Origin: Rhodocyclales bacterium
GTDB taxonomy: Bacteria; Pseudomonadota; Gammaproteobacteria; Burkholderiales; Rhodocyclaceae
Direction of reading: 5' to 3'
Assembly (NCBI GenBank): GCA_016235165.1
Contig: JACRLX010000007.1
Location: forward strand, 1-64,000
Length of the DNA stretch: 64,000 nucleotides
The notes below the pieces were generated by a model. That model ran no database searches. It saw only the letters and a program-made list of their open reading frames with translations, and was not told the origin of the DNA. Shown here piece by piece: positions 1 through 64,000 of the stretch (its first letter is position 1; every line of letters starts with the position of its first letter). The position numbers and the translations under genes were made by a program.

Positions 1-140
1 ACCTTCATCCCGCTCTTGAACTTGCCCAAGCCCTCGGCGGCGCTGCCCGCCTTCTCCACCGCATAGCCCGCCTTGCCCAGAATGTTCGAGATCGACAACA
101 GGATCGTCGCCGAATCGTCCACCAACATGATTGTGCTCAT
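1..140 (-). CDS. Response regulator receiver protein (CheY-like), 3' part outside window
   Basis: The reverse strand from the ATG at 140 reads MSTIMLVDDSATILLSISNI and runs off the window edge after about 46 codons. The VDD acidic pair after a hydrophobic first strand, followed by an amphipathic helix, is the start of a CheY-type receiver domain. The phospho-acceptor Asp and the rest of the protein are beyond base 1. An AAGGAC purine stretch lies just upstream of the ATG. With motAB on the other side of the gap, a chemotaxis or motility role is a reasonable inference. Whether it is single-domain CheY or a longer regulator cannot be seen. Confidence 0.75.
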   Translation of the reverse strand, partial: MSTIMLVDDSATILLSISNILGKAGYAVEKAGSAAEGLGKFKSGMK

Positions 141-537
141 CGTCAAGTCCTTGGAAATTGCCGCATTCAGAGCGAGGTGCAACCGCAAATCCAGCACGGC
201 CTCCGCTTTTTTCGCACCGGCATACTCTCAAAGGCGCAGGCTTTTGTTTATCCGTGAATTGCGCGACAAACTGCGGGATATACGTAGGCGGGAATCGAAT
301 TGCACAAACTACGTAGTTGCCTGGGGAGAAAAGCATCGCCCCAGGAAAGCCTTGTCCGACGCGCCTTTGCCGGCAGTCAGCGGCTGTCAGTGGCGGTGCG
401 CGGGCAGGGCCGGGGATGCCGTTTTCAGGTTTTTTCTCCGTAATTTCCGCACTGGTCAGGGCTGAAATAGTCGCTATGATTGCGACCTGAATAGCCCCGC
501 CGGGAAGTTTTCCCGGTGCTTTCCGGACACGGTTTTC
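141..537. other. 397-bp divergent intergenic region, no gene recognised
   Basis: This region separates the leftward response-regulator gene from rightward motA, so it must hold both promoters. I found no convincing sigma-28 or sigma-54 flagellar promoter. A TATGAT at 475-480 could be a minus-10 box for motA, but the matching minus-35 is poor. That box is flanked by a 5-bp inverted repeat (GTCGC at 470-474, GCGAC at 482-486). The open frames across the gap have no ribosome-binding site or recognisable protein features. Confidence 0.5.
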
Positions 538-1395
538 ATGCTCCTGATCGTCGGTTACATCATCATCCTGCTGGCTTCGGTCGGCACCTACGCGGTGCAC
601 GGTAGCCTCGCCGCGCTGTGGATGCCCATGGAGTACGTGGCGATCCTCGGCCTGGCCCTTGGCGGTTTCATCGCCGGCAACGGCCTCAAGGCGGTCAAGG
701 CAACGATTGCCGCGCTGCCAAAGGTATTCAAGGGCTCGCACCTCAACAAGGCGCTGTACATGGATCTGCTGGCGATGTTGTTCGAGATCCTGAGCAAGGT
801 GCGCAAGGAAGGTCTGATGTCGGTCGAAAACGACATCGAGAGCCCGGACCAGAGTCCGATCTTCGCCAAGTACCCAACGATCACGCATGACCACCACGTG
901 ATGGAATTCATTTGCGACTACCTGCGCATGATGGTGGGCGGAAACCTCAACGCTTTCGAGATCGAGAACCTGATGGACGTCGAAATCGAAACCCACCACC
1001 AGGAAGCCCATGTCCCGGTACACGTCGTGACACGCATGGCCGATGGCCTGCCGGCCTTCGGCATCGTGGTGGCGGTGATGGGCGTGGTCAACGTGATGGG
1101 CTCGGTCGGCGCGCCGCCGGCCGTACTGGGCAAGATGATTGGCGGTGCTTTGGTCGGCACCTTTCTCGGCATCCTGGTTTCCTACGGTTTCATCTCTCCG
1201 GTGGCCGGCCAGCTGGAGCAGAAGGTCGAAGAGGAAGGCAAGATCTACCAGGTGATCAAGACCGTGCTGCTCGCCAGCATGAACGGCTATGCGCCGCAGG
1301 TGGCGGTGGAATTCGGTCGCAAGGTGCTGTACTCAGGCGACCGGCCGCGTTTCATCGAGCTTGAGGACGATCTGAAGGCGCGCAAGGGCAAATAG
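538..1395 (+). CDS. motA: Flagellar motor stator protein MotA
   Basis: MotA forms the proton channel and force-generating stator of the flagellar motor with MotB in the inner membrane. The 285-aa product has the usual length. It shows paired N-terminal membrane segments (about residues 2-22 and 30-50), a large charged cytoplasmic loop, and a second hydrophobic pair near residues 165-215 with the conserved VVAVMGVVNVMGS stretch. The cytoplasmic loop carries the charged residues expected to contact FliG. motB follows 27 bp downstream in the same direction, so the two form an operon. The ribosome-binding site before the ATG at 538 is weak. Family assignment is secure. Confidence 0.96.
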   Translation: MLLIVGYIIILLASVGTYAVHGSLAALWMPMEYVAILGLALGGFIAGNGLKAVKATIAALPKVFKGSHLNKALYMDLLAMLFEILSKVRKEGLMSVENDIESPDQSPIFAKYPTITHDHHVMEFICDYLRMMVGGNLNAFEIENLMDVEIETHHQEAHVPVHVVTRMADGLPAFGIVVAVMGVVNVMGSVGAPPAVLGKMIGGALVGTFLGILVSYGFISPVAGQLEQKVEEEGKIYQVIKTVLLASMNGYAPQVAVEFGRKVLYSGDRPRFIELEDDLKARKGK

Positions 1396-1422
1396 CCCCC
1401 AGCGTGCTGCCAGGGCTGAGTC

Positions 1423-2358
1423 ATGAGCGACGATACCCAGCAACCCATAGTCGTCAAGAAGATCAAGAAGGGCGGCGGCGGCCATCATGGTGGCGCCTGG
1501 AAGATCGCCTACGCCGACTTCGTTACGGCAATGATGGCTTTCTTCATGCTGATGTGGCTGCTGGGTTCGACCACCCAGGCGGACCTTCAGGGTATTGCCG
1601 AGTTTTTCCAGAACCCGCTCAAGGTGGCCATGCCGGGTGGCGAGGGCTCGGGCGATTCTTCGTCCGTCATCAAGGGTGGCGGTAAGGATCTGACGGCGAC
1701 GGTCGGGCAGGTCAAGGCCGGTGATATCGAGGCGCCGCGCAAGACGGTCAACCTGCAAAAGCTTAAGGCGGAATATGAACGCATGGAGCGCCAACGCCTG
1801 GAAGGACTCAAGGCCGAACTGGAAGCCATGGTCGACGCCAACCCGACGTTGAAGCAGTTCAAGAACCAGTTGCTGCTGGACCTGACCAGCGAGGGACTGC
1901 GCATCCAGATCGTCGACGAAAAAAACCGGCCGATGTTCGATTCGGCCAGTTCCGAGGTCAAGCCTTACACGCGAGTGATTCTGCGCGAGATCGGCAAGCT
2001 GCTGAACAAGGTGGAAAACCGGGTCAGCCTTTCCGGCCACACCGATGCCCAGCCCTTCGCCGGCGGCAGCCGCGACTTCAGCAATTGGGAGTTATCCACC
2101 AATCGCGCCAATTCCTCGCGCCGTGAACTGATTGCCGGCGGCATGATCGATAACAAGGTGATGCGCGTGGTTGGCCTGGCGTCGACGGTGCTCTATGACA
2201 AGCAGGATCCGTACAACCCGATCAACCGCCGCATCAGCATCGTGATCATGAACAAGAAGACCGAGGAAGCCATTCTTGCCGATGGCAAGAGCGTCGAGGT
2301 CGAGGAAGCGGCAGACGTGGTAAGCGCCACCCAGGCGCCGGCCGGCCCCCGCCAGTAA
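1423..2358 (+). CDS. motB: Flagellar motor stator protein MotB
   Basis: MotB anchors the stator to peptidoglycan and supplies the proton-binding aspartate. The 311-aa protein has a basic lysine/glycine-rich N-terminus and a single membrane helix containing YADFVTAMMAFFMLMWLL, where the Asp of YADF is the ion-binding residue. A plug/linker region and a C-terminal OmpA-like peptidoglycan-binding domain follow (about residues 150-280, with SLSGHTDAQPF and NRRISIVIM). It lies directly after motA and is followed by a convergent gene on the opposite strand. Nothing is missing. Confidence 0.96.
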   Translation: MSDDTQQPIVVKKIKKGGGGHHGGAWKIAYADFVTAMMAFFMLMWLLGSTTQADLQGIAEFFQNPLKVAMPGGEGSGDSSSVIKGGGKDLTATVGQVKAGDIEAPRKTVNLQKLKAEYERMERQRLEGLKAELEAMVDANPTLKQFKNQLLLDLTSEGLRIQIVDEKNRPMFDSASSEVKPYTRVILREIGKLLNKVENRVSLSGHTDAQPFAGGSRDFSNWELSTNRANSSRRELIAGGMIDNKVMRVVGLASTVLYDKQDPYNPINRRISIVIMNKKTEEAILADGKSVEVEEAADVVSATQAPAGPRQ

Positions 2359-2373
2359 AACGAGGCGCCAGGA

Positions 2374-3081
2374 TCAGGCGATTGCTGCTGTGGGCTCCTG
2401 TTGTTTCGGTGCCATCTTGGCCGCTGCATCCCCATGTACGGTCTCGACCCGGCCGAGGAATTCTGCAACCTTGGGGAAATTTCCCTTCAGCGCAACATCG
2501 GAGGCACGTCCGGCAGGCCCCTCCGGCAAGGCGGAGGCCCCGCGCTTGATCAGCATCTGCACCATCTTGAATTCGCCTTTTTGCGCGGCGTGCATCAGCG
2601 GCGTAAAGCCATCCGCGCCCGGCAGATTGACGTCGAAATCCATGGTCAGCAAGGTCTTGAAGTAGGAGAGATTACGCTTGGCGATGGCATCGATCATCAT
2701 CTGCGTGGCTTCGGGATTTTCCTTGCTCTTCTTGGGCTCCAGGCCGGAGGGCAGGGCTTTCGCCGTGTAGTTGAGTACCGACAGCGCAACCATGGCGATC
2801 AGCGCGATCAACATCGGCACCTGGCTGATGCCCAGCGAATGCGCCCATTGTTCCGGCAGGTTGGCGCCGATCGCCAGCAGGAAGTAGAGGAGGAAAAAGA
2901 AGAAGCGTACATACAGGAACAGGGCAAAAACCACCATCAGGCCGAGCATGGCCATTAGCAAGCCCTGTTCGACACCGATCCGTTCCAGTACCCAGGGCGG
3001 CAGATTGGCAACCAAGGCCATGGTTCCCACCAAGCCAAGCAGCGCCCATTCGCGGATTTGCTTTTGTCTGACGATATCCAT
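2374..3081 (-). CDS. Membrane-anchored ankyrin-repeat protein
   Basis: The roughly 235-aa protein has about three or four hydrophobic segments in its first 115 residues (for example FALFLYVRFFFFLLYFLLAI and VPMLIALIAMVALSVL). A soluble C-terminal half with two to three ankyrin repeats follows (DGFTPLMHAAQKGEFKMVQMLIKRGA is the clearest). An ATG at 3099 is possible, but GGAAGGA stands five bases before the in-frame ATG at 3081, so I chose the latter. Ankyrin repeats bind proteins; the partner is unknown. The gene ends 15 bp from the end of motB, convergently, and need not belong to the motility operon. Confidence 0.75.
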   Translation of the reverse strand: MDIVRQKQIREWALLGLVGTMALVANLPPWVLERIGVEQGLLMAMLGLMVVFALFLYVRFFFFLLYFLLAIGANLPEQWAHSLGISQVPMLIALIAMVALSVLNYTAKALPSGLEPKKSKENPEATQMMIDAIAKRNLSYFKTLLTMDFDVNLPGADGFTPLMHAAQKGEFKMVQMLIKRGASALPEGPAGRASDVALKGNFPKVAEFLGRVETVHGDAAAKMAPKQQEPTAAIA

Positions 3082-3320
3082 GGCAGTCCTTCCCGTCATG
3101 TATTCAAGCCTGTGCGGAGTCTAAAACAATCCGCAAGGAATGGCAGCCCCGACAAATTCACGTTCCGACCTCGCCTTGGCCAAGGCCAAGAATCTGTTGC
3201 AATGGAATCCCCTTATCGCCAGAAAGAGCATTTGATTGCGAAAAATCACTCTGAACCGGCTAGACTTGCATTTTTGTGCAGGGCGTCAATCCGACAAGGG
3301 ACATGAAAGGAAGAAAAGGG

Positions 3321-6610
<3,290 letters not shown>

Positions 6611-6618
6611 AATTCCCA

Positions 6619-7518
6619 ATGCATATCCGCGTCAGCCTGCCGCAACAGAGCCTCGAAGTTCACGACGACAGGGGCGACCTGCTGCACCGCTATGCGGTGT
6701 CGACCGCGATAAACGGAGCAGGGGAAGCGCAGGGCAGCAATTGCACACCGCGCGGACGCCATATCGTGCGCGCCAAGATCGGTGCTGGTGCCGCGCCCAA
6801 TACAGTGTTTCGCGGCCGACGTCCCACCGGCGAGATCTGGACCCCCGCCCTGGCGAAAGAGCATCCCGGCCGCGACTGGATCCTGACCCGCATCCTCTGG
6901 CTATCCGGCATGGAGCCGGGGCGCAACCGACTGGGCGCAGTCGATACCATGCGTCGCTACATCTACCTGCACGGCTCGCCGGATACGGCAAGCATGGGCA
7001 TCCCCGGTTCGATCGGCTGCGTGCGCATGCGCAACCCGGATATCGTCGAATTGTTCAACTTGGTGCCGGCCTATGCGCCGGTCGATATCGTCGAGTTCGG
7101 CGTCGAAGCCGGTTCCTGGGCCCAGCTTGCCACCGAGGCCGGCAAATTGCGCGAGACAGTCTTTGTCGGCGAGCAGGGCGTGCCGCGCGAGCTGGAAATC
7201 GATGGTCGCGATCCGGCCTGCCGTCACGTGCTGGCTCGGGGCCCGGATGGAACGGCGATCGGTACCGGCCGTTTGCTACCCGACGGACATATCGGCCGCA
7301 TGGCGGTATCTGCCGCCTGGCGGGGGCAGGGCGTGGGGCGTGCCCTGCTCGAACGCCTGCTTGAGGAGGCCGCCGCGGCGGGGATGCGCGATCTGGCCCT
7401 GAATGCCCAGACCACGGCGAACGACTTCTATCGGCGCTTCGGCTTTGTCGCGGAAGGCGCGGAATTCATCGAGGCCGGGTTGCCACACCAGGCGATGCGA
7501 CGCCTGGCGACATCCTGA
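6619..7518 (+). CDS. Fused L,D-transpeptidase (YkuD) and GNAT acetyltransferase
   Basis: One continuous 299-aa frame carries two domains. Residues about 1-160 form a YkuD-type L,D-transpeptidase domain with the YLHGSPD and SIGCVRM motifs; the Cys of SIGC is the expected nucleophile and the His of LHGSPD its partner. Residues about 163-299 form a GNAT acetyltransferase resembling ElaA, with VGEQGVP, the acetyl-CoA loop WRGQGVGRALLERL and the late NDFYRRFGF motif. No signal peptide or membrane segment precedes the transpeptidase domain. That is odd for an enzyme that crosslinks peptidoglycan, so it may act on cytoplasmic precursors or be exported another way. The last 53 bp overlap the convergent TANGO2-like gene. 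Domain identities are firm; the joint function is unknown. Confidence 0.85.
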   Translation: MHIRVSLPQQSLEVHDDRGDLLHRYAVSTAINGAGEAQGSNCTPRGRHIVRAKIGAGAAPNTVFRGRRPTGEIWTPALAKEHPGRDWILTRILWLSGMEPGRNRLGAVDTMRRYIYLHGSPDTASMGIPGSIGCVRMRNPDIVELFNLVPAYAPVDIVEFGVEAGSWAQLATEAGKLRETVFVGEQGVPRELEIDGRDPACRHVLARGPDGTAIGTGRLLPDGHIGRMAVSAAWRGQGVGRALLERLLEEAAAAGMRDLALNAQTTANDFYRRFGFVAEGAEFIEAGLPHQAMRRLATS

Positions 7519-8266
7519 AGCGGAAGCGCCGGCGCGGCCCGGGAATCGCCCCCGGCAGCCAGGTCTGCTCATCGAAGCTGGCCCAACCGCCACGCCCCAC
7601 CGTCAATATCGTCGAACTTCGCGTGCCATAGCGCGGTGACTTGACGAAGGCGGCGGAAAGCAGGCGTTCCCACTCCAGCGCCACGCCGGTCCGCGGCAAC
7701 ACGTGATCGGGATGGAGACCGTCGTCGGTCAGCAGCGCCAGAAGCCCCCGCTGGTCGGGCAGCGCGTCGAGCGCCGCCGCCAGCGCCGTCTTGCCAGCGC
7801 CGACTTTTGGCCAGGGCGTATCGAGCAGATGGTTCGACAGGCCGTAAATTCCCGGCGCCAGTGCACGAGCCCTACCACCCATGTTGGATGACCACCACAG
7901 CGATTGTCCGTCGCCCAGCAGCAGGTTGTAGCCATTGCATTCCCGGCCCAGGGATTCGGTCTTCGCCAGATACGTGCCCGGCTCGTCCTGCCCGACAAGG
8001 AATCCCGACACCAGCCCGCCACGCGACGGGGTTCCGCTGCGCATCTGCGCCGGGTCGCGGTAATTGGTCAAGGCGGCGAAGCGTCCGCCGCGCGTAATGC
8101 CCATCCAGGTTCCGCCGGCTTCCAGGTCGCGTCCGGCAAGAACCGTCGACGCCTCGGCCCAGAAATCAGCCGGTGCCGTCGGGCGGACAAAGAACTCGTC
8201 GCGATTGGCGGCCACCACCAGCGGGTAGTCCGGGTGCATCTGCCAGGCGAGAAAAATGAGGCACAT
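7466..8266 (-). CDS. NRDE/TANGO2-family protein
   Basis: The 266-aa protein begins MCLIFLAWQMHPDYPLVVAA and then has ANRDEFF, the diagnostic NRDE motif with Cys2 near the N-terminus. GGTWMGITRGGRFAALTNYRDP and SRGGLVSGFL are further family signatures. TANGO2-like proteins are widespread and have been linked to Golgi organisation and heme handling in eukaryotes; the bacterial role is not established. The ATG at 8266 lies 7 bp after the ygfZ stop, so the pair is an operon. The C-terminal tail contains a short SPGVASPGVA repeat and lies in the convergent overlap with the transpeptidase-acetyltransferase gene. A degenerate copy of the dispersed 25-bp element lies at 7781-7805. Confidence 0.88.
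   Translation of the reverse strand: MCLIFLAWQMHPDYPLVVAANRDEFFVRPTAPADFWAEASTVLAGRDLEAGGTWMGITRGGRFAALTNYRDPAQMRSGTPSRGGLVSGFLVGQDEPGTYLAKTESLGRECNGYNLLLGDGQSLWWSSNMGGRARALAPGIYGLSNHLLDTPWPKVGAGKTALAAALDALPDQRGLLALLTDDGLHPDHVLPRTGVALEWERLLSAAFVKSPRYGTRSSTILTVGRGGWASFDEQTWLPGAIPGPRRRFRFRMSPGVASPGVATRPR
7781..7805 (-). repeat. Degenerate copy of the 25-bp element in the TANGO2-like gene
   Basis: The left arm is perfect and preceded by AAA; the right arm retains ACGGCG only (17 of 21). It encodes VGAGKTAL. Weakest of the listed copies. Confidence 0.3.
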
Positions 8267-8273
8267 GACTGCC

Positions 8274-9299
8274 TCAGGCGGCGTCGGCTTCCGTGATGTT
8301 ATAGGGCAGGGGGAGAAATTCGAGACGTTCGCCGGCCGGGCTGCCGACGCGCACCTCGCCGCCCTCCTGGGCACCGATCTGCACGCATACCAGGCACTCA
8401 TGCCCGCCGTCAGGAGAGGGCGCCAGACTGACGATGGCGCCGCAGTGCTGCTCGCCAGTTTCGGGGGCATACACATGGGTGCCCGGCGCGAACGCGGAAC
8501 TCACGCGCGCGCGAAAGCTGCGCCGCTTGACCTTGCCCAGGTACTGGGTGCGGGCCACGATTTCCTGGCCCGGATAACAGCCCTTGGTAAAGCTGACGCC
8601 GCCCACCGCCGGCAGTTCCATGTTCAGCATTTGCGGCACGAAGGCCTCCTGTGTGCCAGCCACCACGCGTGGCTGACCCGCGGCGATTTCCAGCCACTGC
8701 CACGTGGCCGTTCCGACCGCATGCGCTGTCCCGGCGTAAGCCTGCCAGACACCAACCGCCTCGACAGGTTCCAGCGCCAGCAGCCAGCGGTGCTGATCCA
8801 GGCGGATGGCGCGACCACCTGGAACCCTAGCCAGCGCGAAACGCGGCAATTCGGCAAGAGTCGGCGCCGGCGGCACGGCGACCGAGGCAAAGCCGACGAG
8901 ATTCAGCTCGGCGGACGCATCCGTGAGTTTCACCTTGGCGCGCAGGACATACATCGACAGCTTTTTCAGTATCGACGGCAGGATCTCGCGCGGCAGCATG
9001 AGGAGGAAGTCGTCGCCATCACGCCAGACCAGAAACACCGCCAGCAATCGTCCCTTGGCAGTGCACATGCCGGCAGAACGTGCGTTGGAGGTACCAAGGC
9101 CCTTGATATCATTGGTCAGCAGGTTATGCAGAAAATCGGCGGCGTCCGGCCCGCTGGCGCGAATCAGGCCGTGGTCGAGCAGGGGCGCGAGCACGCTGCC
9201 TGAACCTGCTGCGACCAACTCCGGACCGAGATCGCCAAAGCTGCTGCCGTCGGCCACAAGGCCTTGTCCGGCAAGAAAAGTAGTCCAGTCCTGATTCAT
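8274..9299 (-). CDS. ygfZ: tRNA-modifying protein YgfZ (folate-binding, GcvT-like)
   Basis: YgfZ is a tetrahydrofolate-binding GcvT paralogue needed for activity of some iron-sulfur enzymes and for tRNA thiomethylation. The 341-aa product contains the family hallmark KGCYPGQEIVARTQYLGKVK, including the Cys required in the E. coli protein. The ATG at 9299 gives MNQDWTTFLAGQGL; an upstream non-ATG extension has no support. Residues about 140-147 (VAVPPAPT) are encoded by an intact copy of the dispersed 25-bp element. The gene is divergent from mltG, an arrangement common in proteobacteria. Confidence 0.92.
   Translation of the reverse strand: MNQDWTTFLAGQGLVADGSSFGDLGPELVAAGSGSVLAPLLDHGLIRASGPDAADFLHNLLTNDIKGLGTSNARSAGMCTAKGRLLAVFLVWRDGDDFLLMLPREILPSILKKLSMYVLRAKVKLTDASAELNLVGFASVAVPPAPTLAELPRFALARVPGGRAIRLDQHRWLLALEPVEAVGVWQAYAGTAHAVGTATWQWLEIAAGQPRVVAGTQEAFVPQMLNMELPAVGGVSFTKGCYPGQEIVARTQYLGKVKRRSFRARVSSAFAPGTHVYAPETGEQHCGAIVSLAPSPDGGHECLVCVQIGAQEGGEVRVGSPAGERLEFLPLPYNITEADAA
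8859..8883 (+). repeat. Dispersed 25-bp palindromic element, intact copy in ygfZ
   Basis: Arms AGTCGGCG and CGGCGACC are intact around a nine-base centre (all 21 constrained positions match the consensus from the other copies). It is preceded by GCAAG, as in the mfd copy. Read on the gene strand it encodes VAVPPAPT in YgfZ. Confidence 0.75.
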
Positions 9300-9323
9300 A
9301 ATGTCCGTCCAGTTTGCATGGTT

Positions 9324-9341
9324 CGCGATGCTATTATCGCG
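9324..9341. promoter_or_regulatory. Inverted repeat in the ygfZ/mltG divergent region
   Basis: CGCGAT and ATCGCG form perfect 6-bp arms around a 6-bp spacer in the 87-bp gap between the ygfZ and mltG starts. It could be an operator for the divergent pair. No clear minus-35/minus-10 pair was found, so a chance palindrome is possible. Confidence 0.3.
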
Positions 9342-9386
9342 GCACCCTTCCACGTTGCGTCGGTTTGCCACTTATTCAAGGTCATC

Positions 9387-10376
9387 ATGCGTACTTTCAA
9401 AATAGTCCTGCTGCTGGTGATACTGGCCTTCATTGGCATCGTAGTCGGCGCGAGCTGGTTCTCCGTTCGCCATCTGCCGATGCGCAGCGATACGATCAAC
9501 TTTTCCATTCCTTCCGGTGCCAGCCTGAGATCGGCAGCCCAGATCGTCGAGAACGCCGGTGTCGATATGCCCGCATGGCAACTGGAACTGCTCGGGCGCT
9601 TCAAGGGCCGTTCCTCCAAAATCAAGGCCGGCAGTTACGAAATCGAGTCAGGCCTGACGGCGATGGACCTTCTCGACAAACTGACCCGGGGCGACGTCCT
9701 GTTCAGCGAACTGGTACTGGTGGAAGGCAAGAACTTCCGGCAGCTGCGGGCAGCCCTCAATGAACACCCCGATCTTGCGCACGATACGGTGAAACTGAGC
9801 GATCAACAGCTGCTCAAGGGTATTGGTGCCAAGGAAACGCATCCCGAAGGTTTGTTCTTCCCGGATACCTATCTGTTCGCCAAGGGTACCAGCGACCTCG
9901 ATGTCCTGCGGCGTGCCTACAAGGCGATGCAGCCCAAGATCGCCGATGCCTGGACAAAGCGCGAAAGCACGACGCCGCTCAGGAGTCCTTACGAGTTGCT
10001 GATCCTCGCTTCGATCGTGGAAAAGGAAACCGGCCTGGCGGCGGACCGGCCACAGATCGCCGCCGTATTCATCAATCGCCTGCGGCGCAACATGCTGATT
10101 CAATCCGACCCGACAGTCATCTACGGACTCGGCGAGAAGTTCGACGGCAACCTGCGCAAGGTCGATCTGCTGACCGACACGCCATGGAATACCTATACCC
10201 GTGTCGGCCTTCCCCCCACCCCGATTGCCGTTCCCGGTGTGGCTTCCCTGCTTGCCGCCGCCAAGCCCCCACCCAGCGACATGCTGTATTTTGTGGCGCG
10301 CGGCGATGGGTCAAGCGAATTTTCCGCAACCCTGGACGAGCACAACGCCGCGGTAGCCAAGTATCAGAAGCGTTGA
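9387..10376 (+). CDS. mltG: Endolytic transglycosylase MltG
   Basis: MltG cuts nascent glycan strands at the inner membrane and is thought to terminate peptidoglycan polymerisation. The 329-aa protein starts with a basic stretch and one membrane helix (residues about 4-24). LysM-like and YceG domains follow, containing [11 protein letters not shown] with the catalytic Glu and the late motif [17 protein letters not shown]. The ATG at 9387 was chosen because it places the membrane anchor at the N-terminus. tmk starts 2 bp after the stop, beginning the conserved mltG-tmk-holB string. Confidence 0.95.
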
Positions 10377-10377
10377 G

Positions 10378-10992
10378 ATGGTCGAGCGCGGTCGCTTCAT
10401 CAGCTTTGAAGGTATCGATGGCGCCGGGAAAAGCACGCAGCACGCCTGGTTGGTCAATAGATTACGTGAATCCGGGCGTACCGTAGTCGCTACCCGCGAA
10501 CCCGGCGGGACACCTCTGGGCGAGAAATTGCGTACCCTGCTGCTGGCGGAGCCGATGCACATCGAAACGGAAGCGCTGCTGATGTTTGCGGCGCGACGCG
10601 AGCATGTGGCGCATTTGATCGAACCAGCCCTTGCCCGGGGGGACTGGGTTCTTTGCGACCGATTCGTTGATGCCTCGTTTGCCTATCAGGGAGGAGGGCG
10701 CGGTCTCGACTGGCGCAAGCTTGAAACCTTGACGGCATGGACTCTCGGCGATTTGCGTCCGGACCTGACCCTGATTTTTGACGCTCCGGTAACCGTGGCG
10801 CAGCAACGTCTGCATGCCGCAACCCAGAATCCAGACCGATTCGAACAGGAGCAGGCGGAATTTTTTGAACGCGTCCGCGAGGCCTATCTGCGCATCGCTG
10901 CCGAAAACCCGACCCGGGTCCGCATTCTGGATGCCACCCGAGCCCCGAATTTTATTAACAAAGAACTTGAGAAAATAGTTGCAACATTATAA
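10378..10992 (+). CDS. tmk: Thymidylate kinase
   Basis: Tmk phosphorylates dTMP to dTDP with ATP. The 204-aa product has the P-loop [12 protein letters not shown], the substrate motif [15 protein letters not shown] and a lid region near residues 140-155. It directly follows mltG and its last 14 bp overlap the proposed holB start. The 3' end lies in an unusually AT-rich patch (about 10960-11015), unlike the GC-rich neighbourhood. A TATAAT at 10988-10993 there could be an internal minus-10 box. Confidence 0.95.
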
Positions 10993-12025
10993 TTTAAAAC
11001 GTAATTATATAGAAACACCGCAAGCTGGGCTGCTGCTCAAACAGGGCCTTGATCGGCTGCCGCACGCCCTGCTGCTGACCGGCCCGGAAGGCCTGGGCAA
11101 AGCAGGTTTCGGGGCATGGCTGGCGCATCTGCTGTTATGCGAATCCCCAAAATCGAATCGGAGCGCCTGCGGAGAATGCCAAGCCTGCCATTGGATAGCC
11201 GGCGGCAATCATCCGGATTTCCGTCATGTTGCTCCCGCAGCGGAGGGCGACGAGGAAAGCGAAAGCCGCGACAAGCCAAAAAAACGCTTTGGCGGCAACA
11301 TCAAGATCGACCAGGTTCGCGAACTGGAGTCGTTCATCGCGATCGGCAGTCACCGCATGGGGCGTCGCGTGGTCCTCATGACGGAGACCGAAACCATGAA
11401 TGGCGCGGCGGCAAATTCTCTCCTGAAAATACTTGAAGAACCACCAGCATCTGTTTATTTCATATTGGTTTCATCAAAGCAACGCTTCCTCTTGCCAACG
11501 ATTCGAAGCCGCTGCCGTGTGCTTGCCTTTGCTCCACCCGAGACCGAGGGGGCAAGGCGCATCTTGAATGACGTCGGCTGCGGAAAGGAGGCGGAAAGGT
11601 ATCTTGGGCTTGCCGGCGGGGCACCGCTTCGCGTTGCGCGATGGAAGGAAAACGGGATGCTGGAGCCGCTCGGCAGCATCATCGACAGCCTGATCTCGCC
11701 GCCGGGCGATCCGATGGCACTGGCGAACCGCTGGGATGGAATACTGAAAGCCGAGTCCGGTTTCAAATTAACTGATCTTGTCGAAGCGGTTCAGCGCTGG
11801 ATTTTCGATGCGATCCAGGATGCCCTGGCCGGGCAGATTCACTATCACGGCGCTTGGAATAAACCAGCCAAACCCGCCGGTGGGTATTCAGCCGAAGCGC
11901 TGATCGGGGCCTGGCAAGAGTTAATCCAGTTTCGAAGAAGCGCCAGCCACACATTGAATCAACAGCTTTTTCTTGAAAATATTGCCGCCGAATTTTTGCG
12001 CGCGCTGCGACCGGTGCGGCAATGA
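10979..12025 (+). CDS. holB: DNA polymerase III delta-prime subunit
   Basis: HolB is part of the clamp loader that places the beta clamp on primed DNA. The 348-aa protein shows [15 protein letters not shown] (degenerate P-loop), a four-Cys zinc module ([17 protein letters not shown]), and [12 protein letters not shown] with the following sensor motif [13 protein letters not shown]. The only usable start is TTG at 10979, overlapping the end of tmk. The N-terminus ([12 protein letters not shown]) lacks the Tyr-Pro-Trp stretch common in the family, so the true start is uncertain. It overlaps tatD by ATGA. In many gamma- and betaproteobacteria pilZ sits between holB and tatD; here there is none. 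Confidence 0.9.
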
Positions 12026-12804
12026 GCTGGCAACTTGTCGACTCCCATTGCCACCTCGATTTTCCTGAGTTTCATGGCAGGGAAAGCGAGTTCATAGCCG
12101 CCATGAAAGCGAACGGGGTCAAGGGCGCCTTGGTGGCCGGCGTTACCCTGGAACGGCTCCCGGCCGTGTTGGCCTTGGCGGAAGCCCATCCCTGCCTGGT
12201 TGCCGCAGTGGGTGTCCATCCTGACACCACGGAAGGTGCTGATCCGGGCGAATCTGAGCTGACTTCCTTGTCAACCCATCCTCGCGTCGTTGCCATCGGT
12301 GAAACCGGTCTCGACTACTACCGTTTGGAAGGGGATCTGGAGTGGCAGCGCGAACGTTTTCGTCGCCATGTGCGGGCCGCCAAAAGCTGCAACAAGCCAC
12401 TGATTATTCACACCAGGGAAGCCGCAAGCGATACCCTGAGCATTCTCCGGGAAGAGGGGCAGGGAGCAGTCAGGGGCGTTTTTCACTGCTTCACAGAAAG
12501 CTGGGAAATCGCCGAAGCCGCGCTCGCGCTTGGCTTTTACATTTCCCTCTCCGGCATCGTCACCTTCAAGAAGGCAGTCCAGGTCCATGATGTGGCGCGA
12601 CGCGTACCGATGGATCGGCTGCTGGTTGAAACCGATGCACCCTATCTTGCGCCGGTACCGCATCGTGGAAAGCTGAACCATCCGGCACTGGTGCGGCATG
12701 TCGCAGAAGAGCTCGCGCGCTTGAAGGGAGTTTCCTTTGAGGAATTGGCGTTCGCCACCAGCACCAACTTCGAATCATTGTTTGGAAGTCATTTCGATGC
12801 GTAA
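12022..12804 (+). CDS. TatD-family metal-dependent hydrolase (YcfH type)
   Basis: TatD-family proteins are two-metal hydrolases, several with DNase or D-aminoacyl-tRNA deacylase activity. The 260-aa protein has the metal ligands in order: DSHCHLDF, GETGLDYY, IIHTREA, FHCFTES and ETDAPYLAP. Its ATG overlaps the holB stop as ATGA and its last 8 bp overlap the downstream ankyrin gene, so all three are translationally coupled. The holB neighbourhood matches YcfH rather than TatD proper. Confidence 0.92.
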   Translation: MSWQLVDSHCHLDFPEFHGRESEFIAAMKANGVKGALVAGVTLERLPAVLALAEAHPCLVAAVGVHPDTTEGADPGESELTSLSTHPRVVAIGETGLDYYRLEGDLEWQRERFRRHVRAAKSCNKPLIIHTREAASDTLSILREEGQGAVRGVFHCFTESWEIAEAALALGFYISLSGIVTFKKAVQVHDVARRVPMDRLLVETDAPYLAPVPHRGKLNHPALVRHVAEELARLKGVSFEELAFATSTNFESLFGSHFDA

Positions 12805-13426
12805 TCTGCTGATCGGATTATTTTTTGTGCTTCTTTCCGGTCTCGCGGCCGGTGGTGTCTACGACGATATCCTGGATGCCGCCGAGCGAGGTGACAGTGA
12901 AGCAGTTGTCGGTCTGCTGCAAAGGGGCATGGATGTCAATACCGCCGATCGCGACGGAAATACCTTGCTGATGATTTCCGCTCGCACCGAAAATCTCGAG
13001 CTGATGCGATTTCTCGTCAGTAATCGGGCCGCCGTCAATAGACGCAATCGTTTTGGCGACACGGCACTGCTGATTGCAGCGATAAAAGGTAGTGTCGGCG
13101 GAGTCGATCTGCTGCACAAAAGCGGCGCCCAACTTGAACCCGGCGGCTGGTCGGCGCTGCACTATTCGGTATTTTCCGACAGTTTCGAATTGCTCGACTG
13201 GCTGGTGAAAAACGGAGCAAAACTCGATGCGAGGGCGCCCAACGGACAAACTGCACTCATGCTGGCTGCCAAGCAAGGGAAACTGGTGCACGTCAAGCAC
13301 CTCATCGACGCGGATGCGGATATGGATCTCGAGGATTTCGATGGCAAGTCCGCACTGGCATTGGCCAGATCCGGCGGCCACGAAGAGGTTGTTGGCTATT
13401 TGAAGTCGGCTGGAGCCGTTGAGTGA
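12797..13426 (+). CDS. Exported ankyrin-repeat protein
   Basis: The 209-aa product begins with a typical signal peptide (MRNLLIGLFFVLLSGLAAGG, cleavage likely near residue 20). Five or so ankyrin repeats follow, marked by DGNTLLMISARTENLELM, GDTALLIAAIKGSVGGVDLL and NGQTALMLAAKQGKLVHVKHL. It is probably periplasmic. Start 12797 lies inside the end of tatD and places the signal peptide at the N-terminus. Ankyrin genes often follow tatD in betaproteobacteria; the partner protein is not known. Confidence 0.85.
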   Translation: MRNLLIGLFFVLLSGLAAGGVYDDILDAAERGDSEAVVGLLQRGMDVNTADRDGNTLLMISARTENLELMRFLVSNRAAVNRRNRFGDTALLIAAIKGSVGGVDLLHKSGAQLEPGGWSALHYSVFSDSFELLDWLVKNGAKLDARAPNGQTALMLAAKQGKLVHVKHLIDADADMDLEDFDGKSALALARSGGHEEVVGYLKSAGAVE

Positions 13427-13558
13427 ATCCATCTTCAGGAGCTATTTTATTTCGCATAAATGGCATTATGTCAACTTATGTCCGCCATCAGCCGAATAGC
13501 CGACCTTCGTCGCATGAGAAACCTTTTCCGATACACTCGCCGCCTAGGAGACCAAAAC

Positions 13559-13864
13559 ATGAGTGCCGTTACCTTCGATACTTTGAAATTCGTCAAGACG
13601 CTGGAGAACGCCGGCTTCAACGCGCAACAGGCAGAAGCACTAGCCACCGCACAACAGACGGCAATCGCCGAATCCGCCGAATTGGTACTTGCCACCAAGG
13701 ACGACGCGAACTTGATCCGCAGCGATGTCATGAAAGTCGACGCGGACATCAGACTCTTAAAATGGATGACAGGCGCCACCTTTGCCGCCGTCATGGCGGT
13801 ACTGATTCGGCTATTCCTCGCCGTACCCACTAACCTATCCCCGATTCCTGGACACGCCTGTTGA
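13559..13864 (+). CDS. Coiled-coil membrane protein, DUF1640-like
   Basis: The 101-aa protein begins MSAVTFDTLKFVKTLENAGF. A helical, alanine/glutamine-rich segment follows (residues about 18-60), then one membrane helix near the C-terminus (WMTGATFAAVMAVLIRLFLA). This layout fits the DUF1640/CCDC90-like family, whose bacterial role is unknown. GGAG eight bases before the ATG at 13559 supports this start over upstream in-frame ones. It stands alone between the ankyrin gene and a lipoprotein gene. Confidence 0.7.
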   Translation: MSAVTFDTLKFVKTLENAGFNAQQAEALATAQQTAIAESAELVLATKDDANLIRSDVMKVDADIRLLKWMTGATFAAVMAVLIRLFLAVPTNLSPIPGHAC

Positions 13865-13920
13865 CGCGCACTGAAGATTAACGTTTTTATACAGGCAGGA
13901 ATGAAAAAGGCGTACCCTCG

Positions 13921-14469
13921 ATGCCGTTCAAGCCAGAACTTGCGCTCGGTGTCACCCTCTTGAGCCTGTGTATCAGTTCATGCACCTCGATTCCCACCCC
14001 AGAACCCGTTCCACCGACGAAACCCGAGCAAGGCACATTGCCCCCTCAAACGATTATCCAGCCTGAAAAAATACCGCACAGCCGGCCAGAGTCTGTCCGT
14101 CGCGCAAAGCCAGGGCCGATCCCGACGCGTGCCCTCAATATCGCAACCGAATGCAGCTTCCGCGATGAAACCGGATATGGCGGCAAACTAAAGCTCGCCA
14201 TCAACCAAGCCAAGGTTCAGGCCTTCGAGGCGGCAGTCGATATTCCCCGCCGCGGCAGTTGCAAATTCGACCTGAAAAATTTCCGCCAAACCCGCGAAAT
14301 GCCGACGGTGGAACTCAGCCACTTGCGTGACTCCTGCGTGGTTCGGGTGTGGGAACAGGGAACGCGCGTAACGATTGCCTTCCAGCAATGCCGCAAGATG
14401 TGCTCCGGCAATGCCTGGGATCACCTGTGGCCGATTCTCAACGACCGTCAGGATGGCTCCTGCGCGTGA
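13921..14469 (+). CDS. Putative lipoprotein of unknown function
   Basis: The 182-aa product has a lipoprotein-type signal ending in ISSC (Cys21 as the acylation site). A proline-rich linker (residues about 25-65) and a small C-terminal domain with five cysteines follow, probably disulfide-bonded in the periplasm. I recognise no family. It ends 3 bp before the end of the convergent gene on the other strand. Confidence 0.6.
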   Translation: MPFKPELALGVTLLSLCISSCTSIPTPEPVPPTKPEQGTLPPQTIIQPEKIPHSRPESVRRAKPGPIPTRALNIATECSFRDETGYGGKLKLAINQAKVQAFEAAVDIPRRGSCKFDLKNFRQTREMPTVELSHLRDSCVVRVWEQGTRVTIAFQQCRKMCSGNAWDHLWPILNDRQDGSCA

Positions 14470-14472
14470 GCC

Positions 14473-15036
14473 TCAGGGGCACGGATCCGGGTTGAAGCCG
14501 AAGCGGCCGGCCACATCCCGCGACAGTATCGGAACCAGTGGCAGTCCCCGCCAGTTCAATTCCGCAAGTCCCTCCGCGGCGGCCGCCAGTTCATCCTCGA
14601 CGGCCGGTTGTCCTCCGCGATTGCGAAGTTCGCCGGCGAAGTCCGGCAAGTCAAGGTCGTGAAGCAGTCCAATCCCTTCCGCGCAGGCGAAGAGAATATT
14701 CCCGTCCTCGTCGATGTAGGCGAACTGAGGTATTGCATCGATCTGCCCGGCATGGGCGAACAGTTTTCCTGCGGCCAGCCGCCAGATCAGCGGTGTGTAA
14801 TCCAGCCGCGCATATACCGCCTGCGGTCCGTTGCTGACAAGCCAGTTGCCGGCAGCATCGGGCGCATAGTGATTGTTCAGATACGAAACCAGGCCCGGAT
14901 GGCGGACGACCCCTCCCTTGAGCCGCCAGTTTCCCCTGCGATCGAGTGACAGCCAGCCGTAACAGGCTGGCACGTTCGGCCATTTGACCTGCGGCGCCAA
15001 TTCCCCGCTCAAGGGAGCGCGCTCGCCGTCAGGCAC
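14473..15036 (-). CDS. Uncharacterised protein downstream of slyD
   Basis: The 187-aa soluble protein contains VPACYGWLSLDRRGNWRLKG, an NGPQAVYARLDYTPLIWRL stretch and several acidic patches. It has no signal peptide or membrane helix. I recall similar short conserved proteins in Rhodocyclales annotated under a DUF2946-type name, but cannot confirm that. The start is 5 bp after the slyD stop, so it is the third gene of the peroxiredoxin-slyD operon. Function unknown. Confidence 0.6.
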   Translation of the reverse strand: MPDGERAPLSGELAPQVKWPNVPACYGWLSLDRRGNWRLKGGVVRHPGLVSYLNNHYAPDAAGNWLVSNGPQAVYARLDYTPLIWRLAAGKLFAHAGQIDAIPQFAYIDEDGNILFACAEGIGLLHDLDLPDFAGELRNRGGQPAVEDELAAAAEGLAELNWRGLPLVPILSRDVAGRFGFNPDPCP

Positions 15037-15041
15037 CCGTT

Positions 15042-15524
15042 TCAGTGATGGTGTCCGTGGGCTCCATGCACGTGGCCATGGGTGATTTCATCCTGGGTCG
15101 CAGCGCGCACGTCGGCCACGGTGCAGGAAAACAGCAGCGTGATACCCGCCAGGGGGTGATTACCGTCCACTACCACTTTGTCATCGGCAATATCGGTGAT
15201 GGTGAATAGTCCGTCTTCGCTTTCGCCATCCTCCGCGCCACGTTCGAATTGCATGCCCACTTCGATGTTTTCCGGAAACAGCTGGCGCGGTTCGATGGCA
15301 ACCAGATCGGCATCGTATTCGCCAAACGCATCTTCCGGCTCAAGCCGGACTTCAAGCGCGTCGCCGATCTCCTTGCCCTGCAATTCCTCTTCGATACGGT
15401 CGAAAATCCCGCCGTAGCCGCCGTGCAGGTAAACCAGCGGATTGCTGCCCTCGTCCACTGCGTCGCCGTCGCTGTCGCGAACGCTGTACTTGAGGGTGAC
15501 GACGGTATTCCTAGCGATGAGCAT
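15042..15524 (-). CDS. slyD: FKBP-type peptidyl-prolyl isomerase, SlyD type
   Basis: SlyD combines prolyl isomerase and chaperone activity and delivers nickel to hydrogenases in E. coli. The 160-aa product has the FKBP fold with an inserted flap (NPLVYLHGGYGGIFDRIEEEL, PEDAFGEYD) and the lid sequence NHPLAGITLLFSCTV. It ends in a histidine-rich tail (HGHVHGAHGHHH) that fits metal binding, though it is shorter and lacks the Cys found in E. coli SlyD. Its first 14 bp overlap the upstream peroxiredoxin gene. Confidence 0.9.
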   Translation of the reverse strand: MLIARNTVVTLKYSVRDSDGDAVDEGSNPLVYLHGGYGGIFDRIEEELQGKEIGDALEVRLEPEDAFGEYDADLVAIEPRQLFPENIEVGMQFERGAEDGESEDGLFTITDIADDKVVVDGNHPLAGITLLFSCTVADVRAATQDEITHGHVHGAHGHHH

Positions 15525-16005
15525 GATGATTTCCCTTGCCGTTGAGGCTTTTCACGAATTGATAAACCTCGGCGGCATGTCCCTTGGGATTCACATCGTA
15601 GAGGGCGTAACGAACGACTCCGTCCTTATCGACGACGAAGGTCGACCGTATGACACATAATTTCTTGTGACCGTCCCGTTCACGAAACTGCGAGACTCCG
15701 AACTTCCTGCAAACCTCGCCTTCCTCGTCCGAAAGCAGGCGAATCGACAGGCCGTGCTTGTCGCGAAACTCTGCATGCGACAGGCAGTCGTCGCGCGAAA
15801 CGCCGAGCACCACGCAATCCAGGCGGGTGAAGTCGCTTTCGTGGTCGGAAAAATCGGCTGCCTCAAGGGTGCAGTAGGGCGTGCCATCGCGCGGATAGAA
15901 GAACAGCACCGCGTGCTGCCGGCCGCGCAGCGATCCGAAATCGAACCACTCCATGTCGGCGTCGGGCAAAGAAAACTCGGGTGCCTTGTCCCCCACGTGC
16001 AGCAT
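15511..16005 (-). CDS. Peroxiredoxin, Bcp/PrxQ-like
   Basis: Bcp/PrxQ enzymes reduce hydroperoxides with thioredoxin. The 164-aa protein has the thioredoxin-fold pattern GDKAPEFSLPDADM, FFYPRDGTPYCTLEAADF and VLGVSRDDCLSHAEF. The peroxidatic Cys lies in TPYCTLEA, where most relatives have TPGCT. The resolving Cys that often sits five residues later is absent (Ala), although three other cysteines are present. It may be a one-Cys or alternative two-Cys type. First gene of the operon with slyD. Confidence 0.88.
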   Translation of the reverse strand: MLHVGDKAPEFSLPDADMEWFDFGSLRGRQHAVLFFYPRDGTPYCTLEAADFSDHESDFTRLDCVVLGVSRDDCLSHAEFRDKHGLSIRLLSDEEGEVCRKFGVSQFRERDGHKKLCVIRSTFVVDKDGVVRYALYDVNPKGHAAEVYQFVKSLNGKGNHHAHR

Positions 16006-16061
16006 TGATGCTCCTCCTGCATCGACCTCGATTCATTGTAACCGAGAGTGCGCGGAAGAAA

Positions 16062-17174
16062 TCAAGCCCCGCCGCCTTCCGTTTCGACGGCCAGCACATC
16101 CTCTCGGCGATGCGGGCTGGCAAGGTATTCGAGCGAGCGCATTTCGATCAGGCGGCTGACGGTTCGCGCAAACTCGCTGGCCTGGGTGCCCTCGGTATAT
16201 AGCGCTTCTGCGGCGCATTCAGCGGCAACGACAAGCTTGACGCGATGGTCGTAAAGCACATCCACCAGCCAGGTGAAGCGGCGTGCCGCATTGGCCATGT
16301 CGCGGCTCATGTGCGGCACCCCGGTGAGGAACAGTGTGTGATGCCGGTTGGCCAACCAGAGATAGTCGTTCTGCGATCGGGGGCCTTCGCACAGCGTGGC
16401 GAAATCGAACCAGACCACGCCGGGCGCGCGGTGCAGCACGGGCAGTTCGCGGCCAAGCACGCTCATCGGCCGGGTATGGCCGCCGCCGCCAGCGATGCTG
16501 CTGAAGGTACGCGAAATCGTCGCGATGGCGGTCGCCGCATCCGCCACCAGGTAGACCTCCGCCTGCGCCAACGCGCGCAGGCGATAGTCGATGCCGGCAT
16601 CGATCTCGATCACGTCGAGCGCGCTGCCCAGGAGGTCGATCGTGGGCAGAAACAGTTCGCGCTGGAGGCCGTTGGGATACAGGCCACGGGGTGGATAATT
16701 GGAGGTGATGCAGAACAGCACGCCGGCATCGAATAGAGCCTGCATCAGGCGGCCCAGCATCATCGCATCGGCGATATCCGAAACGTGGAACTCGTCGAAA
16801 CACATCAGGCGCGTCTCGCGCGAAATGCGCGCCGCCACCTTGGCCAGCGGATCGGCTTCATTGCGATGCTTGCGCAGCGACTCATGGACCTCGCGCATGA
16901 AAGCGTGGAAATGCACGCGACGCTTGCGCTGGTAGGGAACCGCGGCAAAGAAGCAATCCATCAGGAAGCTTTTGCCGCGCCCTACCCCGCCCCAGAACCA
17001 TACTCCCCGCGGCAGCACCGGACGCACGAGAAGCTTGCGCAATTTGCTGCGCCGCGCCGCCTTGAAAGCGAGCAGGTCGTCGTAGAACTTCTGCAGGCGC
17101 ATCGCCGCGACCAACTGCGCCGGATCGGCGACGATGCCACGCTCGGCCAGCGCGGCATTGAAGCCTTCGATCAT
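16062..17174 (-). CDS. zapE: AFG1-like ATPase, cell-division protein ZapE
   Basis: ZapE is a P-loop ATPase that associates with FtsZ under low oxygen or stress in E. coli. The 370-aa protein shows Walker A GGVGRGKS, Walker B MCFDEFHVSD, and the sensor segment ITSNYPPRGLYPNGLQRELF. An in-frame ATG at 17210 exists but stands right after the U-run of the upstream terminator. The ATG at 17174 is preceded by AAGGAC and gives the usual N-terminus MIEGFNAALAERG, so I prefer it. Confidence 0.9.
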   Translation of the reverse strand: MIEGFNAALAERGIVADPAQLVAAMRLQKFYDDLLAFKAARRSKLRKLLVRPVLPRGVWFWGGVGRGKSFLMDCFFAAVPYQRKRRVHFHAFMREVHESLRKHRNEADPLAKVAARISRETRLMCFDEFHVSDIADAMMLGRLMQALFDAGVLFCITSNYPPRGLYPNGLQRELFLPTIDLLGSALDVIEIDAGIDYRLRALAQAEVYLVADAATAIATISRTFSSIAGGGGHTRPMSVLGRELPVLHRAPGVVWFDFATLCEGPRSQNDYLWLANRHHTLFLTGVPHMSRDMANAARRFTWLVDVLYDHRVKLVVAAECAAEALYTEGTQASEFARTVSRLIEMRSLEYLASPHRREDVLAVETEGGGA

Positions 17175-17211
17175 GCCGTCCTTGGGGACGTTGAGGATGG
17201 TGTGCGGCATC

Positions 17212-17245
17212 AAGAAAAAGGGCGGCCGGGAAATCCCGCCCGCCC
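17212..17245 (-). terminator. Rho-independent terminator after lpd
   Basis: On the minus strand a GC-rich hairpin (6 bp plus 4 bp of stem with one mismatch, ATTT loop) is followed by a CTTTTTCTT tract. It lies 22 bp past the lpd stop and ends the TCA-cycle transcript before zapE. Confidence 0.8.
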
Positions 17246-17266
17246 TGTTACGGGGTTGCGTTGATT

Positions 17267-18694
17267 CTAGAAGTGCAGCGGACGCTTGTCGACGGCCAGC
17301 GCGGCCTCGTGCATGACTTCGGACAGCGTCGGATGCGCATGGCAAATGCGGGCGATGTCTTCCGACGAGGCATTGAACTCCATCGCCGCGACGGCTTCGG
17401 CGATCAGCTCTGAGGCATTGGCGCCGATGATATGCACGCCGAGGATGCGGTCCGTCTTGGCGCAGGCCAGCATCTTGATGAAGCCGGTGGTATCGCCCTG
17501 CCCCAAAGCGCGGCCGTTGGCGGCAAACGGGATCTGCCCGGCGCGATACTCGACGCCCTCGTTCTTCAGCTGCTGTTCGGTCTTGCCCACCCAGGCGATC
17601 TCGGGATGGGTGTAGATCACCCAGGGCACGGTGTCGAGGTTGACATGGCCCTTCTGGCCGGCGATGCATTCCGCCACCATGACACCCTCCTCCATGCCCT
17701 TGTGCGCCAGCATCGGGCCGGGCACCACGTCACCCACCGCCCAGACATTGGGCAGGTTGGTGCGGCAGTTGTGGTCGACGTTGATGTAGCCGCTGGGACG
17801 CAGTTCGAGGCCGACATTCTCGGCACCAAGGCCTTGCGTATTGGGAACGCGACCGACCGAAACGATCAGCCGGTCGCATTGCAGGGTCTTGGCTTCGTCG
17901 CCAAATTCGTACTCGATCGTAACGCCTTTCTTGCCGGTTTCGACCTTGGTGATCTTGACGCCCAACTGGATGTCGAGGCCCTGCTTCTGGGTGAAGGTTT
18001 TCCAGGCTTCCTTGGATACGGCCTGGTCGGCGGAAGCCAGGAAATCCGGCATGGCTTCGAGGATCGTGACTTCCGAACCGAGCCGCTTCCACACCGAGCC
18101 AAGTTCGAGCCCGATCACGCCGGCGCCGATCACGCCCAGGCGCTTGGGGGTGGCGTCAAAGGACAAGGCCCCCGCGTTGTCGCAGATGATTTTGTTATCG
18201 ACCGGGATGCCGGGCAGATGGCGCGCCTTGGAGCCGGTGGCGACGATGACGTGGGTGGCTTCAACGATCTCGCCGTTGACATCGACACGCCACTTGTCGT
18301 TCTCGCGATTGACGAACTTGCCGTGGCCGGGCAGCAGCGTGACCTTGTTCTTCCTGAACAAGCCCTTGATGCCTCCGGTGAGCTGGGTGACGATGTTGTC
18401 CTTGCGTTTGATCATGGTGCCGACGTCGATCTTGACGCCCTGCGCCGAAATCCCGTGCATCTGGAAACCGTGCTGAGCCTCCTCGAACAGCTCGGAGGAA
18501 CGCAGCAGCGCCTTCGAGGGAATGCAGCCGACGTTGAGGCAGGTGCCACCAAGGCGTACCTCGCCCTTGGGATCGGCATAGGACTCGGACTCGATGCAGG
18601 CGGTGCTCATGCCGAGCTGCGCGCAACGGATCGCGGCAACGTAACCGCCGGGACCGGCGCCGATGACGACGACATCGAATTGCTTGTAGGCCAT
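17267..18694 (-). CDS. lpd: Dihydrolipoamide dehydrogenase (E3)
   Basis: E3 reoxidises the lipoyl arm of 2-oxoacid dehydrogenase complexes using FAD and NAD+. The 475-aa protein has the FAD site [15 protein letters not shown], the redox disulfide [13 protein letters not shown], an NAD-binding [13 protein letters not shown], and the C-terminal [13 protein letters not shown] with the catalytic His. It starts 13 bp after the sucB stop, so it supplies E3 to the 2-oxoglutarate dehydrogenase encoded by sucAB. Confidence 0.96.
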
Positions 18695-18707
18695 GGTTAT
18701 CGTCCCT

Positions 18708-19952
18708 TTATACGTCGAGCAGCATGCGCGCCGGATCTTCCAGCGCTTCCTTCATCGTCACCAGACCCAGCACCGCCTCGCGGCCGTCGATGATGCGATG
18801 GTCGTAGGACATGGCCAGGTAGTTGATCGGGCGGATCACGATCTGGCCGTTCTCGACCACCGGGCGATCCTTGGTGGCATGGATGCCGAGGATGGCCGAT
18901 TGCGGCGGGTTGATGATCGGCGTCGACAGCATCGAGCCGAACACGCCGCCATTGGAGATCGAGAAGGTACCGCCGGTGAGTTCCTCGATCGAGATCTTGC
19001 CGTCCTTGGCCTTCTGGCCGAACTCGGCAATCTTCTTCTCGATCTGCGCCAGGCTCATCTGGTCGGCATCGCGCAGGATCGGCACCACCAGGCCGCGCGG
19101 CGAACCCACGGCGATACCGATGTCGAAGTAGCCGTGATAGACGATGTCATTGCCGTCGACCGAGGCGTTGAGCACCGGGTACTTCTTCAAAGCAGCCACG
19201 GCGGCCTTGACGAAGAAGGACATGAAACCGAGGCGAACGCCGTGCTCCTTCTCGAACTTATCGAGGTATTTCTTTCGCATCTCCATCACCGGGCCCATGT
19301 TCACCTCGTTGAAGGTAGTCAGGATGGCGTTGGTGGATTGCGATTGCACCAGGCGCTCGGCGACGCGGGCGCGCAAGCGCGACATGGGCACGCGCTGCTC
19401 GGGACGTTCGGCGACGATGGCCTCGGCGCTGACCACATTGGGCTGCGGCAGGGCCGGTCGCGCGGCAACGGAAGTCGGCGCTGGGGATACGGCGACCGGA
19501 GTGGCGGCAGCGGGCTTGGCGGCGCCGCTGACGTCTTCCTTGAGGATACGGCCGCCGCGACCGGAGCCCTGCACGTCGGCGGCGGAGATGCCTTTCTCGT
19601 CCATGATCTTGCGCGCGGCGGGCATGGCGGTCGCCGCCGCAGGGGCAGCAGCCGGCACCGCGGCCTTCGCCGGGGCCGCAGCCGCCTTGGCCGCGGGAGC
19701 CACGGCAGCCTTGGCTTCGGTATCGATCTGGGCGATGACTTCGCCGGAAGCGACCGTCTCGCCGTTCTGCTTGATGAGCTTGACGATCACGCCGGCATCG
19801 GGCGCCGGCAGTTCAAGCACGACCTTGTCGGTTTCGATGTCGATCAGGTTCTGGTCGCGGGCAACGGCATCGCCTTCCTTGACATGCCAGGCCGACAACG
19901 TGGCCTCGGCGACGGATTCGGACAGCTGGGGGACTTTGACTTCGATGATCAT
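18708..19952 (-). CDS. sucB: Dihydrolipoyl succinyltransferase (E2 of 2-oxoglutarate dehydrogenase)
   Basis: SucB transfers the succinyl group from lipoamide to CoA and forms the complex core. The 414-aa protein has one lipoyl domain (residues about 2-77, lipoyl Lys in ETDKVVLE), an Ala-rich linker, and a peripheral-subunit-binding domain ([17 protein letters not shown] to GGRILKEDV). A second Ala/Pro linker and the catalytic domain with [13 protein letters not shown] follow. GGAGAAATC precedes the ATG at 19952. An intact copy of the dispersed 25-bp element encodes VAVSPAPT in the second linker (about residues 153-160), a flexible place that tolerates insertion. Confidence 0.96.
19473..19497 (+). 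repeat. Dispersed 25-bp palindromic element, intact copy in sucB
   Basis: Arms AGTCGGCG and CGGCGACC are intact (21 of 21 constrained positions). On the gene strand it encodes VAVSPAPT in the linker between the subunit-binding and catalytic domains of SucB. Confidence 0.75.
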
Positions 19953-20026
19953 GATTTCTCCGTAGGGCCGCCCCAAGGAGAAACGGCCAAAACATGGAGC
20001 GGGCGCAGCCCGCGAACAATGGTCAT

Positions 20027-20045
20027 CCCCTTCCTCGGGAAGGGG
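20027..20045. repeat. Hairpin in the sucA-sucB spacer
   Basis: CCCCTTCC and GGAAGGGG form a perfect 8-bp stem around a 3-base loop in the 120-bp gap between the sucA stop and the sucB start. There is no U-run, so it is more likely an RNA stability, processing or attenuation hairpin, or a small extragenic repeat, than a terminator. A shorter CGGGC/GCCCG hairpin lies beside it near 20000. Confidence 0.5.
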
Positions 20046-20072
20046 GCCGGGGGGATGGTCGTCATTTCTTCC

Positions 20073-22901
20073 TTATTCCTTGATGCCGAGGGCAGCGTTC
20101 ACGACTTCCTTCTGCTGCAGGGCGTGTTTCGAGGCGTAGCCGACGGCGGGCGACGGTGACGAGGGGCGCGCCACCGCGTCGAGGATCTGGCCAGGCTTGA
20201 TCAAGCGCTCCAGGCGGTGATGCTTGGCATACCAAGCGCCCTGGTTCATCGGCTCTTCCTGGCACCAGATCAGTTCCTTGAGCTTGGGATATTTCTCCAT
20301 TTCCTCGAACAGGCGACGGTCATCGAAGGGATACAGCTGTTCGACGCGGACCAGCGCGACGTTTTCGATCTTCTTCTCGCGGCGCGCGGCGAGCAAATCG
20401 AAGTAGATCTTGCCGGCGCAGGTCACCAAGCGCGTGACCTTCTTGGGGTCGAGCTTATCGACCTCGCCAATGATGGTCTGGAAAGTGCCGTTGGCCAGTT
20501 CCTCCAGCGAACTGGTGGCGTCCTTGTGGCGCAGCAAGGACTTCGGCGTCATCACCACCAGCGGCTTCCTCTGCTTCCTCAGCATCTGCCGGCGCAGCAT
20601 GTGATACACCTGCGCGGCATTCGAGGGCACGCAGACTTCCCAGTTGAACTCGGCGGAAAGCTGCATATAGCGTTCGAGGCGTGCTGACGAATGCTCCGGG
20701 CCCTGCCCTTCGTAGCCGTGCGGCAGCAGCAGCACCAGGCCGCAGCCGCGACCCCACTTGGCCTCACCCGAAGAAAGGAACTGGTCGATCACCACCTGGG
20801 CACCGTTGGCAAAATCGCCGAACTGCGCTTCCCAGACCACCAGTTCGTTGGGCGCCGCCGTGGCAAAGCCGTATTCGAAGGCAAGCACGGCTTCCTCGGA
20901 CAAAACCGAGTCGAAGCACATGAAGCGCCCCTGGTGCTCCTGGATATTCTGTAGCGGCCAATAGGTGCCCTCGTCCCACTTTTCGCGATTCTGGTCGTGC
21001 AGAGCGGCATGGCGGTGGAAGAAAGTGCCGCGACCGACATCCTCACCCGATACGCGGATGTTGAAACCGGCGGCCACCAGTGAGGCATAGGCCAGGTTTT
21101 CGCCCATGCCCCAGTCCACCGCCAGCTTGCCCTCGCCCATCTGGCGACGGTCGTCGATGATTTTCTGCACCCGCGAGTGCAGGGTGAAATTGGCCGGAAT
21201 GCTGGTGAGTTGCTTGGACAGGCGCTGCAATTCGCTCATCGATACCGTGGTGTCGCACTTCTCGGTGTAGGGCACGCCGATGTGGGGCGTCCAATCGATC
21301 GAAAACTTGCTGTTGTAGTCGCTGATCACCGGGTCGATCAGGTGACGACCTTCGTCCAGTGCCGTGCGGTAGTCCTTGATCATGCGCTCGGCGTCGCCGT
21401 CGGCGATTACGCCCTGGGCCTGCAACTTGTCGGCGTACAGCTTGCGTGTGCCGGGATGTTGCGAGATCTTCTTGTACATCAGGGGCTGGGTGACCATCGG
21501 CTCGTCCTGCTCGTTGTGGCCGAGCTTGCGGAAGCAGACGATGTCGATCACCACGTCTTTCTTGAACTCCTGGCGATACTCCATGGCAATCTGGGTCACC
21601 AGCGCCACGGCTTCCGGGTCGTCGCCATTGACGTGGAAAATCGGTGCCTCGATCATTTTGAAGATGTCGGTGCAATACAGCGAGGAGCGGTAGTCGCGCA
21701 GGTCGGAGGTGGTGAAGCCGATCTGGTTGTTGACCACGATATGCACCGTGCCGCCAGTGCCGTAGCCTCGCGTGTTGGAGAAGTTCAGCATTTCCTGGTT
21801 GACACCCTGCCCCGCCACGGCGGCATCGCCGTGGATCAGTACCGGCAGCGCCTGCATCTTGCCCTCCGGGCCACGGCGTACCTGGCGGGCATAGACCGAT
21901 CCGGCCACCACCGGGTTGACGATTTCGAGGTGTGAGGGGTTGAAGGCCAGGGTCAGGTGCACCGGGCCGCCGGGCGTGCCGACGTCAGACGAGTAGCCCA
22001 TGTGGTACTTGACGTCGCCGGCGGAAAGATCGGACTTCTTCTTGCCTTCGAATTCGGCGAACAGCATCGAAGGCTGCTTGCCCAGAGTGTTGACCAGCAC
22101 GTTGAGACGGCCGCGATGGGCCATGCCTATCACCATTTCCTGCACGCCGACGCTGCCGGCAGTGCGGATCAACTGGTCCATGGCCAGAATCAGCGATTCG
22201 CCGCCTTCGAGCGAGAAACGCTTCTGGCCGACATATTTGGTGTGCAGGTAGCGCTCCAGGGTCTCGGCCTGGGTCAGTTGCACCAGGAAGCGCTTCTTGT
22301 CTTCGGCGGACCAGGCCGGCGTCGAACGCATCGGCTCCAGCTTGGCCTGTAGCCAGCGCTTCTGGCCAACGTCGGAGAGATACATGAACTCGACGCCGAT
22401 GGTGCCGCAGAAGGTCTGGCGGCAGGCTTCGAGAATCTCGCGCAGCGTCGCCGACTCGGGCACGGCGGCAAAGGAACCGGAATTGAAAACCTGGCCGAGA
22501 TCGGCCTCGGTAAAGCCATAGTGCGAGGGCTCGAGTTCCGCCACCGCCGGACGCTCGGCGCGCTTCAAGGGATCGAGCTGGGCCCAACGGTTGCCGAGGA
22601 AACGATAGGCATTGATCAACTGCAACACCTTGATCTGCTTGCCGTCCGACTGTGCCGTGGCACGGCCGGCTTGCAGGGTGCCGTCCTTGGCGCGCTGGGC
22701 AAACGAGGTAATGACAGGATAGTGGGCAACGTCCGGCCCGGTGTAGTTGCCGGCGCCGGGCAAGGTGCCCAGCTTGTCGAAGTAATCGCGCCAGACCGGC
22801 TCGACCGAGGCCGGATTGGCGAGGTAGGCGTCGTAGAGCGCCTCGATGTACGGCGTATTGGTGCCGAACAGATACGAGTTGGACAGCATCTGCTTCATCA
22901 T
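20073..22901 (-). CDS. sucA: 2-Oxoglutarate dehydrogenase E1 component
   Basis: SucA is the thiamine-diphosphate-dependent decarboxylase of the 2-oxoglutarate dehydrogenase complex. The 942-aa protein has the usual N-terminus (NSYLFGTNTPYIEALYDAYL), the E1 core GMAHRGRLNVLVNTLGKQP, HGDAAVAGQGVNQEML for ThDP/Mg binding, and the C-terminal EEPMNQGAWY. An ATG three bases further in is also possible. The gene is separated from upstream gltA by a terminator-like hairpin, so sucAB-lpd may be partly uncoupled from sdh-gltA. Confidence 0.97.
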   Translation of the reverse strand: MMKQMLSNSYLFGTNTPYIEALYDAYLANPASVEPVWRDYFDKLGTLPGAGNYTGPDVAHYPVITSFAQRAKDGTLQAGRATAQSDGKQIKVLQLINAYRFLGNRWAQLDPLKRAERPAVAELEPSHYGFTEADLGQVFNSGSFAAVPESATLREILEACRQTFCGTIGVEFMYLSDVGQKRWLQAKLEPMRSTPAWSAEDKKRFLVQLTQAETLERYLHTKYVGQKRFSLEGGESLILAMDQLIRTAGSVGVQEMVIGMAHRGRLNVLVNTLGKQPSMLFAEFEGKKKSDLSAGDVKYHMGYSSDVGTPGGPVHLTLAFNPSHLEIVNPVVAGSVYARQVRRGPEGKMQALPVLIHGDAAVAGQGVNQEMLNFSNTRGYGTGGTVHIVVNNQIGFTTSDLRDYRSSLYCTDIFKMIEAPIFHVNGDDPEAVALVTQIAMEYRQEFKKDVVIDIVCFRKLGHNEQDEPMVTQPLMYKKISQHPGTRKLYADKLQAQGVIADGDAERMIKDYRTALDEGRHLIDPVISDYNSKFSIDWTPHIGVPYTEKCDTTVSMSELQRLSKQLTSIPANFTLHSRVQKIIDDRRQMGEGKLAVDWGMGENLAYASLVAAGFNIRVSGEDVGRGTFFHRHAALHDQNREKWDEGTYWPLQNIQEHQGRFMCFDSVLSEEAVLAFEYGFATAAPNELVVWEAQFGDFANGAQVVIDQFLSSGEAKWGRGCGLVLLLPHGYEGQGPEHSSARLERYMQLSAEFNWEVCVPSNAAQVYHMLRRQMLRKQRKPLVVMTPKSLLRHKDATSSLEELANGTFQTIIGEVDKLDPKKVTRLVTCAGKIYFDLLAARREKKIENVALVRVEQLYPFDDRRLFEEMEKYPKLKELIWCQEEPMNQGAWYAKHHRLERLIKPGQILDAVARPSSPSPAVGYASKHALQQKEVVNAALGIKE

Positions 22902-22924
22902 TGCGTCACCTGCTGATGTATGGG

Positions 22925-22956
22925 GAAAAAAACCGGGGGGCTGAAAACGCCCCCCG
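22925..22956 (-). terminator. Rho-independent terminator after gltA
   Basis: On the minus strand GGGGGGC and GCCCCCC form a 7-bp stem with a 7-base loop, followed by a run of seven T's. It lies just past the gltA stop and about 20 bp before the sucA start, so it should end or attenuate the sdh-gltA message. Confidence 0.85.
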
Positions 22957-22973
22957 TCTTGGCCGAAAACGGA

Positions 22974-24266
22974 TCAGCGCTGCGCCAGCGCCTTGACGTC
23001 GCGCCTGGCCGCGCCGGTGTACAACTGGCGTGGACGGCCGATCTTGTATTCCGGATCGGTGATCATCTCCTCCCACTGCGTCATCCAGCCGACGGTACGC
23101 GCCAGCGCGAAGATGCAGGTGAACATCGAAGTCGGGATGCCGAGCGCCTTCTGCACGATGCCCGAGTAGAAATCGACGTTCGGATACAGCTTTTTCTCGA
23201 CGAAATACGGGTCTTCCAGGGCGATCTTCTCCAGCTCCTTGGCCAGCTTGAACAGGCGGTCGTTCTCCAGCCCCAGTTCGCCGAGGACGTCGGCGCAGAC
23301 CTTGCCCATCAGCTTGGCGCGCGGATCGAAGTTCTTGTACACGCGGTGGCCAAAGCCCATCAGCTTGAAGCTGTCATTCTTGTCCTTGGCACGCTTGATG
23401 TACTCGCCGACGCGCGACACGTCGCCGATTTCTTCGAGCATCTCCAGGCAGGCTTCGTTGGCGCCGCCGTGCGCCGGACCCCAGAGGCAGGCGATGCCGG
23501 CCGAGATGCAGGCGAAGGGGTTGGCACCCGAGGAGCCGGCAAGGCGCACGGTCGAGGTCGAGGCGTTCTGCTCGTGGTCGGCATGCAGCGTGAAGATGAT
23601 GTCCAGCGCGCGGGTCAGCACCGGGTTGGGCTTGTAGTCCTCGCAGGGCGTGCCGAACATCATGTGCATGAAGTTGGCCGTGTAATCGAGGTCGTTGCGC
23701 GGATACATGAAAGGCTGGCCGGTGTTGTACTTGTAGGCCATGGCAACGATGGTCGGCAGCTTGGCGATCAGCCGGTTGAAGGAAATGCTGCGATCCGTCG
23801 GATTGGCGAAGTCGGTGACATCGTGATAGAAGGCCGACAGCGCACCAACCACGCCGACCATGACCGCCATCGGGTGCGCATCGCGACGGAAGCCCTGGAA
23901 GAACTTGACCAGTTGCTCATGCACCATGGTGTGCTTTTTTATCGTGCTTTCGAAGTCGGTTTTCTGCTTCGCATTCGGCAGTTCTCCGTTCTTCAGCAGG
24001 TAGGCCACCTCAAGGAAGTTGCACTGTTCCGCCAATTGCTCGATCGGGTAACCGCGGTACAGCAGCTCGCCCTTGTCGCCGTCGATGAAGGTCACCTTCG
24101 ACTGGCAGCTCGCAGTCGACAGGAAGCCGGAGTCATACGTGAACAGTCCGGTTTTGGCGCCCAGGGTACGGATGTCGATCACATCCTGGCCATGGGTGCC
24201 GACCATCACGGGGAATTCCACGGTCTTGCCGTCGACGGTCAGGGTTGCGGTGCGATTCGTGCTCAT
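22974..24266 (-). CDS. gltA: Citrate synthase (type II)
   Basis: Citrate synthase condenses oxaloacetate with acetyl-CoA. The 430-aa length and the N-terminal beta-rich extension ([19 protein letters not shown]) fit the larger, NADH-sensitive hexameric type. Active-site segments are [50 protein letters not shown] and [22 protein letters not shown] eight bases before the ATG at 24266 supports this start over an upstream in-frame one. It follows sdhE by 38 bp. Confidence 0.97.
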
Positions 24267-24304
24267 GTTCAGATCCTTTTCAAGGTCCGTGATTGCGATA
24301 CCAC

Positions 24305-24571
24305 TCAAAAATTGGCTGCGGGAGAAACCTCCCTCAGCCGCTCAATCATTGCCGCCTGTCGGGGGTCAGCGGTGGTTTCCCTTCCGCTGACCAAGGCCCA
24401 CAGCTCATGGTCTTCCAGTTCCAGCAAAGCTCCCAAAACTGCTTCGCCCTGCTCATCGAGGCTGCCCTCGTAACGCTCCCAGAAGCGATCGAATACCAGA
24501 TCCAGTTCCAGCAAGGCGCGCCGGCAATGCCACTTGAGACGGTTGATGCGTGCCTGGCGTTCCTCGTCCAT
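24305..24571 (-). CDS. sdhE: Succinate dehydrogenase flavinylation factor SdhE
   Basis: SdhE promotes covalent FAD attachment to SdhA. The 88-aa product begins [20 protein letters not shown] and has normal length and the helical-bundle pattern. The conserved RGxxE motif (RRGMRELD in E. coli) is changed to RRALLELD: the invariant Gly is Ala. Arg and Glu are kept, so activity is plausible but the substitution is unusual. The ATG stands 2 bp after the sdhB stop, and gltA follows, the standard sdh-operon position. Confidence 0.93.
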
Positions 24572-24573
24572 CG

Positions 24574-25296
24574 TCAGATGGCCCGCCGGACCATCATTTC
24601 CTTGATTTTCCCGATCGCCTTGGTCGGGTTCAGGCCCTTCGGGCAGACATCGACGCAGTTCATGATGGTGTGGCAACGGAACAGGCGGTACGGGTCTTCG
24701 AGGTTGTCGAGGCGCTCGTTGGTTGCCTGGTCGCGCGTGTCGGCGATGAAGCGGTAGGCCGCCAGCAGTCCCGCAGGGCCGACAAACTTGTCCGGGTTCC
24801 ACCAGAACGATGGACAGGAGGTCGAGCAGCAGGCGCAGAGGATGCACTCGTAGAGGCCGTTGAGTTCCTCGCGGTCTTCCGGCGACTGCAGGCGCTCGCG
24901 CTCGGGTGGCGGGTCGTTGTTGATCAGGTAGGGTTTGATCGAGTGGTATTGCTTGAAGAACTGTGTCATGTCCACGATCAGGTCGCGGATCACCGGCAGG
25001 CCCGGCAAGGGCCGCAGAACGACCGGCTTGCCCTCCGGGAAGCTGTCCATCGCGGTCAGGCAGGCCAGGCCGTTCTTGCCGTTGATGTTCATCGCGTCGG
25101 AACCGCAGACGCCTTCGCGGCAGGAACGGCGGAAGGCGATCGAGTCGTCCTTGGCCTTGAGCTTGACCATGGCGTCGAGCAACTTGCGGTCGGTCGAATC
25201 CAACTCTACCGAAATGTCCTGCATGTAGGGCTTGGCGTCCTTGTCCGGATCGTAGCGGTAGATCTTGAACTGGACGGTACGGGTGGCGTTCGTCAT
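24574..25296 (-). CDS. sdhB: Succinate dehydrogenase iron-sulfur subunit
   Basis: SdhB carries electrons from SdhA to the quinone site through three Fe-S clusters. All ligand sets are visible: CREGVCGSDAMNINGKNGLA followed by Cys (2Fe-2S), CILCACCSTSCP (4Fe-4S) and CHTIMNCVDVCPKG (3Fe-4S). Two in-frame ATGs exist. The one at 25302 abuts AAGGA with no spacing, whereas the one at 25296 has proper six-base spacing and gives MTNATRTVQFKIYRY, so I chose 25296. It lies 12 bp after sdhA. Confidence 0.96.
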   Translation of the reverse strand: MTNATRTVQFKIYRYDPDKDAKPYMQDISVELDSTDRKLLDAMVKLKAKDDSIAFRRSCREGVCGSDAMNINGKNGLACLTAMDSFPEGKPVVLRPLPGLPVIRDLIVDMTQFFKQYHSIKPYLINNDPPPERERLQSPEDREELNGLYECILCACCSTSCPSFWWNPDKFVGPAGLLAAYRFIADTRDQATNERLDNLEDPYRLFRCHTIMNCVDVCPKGLNPTKAIGKIKEMMVRRAI

Positions 25297-25308
25297 CGTC
25301 ATTCCTTG

Positions 25309-27102
25309 TCAGTAGGCGCGCTTTTTCAGCTCGATGGTGTCTACGGTCATCGGCTTCATCTGCACCGGCTTGTAGTCGAGGCGATTGCCATCGCGGTACC
25401 AGAGAGTGTGCTTGAGCCAGTTCTTGTCGTCGCGTCCGTCCGGTGTCTCCGGCGTGTCGACCGCGTCGTCACGGACGTGGGCGCCGCGCGATTCGGTGCG
25501 GGCATTGGCCGAAACGATGGTGGCCTTGGCGACCTCGATCAGGTTGTCGAGTTCCAGTGCCTCGATGCGCGCCGTGTTGAACACCTTGGACTTGTCCTTG
25601 ATCTGGGTCTGGGCCACCTGGCCGGCGATTTCGTTGATGCGCGTCACGCCCTCGGCCAGCATGTCCTTGAAGCGGAATACGCCCGCGTGCTTCTGCATGG
25701 TACGCTGCATGGCGAGTCGCGTCTCGTGCACATCGGCGCCGTCCTTCTGGTTGTTGAGGCGATCGACGCGCGCCAGGGCGCGCTCGATCGACTCGGTTGC
25801 CAGCGGCTTGTGCGCCTTGACGGTGTTGCGCAAATCATTGACCGCCGTTTCGCCAGCCGACTTGCCGAACACCAGCAGGTCGAGCAGGGAGTTGGTGCCG
25901 AGACGGTTGGCGCCATGCACCGAGGCGCAGGCGCACTCGCCGGCGGCATAGAAGCCGAGTACCGGCTCGCTCGGGTTGCCGCCCTTGGGGACGACGACCT
26001 GGCCCAGGTAGTTGGTCGGAATGCCGCCCATCTGGTAATGACATGTGGGTACAACCGGCAGCGGTTCCTTGAGGCAATCGACGCCGGCGAACTGGATGCC
26101 GATTTCATGAATGCCGGGCAGACGCTTCATGATGGTCTCCGGCGGCAGGTGGGTAATGTCGAGCAGCACGAAATCCTTGTTCGGACCGCAGCCCCGACCT
26201 TCGTTGATCTCGGTGGTCATCGCCCGCGACACCACGTCGCGCGAGGCCAGATCCTTGGCGTTGGGCGCGTAGCGCTCCATGAAACGCTCGCCGGCCGAAT
26301 TGCGCAGGATGCCGCCTTCGCCACGCACGCCTTCGGTGATCAGCACACCGGCGCCGGCGACGCCGGTCGGGTGGAACTGCCAGAACTCCATGTCTTCGAG
26401 CGGAATGCCGGCGCGCGCCGCCATGCCCAGGCCGTCGCCGGTATTGATGAAGGCGTTGGTAGAAGAATAATAGATGCGGCCCGATCCGCCCGTGGCGAAG
26501 ATGGTGGCCTTGGCGTGGAAAACCACGATCTCGCCGGTTTCCATGTCCATCGCCGTGACGCCCAGCACGTCGCCATCGGCATCACGCACCAAGTCGAGCG
26601 CCTGCCATTCGACGAAGAACTGGGTGTTGACCTTGACATTGCGCTGGTACATCGCGTGCAACATGGCGTGGCCGGTGCGGTCGGCGGCGGCGCAGGAACG
26701 ACGCACGGGCTTTTCGCCGAAGTTCGACATGTGGCCGCCGAAGGGGCGCTGGTAGATCTTGCCGTTGTCGAGGCGATCGAAGGGCATGCCGTAGTGTTCG
26801 AGTTCGACCACGACTTCATTGGCCTTGCGGCACATGAACTCGATTGCGTCCTGGTCGCCGAGCCAGTCGGAACCCTTGACGGTATCGTACATGTGCCAGT
26901 GCCAGTGATCCTCTTCCGAATTGCCCAGGCTGGCGGCGACACCGCCCTGCGCCGCGACGGTGTGCGAGCGGGTGGGGAAGACCTTGGTAAGAACCGCAGT
27001 CTTGAAGCCGGCTTCGGACAACTGGATCGCGGCGCGCAGGCCGGCGCCGCCGGCGCCGACGATGACCGCATCGAATTTGCGAACGGTATAGGACACTGTC
27101 AC
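25309..27102 (-). CDS. sdhA: Succinate dehydrogenase flavoprotein subunit
   Basis: SdhA oxidises succinate to fumarate on covalently bound FAD. The 597-aa protein has the dinucleotide fold AVIVGAGGAGLRAAIQL, the flavin-linked His in RSHTVAAQGGVAASLGN, and catalytic segments HPTGVAGAGVLITEGVRGEG and HGANRLGTNSLLDLLVFGK. The start overlaps the sdhD stop by 4 bp (ATGA type). It requires SdhE, whose gene lies two positions downstream. Confidence 0.97.
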   Translation of the reverse strand: MTVSYTVRKFDAVIVGAGGAGLRAAIQLSEAGFKTAVLTKVFPTRSHTVAAQGGVAASLGNSEEDHWHWHMYDTVKGSDWLGDQDAIEFMCRKANEVVVELEHYGMPFDRLDNGKIYQRPFGGHMSNFGEKPVRRSCAAADRTGHAMLHAMYQRNVKVNTQFFVEWQALDLVRDADGDVLGVTAMDMETGEIVVFHAKATIFATGGSGRIYYSSTNAFINTGDGLGMAARAGIPLEDMEFWQFHPTGVAGAGVLITEGVRGEGGILRNSAGERFMERYAPNAKDLASRDVVSRAMTTEINEGRGCGPNKDFVLLDITHLPPETIMKRLPGIHEIGIQFAGVDCLKEPLPVVPTCHYQMGGIPTNYLGQVVVPKGGNPSEPVLGFYAAGECACASVHGANRLGTNSLLDLLVFGKSAGETAVNDLRNTVKAHKPLATESIERALARVDRLNNQKDGADVHETRLAMQRTMQKHAGVFRFKDMLAEGVTRINEIAGQVAQTQIKDKSKVFNTARIEALELDNLIEVAKATIVSANARTESRGAHVRDDAVDTPETPDGRDDKNWLKHTLWYRDGNRLDYKPVQMKPMTVDTIELKKRAY

Positions 27103-27443
27103 AGCCTCCAGATGATCTGTATGGCCCAGCCAGCATAGCCGACCAGGGCGAGCAGCGTCATCACATGCAGGAACAGACGCAGCGCTGCGGAATTGAGATA
27201 GTCCATCCAGATGTCACGCACGCCGACCCAGGCGTGGTAGCAAAGGCTGACGATGAACAGGAAGCTGAGGAAGCGGATCAAGCCGTTGGCCATGAAGGCC
27301 TGCCAGGCTTCGCGCGAGGACATGGCGCCACCGAGCGCGGCGGCGAACATGATCAGCGTAAATACGGCCATGACAACGCCGGTGATGCGCTGTGCCAGCC
27401 AATCCTTGAGGCCGTAGCCGGCCCCGACGACGAGTCTTTGCAT
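27099..27443 (-). CDS. sdhD: Succinate dehydrogenase membrane anchor subunit D
   Basis: The 114-aa protein has three membrane helices and the family motifs RITGVVMAVF and CYHAWVGVRDIWMDY, with the heme-ligand His and the quinone-site Asp-Tyr. Together with SdhC it anchors SdhAB and binds heme b and ubiquinone. It starts one base after the sdhC stop and overlaps sdhA by 4 bp. Confidence 0.95.
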   Translation of the reverse strand: MQRLVVGAGYGLKDWLAQRITGVVMAVFTLIMFAAALGGAMSSREAWQAFMANGLIRFLSFLFIVSLCYHAWVGVRDIWMDYLNSAALRLFLHVMTLLALVGYAGWAIQIIWRL

Positions 27444-27444
27444 G

Positions 27445-27840
27445 TCAGTAGGCTCCCAGAAGTTTCAGGCCGAAGACGGCTGTAAGCGCCAGGCTGACGA
27501 CCATCACCGCCATCGCCGAGCTGTGTGCCTGCTGCTTTTCGACGCCGACGTGGATGTCGATCAGCAGGATGCGGATACCCATGCAGAAGTGGTGCAGGAA
27601 GGCCCACATCAAACCGAGCAGGACCAGCTTGACCAGCCAGTTGCCGGTGATCGCGGCAAAGGTTTCGGCGCTGGCTTGGGTCGATCCGAGCGAGAGTTGC
27701 AATAGCCAGATCAGCAGGGGCAAGAGCAAAAACAGACCGGCGCCGCTGATGCGATGCAAGATCGAGGCGAAGCCCGCGAGAGGCAATCGTATTTCGTTAA
27801 GCGCCAAATGTTTTGGACGCTGCTTTGTCATCTCGGGCAT
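27445..27840 (-). CDS. sdhC: Succinate dehydrogenase cytochrome b556 subunit C
   Basis: The 131-aa membrane protein contains KHLALNEIRLPLAGFASILH then RISG, the quinone-site Ser and Arg, and a second-helix histidine cluster (FLHHFCMGIRILLIDIH) including the heme ligand. Three membrane helices are evident. The start at 27840 is preceded by AGGAG ten bases upstream; a second ATG at 27831 is too far from it. It is the first gene of the sdhCDABE-gltA run. Confidence 0.94.
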   Translation of the reverse strand: MPEMTKQRPKHLALNEIRLPLAGFASILHRISGAGLFLLLPLLIWLLQLSLGSTQASAETFAAITGNWLVKLVLLGLMWAFLHHFCMGIRILLIDIHVGVEKQQAHSSAMAVMVVSLALTAVFGLKLLGAY

Positions 27841-27870
27841 TTCAAGCGTTCTCCTATTTTGACGCGGCGC

Positions 27871-27899
27871 ACTATAAAACAAAACACCTTGAAGTTAAA
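27871..27899 (-). promoter_or_regulatory. Candidate sdhC promoter
   Basis: On the minus strand TTTAAC (27899-27894) is separated by 17 bp from TATAGT (27876-27871), about 31 bp before the sdhC start. The minus-10 box is good and the minus-35 box weak, which fits an activated or repressed promoter. A TCTTAT half-site like those of the mdh operator lies at 27904-27909, just upstream of the minus-35. Confidence 0.45.
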
Positions 27900-27915
27900 C
27901 AAATCTTATGGTGGG

Positions 27916-28665
27916 TCAGCCAAGCTCGTTGAAATAGCAATGCTCACTGGTCTGATATAGTCCGCGACGCCACTCGACCGGCTTGTCGGCATAGGAAAAA
28001 CTGACCCGCTCCACCGACAGCAGCGGGCTGCCTTCGGCAACCCTGAGCAGTTCGGCGCTGGCACGATCGGCGGGTACCGCGCGCAAGCGTTCCTCGGCGC
28101 GGATCATGCGGACGCCAAACTTGGATTCAAAAAAGCTGTACAGGGAACCTTCGAAATCGCGCAGCATTTCCAGTGTCAGCGTGCCGAAGATGCTGCCGGG
28201 AAGATAGATTTCATCGACTACCACCGGCTTGCCGGCAAACTGGAGCAGGCGCCGCACGATGTTGATCGGGTCGCCGATATTCAGTTCGAGCATGCGTGCT
28301 ACTTCCGGCCCGGCCTTGGCGCGCCAGCATTCCAGCGGTACGCTCTGCGCCTGTTCGATGCCGCCGGAGAGCGGCACCAGGCGCAGGAAGCGGAAGAAGG
28401 CACGGGGGTCATCGTGCGATGCAACGAAAGTTCCTTTCCCCTGGCGACGCAACAACAGGTTTTCGGCCGCCAGTTCGTCGATGGCCTTGCGCACGGTTCC
28501 TTGGCTGACGCTGAAGCGGACGGCCAGTTCCGATTCGCTCGGGATGGCCTCCCCTGGCCGCCATTCGCCAGATTCGAGACGTTGCATCAGCAGGCTCTTG
28601 ATCTGGCGATAAAGAGGGCTGAAAGTCGGCGATGGCGAGACGCTGGATTCAGACATGATGCGCAT
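27916..28665 (-). CDS. GntR-family regulator, HutC subfamily
   Basis: The 249-aa protein has a GntR winged-helix DNA-binding domain (PLYRQIKSLLMQRLESGEW, then SESELAVRFSVSQGTVRKAI) and a C-terminal UTRA ligand-binding domain ending in VERVSFSYADKPVEWRRG. It lies between the divergent sdh and mdh arms of the TCA cluster, facing a perfect palindrome at 28705-28720 that fits the HutC operator style. It is the obvious candidate regulator of both arms; the effector is unknown but a TCA intermediate is likely. ATGs at 28665 and 28656 are both possible; neither has a strong ribosome-binding site. Confidence 0.9.
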   Translation of the reverse strand: MRIMSESSVSPSPTFSPLYRQIKSLLMQRLESGEWRPGEAIPSESELAVRFSVSQGTVRKAIDELAAENLLLRRQGKGTFVASHDDPRAFFRFLRLVPLSGGIEQAQSVPLECWRAKAGPEVARMLELNIGDPINIVRRLLQFAGKPVVVDEIYLPGSIFGTLTLEMLRDFEGSLYSFFESKFGVRMIRAEERLRAVPADRASAELLRVAEGSPLLSVERVSFSYADKPVEWRRGLYQTSEHCYFNELG

Positions 28666-28698
28666 TTGAGCATTTTTTTCTTTGCGTGTCCACCCATC

Positions 28699-28720
28699 GT
28701 CTTATGTCTTATATAAGACA
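28699..28720. promoter_or_regulatory. Palindromic operator between gntR and mdh
   Basis: TGTCTTATATAAGACA (28705-28720) is a perfect 16-bp palindrome. Another GTCTTAT copy abuts it at 28699-28705, giving three heptamer half-sites. The form matches the GT-(N)TA-TA(N)-AC pattern described for HutC-type GntR regulators. It stands 11 bp upstream of the mdh minus-35 box and within the likely promoter of the divergent gntR gene, so it may serve autoregulation and mdh control. Confidence 0.75.
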
Positions 28721-28731
28721 ACAATTAGATA

Positions 28732-28760
28732 TTGACACAGCGCAGCATAGGTTTTAATAT
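28732..28760 (+). promoter_or_regulatory. mdh promoter, sigma-70 type
   Basis: A perfect minus-35 TTGACA at 28732-28737 is followed after exactly 17 bp by TAATAT at 28755-28760. The mdh start is 110 bp downstream, leaving a leader of about 100 bases. The GntR-type palindrome lies immediately upstream. Confidence 0.75.
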
Positions 28761-28870
28761 TTCCCCATCGCCTGACGTATCATCGCCGTCCGCAATCCAA
28801 CCCGCATCGCCCACGCAGCAACAGACGCAATCTCGACCAATCGACTCAACCTGATACAGGAGTTCTACAA

Positions 28871-29860
28871 ATGGCAAAAGCCCCCGTTCGTGTCGCAGTG
28901 ACCGGCGCCGCCGGCCAGATCGGTTACGCCGCAATCTTTCGCATTGCCGCCGGCGACATGCTGGGCAAGGATCAACCCGTGATCCTGCAACTGCTCGAGC
29001 ACCCCTCCGAGAAGCCCCAGGCCGCGCTCAAGGGCGTGATGATGGAACTCGACGATTGCGCCTTCCCGCTGCTCGCCGGCGTGGTTGGCACGGGCGATGC
29101 GCGGGTGGCGTTCAAGGATGCCGACTATGCGCTGCTGATCGGCGCCAAGCCGCGCGGCCCCGGCATGGAACGCAAGGACCTGCTGATGGACAACGCCAAG
29201 ATCTTCATCGAACAGGGCGGCGCCCTCAACGACGTGGCCTCGCGCAACGTCAAGGTGCTGGTGGTCGGCAACCCCGCCAACACAAACGCCTATATCGCCA
29301 TGAAGTCGGCCAAGAGCCTGCCGGCCAAGAACTTCACTGCCATGCTGCGCCTCGACCACAACCGCGCGGTGTCGCAACTGGCCACGCGCACCGGCAAGTC
29401 GGTCAACGACATCGAAAAGATGATCGTCTGGGGCAACCACTCGCCCACCATGTATCCCGACCTGCGCTTCTGCACCGTCGCCGGCCAGGCCGCACCGGCC
29501 GCCGTCAATGACGAAGCCTGGTACAGGAACGAGTACATCCCCACCGTCGGCAAGCGTGGTGCAGCCATCATTGCCGCCCGCGGTGCCTCGTCGGCCGCCT
29601 CGGCAGCCAATGCCGCCATCGACCACATGCGCGACTGGGCACTGGGCACCAACGGCAAGTGGGTCACCATGGGCGTACCGTCGGATGGCTCCTACGGCAT
29701 TCCCAAGGACATCATCTACGGCGTTCCCGTCACCTGCGAGAACGGCGAGTACAAGCGCATCGAAGGCCTGGCCATCGACGACTACTCGCGCGGCATGATG
29801 GACAAGACACTGGCCGAGCTGCAGGAAGAGCAAGCCGGCGTCGCCAGCCTCCTCGGCTGA
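28871..29860 (+). CDS. mdh: Malate dehydrogenase
   Basis: Mdh interconverts malate and oxaloacetate with NAD(H). The 329-aa protein belongs to the cytosolic-like MDH type: it has [62 protein letters not shown] and [14 protein letters not shown] with the catalytic His. A well-formed promoter and a palindromic operator lie upstream. The lyase and aconitase genes follow, so this is the first gene of the plus-strand TCA arm. Confidence 0.96.
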
Positions 29861-29903
29861 TGGAACCCGGCAGGATGATCGCCAGCGCCGATGGTGCAAC
29901 ACG

Positions 29904-30929
29904 GTGACCACGGTGCTGCATCCTGCCGACGTCCTTTATCGCGGGGAGAAGCCCTTCCCCGCCCTTCCCGCCTGCGAGCACTACGCCGGCTCGGAAAAGA
30001 ACCTGCGCAAGGCCCTGCAACTGCAGGGCGATCTCGCCAATGACGGACGCCCGGTATTCGATGTCACCGGCGATTGCGAGGATGGCGCGCCGGCCGGCCG
30101 CGAGGCCGAACACGCCGCGATGATCGCCGGCCTGATCCTCGATCCGGCAAACCGCTACGGCCGCCTCGGCGCCCGCATTCACGACCTCACCCATGCCCAC
30201 TGGCGTGCCGACCTCGAAATCATCGTCGGCAACGCCGGCCACCAGGTTGCCTACATCGTGCTGCCCAAGGTCGCGGGTGCCGACGACGCCCTGACCCAGA
30301 TCCAGGCGCTGGACGATGCTCGGGCCCGCCATGGCGTCGAGCGCCAGATCCCGGTGCATGTGCTGATCGAAACCCCGGGCGCGCTGAACGAAGCCTGGAA
30401 GATTGCCGCCCTGCCCCATGTCGAGACCATCGATTTTGGCCTGATGGATTTCGTCAGTGCCCACCACGGCGCCATCCCCGGCAGTGCAATGCGCTCGCCG
30501 GGGCAGTTTTCGCACCCATTGGTGATGCGCGCCAAGTGCGAAATCGCCGCGGCTGCGCTGGGCAATGGCGTGGTTCCGGCGCACAACGTCACCACCGAAC
30601 TCAACGACCCCGACGTCGTTCGCGAGGATGCCCGCCGGGCGCGCAGCGAATTCGGCTTCCTGCGCATGTGGAGCATCCACCCGCGCCAGATCCAGCCCAT
30701 CGTCGAAGCCATGCGTCCGGACTTTGCCGAGGTCACCGAGGCGTCCGGCATCCTGCTTGCCGCCCAGAATGCGCACTGGGGCCCGATCGCCTGGGAAGGC
30801 AAGCTGCATGACCGCGCCTCCTACCGCTACTACTGGGAGCTGCTGCGCCGTGCCCATGCCACTGGTGCGGCTTTGCCCGCCGCGGCGAGTAAACATTTCT
30901 TCAATTCCGGGGCTGCAAGAAACCACTGA
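29904..30929 (+). CDS. CoA-ester lyase, HpcH/HpaI-CitE family
   Basis: The 341-aa protein belongs to the HpcH/HpaI aldolase and citrate-lyase-beta superfamily (malyl-CoA or citramalyl-CoA lyase-like). It shows [35 protein letters not shown] with metal-ligand acids, [17 protein letters not shown] and [18 protein letters not shown]. The start appears to be GTG at 29904; no in-frame ATG fits. It sits between mdh and acnB, so a role in cleaving or making a C4-C5 CoA ester linked to malate metabolism is likely. The true substrate cannot be read from sequence. Confidence 0.85.
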
Positions 30930-30972
30930 CCCCGACCACTGTCAAACCCGATTCCAACGAGAGGACCTCACC

Positions 30973-33516
30973 ATGCTTGAAGCCTATCGCCAACACGTCG
31001 CTGAACGCGCAGCCCTCGGCATTCCGCCCCTGCCCCTGGGCAAGCAGCAGACCACGGAGCTGGTCGAACTGCTGAAGAATCCCCCCAAGGGCGAGGAAGC
31101 CACACTGGTCGAACTGATCACGCACCGCGTCCCAGCCGGCGTCGATGATGCCGCAAAGGTCAAGGCCGAATTCCTGGCGAAAGTTGCCGCCGGCCAGACG
31201 GCGTGCCAGTTGATCAGCCGCGAAAAGGCCACCGAACTGCTCGGTACCATGGTCGGCGGCTACAACGTCAAGCCGCTGATCGATCTGCTCGACGACGCCG
31301 TATGTGGGGCCGCCGCCGCCAAGACGCTGAAGAGCACCCTGCTGATGTTCGACTACTTCAACGACGTCGCCGAAAAAGCCAAGGCCGGCAGCGCCAACGC
31401 CAAGGCCGTGATGCAGTCCTGGGCCGATGCCGAGTGGTTCACCTCGCGCCCCGAAGTGCCGAAGAAGATTTCCGTTACCGTGTTCAAGGTCACCGGCGAA
31501 ACCAACACCGACGACCTCTCGCCCGCGCCCGACGCCTGGAGCCGCCCCGACATCCCGCTGCACGGCCTGGCCATGCTGAAGAACCCGCGCGACGGCATCA
31601 CGCCCGAGAAGCCTGGCGAGCGCGGCCCGATCACGCTGATCGAGGACCTGAAGAAAAAGGGCCACCCGGTGGCTTATGTCGGCGACGTGGTCGGCACCGG
31701 CTCCAGCCGCAAGTCAGCCACCAACTCGGTGATCTGGTGGACTGGCGACGACATCCCCTTCGTTCCCAACAAGCGCTACGGCGGCTTCTGCCTCGGCGGC
31801 AAGATCGCGCCGATCTTCTTCAACACCCAGGAAGACGCGGGCGCCTTCCCCATCGAGTGCGATGGCGCGCAGATGAACATGGGCGACGTGGTCGACATCT
31901 TCCCCTATGACAAGAAAGTGGAGAAGAACGGTGCCGTGATCTCCACTTTCGACTACAAATCGGAAGTGCTGCTCGACGAAGTCCGCGCCGGGGCGCGCGA
32001 GGCGCTCGGCCTGGCGGCCTCGACCTTGTTCCGCCTGCCCGTCGCGCCCAAGGATTCCGGCAAGGGCTACTCGCTGGCACAGAAGATGGTTGGCCGCGCC
32101 TGCGGCATGCCCGAAGGCAAGGGTGTTCGCCCCGGCACCTACTGCGAGCCGCGCATGACCTCGGTCGGCAGCCAGGACACCACCGGCCCGATGACCCGCG
32201 ACGAGCTCAAGGACCTTGCCTGCCTCGGCTTCTCCGCCGACCTGGTGATGCAGTCCTTCTGCCACACCGCCGCCTACCCGAAACTGGTGGACGTGAAGAC
32301 CCACCGCACCCTGCCCTCCTTCATCACGGCGCGCGGCGGCATCTCGCTGCGTCCCGGTGACGGCGTGATCCACAGCTGGCTCAACCGCTTCCTGCTGCCC
32401 GACACCGTCGGTACCGGCGGCGACAGCCACACCCGCTTCCCGATTGGCATTTCCTTCCCGGCCGGGTCCGGCCTGGTGGCCTTTGCTGCCGCCACCGGCG
32501 TGATGCCGCTCGACATGCCCGAATCCGTGCTGGTGCGCTTCAAGGGCCAGCTCAACCCTGGTATCACCTTGCGCGACCTGGTCAATGCCATTCCCTACTA
32601 CGCCATCAAGCAAGGCCTGCTGACCGTCGAGAAGAAGGGCAAGAAGAACATCTTCTCCGGCCGCATCCTCGAAATCGAAGGCCTGCCCGACCTCAAGGTG
32701 GAACAGGCTTTCGAACTTTCCGACGCCGCCGCCGAGCGTTCCGCCGCCGCCTGCTCCGTGCGCCTGAACAAGGAACCCATCGTCGAGTACCTGCGCTCCA
32801 ACATCACCCTGATGAAGTGGATGATCGCCGAAGGCTACGAGGACAAGCGCACCCTGGGTCGCCGCATCAAGGCCATGGAAGAGTGGATCGCCAAGGGCAC
32901 GCTGCTGGCTCCGGACGCCGATGCCGAATACGCCGCCGTGATCGAGATCGACTTGGCCGATGTCACGGAGCCGCTGATGGCCTGCCCCAACGATCCGGAC
33001 GACGTCAAGCTGCTGTCCGAAGTCGCCGGCGACAAGATCGACGAAGTTTTCATCGGCTCCTGCATGACCAACATCGGCCACTTCCGCGCTGCCGGCAAGG
33101 TGCTCGACGGCAAGAGCGACATCCCGACCCGCCTGTGGATTGCGCCACCGACCAAGATGGACGCCATGATCCTCAACGAGGAAGGCTATTACTCGGTACT
33201 CGGCAAGTCCGGTGCGCGCATGGAAATGCCCGGCTGCAGCCTGTGCATGGGCAACCAGGCGCAGATCCGCAAGGGCAGCACGGCGGTGTCCACCTCGACC
33301 CGCAACTTCCCCAACCGCCTCGGCATCGACACCCGCGTCTATCTCTCGTCCGCCGAACTGGCGGCGGTCTGCGCGCTGATGGGCAGGATCCCGACCGTGG
33401 CCGAATACATGGAGCAGGTCAAGACGCTGGAATCCAAGGCGGCCGATGTCTATCGCTACATGAACTTCGACCAGATCCAGGACTTCAAGGAAATCGCGGA
33501 TACGGTCACGGTGTAA
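30973..33516 (+). CDS. acnB: Aconitate hydratase B (bifunctional with 2-methylisocitrate dehydratase)
   Basis: AcnB isomerises citrate to isocitrate through a 4Fe-4S cluster and can also serve the methylcitrate cycle. The 847-aa protein has the N-terminal HEAT-like domain characteristic of AcnB ([20 protein letters not shown]). The swivelling domain includes [20 protein letters not shown] and [15 protein letters not shown]. The cluster cysteines appear in [12 protein letters not shown] and [12 protein letters not shown]. The ATG at 30973 follows a GAGGACC purine stretch. A strong terminator follows, closing the mdh-lyase-acnB unit. Confidence 0.97.
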
Positions 33517-33532
33517 TTTCTCCTGTGGCAAC

Positions 33533-33560
33533 AAAAAGCCCCGCGCTTGCGGGGCTTTTT
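33533..33560 (+). terminator. Rho-independent terminator after acnB
   Basis: GCCCCGC and GCGGGGC form a perfect 7-bp stem with a GCTT loop at 33538-33555, followed by five T's. A matching A-run on the other side means it could also end leftward transcripts. Confidence 0.92.
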
Positions 33561-33630
33561 GCTTTTTGGCGCCGTGGTACCAGCTGTCCGCAAGGGATAC
33601 CGTCTCCGGCCCGAGCCGGAGACATAACTT

Positions 33631-33930
33631 TTATTCGCCGCGCCGCATCTCGCGGCGGCGTTCGCGCATGCGTTCTGGATACAGGTCGCGCCCGGCATCG
33701 TGCACATCGCGCCGCAGCTGCCTGCGCTCCTCGGGAGTCATGCGCTGCCGCTGCGCCGCATCGCCCTCGGCGTTGAACTGAGTCGGCCGCGCCTCCGGCA
33801 TCATGCGCTGCGGTGCGGGTCCGCCACCGCGCTCGCGCCGCGGGCCCGGCACACCCTGCGCAGAGACCTCGGCCGCCAGCAGCAGTGCCGTAGCCAGCAT
33901 TATCCAAAACGACCTGCGTCCCGCGTTCAC
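33631..33930 (-). CDS. Small exported basic protein of unknown function
   Basis: The product (about 99 aa) starts at GTG 33930, preceded by AAAGGA with good spacing. It has a signal peptide (SFWIMLATALLLAAEVSAQG). A very Arg-rich mature part follows, containing RMTPEERRQLRRDVHDAGRD and ending RRREMRRGE. The MTPEERRQLR-type stretch recalls small periplasmic helical proteins of betaproteobacteria, but I cannot name a family. It lies 20 bp after another tiny exported ORF, and both face the ompR/envZ pair. Confidence 0.6.
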   Translation of the reverse strand: MNAGRRSFWIMLATALLLAAEVSAQGVPGPRRERGGGPAPQRMMPEARPTQFNAEGDAAQRQRMTPEERRQLRRDVHDAGRDLYPERMRERRREMRRGE

Positions 33931-33950
33931 GACAATTCCTTTCAATCCGC

Positions 33951-34085
33951 TCAACGAAGCATACTGGAAATCTGCTCGCCGGCGATGTGGCTTGCTGCCA
34001 TCAGGTGATCGATGCCCGCCTGTGGATCGGCGCCCCAGAGCGCCAACGCAAGTCCAAGTGCAATGCTGAGGAACAATGCTTTCAT
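33951..34085 (-). CDS. Tiny exported or membrane protein (44 aa)
   Basis: The frame begins MKALFLSIALGLALALWGAD, a signal peptide or single membrane helix. About 25 further residues (HLMAASHIAGEQISSMLR at the end) follow. GGAG seven bases before the ATG at 34085 supports translation. It is first in a two-gene unit with the basic exported protein and divergent from the two-component system; a signal or accessory role is speculative. Confidence 0.5.
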   Translation of the reverse strand: MKALFLSIALGLALALWGADPQAGIDHLMAASHIAGEQISSMLR

Positions 34086-34230
34086 GGTGGTCTCCGTGTT
34101 GCGGCCGGTGTTTCGGCACGCTTGCAGTTTCATGCCGCCCTGTAAGCCAAGTGTTGCGCCGGCCCCGGCTTTGTAAGCCTTTGTTAAAGGTGTTGGCAGG
34201 ACGGCATCGATCCCGCTACGATTGGCCCCC

Positions 34231-34959
34231 ATGAACGAGACCCGATCCAAGATTCTTGTCGTCGATGACGACCTGCGGCTGCGCCAACTGCTCGAACGCT
34301 ACCTTTCCGACCAGGGCTTCACGGTCAAGGCGGTGCCCGATGCGCCATCCATGGACAGGGCGCTGGAGCGTGAGCTCTACGACCTGATCGTGCTCGACCT
34401 GATGCTGCCGGGCGAAGATGGCCTGGCGATCTGCCGCCGCCTGCGCGGTGCCGCCAACCCGGTAAGCATCATCATGCTGACCGCCAAGGGCGATGAAGTC
34501 GATCGCATCGTCGGCCTGGAGATCGGCGCCGACGATTACCTGCCCAAACCCTTCAATCCGCGCGAGCTGGTGGCCCGCATCGGTGCGGTGTTGCGGCGCC
34601 GCGCCGCGCCGCCGCCTCCGGGCGCCCCGGCGATCACCGAGGCAGTGGTGCGTTTCGGCAAGGTCGCGATCAACCTCGGCACGCGAGAACTGGAGTGTGA
34701 GGGCGAAACCACGCTGCTGACCTCGGGCGAGTTCGGCCTGCTGCGCGTGCTGCTGGAACATCCGCGCCAGCCGATGAGCCGCGACAAGCTGATGGAACTG
34801 GCGCGCGGCCGCGAATACGAAGTCTTCGACCGCGCCATCGACGTGCAGATCTCGCGCCTGCGCAAGCTGGTCGAGGAAGATCCGGGCAAGCCCCGTTACA
34901 TCCAGACCGTCTGGGGCTTCGGCTATGTTTTCGTTCCTGACGGCAGGAAGCACGAGTAA
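34231..34959 (+). CDS. ompR: OmpR-family response regulator
   Basis: The 242-aa protein has a receiver domain with ILVVDDDLRLRQLLERYL, the phospho-acceptor Asp in LIVLDLMLPGEDG and the Lys in YLPKPFNP. A winged-helix DNA-binding domain follows (LLTSGEFGLLRVLLEHPRQP, then DVQISRLRKLVEEDP and IQTVWGFGYVF). Similarity and the downstream kinase point to the OmpR/EnvZ pair, which responds to osmolarity and envelope state, though the name is by resemblance. ATG 34231 chosen; the kinase starts 12 bp after its stop. Confidence 0.9.
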   Translation: MNETRSKILVVDDDLRLRQLLERYLSDQGFTVKAVPDAPSMDRALERELYDLIVLDLMLPGEDGLAICRRLRGAANPVSIIMLTAKGDEVDRIVGLEIGADDYLPKPFNPRELVARIGAVLRRRAAPPPPGAPAITEAVVRFGKVAINLGTRELECEGETTLLTSGEFGLLRVLLEHPRQPMSRDKLMELARGREYEVFDRAIDVQISRLRKLVEEDPGKPRYIQTVWGFGYVFVPDGRKHE

Positions 34960-34971
34960 TCACCGCCAGTC

Positions 34972-36297
34972 ATGAGGCTCCTGCCGCGCTCGCTGCTGTG
35001 GCGTACCTTCCTCCTGCTTGCGGTGCTGATGCTGATTTCGGTCACCGCCTGGTTTGCCATCTTCCGCGCCTACGAGCGCGAACCGCGTGCCCGGCAGTTG
35101 GCGCAAACTCTGGTCAGCGTGGCCAATCTGACGCGCGCGGCATTGATTTCGGCGCGCGCAGATTCACGCCGCGAACTGCTGCGCGAGCTTTCCGACCGCG
35201 AAGGCATCCACATCTATCCGGCCGAGCCGGGCGACCGCATCGAACCCCTGCCCGACCGCGCCTTCCTCCTGCGCGTCGAGGAGCTGGTGCGCGATCAGCT
35301 TGGACCGACGACGCGCCTGACGCTGGAACGCGAAGGCGAGCGCGCCCTCTTCCTCAATTTCCGCATCGACGACAGCGAAGACGGCAACTACTGGCTGACG
35401 TTGCCGCGCGAACGCATCGAACGCGTGTTTCCGCTGGGCTGGCTGGGCTGGGGTGTTGCCGCGCTGCTCCTTTCCCTGGGCGGCGCCTGGCTGATCGTGT
35501 TCCGCATCACCCGCCCGCTCAAGGCCCTGCAACACGCAGCGCGGGAAGTCGGCGCCGGTGGCACGCCGACGCGGCTCGACGAAAACGGCCCGACAGAGCT
35601 GGCCACCGTGGCCCACGCCTTCAACCAGATGAGCGCCGACCTGGCGCGAATCGATCAGGATCGGGCGCTGATCCTGGCCGGCATTTCCCACGACTTGCGC
35701 ACTCCGCTGACGCGCCTGCGCATGGGCATCGAAATGGCTGGCGACGAGTTGCTGCGCGAAGGTATGACGGCGGATGTCGAGGAGATGGACAAGACCATCG
35801 GCCAGTTCCTCGATTTCGCCCGCTCCGAGGGCGGCGAGGCGATCGCGGAAGTCGACCTGCCCGCCTTGCTGAATGAGATCGCCGGGCAGTACCGACGACG
35901 CGGATACGCCGTCGACTGTTCCGGGAGCATCGATGTTCCCCGTCTGCGACTGCGGCCCCAGGCCATGCGCCGCGCCGTGAGCAATCTCATCGACAACGCA
36001 CTGCGTCACGCTGGCCGCGACCAGCCGGTGGAAATCGCTCTCGCAGGTGACGACGACGGCTGGACCGTGCAGGTACGAGATCATGGACCCGGGATCCCCC
36101 CCGCCGAAATCGAGCGGGTCAAACGACCCTTCGCCCGCCTCGAATCCGCGCGCAGTAACGCCGTTGGCGCCGGCCTCGGCCTCGCCATCGTTGACCGCGT
36201 GGCCCGCGGTCATGGGGGAAAACTCGCTCTCCTGCCGCGCGATGGCGGCGGACTCGTGGCCTGCATTCGACTGCCTCTGGCAGGCCATCCCTCCTGA
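34972..36297 (+). CDS. envZ: EnvZ-like sensor histidine kinase
   Basis: The 441-aa inner-membrane kinase has two membrane helices (about residues 9-30 and 155-178) flanking a periplasmic sensor. A HAMP domain, the H-box GISHDLRTPLTRLRMG, the N-box NLIDNALRHAG and G-boxes DHGPGIP and GAGLGLAIV follow. It phosphorylates the adjacent OmpR-type regulator. A degenerate copy of the 25-bp element (35547-35571, encoding VGAGGTPT) lies in HAMP but could be ordinary HAMP coding sequence. The stop is followed by a T-rich tract near 36318 without a clear stem. Confidence 0.9.
   Translation: MRLLPRSLLWRTFLLLAVLMLISVTAWFAIFRAYEREPRARQLAQTLVSVANLTRAALISARADSRRELLRELSDREGIHIYPAEPGDRIEPLPDRAFLLRVEELVRDQLGPTTRLTLEREGERALFLNFRIDDSEDGNYWLTLPRERIERVFPLGWLGWGVAALLLSLGGAWLIVFRITRPLKALQHAAREVGAGGTPTRLDENGPTELATVAHAFNQMSADLARIDQDRALILAGISHDLRTPLTRLRMGIEMAGDELLREGMTADVEEMDKTIGQFLDFARSEGGEAIAEVDLPALLNEIAGQYRRRGYAVDCSGSIDVPRLRLRPQAMRRAVSNLIDNALRHAGRDQPVEIALAGDDDGWTVQVRDHGPGIPPAEIERVKRPFARLESARSNAVGAGLGLAIVDRVARGHGGKLALLPRDGGGLVACIRLPLAGHPS
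35547..35571 (+). repeat. Degenerate copy of the 25-bp element in the EnvZ-like gene
   Basis: 19 of 21 constrained positions match; the right arm has one change and the last base differs. It encodes VGAGGTPT in the HAMP domain and may be ordinary coding sequence. Confidence 0.4.
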
Positions 36298-36392
36298 GCC
36301 ACGCACATCCGTCAGCTTTTTTTTGCAACGACAGGACGGTGTTGGCACGAAAACGCTGCGGGAAATGCTGAGTCCATTGCGGAAACCTCGGG

Positions 36393-38312
36393 TTGACCTC
36401 CGGTTTCCAGGGCAAGGATACTCGCCGCATCGTGAATAAATTGGCAAACCAGGACTCGGGCCTGGAAATCGCGCAGCTCCTTGTGCAGGCCGGAGTGCTG
36501 GCAGCGGAGCGGCTGGATTACGCCCTGCGGGTGCATGCCAAGCTGAGTGCCGGACGAACCCTGCTTTCGGTCCTCAGGGAACTTGGCCTGGTGACCGACG
36601 AGCAGGTGCGGGAAACGCTGCGCGTTAACCGGCACAGTGTGCGGCTTGGTTCGCTTCTGGTTGAACTCGGGCAAATCAAGCCGACCGAGCTCGATGCCGC
36701 GCTCCAGACCCAACGGACTTCACCTGAGCGAAAGAAGCTGGGCGAAGTGCTGCTCGACCTGCGTTTCATCGAGGAACATCGGTTGATCGAAGTGCTATCG
36801 AGTCAGCTCGGATTTCCGCGTGCCGAGCCTGATGCCGCATCGCTCGATCGGGAGCAGTTTGCAAAGGTAAATGCCCGCTGGTGTGTGCAGCATCAACTGG
36901 TTCCGCTCCGCAATGATGGCGGCGGAACGCTCGTGGCAATGGCGGACCCCATGGACCGCGGCGCGCGCGACGCGGCGAGCGCGATGTTCGGCCGTGGCAT
37001 CGTGTTCGCGATTGCCGGCAAGCGCTCCATCCTTGAGACCATTGCGGCTACCGACCGCTCGTCGGCACCCCAGACACGCATTCAGAACGACGAGAGCGGA
37101 GTCGTCCAACTGGTGGATGCGATCATCCTCGAAGCACTGAGGGCCGGGGCAAGCGACATCCACATCGAACCGTTGAAGAGCGTCCTGCGTGTTCGCATGC
37201 GCTGCGACGGCGTGCTGGTGCACCACGCCGACTACGACATGGAAATCGCCGCAAAACTTGCCAGCCGCATCAAGGTCATGGCAGGCGCCGACATCGCGGA
37301 GCGTCGCCGGCACCAGGACGGTCGCATTCGCTTCCTGCACGAGCCGAGCGGCGCCTCCTGCGACATCCGGGTCTCCATATTCAGCACGCTGAATGGGCAA
37401 AAGCTCGTGCTGCGCCTGCTAAGCCGCAAAGCCCAGCTGCTCGACATCCGTGAGACAGGAATGGCGCCACGCATGCTCGAACACTTCCTGCAGGATGCGC
37501 TCGACATCCCGAGCGGCGTAATCCTGATTACCGGGCCGACCGGCTCGGGCAAGACCACCACGCTCTACGGAGCCATCAACTATTTGAACGATGCCGAGTC
37601 CTGCATCGTTACCGCCGAAGACCCGGTCGAATATGTGATCGACGGCATCGCACAGTGCTCGATCAATCCGCAGTTGAACCTGACTTTCGAAGAGACTTTG
37701 CGGCACATGGTGCGGCAGGATCCGGACGTCATCGTGTTGGGCGAGATCCGCGATCGGTTTTCGGCGGAGACGGCGATCCAGGCCGCCCTCACCGGACACA
37801 AGGTGCTGACCACCTTTCACACCGAAGACACCATCGGTGGCTTGCTGCGGCTGATGAACATGGACATCGAGACCTTCATGATCTCGTCTACCGTGGTCTC
37901 GGTGGTCGCCCAGAGGCTCCTGCGGCGCATCTGCGAATCCTGCGCCGAACCCTACCGCGCAAGCGCAAGCGACTTGCGACGCCTGAGCTACGGCGCCCAT
38001 GATCTCGCCGGTGCCCAGCTCCGCATCGGGCATGGTTGCCCGGCTTGCCGGCACACGGGATACACTGGCCGCGTTGGCGTGTTCGAGCTTCTGGTGCTCA
38101 ACGAACAGGTGAAGGAAGCAATCCTCGCCCGCCGTACATCGACCGAGATTCGTCGCATCAGCGTCGAAACCTCGGGGCTCGTCACGCTGCTGGAGGATGG
38201 CATCACCAAGGCCGCCCAGGGCCAGACCACGCTCGCCGAGATCTACCGTCATCTGCCCAGGCTCGACAAACCCCGCCCGCTTGCCGAACTGAGGCGCATT
38301 TTGGGAAACTGA
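36393..38312 (+). CDS. PilB/GspE-type secretion ATPase with MshEN repeats
   Basis: The 639-aa ATPase has an N-terminal region with repeated RLGSLLVELGQI/LGEVLLDLRFI-type motifs (about residues 60-180), resembling MshEN domains, some of which bind cyclic di-GMP. The type II/IV secretion ATPase core follows: RMRCDGVLVHH, Walker A GPTGSGKTTTLYGAI, the Asp box TAEDPVEYVIDG, Walker B DVIVLGEIRD, the His box TTFHTEDTIGG, and a CxxC...CxxC zinc module (CESC, CPAC). No pilin, inner-membrane or secretin genes are nearby; an HDOD gene follows by one base. The start is uncertain: TTG 36393 or GTG 36432. Confidence 0.88.
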   Translation: MTSGFQGKDTRRIVNKLANQDSGLEIAQLLVQAGVLAAERLDYALRVHAKLSAGRTLLSVLRELGLVTDEQVRETLRVNRHSVRLGSLLVELGQIKPTELDAALQTQRTSPERKKLGEVLLDLRFIEEHRLIEVLSSQLGFPRAEPDAASLDREQFAKVNARWCVQHQLVPLRNDGGGTLVAMADPMDRGARDAASAMFGRGIVFAIAGKRSILETIAATDRSSAPQTRIQNDESGVVQLVDAIILEALRAGASDIHIEPLKSVLRVRMRCDGVLVHHADYDMEIAAKLASRIKVMAGADIAERRRHQDGRIRFLHEPSGASCDIRVSIFSTLNGQKLVLRLLSRKAQLLDIRETGMAPRMLEHFLQDALDIPSGVILITGPTGSGKTTTLYGAINYLNDAESCIVTAEDPVEYVIDGIAQCSINPQLNLTFEETLRHMVRQDPDVIVLGEIRDRFSAETAIQAALTGHKVLTTFHTEDTIGGLLRLMNMDIETFMISSTVVSVVAQRLLRRICESCAEPYRASASDLRRLSYGAHDLAGAQLRIGHGCPACRHTGYTGRVGVFELLVLNEQVKEAILARRTSTEIRRISVETSGLVTLLEDGITKAAQGQTTLAEIYRHLPRLDKPRPLAELRRILGN

Positions 38313-38313
38313 A

Positions 38314-39156
38314 ATGACATCCCCAAAACCCATCAAGGAGCAGATCCGCGAATACCTGAACCGCTCGGGAGTGCAACTGCCGGTCTTCAACCCCGTCGCC
38401 CTCGAACTCAATGCCGCGCTCGGCAACGAAGATGCGTCGCCAGCGAAGGTCGAGGCCATGATCTGCAAGGATCCGGCGCTGGCCGGGCAGGTGTTGCGCA
38501 TGGCCAATTCCAGTGCTTTTGCCGGGCTGACGCAGATCGTCACCGTCAGGCAGGCACTGATGCGCCTTGGCATGAAGCAGGTGGCAAGGCTGGCCATCGC
38601 CGCTTCGCAACACAGCCTGTATCGCTCGCAGGACAGTATTGCGAGTGACTGGCTGGCGCGCCTCTGGCGTCAGGCTTATGCCAGTGCGACCGGCGCCAGC
38701 TGGATCGCCGAGTGCACGGGGCGGCGGCACGCCGCCGAGTCAGCCTTCCTCGCCGGCCTGCTGCACGACATCGGCAAGCTGCTGATCCTCCGTGCGATCG
38801 AGGATCTGACTGCGCACGGTGACGCGGAAAAAACGCAGATCACCCCCGAGCTGCTGCTGGAGGTGCTCGATAGCCTGCATTGCGAAATGGGTTTCGAACT
38901 GATGCAACACTGGAACCTGCCTGAGGCTTACTGCCTCGTCGGACGCGACCACCATGCCGAGCGTTTCGATTCGACGCAGGAATTACTCGTCATCGTGCGC
39001 CTGCTCGACCAGGTGTGCGCCAAGCTGGGTATCGGTGGCACGCCAGACCCGGAGATGATGCCGGCTGCGAGTGCCGAAGCCCAGGCGCTTGGCTTGAGCG
39101 AGGTGCAGATTGCGGAGCTGGAGATCTTTCTCGAAGACGGTGCCGCGTTTGCATGA
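38314..39156 (+). CDS. HDOD-domain signalling protein
   Basis: The 280-aa protein is an HDOD domain: LPVFNPVALELNAAL, KDPALAGQVLRMANSSAF, TVRQALMRLGMKQVARLA, and the HD-type motif AGLLHDIGKLLIL. HDOD proteins act in signalling, often around cyclic di-GMP, stress and secretion or competence. The ATG at 38314 is one base after the ATPase stop, so the two are co-translated and presumably work together. Output is unknown. Confidence 0.88.
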   Translation: MTSPKPIKEQIREYLNRSGVQLPVFNPVALELNAALGNEDASPAKVEAMICKDPALAGQVLRMANSSAFAGLTQIVTVRQALMRLGMKQVARLAIAASQHSLYRSQDSIASDWLARLWRQAYASATGASWIAECTGRRHAAESAFLAGLLHDIGKLLILRAIEDLTAHGDAEKTQITPELLLEVLDSLHCEMGFELMQHWNLPEAYCLVGRDHHAERFDSTQELLVIVRLLDQVCAKLGIGGTPDPEMMPAASAEAQALGLSEVQIAELEIFLEDGAAFA

Positions 39157-39256
39157 TGCGTCATAGCTTGTGTCAATGCCTGCCTTGGCGATCCATGGCC
39201 CGGTGGCAGCTGCTTGCGCGTATCCTGCCGCCATTCCAGATTACACACGACGTGAA

Positions 39257-39664
39257 ATGAGCGCCCAGCCTGCTTCCACCCCCTACGACCGCATGGGCGG
39301 CGAACCGGCCGTACGCCGCCTCGTCGCACGTTTCTACGAACTGATGGACACGCTGCCCGAAACCTACGGCATACGCAAGCTGCACCAGCCCGACCTGGCC
39401 AGTGCCGAGCAGAAGCTCTACCTGTATCTCACCGGCTGGCTCGGCGGTCCCCAGCTCTATGTCGAAAAATACGGCCATCCGCGCCTGCGCTCGTGCCACC
39501 TGCCCTTCCCCATCGGCAGCAGCGAAGCCGGGCAGTGGATGCTGTGTATGCGCCAGGCGATGGCTGAAGTAATCGCCGACGAAGCCCTGCGTGCATCGCT
39601 GGACAAGGCCCTGAACGACCTCGCCTACTTCATGCGCAACCGGGAAGACACGCCCGCGGCCTGA
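39257..39664 (+). CDS. Group II truncated haemoglobin
   Basis: The 135-aa globin has YDRMGGEPAVRRLVARFYEL, LTGWLGGPQLYVEKYGHP and RLRSCHLPFPI with the proximal His, plus the helix-G Trp in QWMLCM. This is the group II (trHbO) pattern. Such proteins bind oxygen or NO and are tied to oxidative and nitrosative stress. The ATG at 39257 gives MSAQPASTPYDRMGG; earlier in-frame codons lie in a poor leader. The convergent PerM gene ends 9 bp away. Confidence 0.93.
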   Translation: MSAQPASTPYDRMGGEPAVRRLVARFYELMDTLPETYGIRKLHQPDLASAEQKLYLYLTGWLGGPQLYVEKYGHPRLRSCHLPFPIGSSEAGQWMLCMRQAMAEVIADEALRASLDKALNDLAYFMRNREDTPAA

Positions 39665-39673
39665 CCCGCGGGC

Positions 39674-40813
39674 TCAAAGGTCGACGCTGGCCTGGCGCCG
39701 GCGCAGTGCGCGCGCATGGCGATGCCGTGCCATCAGGCGCGGATCGGAGACGATGATGCCGATCGTCTCGCCGATCACCATCACCACGCCGAGCACCGGC
39801 AACACCAGCATCAGGCCGGAAATCCCCGCCACGGCACCGCCGGCGAAAATCATCAGCACCGTGATCAGCGGATGCAGTTCCAGGCTCTTGCCGATGGTCA
39901 TTGGCATATAGAAAAAATCGTCGAGCAGGCGCACCAGGACGAACAGGCCGATCGCCCAGTAGGCCATGCCCGGATCGGCGGGGAAATCGGTGGCGGCCAC
40001 CAGTACCACCAGCAGGCCACCGAGGATCGAACCGACATAGGGCACCCAGGCCAGTACGGCGCAGATCAGGCCCAGCATCAGCGGCCCCGGAATGCCGAGC
40101 AGCCACAGCCCTGCCGCCAGCGTCAGGGTATCGAGGATGGTCAGGTTGATCAGCCCCTGGAAGTAGGCGCGCGCCGTGCGATCGATTTCATGCAGCAGGT
40201 AAAGCGTTTTCTCGAAGAAGGCATTGGGTACCGCCGCCCCGAGAAAGCGCTTGAAACGGCGCCCGTCGCGCAGGAAAAAAAACGCCAGGAAGGGTGCCAG
40301 CAGCAGCGATGGGGTCCAGGCCATGATGCCCAGCGCCACCGGCTCCAGGTGATCACTGATGTTGCCGGCGCCTTGCGACAGGCGCTTGGCCACGGTATCC
40401 GCCAGCTTTGCCCGTTCCAGCGTGGCCCAATGACGTTCAAGGGAACGCAATGAGGAATCCAGCAACTGGGTACCGCCCTGGACGTAGCGATCGACGGTGT
40501 CCTGCCAGTGCGTGGCCTGGCTGGCGATCCTCGGCGTCAGCGAAACCACCGACAGGGTCAGCAGTACGAGGAAGGCCACGATCACCGTGCTCGACGCCGC
40601 ATCGCGGCTCATGCCGCGGAACACCAGCAGCCGCACCAGCGGGAACAGGAAGTAGTAAAGGATCAGCGCCAGCAGAAAGGGCACCACCAGCCAGAGTACC
40701 TTCTGGAACACCAGCAACAGCAGGCAGGTGGTGGCGATGATGGCCACCCACACCACCGGCCCGGAGCCGGTGTGGGTATGGCTGTCCGGCGTACCGTTGC
40801 TGGCCTGGCTCAC
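39674..40813 (-). CDS. AI-2E/PerM-family transporter
   Basis: The 379-aa inner-membrane protein has about seven to eight membrane helices, a central region rich in charged residues, and the family segments AYFQGLINLTILDTLTLAAG, AWVPYVGSILGGLL and HPLITVLMIFAGG. The family includes quorum-signal exporters and Na+/H+ antiporters; substrate prediction is not possible. It starts 3 bp after the stop of the cyclic-nucleotide-binding protein gene, so the two are an operon. Confidence 0.85.
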   Translation of the reverse strand: MSQASNGTPDSHTHTGSGPVVWVAIIATTCLLLLVFQKVLWLVVPFLLALILYYFLFPLVRLLVFRGMSRDAASSTVIVAFLVLLTLSVVSLTPRIASQATHWQDTVDRYVQGGTQLLDSSLRSLERHWATLERAKLADTVAKRLSQGAGNISDHLEPVALGIMAWTPSLLLAPFLAFFFLRDGRRFKRFLGAAVPNAFFEKTLYLLHEIDRTARAYFQGLINLTILDTLTLAAGLWLLGIPGPLMLGLICAVLAWVPYVGSILGGLLVVLVAATDFPADPGMAYWAIGLFVLVRLLDDFFYMPMTIGKSLELHPLITVLMIFAGGAVAGISGLMLVLPVLGVVMVIGETIGIIVSDPRLMARHRHARALRRRQASVDL

Positions 40814-40816
40814 CGC

Positions 40817-41350
40817 TCAGACCGCGTGCTGGTGATTGCCCATGGCCTGCGCCATGGCACGCATCCGCGCGCCCAGGTGGCAGGCAAGCTGACGCGAGAT
40901 CTTCGACGCAATCCGGGCGTGGGTATCGAGCAGCCCGACGAAATCGTCGCGAAAAAACACGATCAACTGGCAGGCGCCGGCGGCACGGGCCTGGGCCGAG
41001 CGCGGCGAGTTGTCGAGCAAGGCAAGCTCGCCGAAGAAGGTGCCGGGACCCAGCTGGGCAACGCGCCCGGTATCGCCCTGGCGACGCCGGGGCAGATCGC
41101 CGCCAGCCTGAACGGCAACGAGCTCGGATTGCTCCTGGCGCGAAATCAGTACTTCGCCCGAGGCGATGATGTAGATCGCCTGCCCCTCTTCGCCTTCGTC
41201 GAAGATCACTTCTCCGGGAAGGTAGCTGCGTTCGTGCAACAGCCCATCGACGATGCGCAATTCGCCTACCGTCAGATTGACGAACAGGCTCAGGCCATGC
41301 AGGCGTTCCAGGCGCGGCGAGGATTTTGTGGGACCGAACAGCTTGACCAC
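40817..41350 (-). CDS. Cyclic nucleotide-binding domain protein without HTH
   Basis: The 177-aa protein has a Crp/Fnr-type cNMP-binding fold: YLPGEVIFDEGEEGQAIYII, SGEVLISR and GPGTFFGELALLDNSPRSAQ, the phosphate-binding cassette. A polar insert (about residues 80-100) precedes the cassette. The C-terminal helix region is short and contains no helix-turn-helix, so it is not a transcription factor of the usual form. With the PerM transporter gene 3 bp downstream it may regulate transport directly. Confidence 0.82.
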   Translation of the reverse strand: MVKLFGPTKSSPRLERLHGLSLFVNLTVGELRIVDGLLHERSYLPGEVIFDEGEEGQAIYIIASGEVLISRQEQSELVAVQAGGDLPRRRQGDTGRVAQLGPGTFFGELALLDNSPRSAQARAAGACQLIVFFRDDFVGLLDTHARIASKISRQLACHLGARMRAMAQAMGNHQHAV

Positions 41351-41385
41351 GATGTATGGCTCCGGAGGAATGACGCGATTCTAAT

Positions 41386-41952
41386 TCAAGGCGGGTCGGC
41401 AACGGCGAGCGGAAAGCGCGCGAGGGTGCGATAGCTGGCGGCGCCCGGATGCAAGTGGCTTTCCACCAGGGCGAACTCGTCCACATGCCAGGCGATTGGC
41501 GTATCCAGGCGCGGCAGGTTGCGGCAGCGCACTCGGCGCGCCAGCGTGACGTGGGGAATCAGACCCTGTCCGCCATGGCGCTCGAAGCGGAAATCGGCGG
41601 CCGTCAGCGCTTCCGACAAGCTTGCGAAAAGTCGGCGCAGGGGCGACGGCGTTTGTTCGCATCCGGCCCAGAGTATGCCCCGCTGTGGCCAGAAGCCAAG
41701 CCTGTCGAGCCTCACGTCGAAGGCCTCGGCATGGATGCCCTCGGCGATGGCATGCAGTTGCCCCAGTTGTGCCGATGTCACCGAGCCGATGAAAACCAGC
41801 GTCAGGTGCAGCGAATGCGCACGCAGCGGCCGGCTGCCGGGCGATGCCAACGCTTGCCCCAGCGAGGCCAGATGCGACATGGCTTCGGCATCCGGCCAAA
41901 GCGCAAAGAAGACCCGGTGCGAACGCGCGCCGTCGATCTCAGCCCGATTCAT
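41386..41952 (-). CDS. thpR: RNA 2',3'-cyclic phosphodiesterase (2'-5' RNA ligase family)
   Basis: The 188-aa protein carries the two HxTx catalytic motifs, HLTLVFIG and HVTLARR, of the 2H phosphoesterase superfamily. The physiological substrate in bacteria is unclear. It overlaps ispF by 14 bp and ends the ispD-thioredoxin-ispF-thpR operon. A degenerate copy of the 25-bp element lies at 41630-41654. Confidence 0.92.
41630..41654 (+). repeat. Degenerate copy of the 25-bp element in thpR
   Basis: The left arm is perfect and preceded by GAAA as in the kup copy; the right arm keeps ACGGCG but loses the ending (18 of 21). Confidence 0.35.
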
Positions 41953-42433
41953 GATGGACCAGCAGCACCACCGCCGCGGTGGCGATGCCTTCGCCGCGCC
42001 CTTCGAAACCGAGGCGCTCGTTGGTCTTGCCCTTGACGTTGACCGCCGCCGGATCGATGCCAAGGTCGGCCGCGATATTCGCGCGCATGGCCGCGACGTG
42101 GGGGGCGATGCGCGGTGCCTGGGCGATGATCGTGGCATCGACGTTGCCCACGCGCCAGCCCGTGGCACGCACCGCATCCATGGCGCCACGCAGCAGTCGA
42201 CGGCTGTCGGCGCCCTGCCACTGCGGGCTGGTGTCGGGAAACATGCCACCGATGTCGCCCAGGCCGGCGGCGCCGAGGATGGCATCGGTGATGGCGTGCA
42301 GCAGCGCATCGGCGTCGGAATGCCCGAGCAGGCCGCGATCGAAAGGAATCTCGACGCCGCCGAGAATCAGTTTGCGTCCCGGCGTCAGGGCATGGACGTC
42401 GTAGCCCTGGCCGATGCGAAATGCCGTATTCAT
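41939..42433 (-). CDS. ispF: 2-C-methyl-D-erythritol 2,4-cyclodiphosphate synthase
   Basis: IspF makes the cyclic diphosphate of the MEP isoprenoid pathway. The 164-aa protein shows [29 protein letters not shown] with the zinc ligands, [13 protein letters not shown] and [12 protein letters not shown]. Its ATG overlaps the stop of the thioredoxin-like gene (ATGA). ispD, the enzyme two steps earlier, is in the same operon. Confidence 0.97.
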
Positions 42434-42771
42434 TGCGCGAGCCCCTTCGGTGATCCCTCCATGCATGCCAGCGCCTGCGCGATCGATGCGACATCGGCCG
42501 GGCGCACCAGGCGCGCCGTTTCCTGGCCGTCGCGCAGGAACACCAGCGTCGGCCACAGCTTGACCCGGTACTGTCGGCCGAGGCGTCGCCCGGGGCCGTC
42601 TTCCACCTTGATCCGGCGTACCTGCGGATACGCGTCGAGTGCGGCGGCGATCAAGGGCTGGGCGGCGGCGCAGTGGCCGCACCAGGAGGTGCCGAATTCG
42701 ATCAGCGCCGGGCCGGAGATCGCCGCGACCTCGTCCTGGGTCAATTCGTCGGTCGATCCCGTTTCATCCAT
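42430..42771 (-). CDS. Thioredoxin-like protein
   Basis: The 113-aa soluble protein has the active site [13 protein letters not shown] and the cis-Pro segment [15 protein letters not shown] of the thioredoxin fold. The ATG at 42771 gives [14 protein letters not shown] and overlaps the end of ispD by 8 bp; its stop overlaps the ispF start. A thiol oxidoreductase coupled so tightly between two MEP-pathway genes is unusual. A role in protecting or reducing pathway enzymes is only an inference. Confidence 0.88.
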
Positions 42772-43492
42772 GGGCGGTCGCCGGCGGTACGGCCTGACGG
42801 CTGCGCAGTATCCACTCCGCAAGTTTCAAATCCTGCGGATAGGTCACCTTGAGGTTGCCGATGTCGGCAGCCACCAGTTTGGGCATCAGGCCCAGGGACT
42901 CCATGGCGCTGGCCTCGTCGGTCACCTGCGGCGCAAATTCGAGCGCATCGAGCAGCAGGCGATGGCGGAACATCTGCGGCGTTTGCGCCTGCCAGAGCCC
43001 ATCGCGCGGCACCGTCTGGCGCACGCGCCCGTGCTCCTCGCACAGTTTCAGGGTATCGGCCACGGGCACCGCCAGCAGGCCGCCGGCATCATCGTCGCCG
43101 ACTTCCGCAATCAGCCGCTCGACCATCGCCACGTCGAGGCAGGGACGCGCCGCGTCATGCACCAGCACCCAGTCGTCGTCGATCATGCCGAGCTCGGAAA
43201 CCATGCCGCGCAGGCCATTGGTGACGCTCTCGGCACGGGTTTCGCCACCACAGCGCAGCACATGCAGGCGCTCGCCCAGGGCGGCCATTTCTTCGCCCGG
43301 CCAGGCCACGTCGTCCGGCGCGAGGACGACGAAGACGGCGGCGATCGCCGGCGTCGCGCACAGCGCGGACAAGGCGTGCCAGATCAGCGGCTTTCCCGCC
43401 AGCGGCAGGTATTGCTTGGGTAGCGCGCGGCCCGATGACGCCCCCATGCGGGAGCCCGAACCGGCGGCGGGAACCAGGGCGTAGTAGCTCAT
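42764..43492 (-). CDS. ispD: 2-C-methyl-D-erythritol 4-phosphate cytidylyltransferase
   Basis: IspD activates MEP with CTP in the MEP isoprenoid pathway. The 242-aa protein has the nucleotide-binding [40 protein letters not shown] and [12 protein letters not shown]. First gene of the minus-strand isp operon; its start faces the DUF4010 gene. Confidence 0.96.
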
Positions 43493-43538
43493 GACCCGAT
43501 TCTATAATGAGCTTGAGGGGCAACTTTCCGGAATCGCC

Positions 43539-44795
43539 ATGCTCGCAGCGGAAAATGGATACGAAGTCTTGCAGGCCTTTGCCACCAGCATCGGCATCGG
43601 GCTGTTGATCGGCCTGGAGCGGGAGCGCCAGTCCGACCTCAAGGCCGGCTTGCGCACCTTCGCCCTGGTCGGCATGCTCGGCAGCCTGTGCGCGATGCTG
43701 ACCCAGATCACCGGCAGCGGCTGGGTGCTCGCCGCCGGGCTGCTGGCCATCGCCGCGATGATCATCGCGGCCCACGTTTCCGATCCGCTGGATAGCGGCG
43801 ATCCCGGCACCACCTCGGTGGTCGCCCTGCTGGTCTGCTACGCCCTCGGCGCGCTGGTCTGGTTCGGCCACGGCGGCAGCGCGGTAATGCTGGCGGTCGC
43901 CACTACGGTATTGCTCTACTTCAAGGCCGAGCTGCACGGCATTTCACGCAGCCTGACGCCGCTCGACCTGCTTTCCATCCTGCAATTCGGCGTCCTTGCG
44001 CTGGTCATCCTGCCGATCCTTCCCGACCGCAACTTCGGCCCCTACGACGCCCTCAACCCGCGCAACATCTGGCTCATGGTGGTGCTGATCTCGGGCGTTT
44101 CGCTGGCCGGCTATGCAGCCTTGCGCATCGTCGGCGCGAGCCACGGCGCGGCCCTGATCGGCCTCTTCGGCGGCCTGGTGTCGTCCACCGCCACGACCAT
44201 GATCTTCGCCCGCCACGCGCGGGCCCATGCCGCGCTGGCACGCACGGCGATGGTGGTCATCCTGCTCGCCAACATCGTGGTCCTGGTGCGCCTGGGCGTG
44301 GTGTCCTTCATCGTCGCGCCAGCGATACTGCCCAGCCTGCTTGCCGTGCTGGGCAGCGGCATGTTGCTGGGCGTGGCCGCCACCCTGTGGGGCTGGCGCC
44401 AACTCGAAGGCGGCGACGAACTGCCCCTGCCCCAGGTCAGCAACCCCACCGAAATCCGGACCGCGCTCGGCTTCGGCCTGCTCTATGCCCTGGTGCTGGT
44501 GCTCTCGGCCTGGTTGCAGGACGTCGCCGGCAGTCGCGGCCTCTACCTGCTGGCGCTGGCCTCGGGCCTGACCGATGTCGATGCCATCACGCTTTCCTCG
44601 CTGCGCATGTACGGCATGGAAAAACTGGATGCCGCGCAAACTGTTACCGCCATCACCCTGGCCACGCTCTCCAACCTGGCCTTCAAGGGCGGACTGTTGG
44701 TGGTGATCGGCGGTAGCGCACTGGCCCGCTACACCCTGCCGGGCTTTCTTGCCATTGCCGCCGGGCTGGTCGGCGGCCTGCTCCTGATGGGCTGA
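43539..44795 (+). CDS. MgtC/DUF4010-family membrane protein
   Basis: The 418-aa protein has about 11-13 hydrophobic segments. An MgtC-like N-terminal part (SIGIGLLIGLERERQSDLK, LRTFALVGMLGSL) is followed by a DUF4010-type C-terminal half (SGLTDVDAITLSSLRM). Function of the family is unknown. ATG 43539 was chosen because an earlier in-frame start would overlap the divergent ispD start; a TATAAT at 43503-43508 could serve as its minus-10. The MEMO-AMMECR1 gene begins 2 bp after its stop. Confidence 0.82.
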   Translation: MLAAENGYEVLQAFATSIGIGLLIGLERERQSDLKAGLRTFALVGMLGSLCAMLTQITGSGWVLAAGLLAIAAMIIAAHVSDPLDSGDPGTTSVVALLVCYALGALVWFGHGGSAVMLAVATTVLLYFKAELHGISRSLTPLDLLSILQFGVLALVILPILPDRNFGPYDALNPRNIWLMVVLISGVSLAGYAALRIVGASHGAALIGLFGGLVSSTATTMIFARHARAHAALARTAMVVILLANIVVLVRLGVVSFIVAPAILPSLLAVLGSGMLLGVAATLWGWRQLEGGDELPLPQVSNPTEIRTALGFGLLYALVLVLSAWLQDVAGSRGLYLLALASGLTDVDAITLSSLRMYGMEKLDAAQTVTAITLATLSNLAFKGGLLVVIGGSALARYTLPGFLAIAAGLVGGLLLMG

Positions 44796-44797
44796 TC

Positions 44798-46143
44798 ATG
44801 ATCACTGCCACTACCCTGCGCCCGCCCGCCGTCGCCGGCATGTTCTATCCCGGCGATCCCGCCGTCCTGAGCGACGAACTGGCGACCTGCCTGTCAGTCG
44901 CCGCAGTACCAGCGCCGACTTCCACTGGCCTGCTGAAAGCCCTGATCGTGCCGCATGCCGGGTACGTCTATTCCGGCGCTACCGCCGGCCAGGCCTATGC
45001 GCTACTCGCCCCGCTGGCAGAGCGTATCCGGCGCGTGGTGCTGCTGGGGCCCTGCCATCGCGTTGCGGTGAATGGCCTTGCCGTACCAACCGTGCAGGCC
45101 TTCGCCACGCCGCTGGGCAGCATTCCGCTCGACCGCGCCGCGCTCGATTCCCTTGCCGGGCTGCCGCAAGTGGTCGCCAGCGACGCCGCCCATGCCCAGG
45201 AGCACTCGCTGGAAGTGCAACTGCCCTTCCTGCAAACCGTGCTCGGGGACATCAAGCTGGTACCCCTGGCCGTGGGCAGGACCGGCGCGCGCGAGGTTGC
45301 CGACGTGATTGCCCGACTTTGGGGTGGCCCCGAAACCCTGATCGTGATCAGTTCCGATCTGTCGCACTTCCACGGCTACGCCGAGGCCCGGCGCATCGAT
45401 GGCGAAACCGCCGACCACATCCTCGCCCTGGAACAGCTGAGCAGCTTCGACCAGGCCTGCGGCGCCTTGCCGATCAACGGCCTGCTGCTTGTGGCGAAAC
45501 AGCTTGGGCTGGGCATCGAACGCATCGCCCAGTGCAACTCCGGCGATACCGCGGGCGACAAGTCGCGCGTGGTCGGCTATGCCAGCTTCGCGCTCTACGA
45601 ACCGGCCCCTGCGGCGGCCGACGACCCCGGCCCGGCGCTGCTGGCGCGCGCGCGCAACGCCATTGCCGGCCAGCTCAAGCAGGCTCTGCGTCCCGAGCCC
45701 GACCATGCGGCATTGGCACAGCCCGGTGCCACCTTCGTCACGCTGACACAGAACGGCGCCTTGCGCGGCTGCATCGGTTCGCTACAGGCCCACCGGCCGC
45801 TTGATCAGGACGTGCGCGCCAATGCCATCGCCGCCGCCTTCCGCGATCCGCGCTTTGCGCCCCTGACGGCCGAGGAACTGCCGCGCACGCGGGTCGAGGT
45901 CTCCCTGCTCACGGCACCACAGCCGATGCGCTTCTCCGATGAGGCCGACGCCCTGCGCCAGTTGCGGCCAAATGTCGATGGCGTGATCTTCAGCGCCGGC
46001 AACCACCGCAGCACCTTCCTGCCCCAAGTCTGGGAACAACTGCCCGAACCGCGCCAGTTCATGGCCCATCTCAAGCAGAAGGCCGGATTGCCCGCTGACT
46101 ACTGGTCGTCCGAAGTCGAACTGCAACGCTATGAGGTCCGCAA

Positions 46144-46168
<25 letters not shown>
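44798..46168 (+). CDS. Fused MEMO and AMMECR1 protein (AmmeMemoRadiSam system B and A)
   Basis: The 456-aa protein joins two conserved domains. Residues about 1-270 are MEMO (RPPAVAGMFYPGDPAVLSDE, LIVPHAGYVYSGATAGQAY, EHSLEVQLPFLQ, VISSDLSHFHGY) with conserved His/Cys-type metal site residues. Residues about 275-456 are AMMECR1 (FVTLTQNGALRGCIGSL, DPRFAPLTAEEL). These and the downstream radical SAM protein form the AmmeMemoRadiSam set, whose reaction is unknown. A copy of the dispersed 25-bp element encodes VAAVPAPT near residues 33-41, between the first strand and LIVPHAG. The last 25 bp overlap the radical SAM gene. Confidence 0.92.
44896..44920 (-). repeat. Dispersed 25-bp palindromic element in the MEMO-AMMECR1 gene
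   Basis: Both arms (AGTCGGCG and CGGCGACT on the minus strand) are intact, with two differences in the centre (19 of 21). On the gene strand it encodes VAAVPAPT near the N-terminus of the MEMO domain. Confidence 0.7.
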
Positions 46169-47238
<1,070 letters not shown>

Positions 47239-47248
47239 TTCTGAGAAA

Positions 47249-47273
47249 AGTCGGCGCTGGCGGGACGGCGACT
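47249..47273 (+). repeat. Dispersed 25-bp palindromic element at the kup stop codon
   Basis: Arms AGTCGGCG and CGGCGACT are intact (21 of 21). The last bases supply part of the kup TAG stop. On the minus strand the hairpin is followed by TTTTC, so this copy may act as the kup terminator in the 33-bp convergent gap with amrS. Confidence 0.75.
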
Positions 47274-49152
47274 ACAGCGTTACCCGCGTCCCCAGTTCCA
47301 CCACCTGGTTGGGCGGCAGGCCAAAGAAATCGGCGGCGGTGCCGGCATTGCGGTACATGCGGGCGAACAGGGACTCGCGCCAGTAGGGCATCGCGTCGCC
47401 AACCCTGGGCACCACGGTTTCGCGGCCGAGGAAGAAGGAAGTCGTCATCGGGTCGAGTTCCAGTCCCTGCTCCCCGCACCACTCCAGCGCCGCCGGGACG
47501 TCGGGCGTGTCCATGAAGCCGAAATGAATGCCGACGTGGAAGAAGCGATGGCTGAGGCGGGCCACCGCCACACGCTGCGCATCGGGCACGCGCGGCACTG
47601 ATTCCATGGTGACCGTGACCAGCGCCACCTGTTCGTGCAGCACCTTGTTGTGCTTGAGGTTGTGCAGCATGGCGTGCGGCACATGCTCCGGATAGGGCGT
47701 CATGAACACCGCGGTGCCGGGCACGCTGATCGTGTCCGGGGTCTCGATGGCGGGAATGAAGTCCTTCAGCAGCAGGGCCTGGGTGTCGAGTCTCTCCTGC
47801 AGGAGTTCGCGCCCGGCTTTCCAAGTGGTCAGCAGCAGGTAGACCGCGCCGCCGAACACCAGCGGGAACCAACCGCCGTCGAGGAGCTTGGTCGAATTGG
47901 CGGCAAGAAAGGTCAGGTCCAGCACCAGCAGCGCGCCGAATACCGGCAGCGCCAGGCGGCGGCGCCAGCCCCACTGCCGGCGCGCGACCAGCCAGGCGAA
48001 CAGCGAGGTGATGATCATGGTGCCGGTCACCGCGATGCCGTAGGCCGCCGCCAGGTTGGTCGATGACTTGAAGGCCAGCACCAGCGCGATCACGCCCAGC
48101 AGCATCAGCCAGTTCACGCCGGGCATGTAGATCTGCCCCATCTGGCTGCCCGAGGTGTGCAGCAGTTCCATGCGCGGTGCATAGCCGAGCTGGATCGCCT
48201 GCTGGGTGATCGAATACACCCCGGTGATCACCGCCTGCGAGGCGATCACCGTGGCCGCCGTGGCCAGGCCCACCAGCGGCAGCAGGAACCAGTCCGGCGC
48301 CATCAGGTAGAAGGGGTTCCTGATCGTGGTCGGGTCGTCCAGCAGCAGCGCGCCCTGGCCGAAGTAGTTGAGCAACAAGGCTGGCAGCACCAGGCCGAAC
48401 CAGGCCAGGCGGATTGGCCGCCGGCCGAAGTGGCCCATGTCGGCATACAGCGCCTCGGCCCCGGTGACGACGAGAAAGACGCTGCCCATGGCGAGAAAGC
48501 CGAGGCCAGGATCGGTGGCGAGGAAGGCCAGCGCATGGCCCGGCCAGAGCCCGGCCAGAACCGCCGGATGGCGCAGGATCTGCATCACGCCCATGGCCGC
48601 CAGGGCGACGAACCAGACGCAGGTGATCGGCCCGAAGGCGACGCCGACCCGCGCCGTGCCGTGGCGCTGGATCCAGAACAGCGCGACGAGTATCCCCAGC
48701 GTGATCGGCACGATGTAGGGCGCGAACACCGGGGTGGCCACCTCCAGGCCTTCCACCGCCGAGAGCACCGATATCGCCGGCGTGATCAGGCCGTCGCCGT
48801 AGAACAGCGCGGCGCCGAACAGGCCGAGCAGGATCACCGCCTGCCGGGTTCGCCCTGTAAATCCCTGATCGGCGAGGACGCGCGCCATCAGCGCCATGAT
48901 GCCGCCCTCGCCCTTGTTGTCGGCGCGCAGGATCAGCGCCACGTACTTGAAGGACACCACGACGATCAGCGCCCAGAACACCAGCGAGAGTATGCCCAGC
49001 ACGTTGTCCGGCGTAATAGGCACCGGGTGGTGGGCATTGCCGAAGACTTCCTTGATGGCATACAGCGGGCTGGTGCCGATGTCGCCATAGACCACGCCCA
49101 GCGCGGCAAGGGCGAGGATGGCGGTACTGTCTTTCTGATCTTCGTGGCTCAT
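47272..49152 (-). CDS. kup: Low-affinity potassium transporter Kup
   Basis: Kup imports K+ with protons. The 626-aa protein has about 12 membrane helices in its first 440 residues (ALAALGVVYGDIGTSPLYAI, LFGAALFYGDGLITPAISVL) and a cytoplasmic C-terminal domain ending NQVVELGTRVTL. Its ATG overlaps the kdpE stop as ATGA, so the K+-sensing pair kdpDE is co-transcribed with kup rather than with kdpFABC. The stop codon overlaps an intact copy of the 25-bp element, followed on this strand by TTTTC, which may double as a terminator. Confidence 0.96.
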   Translation of the reverse strand: MSHEDQKDSTAILALAALGVVYGDIGTSPLYAIKEVFGNAHHPVPITPDNVLGILSLVFWALIVVVSFKYVALILRADNKGEGGIMALMARVLADQGFTGRTRQAVILLGLFGAALFYGDGLITPAISVLSAVEGLEVATPVFAPYIVPITLGILVALFWIQRHGTARVGVAFGPITCVWFVALAAMGVMQILRHPAVLAGLWPGHALAFLATDPGLGFLAMGSVFLVVTGAEALYADMGHFGRRPIRLAWFGLVLPALLLNYFGQGALLLDDPTTIRNPFYLMAPDWFLLPLVGLATAATVIASQAVITGVYSITQQAIQLGYAPRMELLHTSGSQMGQIYMPGVNWLMLLGVIALVLAFKSSTNLAAAYGIAVTGTMIITSLFAWLVARRQWGWRRRLALPVFGALLVLDLTFLAANSTKLLDGGWFPLVFGGAVYLLLTTWKAGRELLQERLDTQALLLKDFIPAIETPDTISVPGTAVFMTPYPEHVPHAMLHNLKHNKVLHEQVALVTVTMESVPRVPDAQRVAVARLSHRFFHVGIHFGFMDTPDVPAALEWCGEQGLELDPMTTSFFLGRETVVPRVGDAMPYWRESLFARMYRNAGTAADFFGLPPNQVVELGTRVTL

Positions 49153-49853
49153 GTCGCGGCATCCTGGAGTTGAAAGCGATAGCCGACGCCGGTTTCGGTC
49201 AGCAGGTGGCATGGCCGCGCCGGGTCGGCTTCGAGCTTCTGCCGTAAATGACCGATGTAGATGCGCAGGTAGTGGCCGCGCTCGGCGTGGCCGGGGCCCC
49301 AGACTTCCTTGAGCAGTTGGCGGTGGGTCAGCACGCGCCCGGCATTGGCCAGCAGCACGCCGAGCAGGCGGTATTCGATCGGCGTCAGGTGGATCGCCGC
49401 CCCGTCGCGCGTCACCGCGCGATGCACGCGGTCGACGCGGATCGCGCCGAACTCGATCACCGTCTCGCCGGCGCCGACTTTCGGCCGCCGCAAGAGGGCC
49501 CGCACCCGTGCCCGCAGTTCGAGGACACCGAAAGGCTTGGTCAGGTAGTCGTCGGCCCCGGCATCCAGCGCCGCGACCTTCTCCGCTTCGGCCGAGCGGG
49601 CGGACAGGACCAGGATCGGCAACCGGGTCCAACCGCGCAGTTCGCGGATCAGCTCGACGCCATCGCGGTCCGGCAGGCCGAGGTCGACGATGGCAAGCGC
49701 AGGCAGCGGCCCGGTGAAGGCCTCCAGCGCCGCGGCAGCCGTCGCGGCTTCGAGCACGCCGCCCTCGTCTTCCAGCGCGGCGCCGACGAAGCGGCGGATC
49801 TGCGGCTCGTCCTCGACCACCAGGATCAGCGGTCTTTCGTCATTCACCGGCAT
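49149..49853 (-). CDS. kdpE: KdpE-like response regulator
   Basis: The 234-aa OmpR-type regulator has ILVVEDEPQIRRFVGAALE, the phospho-acceptor in AIVDLGLPDRDG, Lys in YLTKPFG and a winged-helix domain with VWGPGHAERGHYLRIYIGHL, close to KdpE. It overlaps kdpD by 14 bp and kup by 4 bp. No kdpFABC genes are present here, so kup is the likely target. A degenerate 25-bp element copy lies at 49455-49479 (encoding VGAGETV). Confidence 0.9.
   Translation of the reverse strand: MPVNDERPLILVVEDEPQIRRFVGAALEDEGGVLEAATAAAALEAFTGPLPALAIVDLGLPDRDGVELIRELRGWTRLPILVLSARSAEAEKVAALDAGADDYLTKPFGVLELRARVRALLRRPKVGAGETVIEFGAIRVDRVHRAVTRDGAAIHLTPIEYRLLGVLLANAGRVLTHRQLLKEVWGPGHAERGHYLRIYIGHLRQKLEADPARPCHLLTETGVGYRFQLQDAAT
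49455..49479 (-). repeat. Degenerate copy of the 25-bp element in kdpE
   Basis: The left arm is perfect; the right arm has two C-to-T changes (19 of 21). It encodes VGAGETV between the receiver and DNA-binding domains, a linker position. Confidence 0.4.
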
Positions 49854-51345
49854 CCTCCTCCAGCAGCGGCGGCGTGCCCAGCGGCAGCGTGAATGCCATG
49901 CGGGTGCCGCCCCGCGCCTCGACTTCCGCCCGGATGGCGCCGCCATGGGCTTCGACGATGGCGCGGCAGATCGCCAGGCCGAGGCCGACACCGCTGCCCG
50001 TCTGGCTGCCGCGCTCGAAGGGATCGAAGGCGCTAACGCGCAACTGCGGCGGCAGGCCGGGGCCGGCATCGGCCACCGCCACTTCGACCGCGTCGCCAGC
50101 CACCCGCGCGCTGATCGCGATCTCGCCCTGCGGCGCATATTTGGCGGCGTTCTCCAGCAGGTTGCAGAACACGCGCTCCAGCAGCACGGCGTCGAATTCC
50201 AGCGGTGGCAGGTCCGGCGCCAGGTCGACGCGCACCGCGCGCCCCGACAGCGGCCCTGCCATCGCCCGCAGGCTGCTGCCGACCACTTCCTCCAACGGCT
50301 GCCATTCCTTGTTCAGGATGACCTTGCCGGTCTGCAGGCGCGCCATGTCGAGCAGCTTGTGCACCAAGCCCGACAGGCGCAGGGCCTGCTCGCGAATCGC
50401 TATGGCCGATTCCAGCGCCGCCGCCGGCAGCGCCGGACGCGCCAGCGTCAAGCCATCGGCCATGCCGACCAGCACCGTCAGCGGCGTGCGCAAGTCATGC
50501 GAGACGGCAGACAGCAGGGCGCTGCGCAGGCGCTCCGACTCCATGCGCAGCGTGACCTCCTGCAAGACCTCGCCGTAATGCAGACGCTCGACGACGATGG
50601 CGGTCAGCGAGACCACCGCATCGAGCAGCGGACGCCGCTCGGTGGCGCAGACCTGTTCGGCGTGCTCACCGCAGACCAGCAGCACGCCGCGCGTCTGCAA
50701 CGGTGAGGCCAGGGGCAGCGCCAGCGCTGGCCGATAGCCGCTCTCCTCGGCGGCAAGGTACATCGGCTGGCCTTGCTCATGGACTGCGCGCACGTGGTCC
50801 TGGCAACATGCCCCGCCCTGCGGTGCCGGCATCGCCACCAGCATGCCGTCGGCCCCTGGCAGGTAAAGTACCGCTTCGAGTTCCAGGCGGCGCCCGATGA
50901 AAGCGCGCACGACATCGGCCACCCGCTCCACCGCAATGGCCCCCGACAATTCCTTGGCCACGTCGTAGAGCGCGCGCATCTCCTCCTCGCTGCGGGCAGC
51001 AAGCAAAGCCTTCTCGCGCAGGCGGGCGGCGAGCTGGCCGATCACCAGCGCCACCACCAGCATTACGGCGAAGGTGATCAGGTACTGGGCGTCGGCCACC
51101 GCCATCGAATAATGCGGCGGCACGAAGAAGAAATCGAACAAAGCCACGCTGCCGAAGGCCGCCTGGAGCGCCGGTCCGCTGCCCAGCCGGACCGCCACCA
51201 GCGCCACGGCCAGGAGGAAGATCATGACGATGTTGGCGGCATCGACCACGTCGCGCAGGGGCAGGGTCAGCAGCGTGGCTGCCACGCAGGCCAGAATTGC
51301 CTTGAGATATCCGCCACGCCCGAAAGATGGGTTCGTTGCAAACAT
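49840..51345 (-). CDS. KdpD-like sensor kinase, short form without the KdpD/Usp N-terminus
   Basis: The 501-aa kinase has four membrane helices (residues about 12-115, DUF4118), a GAF-like region (about 135-255), and a kinase core with SALLSAVSHDLRTPLTVLVG, NLLENAAKYAP and GSGVGLGLAICRAIVEAHGG. Full-length KdpD has about 390 more N-terminal residues (KdpD and universal-stress domains), absent here. An in-frame TAG stands four codons before the ATG, so the short form is real in this sequence. It feeds the overlapping kdpE. Confidence 0.88.
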   Translation of the reverse strand: MFATNPSFGRGGYLKAILACVAATLLTLPLRDVVDAANIVMIFLLAVALVAVRLGSGPALQAAFGSVALFDFFFVPPHYSMAVADAQYLITFAVMLVVALVIGQLAARLREKALLAARSEEEMRALYDVAKELSGAIAVERVADVVRAFIGRRLELEAVLYLPGADGMLVAMPAPQGGACCQDHVRAVHEQGQPMYLAAEESGYRPALALPLASPLQTRGVLLVCGEHAEQVCATERRPLLDAVVSLTAIVVERLHYGEVLQEVTLRMESERLRSALLSAVSHDLRTPLTVLVGMADGLTLARPALPAAALESAIAIREQALRLSGLVHKLLDMARLQTGKVILNKEWQPLEEVVGSSLRAMAGPLSGRAVRVDLAPDLPPLEFDAVLLERVFCNLLENAAKYAPQGEIAISARVAGDAVEVAVADAGPGLPPQLRVSAFDPFERGSQTGSGVGLGLAICRAIVEAHGGAIRAEVEARGGTRMAFTLPLGTPPLLEEDAGE

Positions 51346-51462
51346 GGATCGATGCTACGCCCGGCGATATAAAAAGGGCGTAAACACCCGGTGCCGACTA
51401 CACCGAGGCACTGCTGATTCGCTGAACCCGGACCTGTCTGCGGAGAGCTCTGCGGCGCCACG

Positions 51463-51468
51463 TATAAT
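51463..51468 (+). promoter_or_regulatory. Candidate minus-10 box of mfd
   Basis: A perfect TATAAT lies 26 bp before the mfd ATG in the 149-bp gap between divergent kdpD and mfd. The region 17-18 bp upstream has no good minus-35, so strength is uncertain. Confidence 0.4.
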
Positions 51469-51494
51469 TTGCGCCCCCTGCGCCCGAGCTCCCG

Positions 51495-54400
51495 ATGAAG
51501 TCCCTGCCGACGCCGCCCGGCCCTGTCAAACCGGGCCAACGCCTCGCACTGCCACCGCTGTCTCCGTCCGCCGATGCGCTGGCACTCTCGCGGCTCGCCC
51601 GTTCCGGCCGGCTGCTCGCGGTGATAAGCGCCAGCCCGCTGGAAGCCCAGCGCCTGGCCGAGGAAATCGGCTGGTTTGCGCCTGAGCTGCGCACGCATCT
51701 GCTACCGGACTGGGAAACCCTGCCCTACGACAACTTCTCGCCGCACCAGGATCTGGTTTCCGAGCGGCTGGCGACGCTGCATGCAGTCTCGTGCAACGAG
51801 TGCGAGATACTGATTGCCGCCGCACCGACCGCGGTGACGCGGCTGGCACCGCCCAGCTTCCTCGCCGGCCACACCTTCTTCATGAAAAAGGGCGAGCGCC
51901 TCCAGCTCGACAAGCTGCGCGCGCAACTCACGCTCGCCGGCTACCAGCACGTGACCCAGGTGGTCGCCGCCGGCGAGTACAGCGTGCGCGGCGGCCTGGT
52001 CGACCTGTTCCCGATGGGCACCCAGCTGCCCTACCGCATCGAACTGTTCGACGACGAGATCGAAACCATCCGCAGCTTCGACGTCGACAGCCAGCGCAGC
52101 CTCTACCCGGTGCCCGAAATCCGCCTCCTGCCGGCGCGCGAGTTCCCCACCGGCGAGGCCGGGCGCACCCTGTTCCGCCAGCGCTTCCGCGAGACCTTCG
52201 AAGGCGATGCCTCGCGCATCGGCCTTTACAAGGATGTCTCGAACGGCATCCTGCCCGCAGGCATCGAGTACTACCTGCCGCTGTTCTTCGAGTCCACGGC
52301 AACGCTGTTCGACTACCTGCCGCCGCAGGCCACCCTGCTGCTGCATGGCGACGTGCCCGCCGCGATCGCCGAATTCTGGGCCGACACCCGGGGGCGTCAC
52401 AAAATGCTGGGCGGCGACCGCTCGCGGCCCGTGCTGCCGCCTGAAGCCCTGTTCCTGCGCGACGAGGAGTTCTTCGTCGCGGCAAAAGCCCTGCCGCAAT
52501 ACCTGCTGAAAGCAAGAGTCGGCGCTGAAGCTACGGCGACTCCTGCGGAAGACCTGCCGCCGCTGGCCGTTGATCGCAAGGCCGACGATCCGCTTTCCCT
52601 GCTGCGCGCATTCCTCGGTCGCTTCGCCGGGCGCGTGCTGCTGCTGGCCGAATCGCCGGGCCGGCGCCAGACCCTGGCCGACTTCCTTGCCGAATACGGC
52701 ATGCTGCCCACGCCCTGCGAAGACTTCGCCGGCTTCCTCGCCGCACCGGAGCGCTTCCTGCTCGGTGTCGGGCCGCTCTCGGGCGGCTTTCAGCTCGACG
52801 CTCCGAAGGAAGTCCCCTTGGGGGACGACCTGGCCGTCGTCACCGAGAACGAGCTCTACGCCGCCACCGCCCGTCCGCGCGGACGGCGCTCCGACGCCCG
52901 CCGCGCCAACCTCGACGGCTGGCTGCGCGACCTCTCCGAACTCAAGATCGGCGACCCGGTGGTGCACGAAGCCCACGGCATCGGCCGCTACCTCGGCCTC
53001 GCCCACATGGATTTTGGCGAGGGCGCCACGGAAATGCTGCACCTCGAATACGCCAACGGCGCCAAGCTCTACGTGCCGGTGGCGCAGCTCCAGGTGATCT
53101 CGCGCTACAGCGGCGCCGATCCGGAATCCGTGCAGTTGCACACCCTCGGCTCCGGGCAGTGGGAAAAGGCGAAGAAGAAAGCCGCCCTGCAGGTGCACGA
53201 CACCGCCGCCGAGCTGCTGCATCTCTATGCCCAGCGCGCCGCGCGCGAGGGCCACAAATTCGATTTCAAGCAGCACGACCTGGAGGCCTTCGCCGACGGC
53301 TTCGGCTTCGAGGAAACCCCGGACCAGCAGGCCGCGATCAACGCCGTGGTCGAGGACATGAAATCCGGCAAACCGATGGATCGCCTGGTCTGCGGCGACG
53401 TCGGCTTCGGCAAGACCGAGGTGGCAATGCGCGCCGCCTTCGTCGCCGTGGCCGACGGCAAGCAGGTGGCGATCCTCTGCCCGACCACGCTGCTGGCCGA
53501 GCAGCACTACCAGAACTTCGCCGACCGCTTTGCCAACTGGCCGGTGAAGGTGGCCGAGATCTCGCGCTTCAAATCGGCGAAGGAACAGGACGAGGCCGTC
53601 GCGCTGCTGGCGCAAGGCAGGATCGACATCCTGATTGGCACCCACCGCCTGCTGCAGCAGGACGTCAAGTTCGAGCGCCTGGGCCTCGTCATCATCGACG
53701 AGGAGCACCGCTTCGGTGTGCGCCAGAAGGAGGCGCTGAAGGCCCTGCGCGCCGCGGTGGACGTGTTGACCCTGACCGCGACGCCGATCCCGCGCACCCT
53801 GGGGCTGTCGCTGGAAGGCCTGCGCGATTTTTCGGTGATCGCCACGCCGCCGCAGAAGCGCCTGGCGATCAAGACCTTCGTCTCCAAGTGGTCCAACGGC
53901 CAGGTGCGCGAGGCCTGCCTGCGCGAGTTCAAGCGCGGCGGCCAGGTGTACTTCCTGCACAACGAGGTCGACACCATCGCCAACATGAACGAGCGGCTGG
54001 CAGCCCTGCTGCCCGAAGCGCGCATCGTGGTCGGCCACGGCCAGCTGCCCGAGCGCGAGCTGGAACGCGTGATGCGCGAGTTCACCCAGCAGAAGCACAA
54101 CCTGCTGCTCTGCTCGACCATCATCGAGACCGGCATCGACAACCCGCACGCCAACACCATCGTCATCAACCGCGCCGACAAGTTCGGCCTGGCCCAGTTG
54201 CACCAGTTGCGCGGCCGCGTCGGCCGCAGCCACCACCAGGCCTACGCCTACCTGCTGACCCACGAGGACGCCAAGCCCACGGCGCAGGCCAAGCGGCGTC
54301 TGGAGGCCATCCAGGCCATGGAGGAACTCGGTTCCGGCTTCTTCCTCGCCATGCACGACCTCGAAATCCGCGGCGCCGGCGAGGTGTTGGGCGAATCACA

Positions 54401-54947
54401 GAGCGGCGAGATCCACGAGGTCGGCTTCGCCATGTACACCAACATGCTCAACGCCGCGGTGCGCGCGCTCAAGGCCGGCGAGAAGATCCCCGACCTGACC
54501 CAGCCCCTCTCGATCACCTCGGAAATCAACCTGCGCGTGCCGGCACTGCTGACCAAGGACTACTGCCCCGACGTGCATGAACGCCTGACGCTCTACAAGC
54601 GCCTCGCCAACTGCGACAGCGAGGATGATCTGCGCGCCATGCAGGAGGAACTGATCGACCGCTACGGCGAGATGCCGGCGCAGACCTTGGCCCTGATCGA
54701 AACCCACCGCCTGCGCCTGGCCGGAAGGTCGTTGGGACTGGCCAGGCTGGATGCCGGGCCGCAGGCGATACAGGTGCAGTTCGTGCCCAACCCACCCATC
54801 GATCCGGCCGACATCATCGGGCTGATCCAGTCCGACCGCAGCTTCAAGTTCGCCGGCCCGGACAGGCTGACCTGGCAAAAGGCGACACCCGCGCTGCCGG
54901 AGCGGGTGGCGGCGGTAAAGGAATTGTTCCGCCGGCTGAAAAACTGA
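51495..54947 (+). CDS. mfd: Transcription-repair coupling factor Mfd
   Basis: Mfd removes stalled RNA polymerase and recruits UvrA. The 1150-aa protein has full length, with a UvrB-like N-terminal module (LLPDWETLPYDNFSPHQDLV, GEYSVRGGLVDLFPMG), a polymerase-interaction domain (residues about 480-550) and a RecG-like translocase. Translocase motifs include CGDVGFGKTEVAMRAAF, DEEHRFGVRQKEAL, TATPIPRTLGLSLEGLRDFS and LHQLRGRVGRSHHQAYAYLL. An intact copy of the 25-bp element is read in frame as RVGAEATATP around residues 341-350, between the UvrB-like module and the rest, apparently as a tolerated insertion. Confidence 0.97.
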   Translation: MKSLPTPPGPVKPGQRLALPPLSPSADALALSRLARSGRLLAVISASPLEAQRLAEEIGWFAPELRTHLLPDWETLPYDNFSPHQDLVSERLATLHAVSCNECEILIAAAPTAVTRLAPPSFLAGHTFFMKKGERLQLDKLRAQLTLAGYQHVTQVVAAGEYSVRGGLVDLFPMGTQLPYRIELFDDEIETIRSFDVDSQRSLYPVPEIRLLPAREFPTGEAGRTLFRQRFRETFEGDASRIGLYKDVSNGILPAGIEYYLPLFFESTATLFDYLPPQATLLLHGDVPAAIAEFWADTRGRHKMLGGDRSRPVLPPEALFLRDEEFFVAAKALPQYLLKARVGAEATATPAEDLPPLAVDRKADDPLSLLRAFLGRFAGRVLLLAESPGRRQTLADFLAEYGMLPTPCEDFAGFLAAPERFLLGVGPLSGGFQLDAPKEVPLGDDLAVVTENELYAATARPRGRRSDARRANLDGWLRDLSELKIGDPVVHEAHGIGRYLGLAHMDFGEGATEMLHLEYANGAKLYVPVAQLQVISRYSGADPESVQLHTLGSGQWEKAKKKAALQVHDTAAELLHLYAQRAAREGHKFDFKQHDLEAFADGFGFEETPDQQAAINAVVEDMKSGKPMDRLVCGDVGFGKTEVAMRAAFVAVADGKQVAILCPTTLLAEQHYQNFADRFANWPVKVAEISRFKSAKEQDEAVALLAQGRIDILIGTHRLLQQDVKFERLGLVIIDEEHRFGVRQKEALKALRAAVDVLTLTATPIPRTLGLSLEGLRDFSVIATPPQKRLAIKTFVSKWSNGQVREACLREFKRGGQVYFLHNEVDTIANMNERLAALLPEARIVVGHGQLPERELERVMREFTQQKHNLLLCSTIIETGIDNPHANTIVINRADKFGLAQLHQLRGRVGRSHHQAYAYLLTHEDAKPTAQAKRRLEAIQAMEELGSGFFLAMHDLEIRGAGEVLGESQSGEIHEVGFAMYTNMLNAAVRALKAGEKIPDLTQPLSITSEINLRVPALLTKDYCPDVHERLTLYKRLANCDSEDDLRAMQEELIDRYGEMPAQTLALIETHRLRLAGRSLGLARLDAGPQAIQVQFVPNPPIDPADIIGLIQSDRSFKFAGPDRLTWQKATPALPERVAAVKELFRRLKN
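52517..52541 (+). repeat. Dispersed 25-bp palindromic element, intact copy in mfd
   Basis: Arms AGTCGGCG and CGGCGACT are intact (21 of 21), again preceded by GCAAG. It is read in frame in Mfd as VGAEATAT, in a low-complexity stretch before a well-conserved segment. Confidence 0.75.
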
Positions 54948-55056
54948 CGGGAAGTTATGGCTTCGGCGACGCCGAAGACGGCACCCTTGCGGACGGCGCT
55001 GGCGGCAAGACGCAGGCCGGGGCGTTTTGTTGCGGACTACCCAATTCGCTTGCCTT

Positions 55057-55092
55057 GACCCGCGACGGTTGGTCATCTAAAATGACCAACAT
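55057..55092 (+). promoter_or_regulatory. Toxin-antitoxin promoter with overlapping operator
   Basis: TTGACC (55057-55062), a 17-bp spacer and TAAAAT (55080-55085) make a good sigma-70 promoter. A perfect inverted repeat, GTTGGTCAT (55070-55078) and ATGACCAAC (55084-55092) with a 5-bp gap, straddles the minus-10 box. This is the layout expected for autorepression by a Phd-type antitoxin. The antitoxin ATG is 15 bp downstream of the repeat. Confidence 0.82.
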
Positions 55093-55106
55093 TCAAGGAG
55101 CAGGTC

Positions 55107-55337
55107 ATGCAACAGTTCAACATCGCCGAAGCCAAGGCCCATCTTTCGGAGCTGGTGCAGAAAGCCATGATGGGCGAGGAAATCGTAATTGCCCGCGACA
55201 ACAAGCCGCTGGCGATGCTGGTGCCAATCCGGCGCACCGGCAAGCGGCGCCAGCCCGGTTCCGGGAAGGGGCAAATCCTGTTCATGGCCGAGAACTTCGA
55301 GGCGATTCCACAAGGCTTCGAGGATTACACCGGGTGA
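55107..55337 (+). CDS. Phd/YefM-family antitoxin
   Basis: The 76-aa protein begins FNIAEAKAHLSELVQKAMMG after two Gln residues and continues with EEIVIARDNKPLAMLVP, the Phd/YefM DNA-binding fold. The flexible acidic C-terminus (AENFEAIPQGFEDYTG) should wrap the toxin. AAGGAG stands six bases before the ATG. Its stop overlaps the toxin start (GTGA), and a palindromic operator covers its promoter. Confidence 0.92.
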   Translation: MQQFNIAEAKAHLSELVQKAMMGEEIVIARDNKPLAMLVPIRRTGKRRQPGSGKGQILFMAENFEAIPQGFEDYTG

Positions 55338-55720
55338 TTGCGCTGCTCGACACCAATGCCTTTCTGCGTTGGGTAGAGGGCGACGACAAGCTTTCGACCA
55401 GGGCGAAATCCTGCATTGCCAATCCGGACAACGAAATCCTGGTTAGCGTGGTCGTCGCCTGGGAGCTGGCGATCAAGTCCGGCCAGGGCAGCATCCGTTT
55501 GGCGCAGCCGGTCGGGCGCTATGTGGCGAGCCATATCGAGGCCAACGGCTTTCGCCTCCTCGGCATCGAGCTCGACGATGCGGCGGCGGTCGAAACCCTG
55601 CCCTTGCATCACCGCGATCCCTTCGATCGCCTGCTGATCACCCAGGCCCTCAACCGCAAGTTGCCCGTGGTCAGTTCCGACCGGGCGTTTTCCGACTATG
55701 GCATCAAACGCATCTGGTAA
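55334..55720 (+). CDS. PIN-domain toxin, VapC type
   Basis: The 128-aa product starts at GTG 55334 inside the antitoxin stop region. It is a PIN ribonuclease: LLDTNAFLRWVEG gives the first acid, VVVAWELAIKSGQG the Glu, HHRDPFDRLLITQAL the next Asp, and VVSSDRAFSDYGIKRIW the last. All four acidic positions are present, so it should be active. Such toxins cleave tRNA or rRNA; the target is unknown. aroG follows 5 bp downstream and might be partly read from this promoter. Confidence 0.9.
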   Translation: MIALLDTNAFLRWVEGDDKLSTRAKSCIANPDNEILVSVVVAWELAIKSGQGSIRLAQPVGRYVASHIEANGFRLLGIELDDAAAVETLPLHHRDPFDRLLITQALNRKLPVVSSDRAFSDYGIKRIW

Positions 55721-55725
55721 ACAAT

Positions 55726-56802
55726 ATGCAACAAACCGAAAACCTCAACATTGACGCCTTCGACCTCCTGCCCACGCCGGAGGAAGTCCATGCCCGCCTG
55801 CCGCTGTCCGACGCTGCCGCCGAGACCGTGCTGGCCGGGCGTCGCGGCCTGGAGAAGATTCTCGACGGCAGCGATCCGCGCCTGTTCATCGTGGTCGGCC
55901 CCTGCTCCATCCACGATCCGGTGGCCGGCATCGACTATGCGCGCCGTTTGAAGGCGCTGGCCGACGAAGTCGCCGACACCCTGCTGCTGGTGATGCGCGT
56001 GTATTTCGAAAAACCGCGCACCTCCACCGGCTGGAAGGGCTATATCAACGATCCGCGCATGGACGACTCCTTCCATATCGAGGAAGGCCTGCACAAGGCG
56101 CGCGAATTCCTGCTGGCGGTGAACGAGCTTGGCCTGCCTGCCGGTACCGAGGCGCTCGACCCGATCGCGCCGCAATACCTGGGTGACCTGATCGCCTGGA
56201 CCGCGATCGGCGCCCGCACCTCGGAATCGCAGACCCACCGCGAGATGTCATCCGGGTTATCGACGCCGGTCGGCTTCAAGAACGGCACCGACGGCTCGTT
56301 CGATGCCGCCGTGAATGCCATCATTTCGGCCTCCAGTCCGCACAGCTTCCTCGGCATCAACATGCAGGGCCGCTCCTGCGTGGTGCGCACCGCCGGCAAC
56401 CGCTACGGCCACCTGGTGCTGCGCGGCGGCGGCGGCCGGCCCAACTACGACACCGTCAGCGTCGCCATGGCGGAAGCCGCCCTGAAGAAGGCCAAGCTGG
56501 CCAACAAGCTGGTGGTCGATTGCTCGCATGCCAACAGCTACAAGAATCCCGAGTTGCAGCCGCTGGTGATGCAGGACTGCATCAACCAGGTGCTGAACCA
56601 GCGCAAGGGCGGTCACGGCTCCATTGTCGGCCTGATGATCGAGAGCTTCATCGAGGCCGGCAACCAGCCGATTCCCGCCGACCCCGCCTTGCATGGGCAA
56701 CTGAAATACGGCTGTTCCGTCACCGATGCCTGCGTCGATTGGGCGACCACCGAAACCATGATTCGCGAAGCCGCCGCCGCCCTGCGCGGCACGACGACCT
56801 GA
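55726..56802 (+). CDS. aroG: 3-Deoxy-7-phosphoheptulonate synthase (class I DAHP synthase)
   Basis: This enzyme condenses PEP and erythrose-4-phosphate, the first step of aromatic amino acid synthesis. The 358-aa protein has the class I AroFGH motifs VVGPCSIHDPVAGIDYARRL, YFEKPRTSTGWKGYIND, GARTSESQTHREMSSGLS and VDCSHANSYKNPE. Which aromatic amino acid inhibits it cannot be told; symbol is by resemblance. It begins 5 bp after the toxin gene and has only a weak ribosome-binding site. Confidence 0.93.
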   Translation: MQQTENLNIDAFDLLPTPEEVHARLPLSDAAAETVLAGRRGLEKILDGSDPRLFIVVGPCSIHDPVAGIDYARRLKALADEVADTLLLVMRVYFEKPRTSTGWKGYINDPRMDDSFHIEEGLHKAREFLLAVNELGLPAGTEALDPIAPQYLGDLIAWTAIGARTSESQTHREMSSGLSTPVGFKNGTDGSFDAAVNAIISASSPHSFLGINMQGRSCVVRTAGNRYGHLVLRGGGGRPNYDTVSVAMAEAALKKAKLANKLVVDCSHANSYKNPELQPLVMQDCINQVLNQRKGGHGSIVGLMIESFIEAGNQPIPADPALHGQLKYGCSVTDACVDWATTETMIREAAAALRGTTT

Positions 56803-56818
56803 GAATGCGAGAGCGAAA

Positions 56819-58045
56819 ATGAGCCTGATCCGCCCCTTCCGTGGCCTGCGCCCCGCCCCCGGCCGTGCCGGTGAAGTTGCCGCACCGCCCTATGACGTGT
56901 TGTCCAGCGACGAAGCACGCCGCCGTGCCGCCGGCAAGCCCTGGTCTTTCCTGCACATCTCCAAGCCGGAAATCGACCTCGACGTGAATATCGACATCTA
57001 CGCGCCCGAGGTCTATGCCAAGGCCGCCGAAAACCTGAAGAAGATGCTCGATGCCGGCATCCTGGTGCGCGACGATACTCCCTGCTACTACGCCTATCGC
57101 CTGACCATGGGTGCGCATGTGCAAACCGGCCTGGTGGTCGCCGCCAATGTCGCCGACTACGACAGCAACCGCATTCGCAAGCACGAGTTCACCCGCCCGG
57201 ACAAGGAAGATGACCGCGTGCGCCAGATCGAGGCGCTCGACGCCCAGACCGGCCCGGTGCTGCTGGCTTATCCCTCATCGAAGACCGCCGATGAACTGAT
57301 CGCCGGCATCGCCAGCGGCGCACCGGCCGCCGACGTGACGGCCGACGACGGCATCCGGCACCAGATCTGGGTGCTGCGCGACCCGGCAAAAATCGAGGCC
57401 ATCACCCGCTGCTTCGACGCCATGAAGGCGCTCTACATCGCCGACGGCCACCATCGTTCCGCGGCCGCGTCACGGGTTGCCGCCGCCCGCCACAAGGCAA
57501 GTGTCATACAGCCGGCGGACAGCTTCCTGGCCGTGATCTATCCGCAGGACCAGATGAAGATCCTCGACTACAACCGCGTGGTCAAGGACCTGCACGGCCT
57601 CGACGAAGCCGGGCTGCTGCATCGCCTGGCCCAGGATTTCACGATCGAGGACAGTGCGACCCAGGTGCATCCGGCCCGCCCCGGCGAGTTCGGCATGTAC
57701 CTGGCCGGGCGCTGGCGCAAGCTCACCATCAAACCCGTGCGGGTGCCGCAGGACCCGGTGGATAGCCTCGATGTTTCGCTGCTGTCCGACCATGTGCTGG
57801 GGCCACTGCTCGGCATCGCCGACCTGCGCCGCGACAAGCGCATCGATTTCGTCGGCGGCATTCGCGGCCTGGCGGAACTGGAAAAGCGCGTGGACTCCGG
57901 TGAGATGGCCGTGGCCTTCGCGCTGCATCCCACGCGCATGGAGCAGCTGATGGCGGTGGCCGACAGCAACGAGGTGATGCCGCCGAAATCCACCTGGTTC
58001 GAGCCCAAGCTGGCCGATGGGCTGGTATCGCACGTGCTCGACTAA
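56819..58045 (+). CDS. DUF1015-family protein
   Basis: The 408-aa soluble protein matches the DUF1015 family: IRPFRGLRPAPGRAGEVAAP, PYDVLSSDEAR, IRKHEFTRPDKEDDRVRQ, and YIADGHHRSAAASR. Some archaeal relatives are ADP-dependent serine kinases; the bacterial role is not settled. It begins 16 bp after aroG, which supplies the aromatic pathway, so co-expression is likely. A bidirectional terminator follows. Confidence 0.9.
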   Translation: MSLIRPFRGLRPAPGRAGEVAAPPYDVLSSDEARRRAAGKPWSFLHISKPEIDLDVNIDIYAPEVYAKAAENLKKMLDAGILVRDDTPCYYAYRLTMGAHVQTGLVVAANVADYDSNRIRKHEFTRPDKEDDRVRQIEALDAQTGPVLLAYPSSKTADELIAGIASGAPAADVTADDGIRHQIWVLRDPAKIEAITRCFDAMKALYIADGHHRSAAASRVAAARHKASVIQPADSFLAVIYPQDQMKILDYNRVVKDLHGLDEAGLLHRLAQDFTIEDSATQVHPARPGEFGMYLAGRWRKLTIKPVRVPQDPVDSLDVSLLSDHVLGPLLGIADLRRDKRIDFVGGIRGLAELEKRVDSGEMAVAFALHPTRMEQLMAVADSNEVMPPKSTWFEPKLADGLVSHVLD

Positions 58046-58057
58046 GTGCAACCGGGC

Positions 58058-58095
58058 AAACAAAAAGGGCAACCCTCGGGTTGCCCTTTTTGTTT
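58058..58095. terminator. Bidirectional rho-independent terminator
   Basis: GGGCAACC and GGTTGCCC form a perfect 8-bp stem with a CTCG loop (58067-58086), flanked by an A-run and a T-run that extend the pairing. It serves the DUF1015 gene on the plus strand and the HU gene on the minus strand. Confidence 0.93.
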
Positions 58096-58107
58096 GAAAC
58101 GGAAAGC

Positions 58108-58467
58108 TTACTTCTTCTTCGCGGCCGGCTTCTTGGCTGCGGGCTTGGCGGCGGCCTTCTTGGCCGGAGCAGCCTTCTTGGCGGCGGGCTTCTTGCCGGC
58201 CACGGCGGCCTTCAGGCCGGCGCCGGCGGTGAACTTCGGCACGGCCTTGGCGGCGATCTTCAGGGGGGCACCGGTCTTCGGGTTCTTGCCGGTACGGGCG
58301 GAGCGCATCACCGACTTGAAGGTACCGAAGCCGATCAGTGCCACCGGATTGCCCTTGGCGATAACGGAGGTGATCACATCGGTCAGCGCATCAATCGCCT
58401 TGTTGACAGCCGCTTTGGAAAGTTCGGCACGCTCGGCAACGGCATCGATCAGTTCGGTCTTGTTCAT
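58108..58467 (-). CDS. HU-family DNA-binding protein with lysine/alanine-rich tail
   Basis: The 119-aa protein starts MNKTELIDAVAERAELSKAA and has an HU core (IGFGTFKSVMRSARTGKNP) of about 88 residues. The tail after it is made of PAAKKAA/PAKKAA-like repeats and ends KKPAAKKK, reminiscent of histone H1. AAGGGG before the ATG at 58467 supports this start over an upstream one. Such tails increase DNA binding and compaction in other bacteria with tailed HU. Ordinary HU lacks the tail, so a second, normal HU gene is expected elsewhere. Confidence 0.93.
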   Translation of the reverse strand: MNKTELIDAVAERAELSKAAVNKAIDALTDVITSVIAKGNPVALIGFGTFKSVMRSARTGKNPKTGAPLKIAAKAVPKFTAGAGLKAAVAGKKPAAKKAAPAKKAAAKPAAKKPAAKKK

Positions 58468-58579
58468 CAGGTTCCCCTTTGGTTTGGAAAGGCGCATTGA
58501 AACACTAATCGCGGCGCGGAAGCAAGCCCCGCGCGCGTCTTCGATGAAAATAATTTGCGCGGAAAGAACAGGCCGCGAA

Positions 58580-59125
58580 TCACATGCCCTTCACGGCGTA
58601 CACCGCCGGCAGGTTGCGCCAGGCCCCTTTTACATCCATGCCATAACCAAAGACATAGCGATTCGGCAGACGCAGGCCGACGAAGTCGGCGGCGACCGGC
58701 TTGGCGCGACCGAGATCCTTCTCCGCGAACACGGCGCTCAGCACCTCGTGCGCGCCCAGCTCGCGCAGGCGTTGCACGATGGCGGCCATGGTCACGCCTT
58801 CGTCGAGGATGTCATCCAGCACCAGCACCGTGCGCCCGGCCACCGGCAGGCGCGGCTCGACCAGCCAGTTCAGGCGGCCGCCCACCGTGACATCGCCATA
58901 GCGGGTGACATGCAGGTAATCGAAATCGAGGGGAAAGGCGAGCTGCGGCAGCAACTGGCCGGTGAACACCACGGCACCGCCCATCACCGCCAGCAGCAGC
59001 GGATTGGCGTCGGCCAGGCGCGCCGTGATTTCGGCGGCGACGCGCCGTACCGCCAGCGCCGACTCCTGTTCGGAATGCAGCAGGTCGGCCTCGGCGAGGA
59101 TGGTCCGCGCTTCAGCGGGTGTCAT
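58580..59125 (-). CDS. hpt: Hypoxanthine-guanine phosphoribosyltransferase
   Basis: This enzyme salvages hypoxanthine and guanine with PRPP. The 181-aa protein has [30 protein letters not shown] and the PRPP motif [14 protein letters not shown], followed by [19 protein letters not shown]. It overlaps galU by 4 bp (ATGA) and ends the smc-zipA-ligA-galU-hpt run. A degenerate 25-bp element copy lies at 59040-59064. Confidence 0.92.
59040..59064 (-). repeat. Degenerate copy of the 25-bp element in hpt
   Basis: The left arm and centre nearly equal the kup copy; two changes near the right end (19 of 21). It encodes SALAVRRV in the N-terminal helix of the phosphoribosyltransferase. Confidence 0.4.
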
Positions 59126-59984
59126 GGCATCTTCTTCAGCATGGCAGCGAAGGCCGTGCCCACCTCGGGGTGGCGCAGGCCGAAGGCCACCGTGGCTTCG
59201 AGATAGCCCAGCTTGGCGCCGCAGTCGTAGCGCTTGCCCTGGTAGCGATAGGCCAGCACCTGCTCTTCGGCCAGCAGCGCGGCGATGCCGTCGGTCAGCT
59301 GGATCTCGCCGCCGGAGCCCTTGCCGATGCGCGCCAGGTGATGAAAGATGCGCGGCGTCAGCACATAGCGCCCGACCACGCCCAGGGTCGATGGCGCCTC
59401 TTCGGGTTTGGGCTTTTCGACGATGCGCTGGATCTCCTCGATGCGCTCCGAAATCGCCTTGCTGTCGACAATGCCGTAGGACTTGGTCTCCTCACGCGCC
59501 ACCTGCTGCACGCCGATCACCGAGCTTTCATGGCTGGCATACACATCGACCATCTGCTTCATTACCGGCGGATCGTTGTCCAGCAGATCGTCGGCCAGGA
59601 TCACGGCAAAGGGCTCATCGCCCACTGCCGGGTAGGCACAGAGCACGGCGTGCCCCAGCCCCAGCGGCTCGGGCTGGCGGATGTAGATGCAGTTGATGTT
59701 CTTCGGGATCATGTTGCGCACGAATTCGAGCAGTTCGGCCTTGCCGCGATGTTCGAGTTCGCTTTCGAGTTCGTAGGCCTTGTCGAAGTGGTCCTCGATG
59801 GCGCGTTTGGAACGGCCGGTGACGAAGATCATGTCGGTGATCCCGGCGGCCACGGCCTCCTCCACCGCATACTGGATCAGCGGCTTGTCCACGATGGGCA
59901 TCATTTCCTTCGGGCTGGCCTTGGTCGCCGGCAGGAAGCGGGTGCCGAGGCCGGCCACCGGAAAGACCGCCTTGGTGACTTTTT

Positions 59985-59988
<4 letters not shown>
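59122..59988 (-). CDS. galU: UTP-glucose-1-phosphate uridylyltransferase
   Basis: GalU makes UDP-glucose for envelope polysaccharides. The 288-aa protein has [39 protein letters not shown] and [20 protein letters not shown] precedes the ATG at 59988. The start overlaps the stop of a 39-aa ORF that repeats its first eight residues (MKKVTKAV). The end overlaps hpt. Confidence 0.95.
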
Positions 59989-63303
<3,315 letters not shown>

Positions 63304-63305
63304 GT

Positions 63306-64000
63306 TCAAGCCACCTTCTGTTCGTCGGCGAGGCGCAGCGCCTCCTCGATATCGACTTCCACCACGCGCGACACGCCCTGCTCCTGCATGGTGACGCCGA
63401 TCAGCTGTTGCGCCATTTCCATGGCGATCTTGTTGTGCGAAATGAATACGAACTGGGTCTGCGTCGACATGCGCTTGACCATCTCGCAGAAACGCACCGT
63501 ATTTGAATCGTCGAGCGGGGCATCGACCTCGTCGAGCATGCAGAAGGGCGCCGGGTTGAGGTTGAAGATGGCGAACACCAGGGCAATCGCGGTCAGCGCC
63601 TTTTCGCCGCCAGACAACAGGTGGATGGTCGAATTTTTCTTGCCCGGCGGCTGGGCCATGATCTGGATGCCGGAATCCAGGATCTCCTCGCCGGTCAGGA
63701 TCAGGCGCGCCTCGCCGCCGCCGAACAGCTGCGGGAACAGGCTGCCAAAATGGCGATTGACGGTGTCATAGGTCTCCTGCAACTGTTCGCGCGTTTCGCG
63801 GTCGATGCGACGGATGGCATCTTCCAGGGTACCGATGGCTTCCGCCAGGTCGGTCGACTGCGCATCGAGGAAGCCCTTGCGTTCGGTCGCCGTCGCCAGT
63901 TCTTCCAGTGCCGCCAGATTGACCGGGCCCAGGGCTTCGATTTCCGCCGTCAGGCGCGCGATGTCGCCCTGCAAGACGCTGTCCTTGAGGCGCTCGGCGC
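63306..64000 (-). CDS. smc: Chromosome segregation ATPase SMC, C-terminal part
   Basis: The frame runs off the window end and covers the last 231 or so residues of SMC. It contains the end of the coiled coil (LTAEIEALGPVNLAALEEL), the ABC signature TIHLLSGGEKALTAIAL, Walker B with CMLDEVDAPLDDSN, and QTQFVFISHNKIAMEMAQQL. The head domain halves, hinge and start lie beyond base 64000. Confidence 0.95.
   Translation of the reverse strand, partial: AERLKDSVLQGDIARLTAEIEALGPVNLAALEELATATERKGFLDAQSTDLAEAIGTLEDAIRRIDRETREQLQETYDTVNRHFGSLFPQLFGGGEARLILTGEEILDSGIQIMAQPPGKKNSTIHLLSGGEKALTAIALVFAIFNLNPAPFCMLDEVDAPLDDSNTVRFCEMVKRMSTQTQFVFISHNKIAMEMAQQLIGVTMQEQGVSRVVEVDIEEALRLADEQKVA

What the first reader, a model, noticed from the sequence alone, without database searches (positions are those of the whole stretch)
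7781..59064. A dispersed 25-bp imperfect palindrome scattered through unrelated core genes
AGTCGGCG, nine variable bases, CGGCGACY occurs with both arms exact at 8859, 19473, 47249 and 52517 (plus strand) and 44896 (minus strand). Degenerate copies are at 7781, 35547, 41630, 49455 and 59040, and a weaker one at 28624. The centre also has shared bases (Y-G at positions 10-11, usually G at 14). The arms pair except for one central G-G mismatch, so it can form a small hairpin. Fifteen fixed bases recurring five times in 64 kb cannot be chance or codon bias alone. It could be a REP/BIME-like element, an analogue of Rickettsia palindromic elements, a DNA-uptake-type signal or a protein-binding site. 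I do not recognise it.
Basis: seen in the sequence. Interest (0 to 1): 0.8.

Follow-up and report, generated by a model that had tools for sequence, protein, structure and literature searches.

The report
Genome-wide DNA motif with genus dialects
A 22-29 letter DNA word is repeated tens to hundreds of times in the genomes of three related groups of environmental bacteria, is kept unchanged even where the genetic code would let it drift, and is spelled differently in one group, which is what a 'recognise your own DNA' tag would look like, though that job has not been tested.

Summary
All five exact sites are present. The refined 23-mer AGTCGGCGCYGGYGNNACGGCGA has 176 exact copies in this genome and 517 with at most one mismatch in a complete relative; reversed-pattern controls give 0. 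Codon use and peptides do not explain it: 23 exact coding copies against a mean of 0.07 in synonymous shuffles. The host is inferred to be Sulfuritalea. Among 399 genomes of the order, four from three genera of one family are rich in the core motif; 18 others have 1-4 copies. Third-codon positions inside it change about three times less than beside it (9.7% v 30.9%), and a second genus agrees. That genus spells it ACGGCA instead of ACGGCG, also at shared gene sites, and loses the outer palindrome. It therefore behaves as a maintained recognition motif rather than an inert palindromic repeat. Best guess: a DNA-uptake-type (DUS/USS-like) signal. Rivals: another genome-wide binding site, or a REP-like mobile element later put to use. 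Uptake, a receptor and competence were not tested, and no core-genome bias was seen.

The parts
8859..8883 (+). motif copy, exact; inside the minus-strand GCV_T-domain gene 8274-9353, read as VAVPPAPT
47249..47273 (+). motif copy, exact; between the ends of converging genes (radical SAM gene ends 47238, kup ends 47272); absent from the aligned region of G021
7781..7805 (-). degenerate copy in a TANGO2-family gene (7466-8266, -), read as KVGAGKTA
35547..35571 (+). degenerate copy in the HAMP domain of a RisS-type histidine kinase (34972-36297); position aligned without gap in 14 relatives
41630..41654 (+). degenerate copy in a LigT/2'-5' RNA ligase-like gene (41386-41952, -)
49455..49479 (-). 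degenerate copy in the linker between receiver (aa 10-118) and DNA-binding (aa 152-227) domains of an OmpR-type regulator (49149-49853, -), KVGAGETV; present in the relatives aligned, different linker in other genera
59040..59064 (-). degenerate copy in a phosphoribosyltransferase (hpt-like) gene (58580-59125, -), read ESALAVRR; the one outgroup aligned has another sequence of the same length
28624..28648 (+). weak copy near the 5' end of a GntR/UTRA regulator gene (27916-28665, -); membership doubtful
33570..33632 (-). related long composite (form B: AAAGTTATG-hairpin-CGGTATCCC..GGA followed by a decayed motif core) next to a terminator-like hairpin

Best explanation
The repeats are copies of one sequence-specific recognition motif, CRRRAGTCGGCGCYGGYGNNACGGCGAYY in this genus. 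Shown: it is scattered on both strands, in genes and between them; its fixed bases are conserved beyond the protein code; one sister genus uses a different spelling (AAANTCGGCGCTGGCGRGACGGCAC); at an hpt-like site it differs from an outgroup without an indel. Inferred: a trans-acting protein recognises the motif, and the copies are kept by selection or by biased transfer. The most likely mechanism is self-DNA uptake. A surface DNA receptor of the competence machinery would prefer fragments bearing the motif, recombination would then restore decayed copies and spread the motif into permissive places (domain linkers, gene ends), and the spelling would drift with the receptor from genus to genus, as with DUS/USS. 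No receptor, competence or uptake was tested.
For: Abundance far above composition and codon expectation: 176 exact in G000, 517 within 1 mismatch in G001, 263 + and 254 -, synonymous-shuffle control. Constraint: third-codon positions 9.7% (94/968) at fixed motif positions v 30.9% (949/3076) in flanks and 53.7% (66/123) at the free NN positions, with the detecting genome left out; lower in 9 of 10 coding ortholog groups, Wilcoxon p=0.005. The pairwise version gives 6.9%, 32.5% and 54%. Seen again in genus g2: 6/172 v 135/450 at third positions, 0/57 v 29/159 between genes (reciprocal pairs counted from both sides, detecting genome not left out). Dialect: A at position 22 in 93% of 75 g2 copies; at three sites shared with Sulfuritalea (mfd, Memo/AMMECR1 and a gene encoding VVVGPCSIHD, recalled as DAHP synthase) the six g2 copies end GGCA. 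No indel at the hpt-like site against G308. Two ungapped sites where the orthologue departs from the consensus at 10-11 of 23 positions while flanks are 89-90% identical. Location in inter-domain linkers. Spacing more even than random in G050 (CV 0.67, P=0.008), same direction in G180 (0.80, P=0.087). Published DUS share conservation above flanks, permissive locations and replacement too divergent for point mutation (PMC2397512, passages), and genus dialects (PMC3630211, passages).
Against: No competence gene, receptor or uptake datum was examined. The motif (22-29 bp) is longer than neisserial DUS (10-12 bp, recalled). Inverted pairs, common for DUS, are rare here: 3 close pairs, 2 of them inverted, among 204 sites. 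No core-genome bias was seen: 20 copies per 131 kb shared v 6 per 46 kb unshared. Longer hairpin-bearing forms replace the motif at the same sites, which uptake does not predict. Copies cluster near Y1 transposases: 13 of 23 loci v 108 of 853 genes. Spacing in two listed stretches of G001 was near random in one (CV 0.96) and lower in the other (0.73). 18 genomes elsewhere in the order hold 1-4 copies of the core although the control is 0; this is unexplained.
Confidence: 0.47

Rival explanations
1. The motif is a genome-wide binding site for a chromosome-organising, repair or segregation protein (nucleoid-associated type). Copies are kept by purifying selection; the dialect follows the protein's changed specificity.
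For: Same constraint and dialect data; no strand bias, 263 v 254; no core bias; near-palindromic form in Sulfuritalea suggests two-fold recognition.
Against: The outer palindrome is lost in the g2 spelling. Copy number varies from 2 to 45 by the strict pattern across the genus, odd for an essential chromosome function, though many are draft genomes. No candidate protein was sought.
Confidence: 0.27
2. The motif is a very small mobile repeat (REP, RPE or SDR-like), perhaps moved in trans by a Y1 (REP-associated-type) transposase; hairpin modules give longer forms, and copies inside genes persist in frames that read KVGAGDT or VAVSPAPT.
For: About 20 hairpin modules in G000, most followed by the motif core, with compensatory changes in the hairpin. 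Exact 27-bp form A/form C difference at one orthologous site. Enrichment at gene 3' ends and in convergent gaps. Copy within 150 bp of the transposase in 13 of 23 loci v 108 of 853 genes, p=1.2e-6 (some of these loci are orthologous, so not fully independent). One aligned absence at 47249.
Against: Synonymous-site conservation; no indel at the hpt-like site; no terminal GTAG/CGTC tag; outer palindrome not kept. At least six genomes show no REP-associated-type gene (G000 has only an IS200 type; G003, G005, G006, G026, G027 no Y1 match), yet G000, G027 and G003 have 42, 33 and 31 strict copies. The motif's place relative to the transposon's own TIRs varies. Only one reasonably aligned absence was found, with modest flank identity.
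Confidence: 0.2
3. Coincidence of GC-rich codon choice and common peptides (xVGAGxT, PAPT, ESALAxRR).
For: Some degenerate copies lie in conserved coding positions, e.g. HAMP and hpt-like; three frames dominate; synonymous shuffles still give 6.7 copies at up to 2 mismatches.
Against: The same shuffles against 23/72/111 observed; intergenic copies; lineage restriction; third-position constraint.
Confidence: 0.02

Closest known systems
DNA uptake sequences of Neisseriaceae (DUS) and Pasteurellaceae (USS)
   Same: Hundreds of copies, genes and intergenic; motif conserved above its flanks; permissive locations; genus dialects (PMC2397512 and PMC3630211, passages only).
   Different: Longer motif (22-29 bp); inverted pairs rare; no core bias seen; no uptake, receptor or competence evidence; different lineage.
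REP/BIME repeats with RAYT transposases (GTAG- and CGTC-tagged families)
   Same: Short, imperfect palindrome, hundreds of copies, preference for gene 3' ends, some intragenic (PMC3733652, part 2 of 8 and passages).
   Different: No GTAG or CGTC tag; majority inside genes (111 of 170 copies with at most 2 mismatches); outer palindrome not conserved between genera; fixed bases constrained at synonymous sites.
Rickettsia palindromic elements
   Same: Short repeat read in frame inside proteins.
   Different: About 23-29 bp rather than a longer inserted element (recalled); at least one site without an indel against an outgroup; about two thirds, not all, inside genes.
Small dispersed repeats (SDR) of cyanobacteria
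   Same: Very small repeats (21-27 bp), also in genes (recalled; only listings of citing papers seen).
   Different: Dialects and synonymous-site conservation not part of that description as recalled.

Membership tests
DNA uptake sequence (DUS/USS) | Greatly over-represented short motif on both strands | tested here: met
   reversed-pattern controls 0
DNA uptake sequence (DUS/USS) | Motif more conserved than flanking sequence | tested here: met
DNA uptake sequence (DUS/USS) | Lineage dialects at shared sites | tested here: met
   (two spellings, three shared sites)
[quoted passage not shown]
   20/131 kb v 6/46 kb; small sample, no bias seen
DNA uptake sequence (DUS/USS) | Frequent inverted pairs at terminators (common feature, not definitional) | tested here: not met
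   3 close pairs, 2 inverted, among 204 sites
DNA uptake sequence (DUS/USS) | Motif stimulates DNA binding, uptake or transformation through a receptor | not testable with these tools
   needs a bench assay
DNA uptake sequence (DUS/USS) | Host has competence genes and a candidate receptor (minor pilin) | not tested
   not searched for in these genomes
REP / RAYT system | Terminal GTAG (or CGTC) tag | tested here: not met
   profile against the tags described in PMC3733652
REP / RAYT system | Conserved palindrome or hairpin | tested here: not met
   holds in Sulfuritalea; in the g2 spelling the outer pairs 3-23 and 4-22 are lost, C4 facing A22 in 69 of 75 copies, while inner pairs remain
REP / RAYT system | Repeats flank the transposase gene | tested here: inconclusive
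   enriched (13 of 23) but at varying places inside or outside the transposon's TIRs; at least six genomes lack that type
Mobile insertion (MITE, RPE, SDR) | Clean empty sites in relatives | tested here: inconclusive
   one aligned absence (47249 v G021) of modest flank identity; hpt-like site without indel

The most novel reading that the evidence does not exclude
A further, previously undescribed lineage of self-DNA recognition by sequence: a 22-29 bp genome-wide tag with genus dialects in Sulfuritalea and two sister genera, longer than known uptake motifs, written into protein linkers and maintained at synonymous sites, with the dialect even changing amino acids (R to H at one shared site).
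Probability: 0.42. Interest if true: 0.82.

Novelty: new variant of a known kind. Interest (0 to 1): 0.66.

Why it matters
Self-recognition uptake motifs are known to me from two families (recalled). A further lineage with dialects, in environmental bacteria, would allow the origin of such motifs and the question of selection versus drive to be tested afresh. If it is instead a chromosome-binding site, it is an unusually information-rich one, at tens to over 500 copies. Either way the finding predicts a specific recogniser that should vary with the dialect.

Tried and rejected
Rejected as full explanation: chance and codon use. Rejected as defining: the palindrome. Regional placement: the strict pattern left two gaps of over 0.5 Mb in G001, but the looser pattern fills them where its list can be read (a capped list of about 100 of 517 places), so this was not pursued. 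Rfam: 0 matches at gathering score in 20 loci, 18 of which were chosen for long forms or their hits. Literature searches: Accumulibacter/palindromic repeat; small dispersed repeats; Sulfuritalea/palindrome; Rickettsia palindromic element; cyanobacterial repeats; uptake sequences; Sulfuritalea/competence; two 11-mers of the motif: 16 papers hold one, 15 listed, none about repeats by title. In these listings I saw no description of this motif; subscription papers are not covered. Passages of PMC12306157 (RepRanger) named none of the groups searched for.

My first working idea was a mobile modular element; it was demoted after the synonymous-site test and the dialect. Rows dropped: of 27 ortholog groups 11 (10 coding, 1 intergenic) met the rule of a detecting copy with at most 1 mismatch and at least two other genomes aligned without gaps. 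In one search, 58 of 59 intergenic or edge copies had neighbours on both sides. In one search, 6 of 29 transposase loci (L168-L172, L193) did not match my motif search and were left out; L172 does hold such a gene by eye. In one search, 50 of the 75 g2 copies found an aligned partner, and 22 gapped ones were left out. In one search, one of 15 chosen sites had no orthologue. The 41 viral-contig stretches were not examined.
Full report
Where it is. The best genome contigs relatives of a window protein include records titled Sulfuritalea sp., and several of those contigs have the same lengths as contigs of the genus-mates searched here, so the host is inferred to be Sulfuritalea (Sterolibacteriaceae in NCBI taxonomy). 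The genome handle is G000, 4.47 Mb in 57 contigs.

The observation. The five exact sites are as reported. A profile from 71 copies of G000 with at most 2 mismatches ends sharply at -4 and +25: C-R-R-R-A-G-T-C-G-G-C-G-C-Y-G-G-Y-G-N-N-A-C-G-G-C-G-A-Y-Y. The 23-mer AGTCGGCGCYGGYGNNACGGCGA is exact 176 times in G000 (88 on each strand). With one mismatch allowed it is found 517 times in the complete 3.8-Mb genome G001 (263 + and 254 -). The reversed pattern gives 0 in both. In 1,078,194 bp of called genes, 60 shuffles of synonymous codons within genes gave 0.07, 1.4 and 6.7 copies on average at no more than 0, 1 and 2 mismatches, against 23, 72 and 111 observed.

Where the copies sit. In a 1.18-Mb sample from 17 genomes of the genus, 91% coding by my own gene caller, 111 of 170 copies with at most 2 mismatches lie in genes. 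Of these 111, 44 read xVGAGxTA on the same strand, 26 VAVxPAPT on the opposite strand and 29 ESALAxRR; the last, in the G000 and G009 lists, come from a few conserved genes. Copies in the window fall in inter-domain linkers of an acyltransferase and an OmpR-type regulator, in variable segments of mfd and a Memo/AMMECR1 protein, and at gene ends. Of 58 intergenic copies 20 are convergent, 27 unidirectional and 11 divergent, against 77, 359 and 125 for all gaps of 30 bp or more, and many lie within 25 bp of a gene's 3' end.

The sequence itself is maintained. In ungapped orthologous coding copies, third codon positions differ at 6.9% of fixed motif positions, 32.5% of flank positions and 54% of the two free positions (446 pairs, 85 sites). 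Because detecting a copy in one genome lowers its apparent rate by up to half, I repeated the test comparing only other genomes: 9.7% (94/968), 30.9% (949/3076) and 53.7% (66/123); the motif was lower in 9 of 10 coding groups, Wilcoxon p=0.005. In the sister genus g2 the pairwise figures are 3.5% (6/172), 30% (135/450) and 41% (9/22), and between genes 0/57 against 29/159 (where reciprocal pairs count from both sides and the detecting genome is not left out). An inert repeat should not show this.

A second spelling. Of 399 genomes of the order, 22 hold the shared core ANTCGGCGCTGGYGNNACGGCR: G180 269, G000 232, G050 132, G278 46, and 18 others 1-4 each; the control is 0 throughout. Nine other genomes of the same family have none. 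The 18 low counts are unexplained. In g2 (G050, G180; 400 kb sampled) the profile of 75 copies is AAA-N-TCGGCGCTGGCG-R-G-ACGGC-A-C: position 22 is A in 93% and position 2 is loose; the reversed control gave one hit at the same threshold. At mfd, at Memo/AMMECR1 and at a gene encoding ...VVVGPCSIHD... (recalled as DAHP synthase) the g2 copies end GGCA (six of six) where the Sulfuritalea copies have GGCG in most and GGCR in a few linkers; at the third gene, ESVLAGRRT in Sulfuritalea is KSVLAGRHT in g2, aligned without a gap.

How copies arise. In the hpt-like gene the one outgroup aligned, G308, has a different sequence of the same length. At two sites the orthologue departs from the consensus at 10-11 of 23 positions without a gap while flanks are 89-90% identical. 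Where the distance between flanks differs from 25, it does so by a multiple of three in 198 of 216 comparisons. One intergenic copy (47249) is missing from G021 in a gapped alignment of modest quality.

Long forms. At the same sites some species carry longer forms: form C adds exactly 27 bp (TATGCGCAGCGGTATCCCCTTGCGGGA) between AGT and CGGCG in G000 relative to G027. G000 has 21 hits to the module GAGACGGTATCCCTTGCGG within 3 mismatches; 20 of them, by eye, carry the form-B hairpin, several directly after stop codons, and at least two lack the motif core. The hairpin shows compensatory changes (pairs 2, 4 and 8 among 18 copies from several genomes). Form C has 1-8 copies in each of five Sulfuritalea genomes and none in G278. 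I cannot explain these forms by uptake; they may be an independent hairpin repeat that lands in or beside the motif.

Transposase link. 26 of 31 genomes have a Y1 transposase match. One protein of the common type (from L175) matches NCBIfam NF047646 (REP-associated tyrosine transposase) at 55 bits, below its cut-off of 80; such genes are mostly bounded by their own inverted repeats AAAGGGGYCAG or GGGGACAGACCACG. A motif copy (at most 3 mismatches) lies within 150 bp in 13 of 23 loci, against 108 of 853 ordinary genes (odds ratio 9, p=1.2e-6), but at varying places inside or outside those repeats. G000 has only an IS200-type copy, and five motif-bearing genomes have no match. In other genera with Y1 genes no copy within 4 mismatches was found near them except one in G278.

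Verdict. The motif behaves as a recognition tag whose copies are maintained and whose spelling shifts by genus. This combination matches published descriptions of DUS (PMC2397512 and PMC3630211, passages) better than REP (PMC3733652). Membership in DUS/USS is not claimed: uptake, receptor and competence are untested, inverted pairs are rare and no core bias was seen. I put 0.47 on uptake signal, 0.27 on another genome-wide binding site and 0.20 on a mobile-repeat origin.

Noticed in passing
window 33570-33632 (-); L061-L080: A family of hairpin modules TTATG-stem-loop-CGGTATCCC(Y)TGYGGGA with compensatory stem changes, about 20 in G000, often directly after a stop codon and usually followed by the motif core; a few stand alone (L078, L080, L090:13554).
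   Followed up: partly
L112 / G009 mfd linker (orthologous to window 52517): In G009 the mfd linker holds an unrelated inverted repeat containing GTTCGCCCTGAGCCTAGCGAAGGGC instead of the motif, still in frame: the linker seems to be an insertion hot spot.
   Followed up: no
L172-L196: REP-associated-type Y1 transposase with its own TIRs AAAGGGGYCAGRSTC (or GGGGACAGACCACG), one or a few copies per genome in most of the genus, often beside a motif copy.
   Followed up: partly
L146 (G000:C2:87-443): IS200-type transposase followed by a hairpin CCCCCGGCTCTGCCGGGGGGATAC that resembles the stem of the hairpin modules.
   Followed up: no
L151/L165 and L153/L163: Two further internal modules (24 and 27 bp, hairpin-like) inside motif copies of G009 at orthologous sites.
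   Followed up: no
L134:12147: Two hairpin modules of the ATGTCTCC..GGAGACGGTAT type in tandem in G007.
   Followed up: no
L296-L336: 41 stretches in viral contigs carry one exact copy each of the 23-mer; possibly host flanks or proviruses.
   Followed up: no
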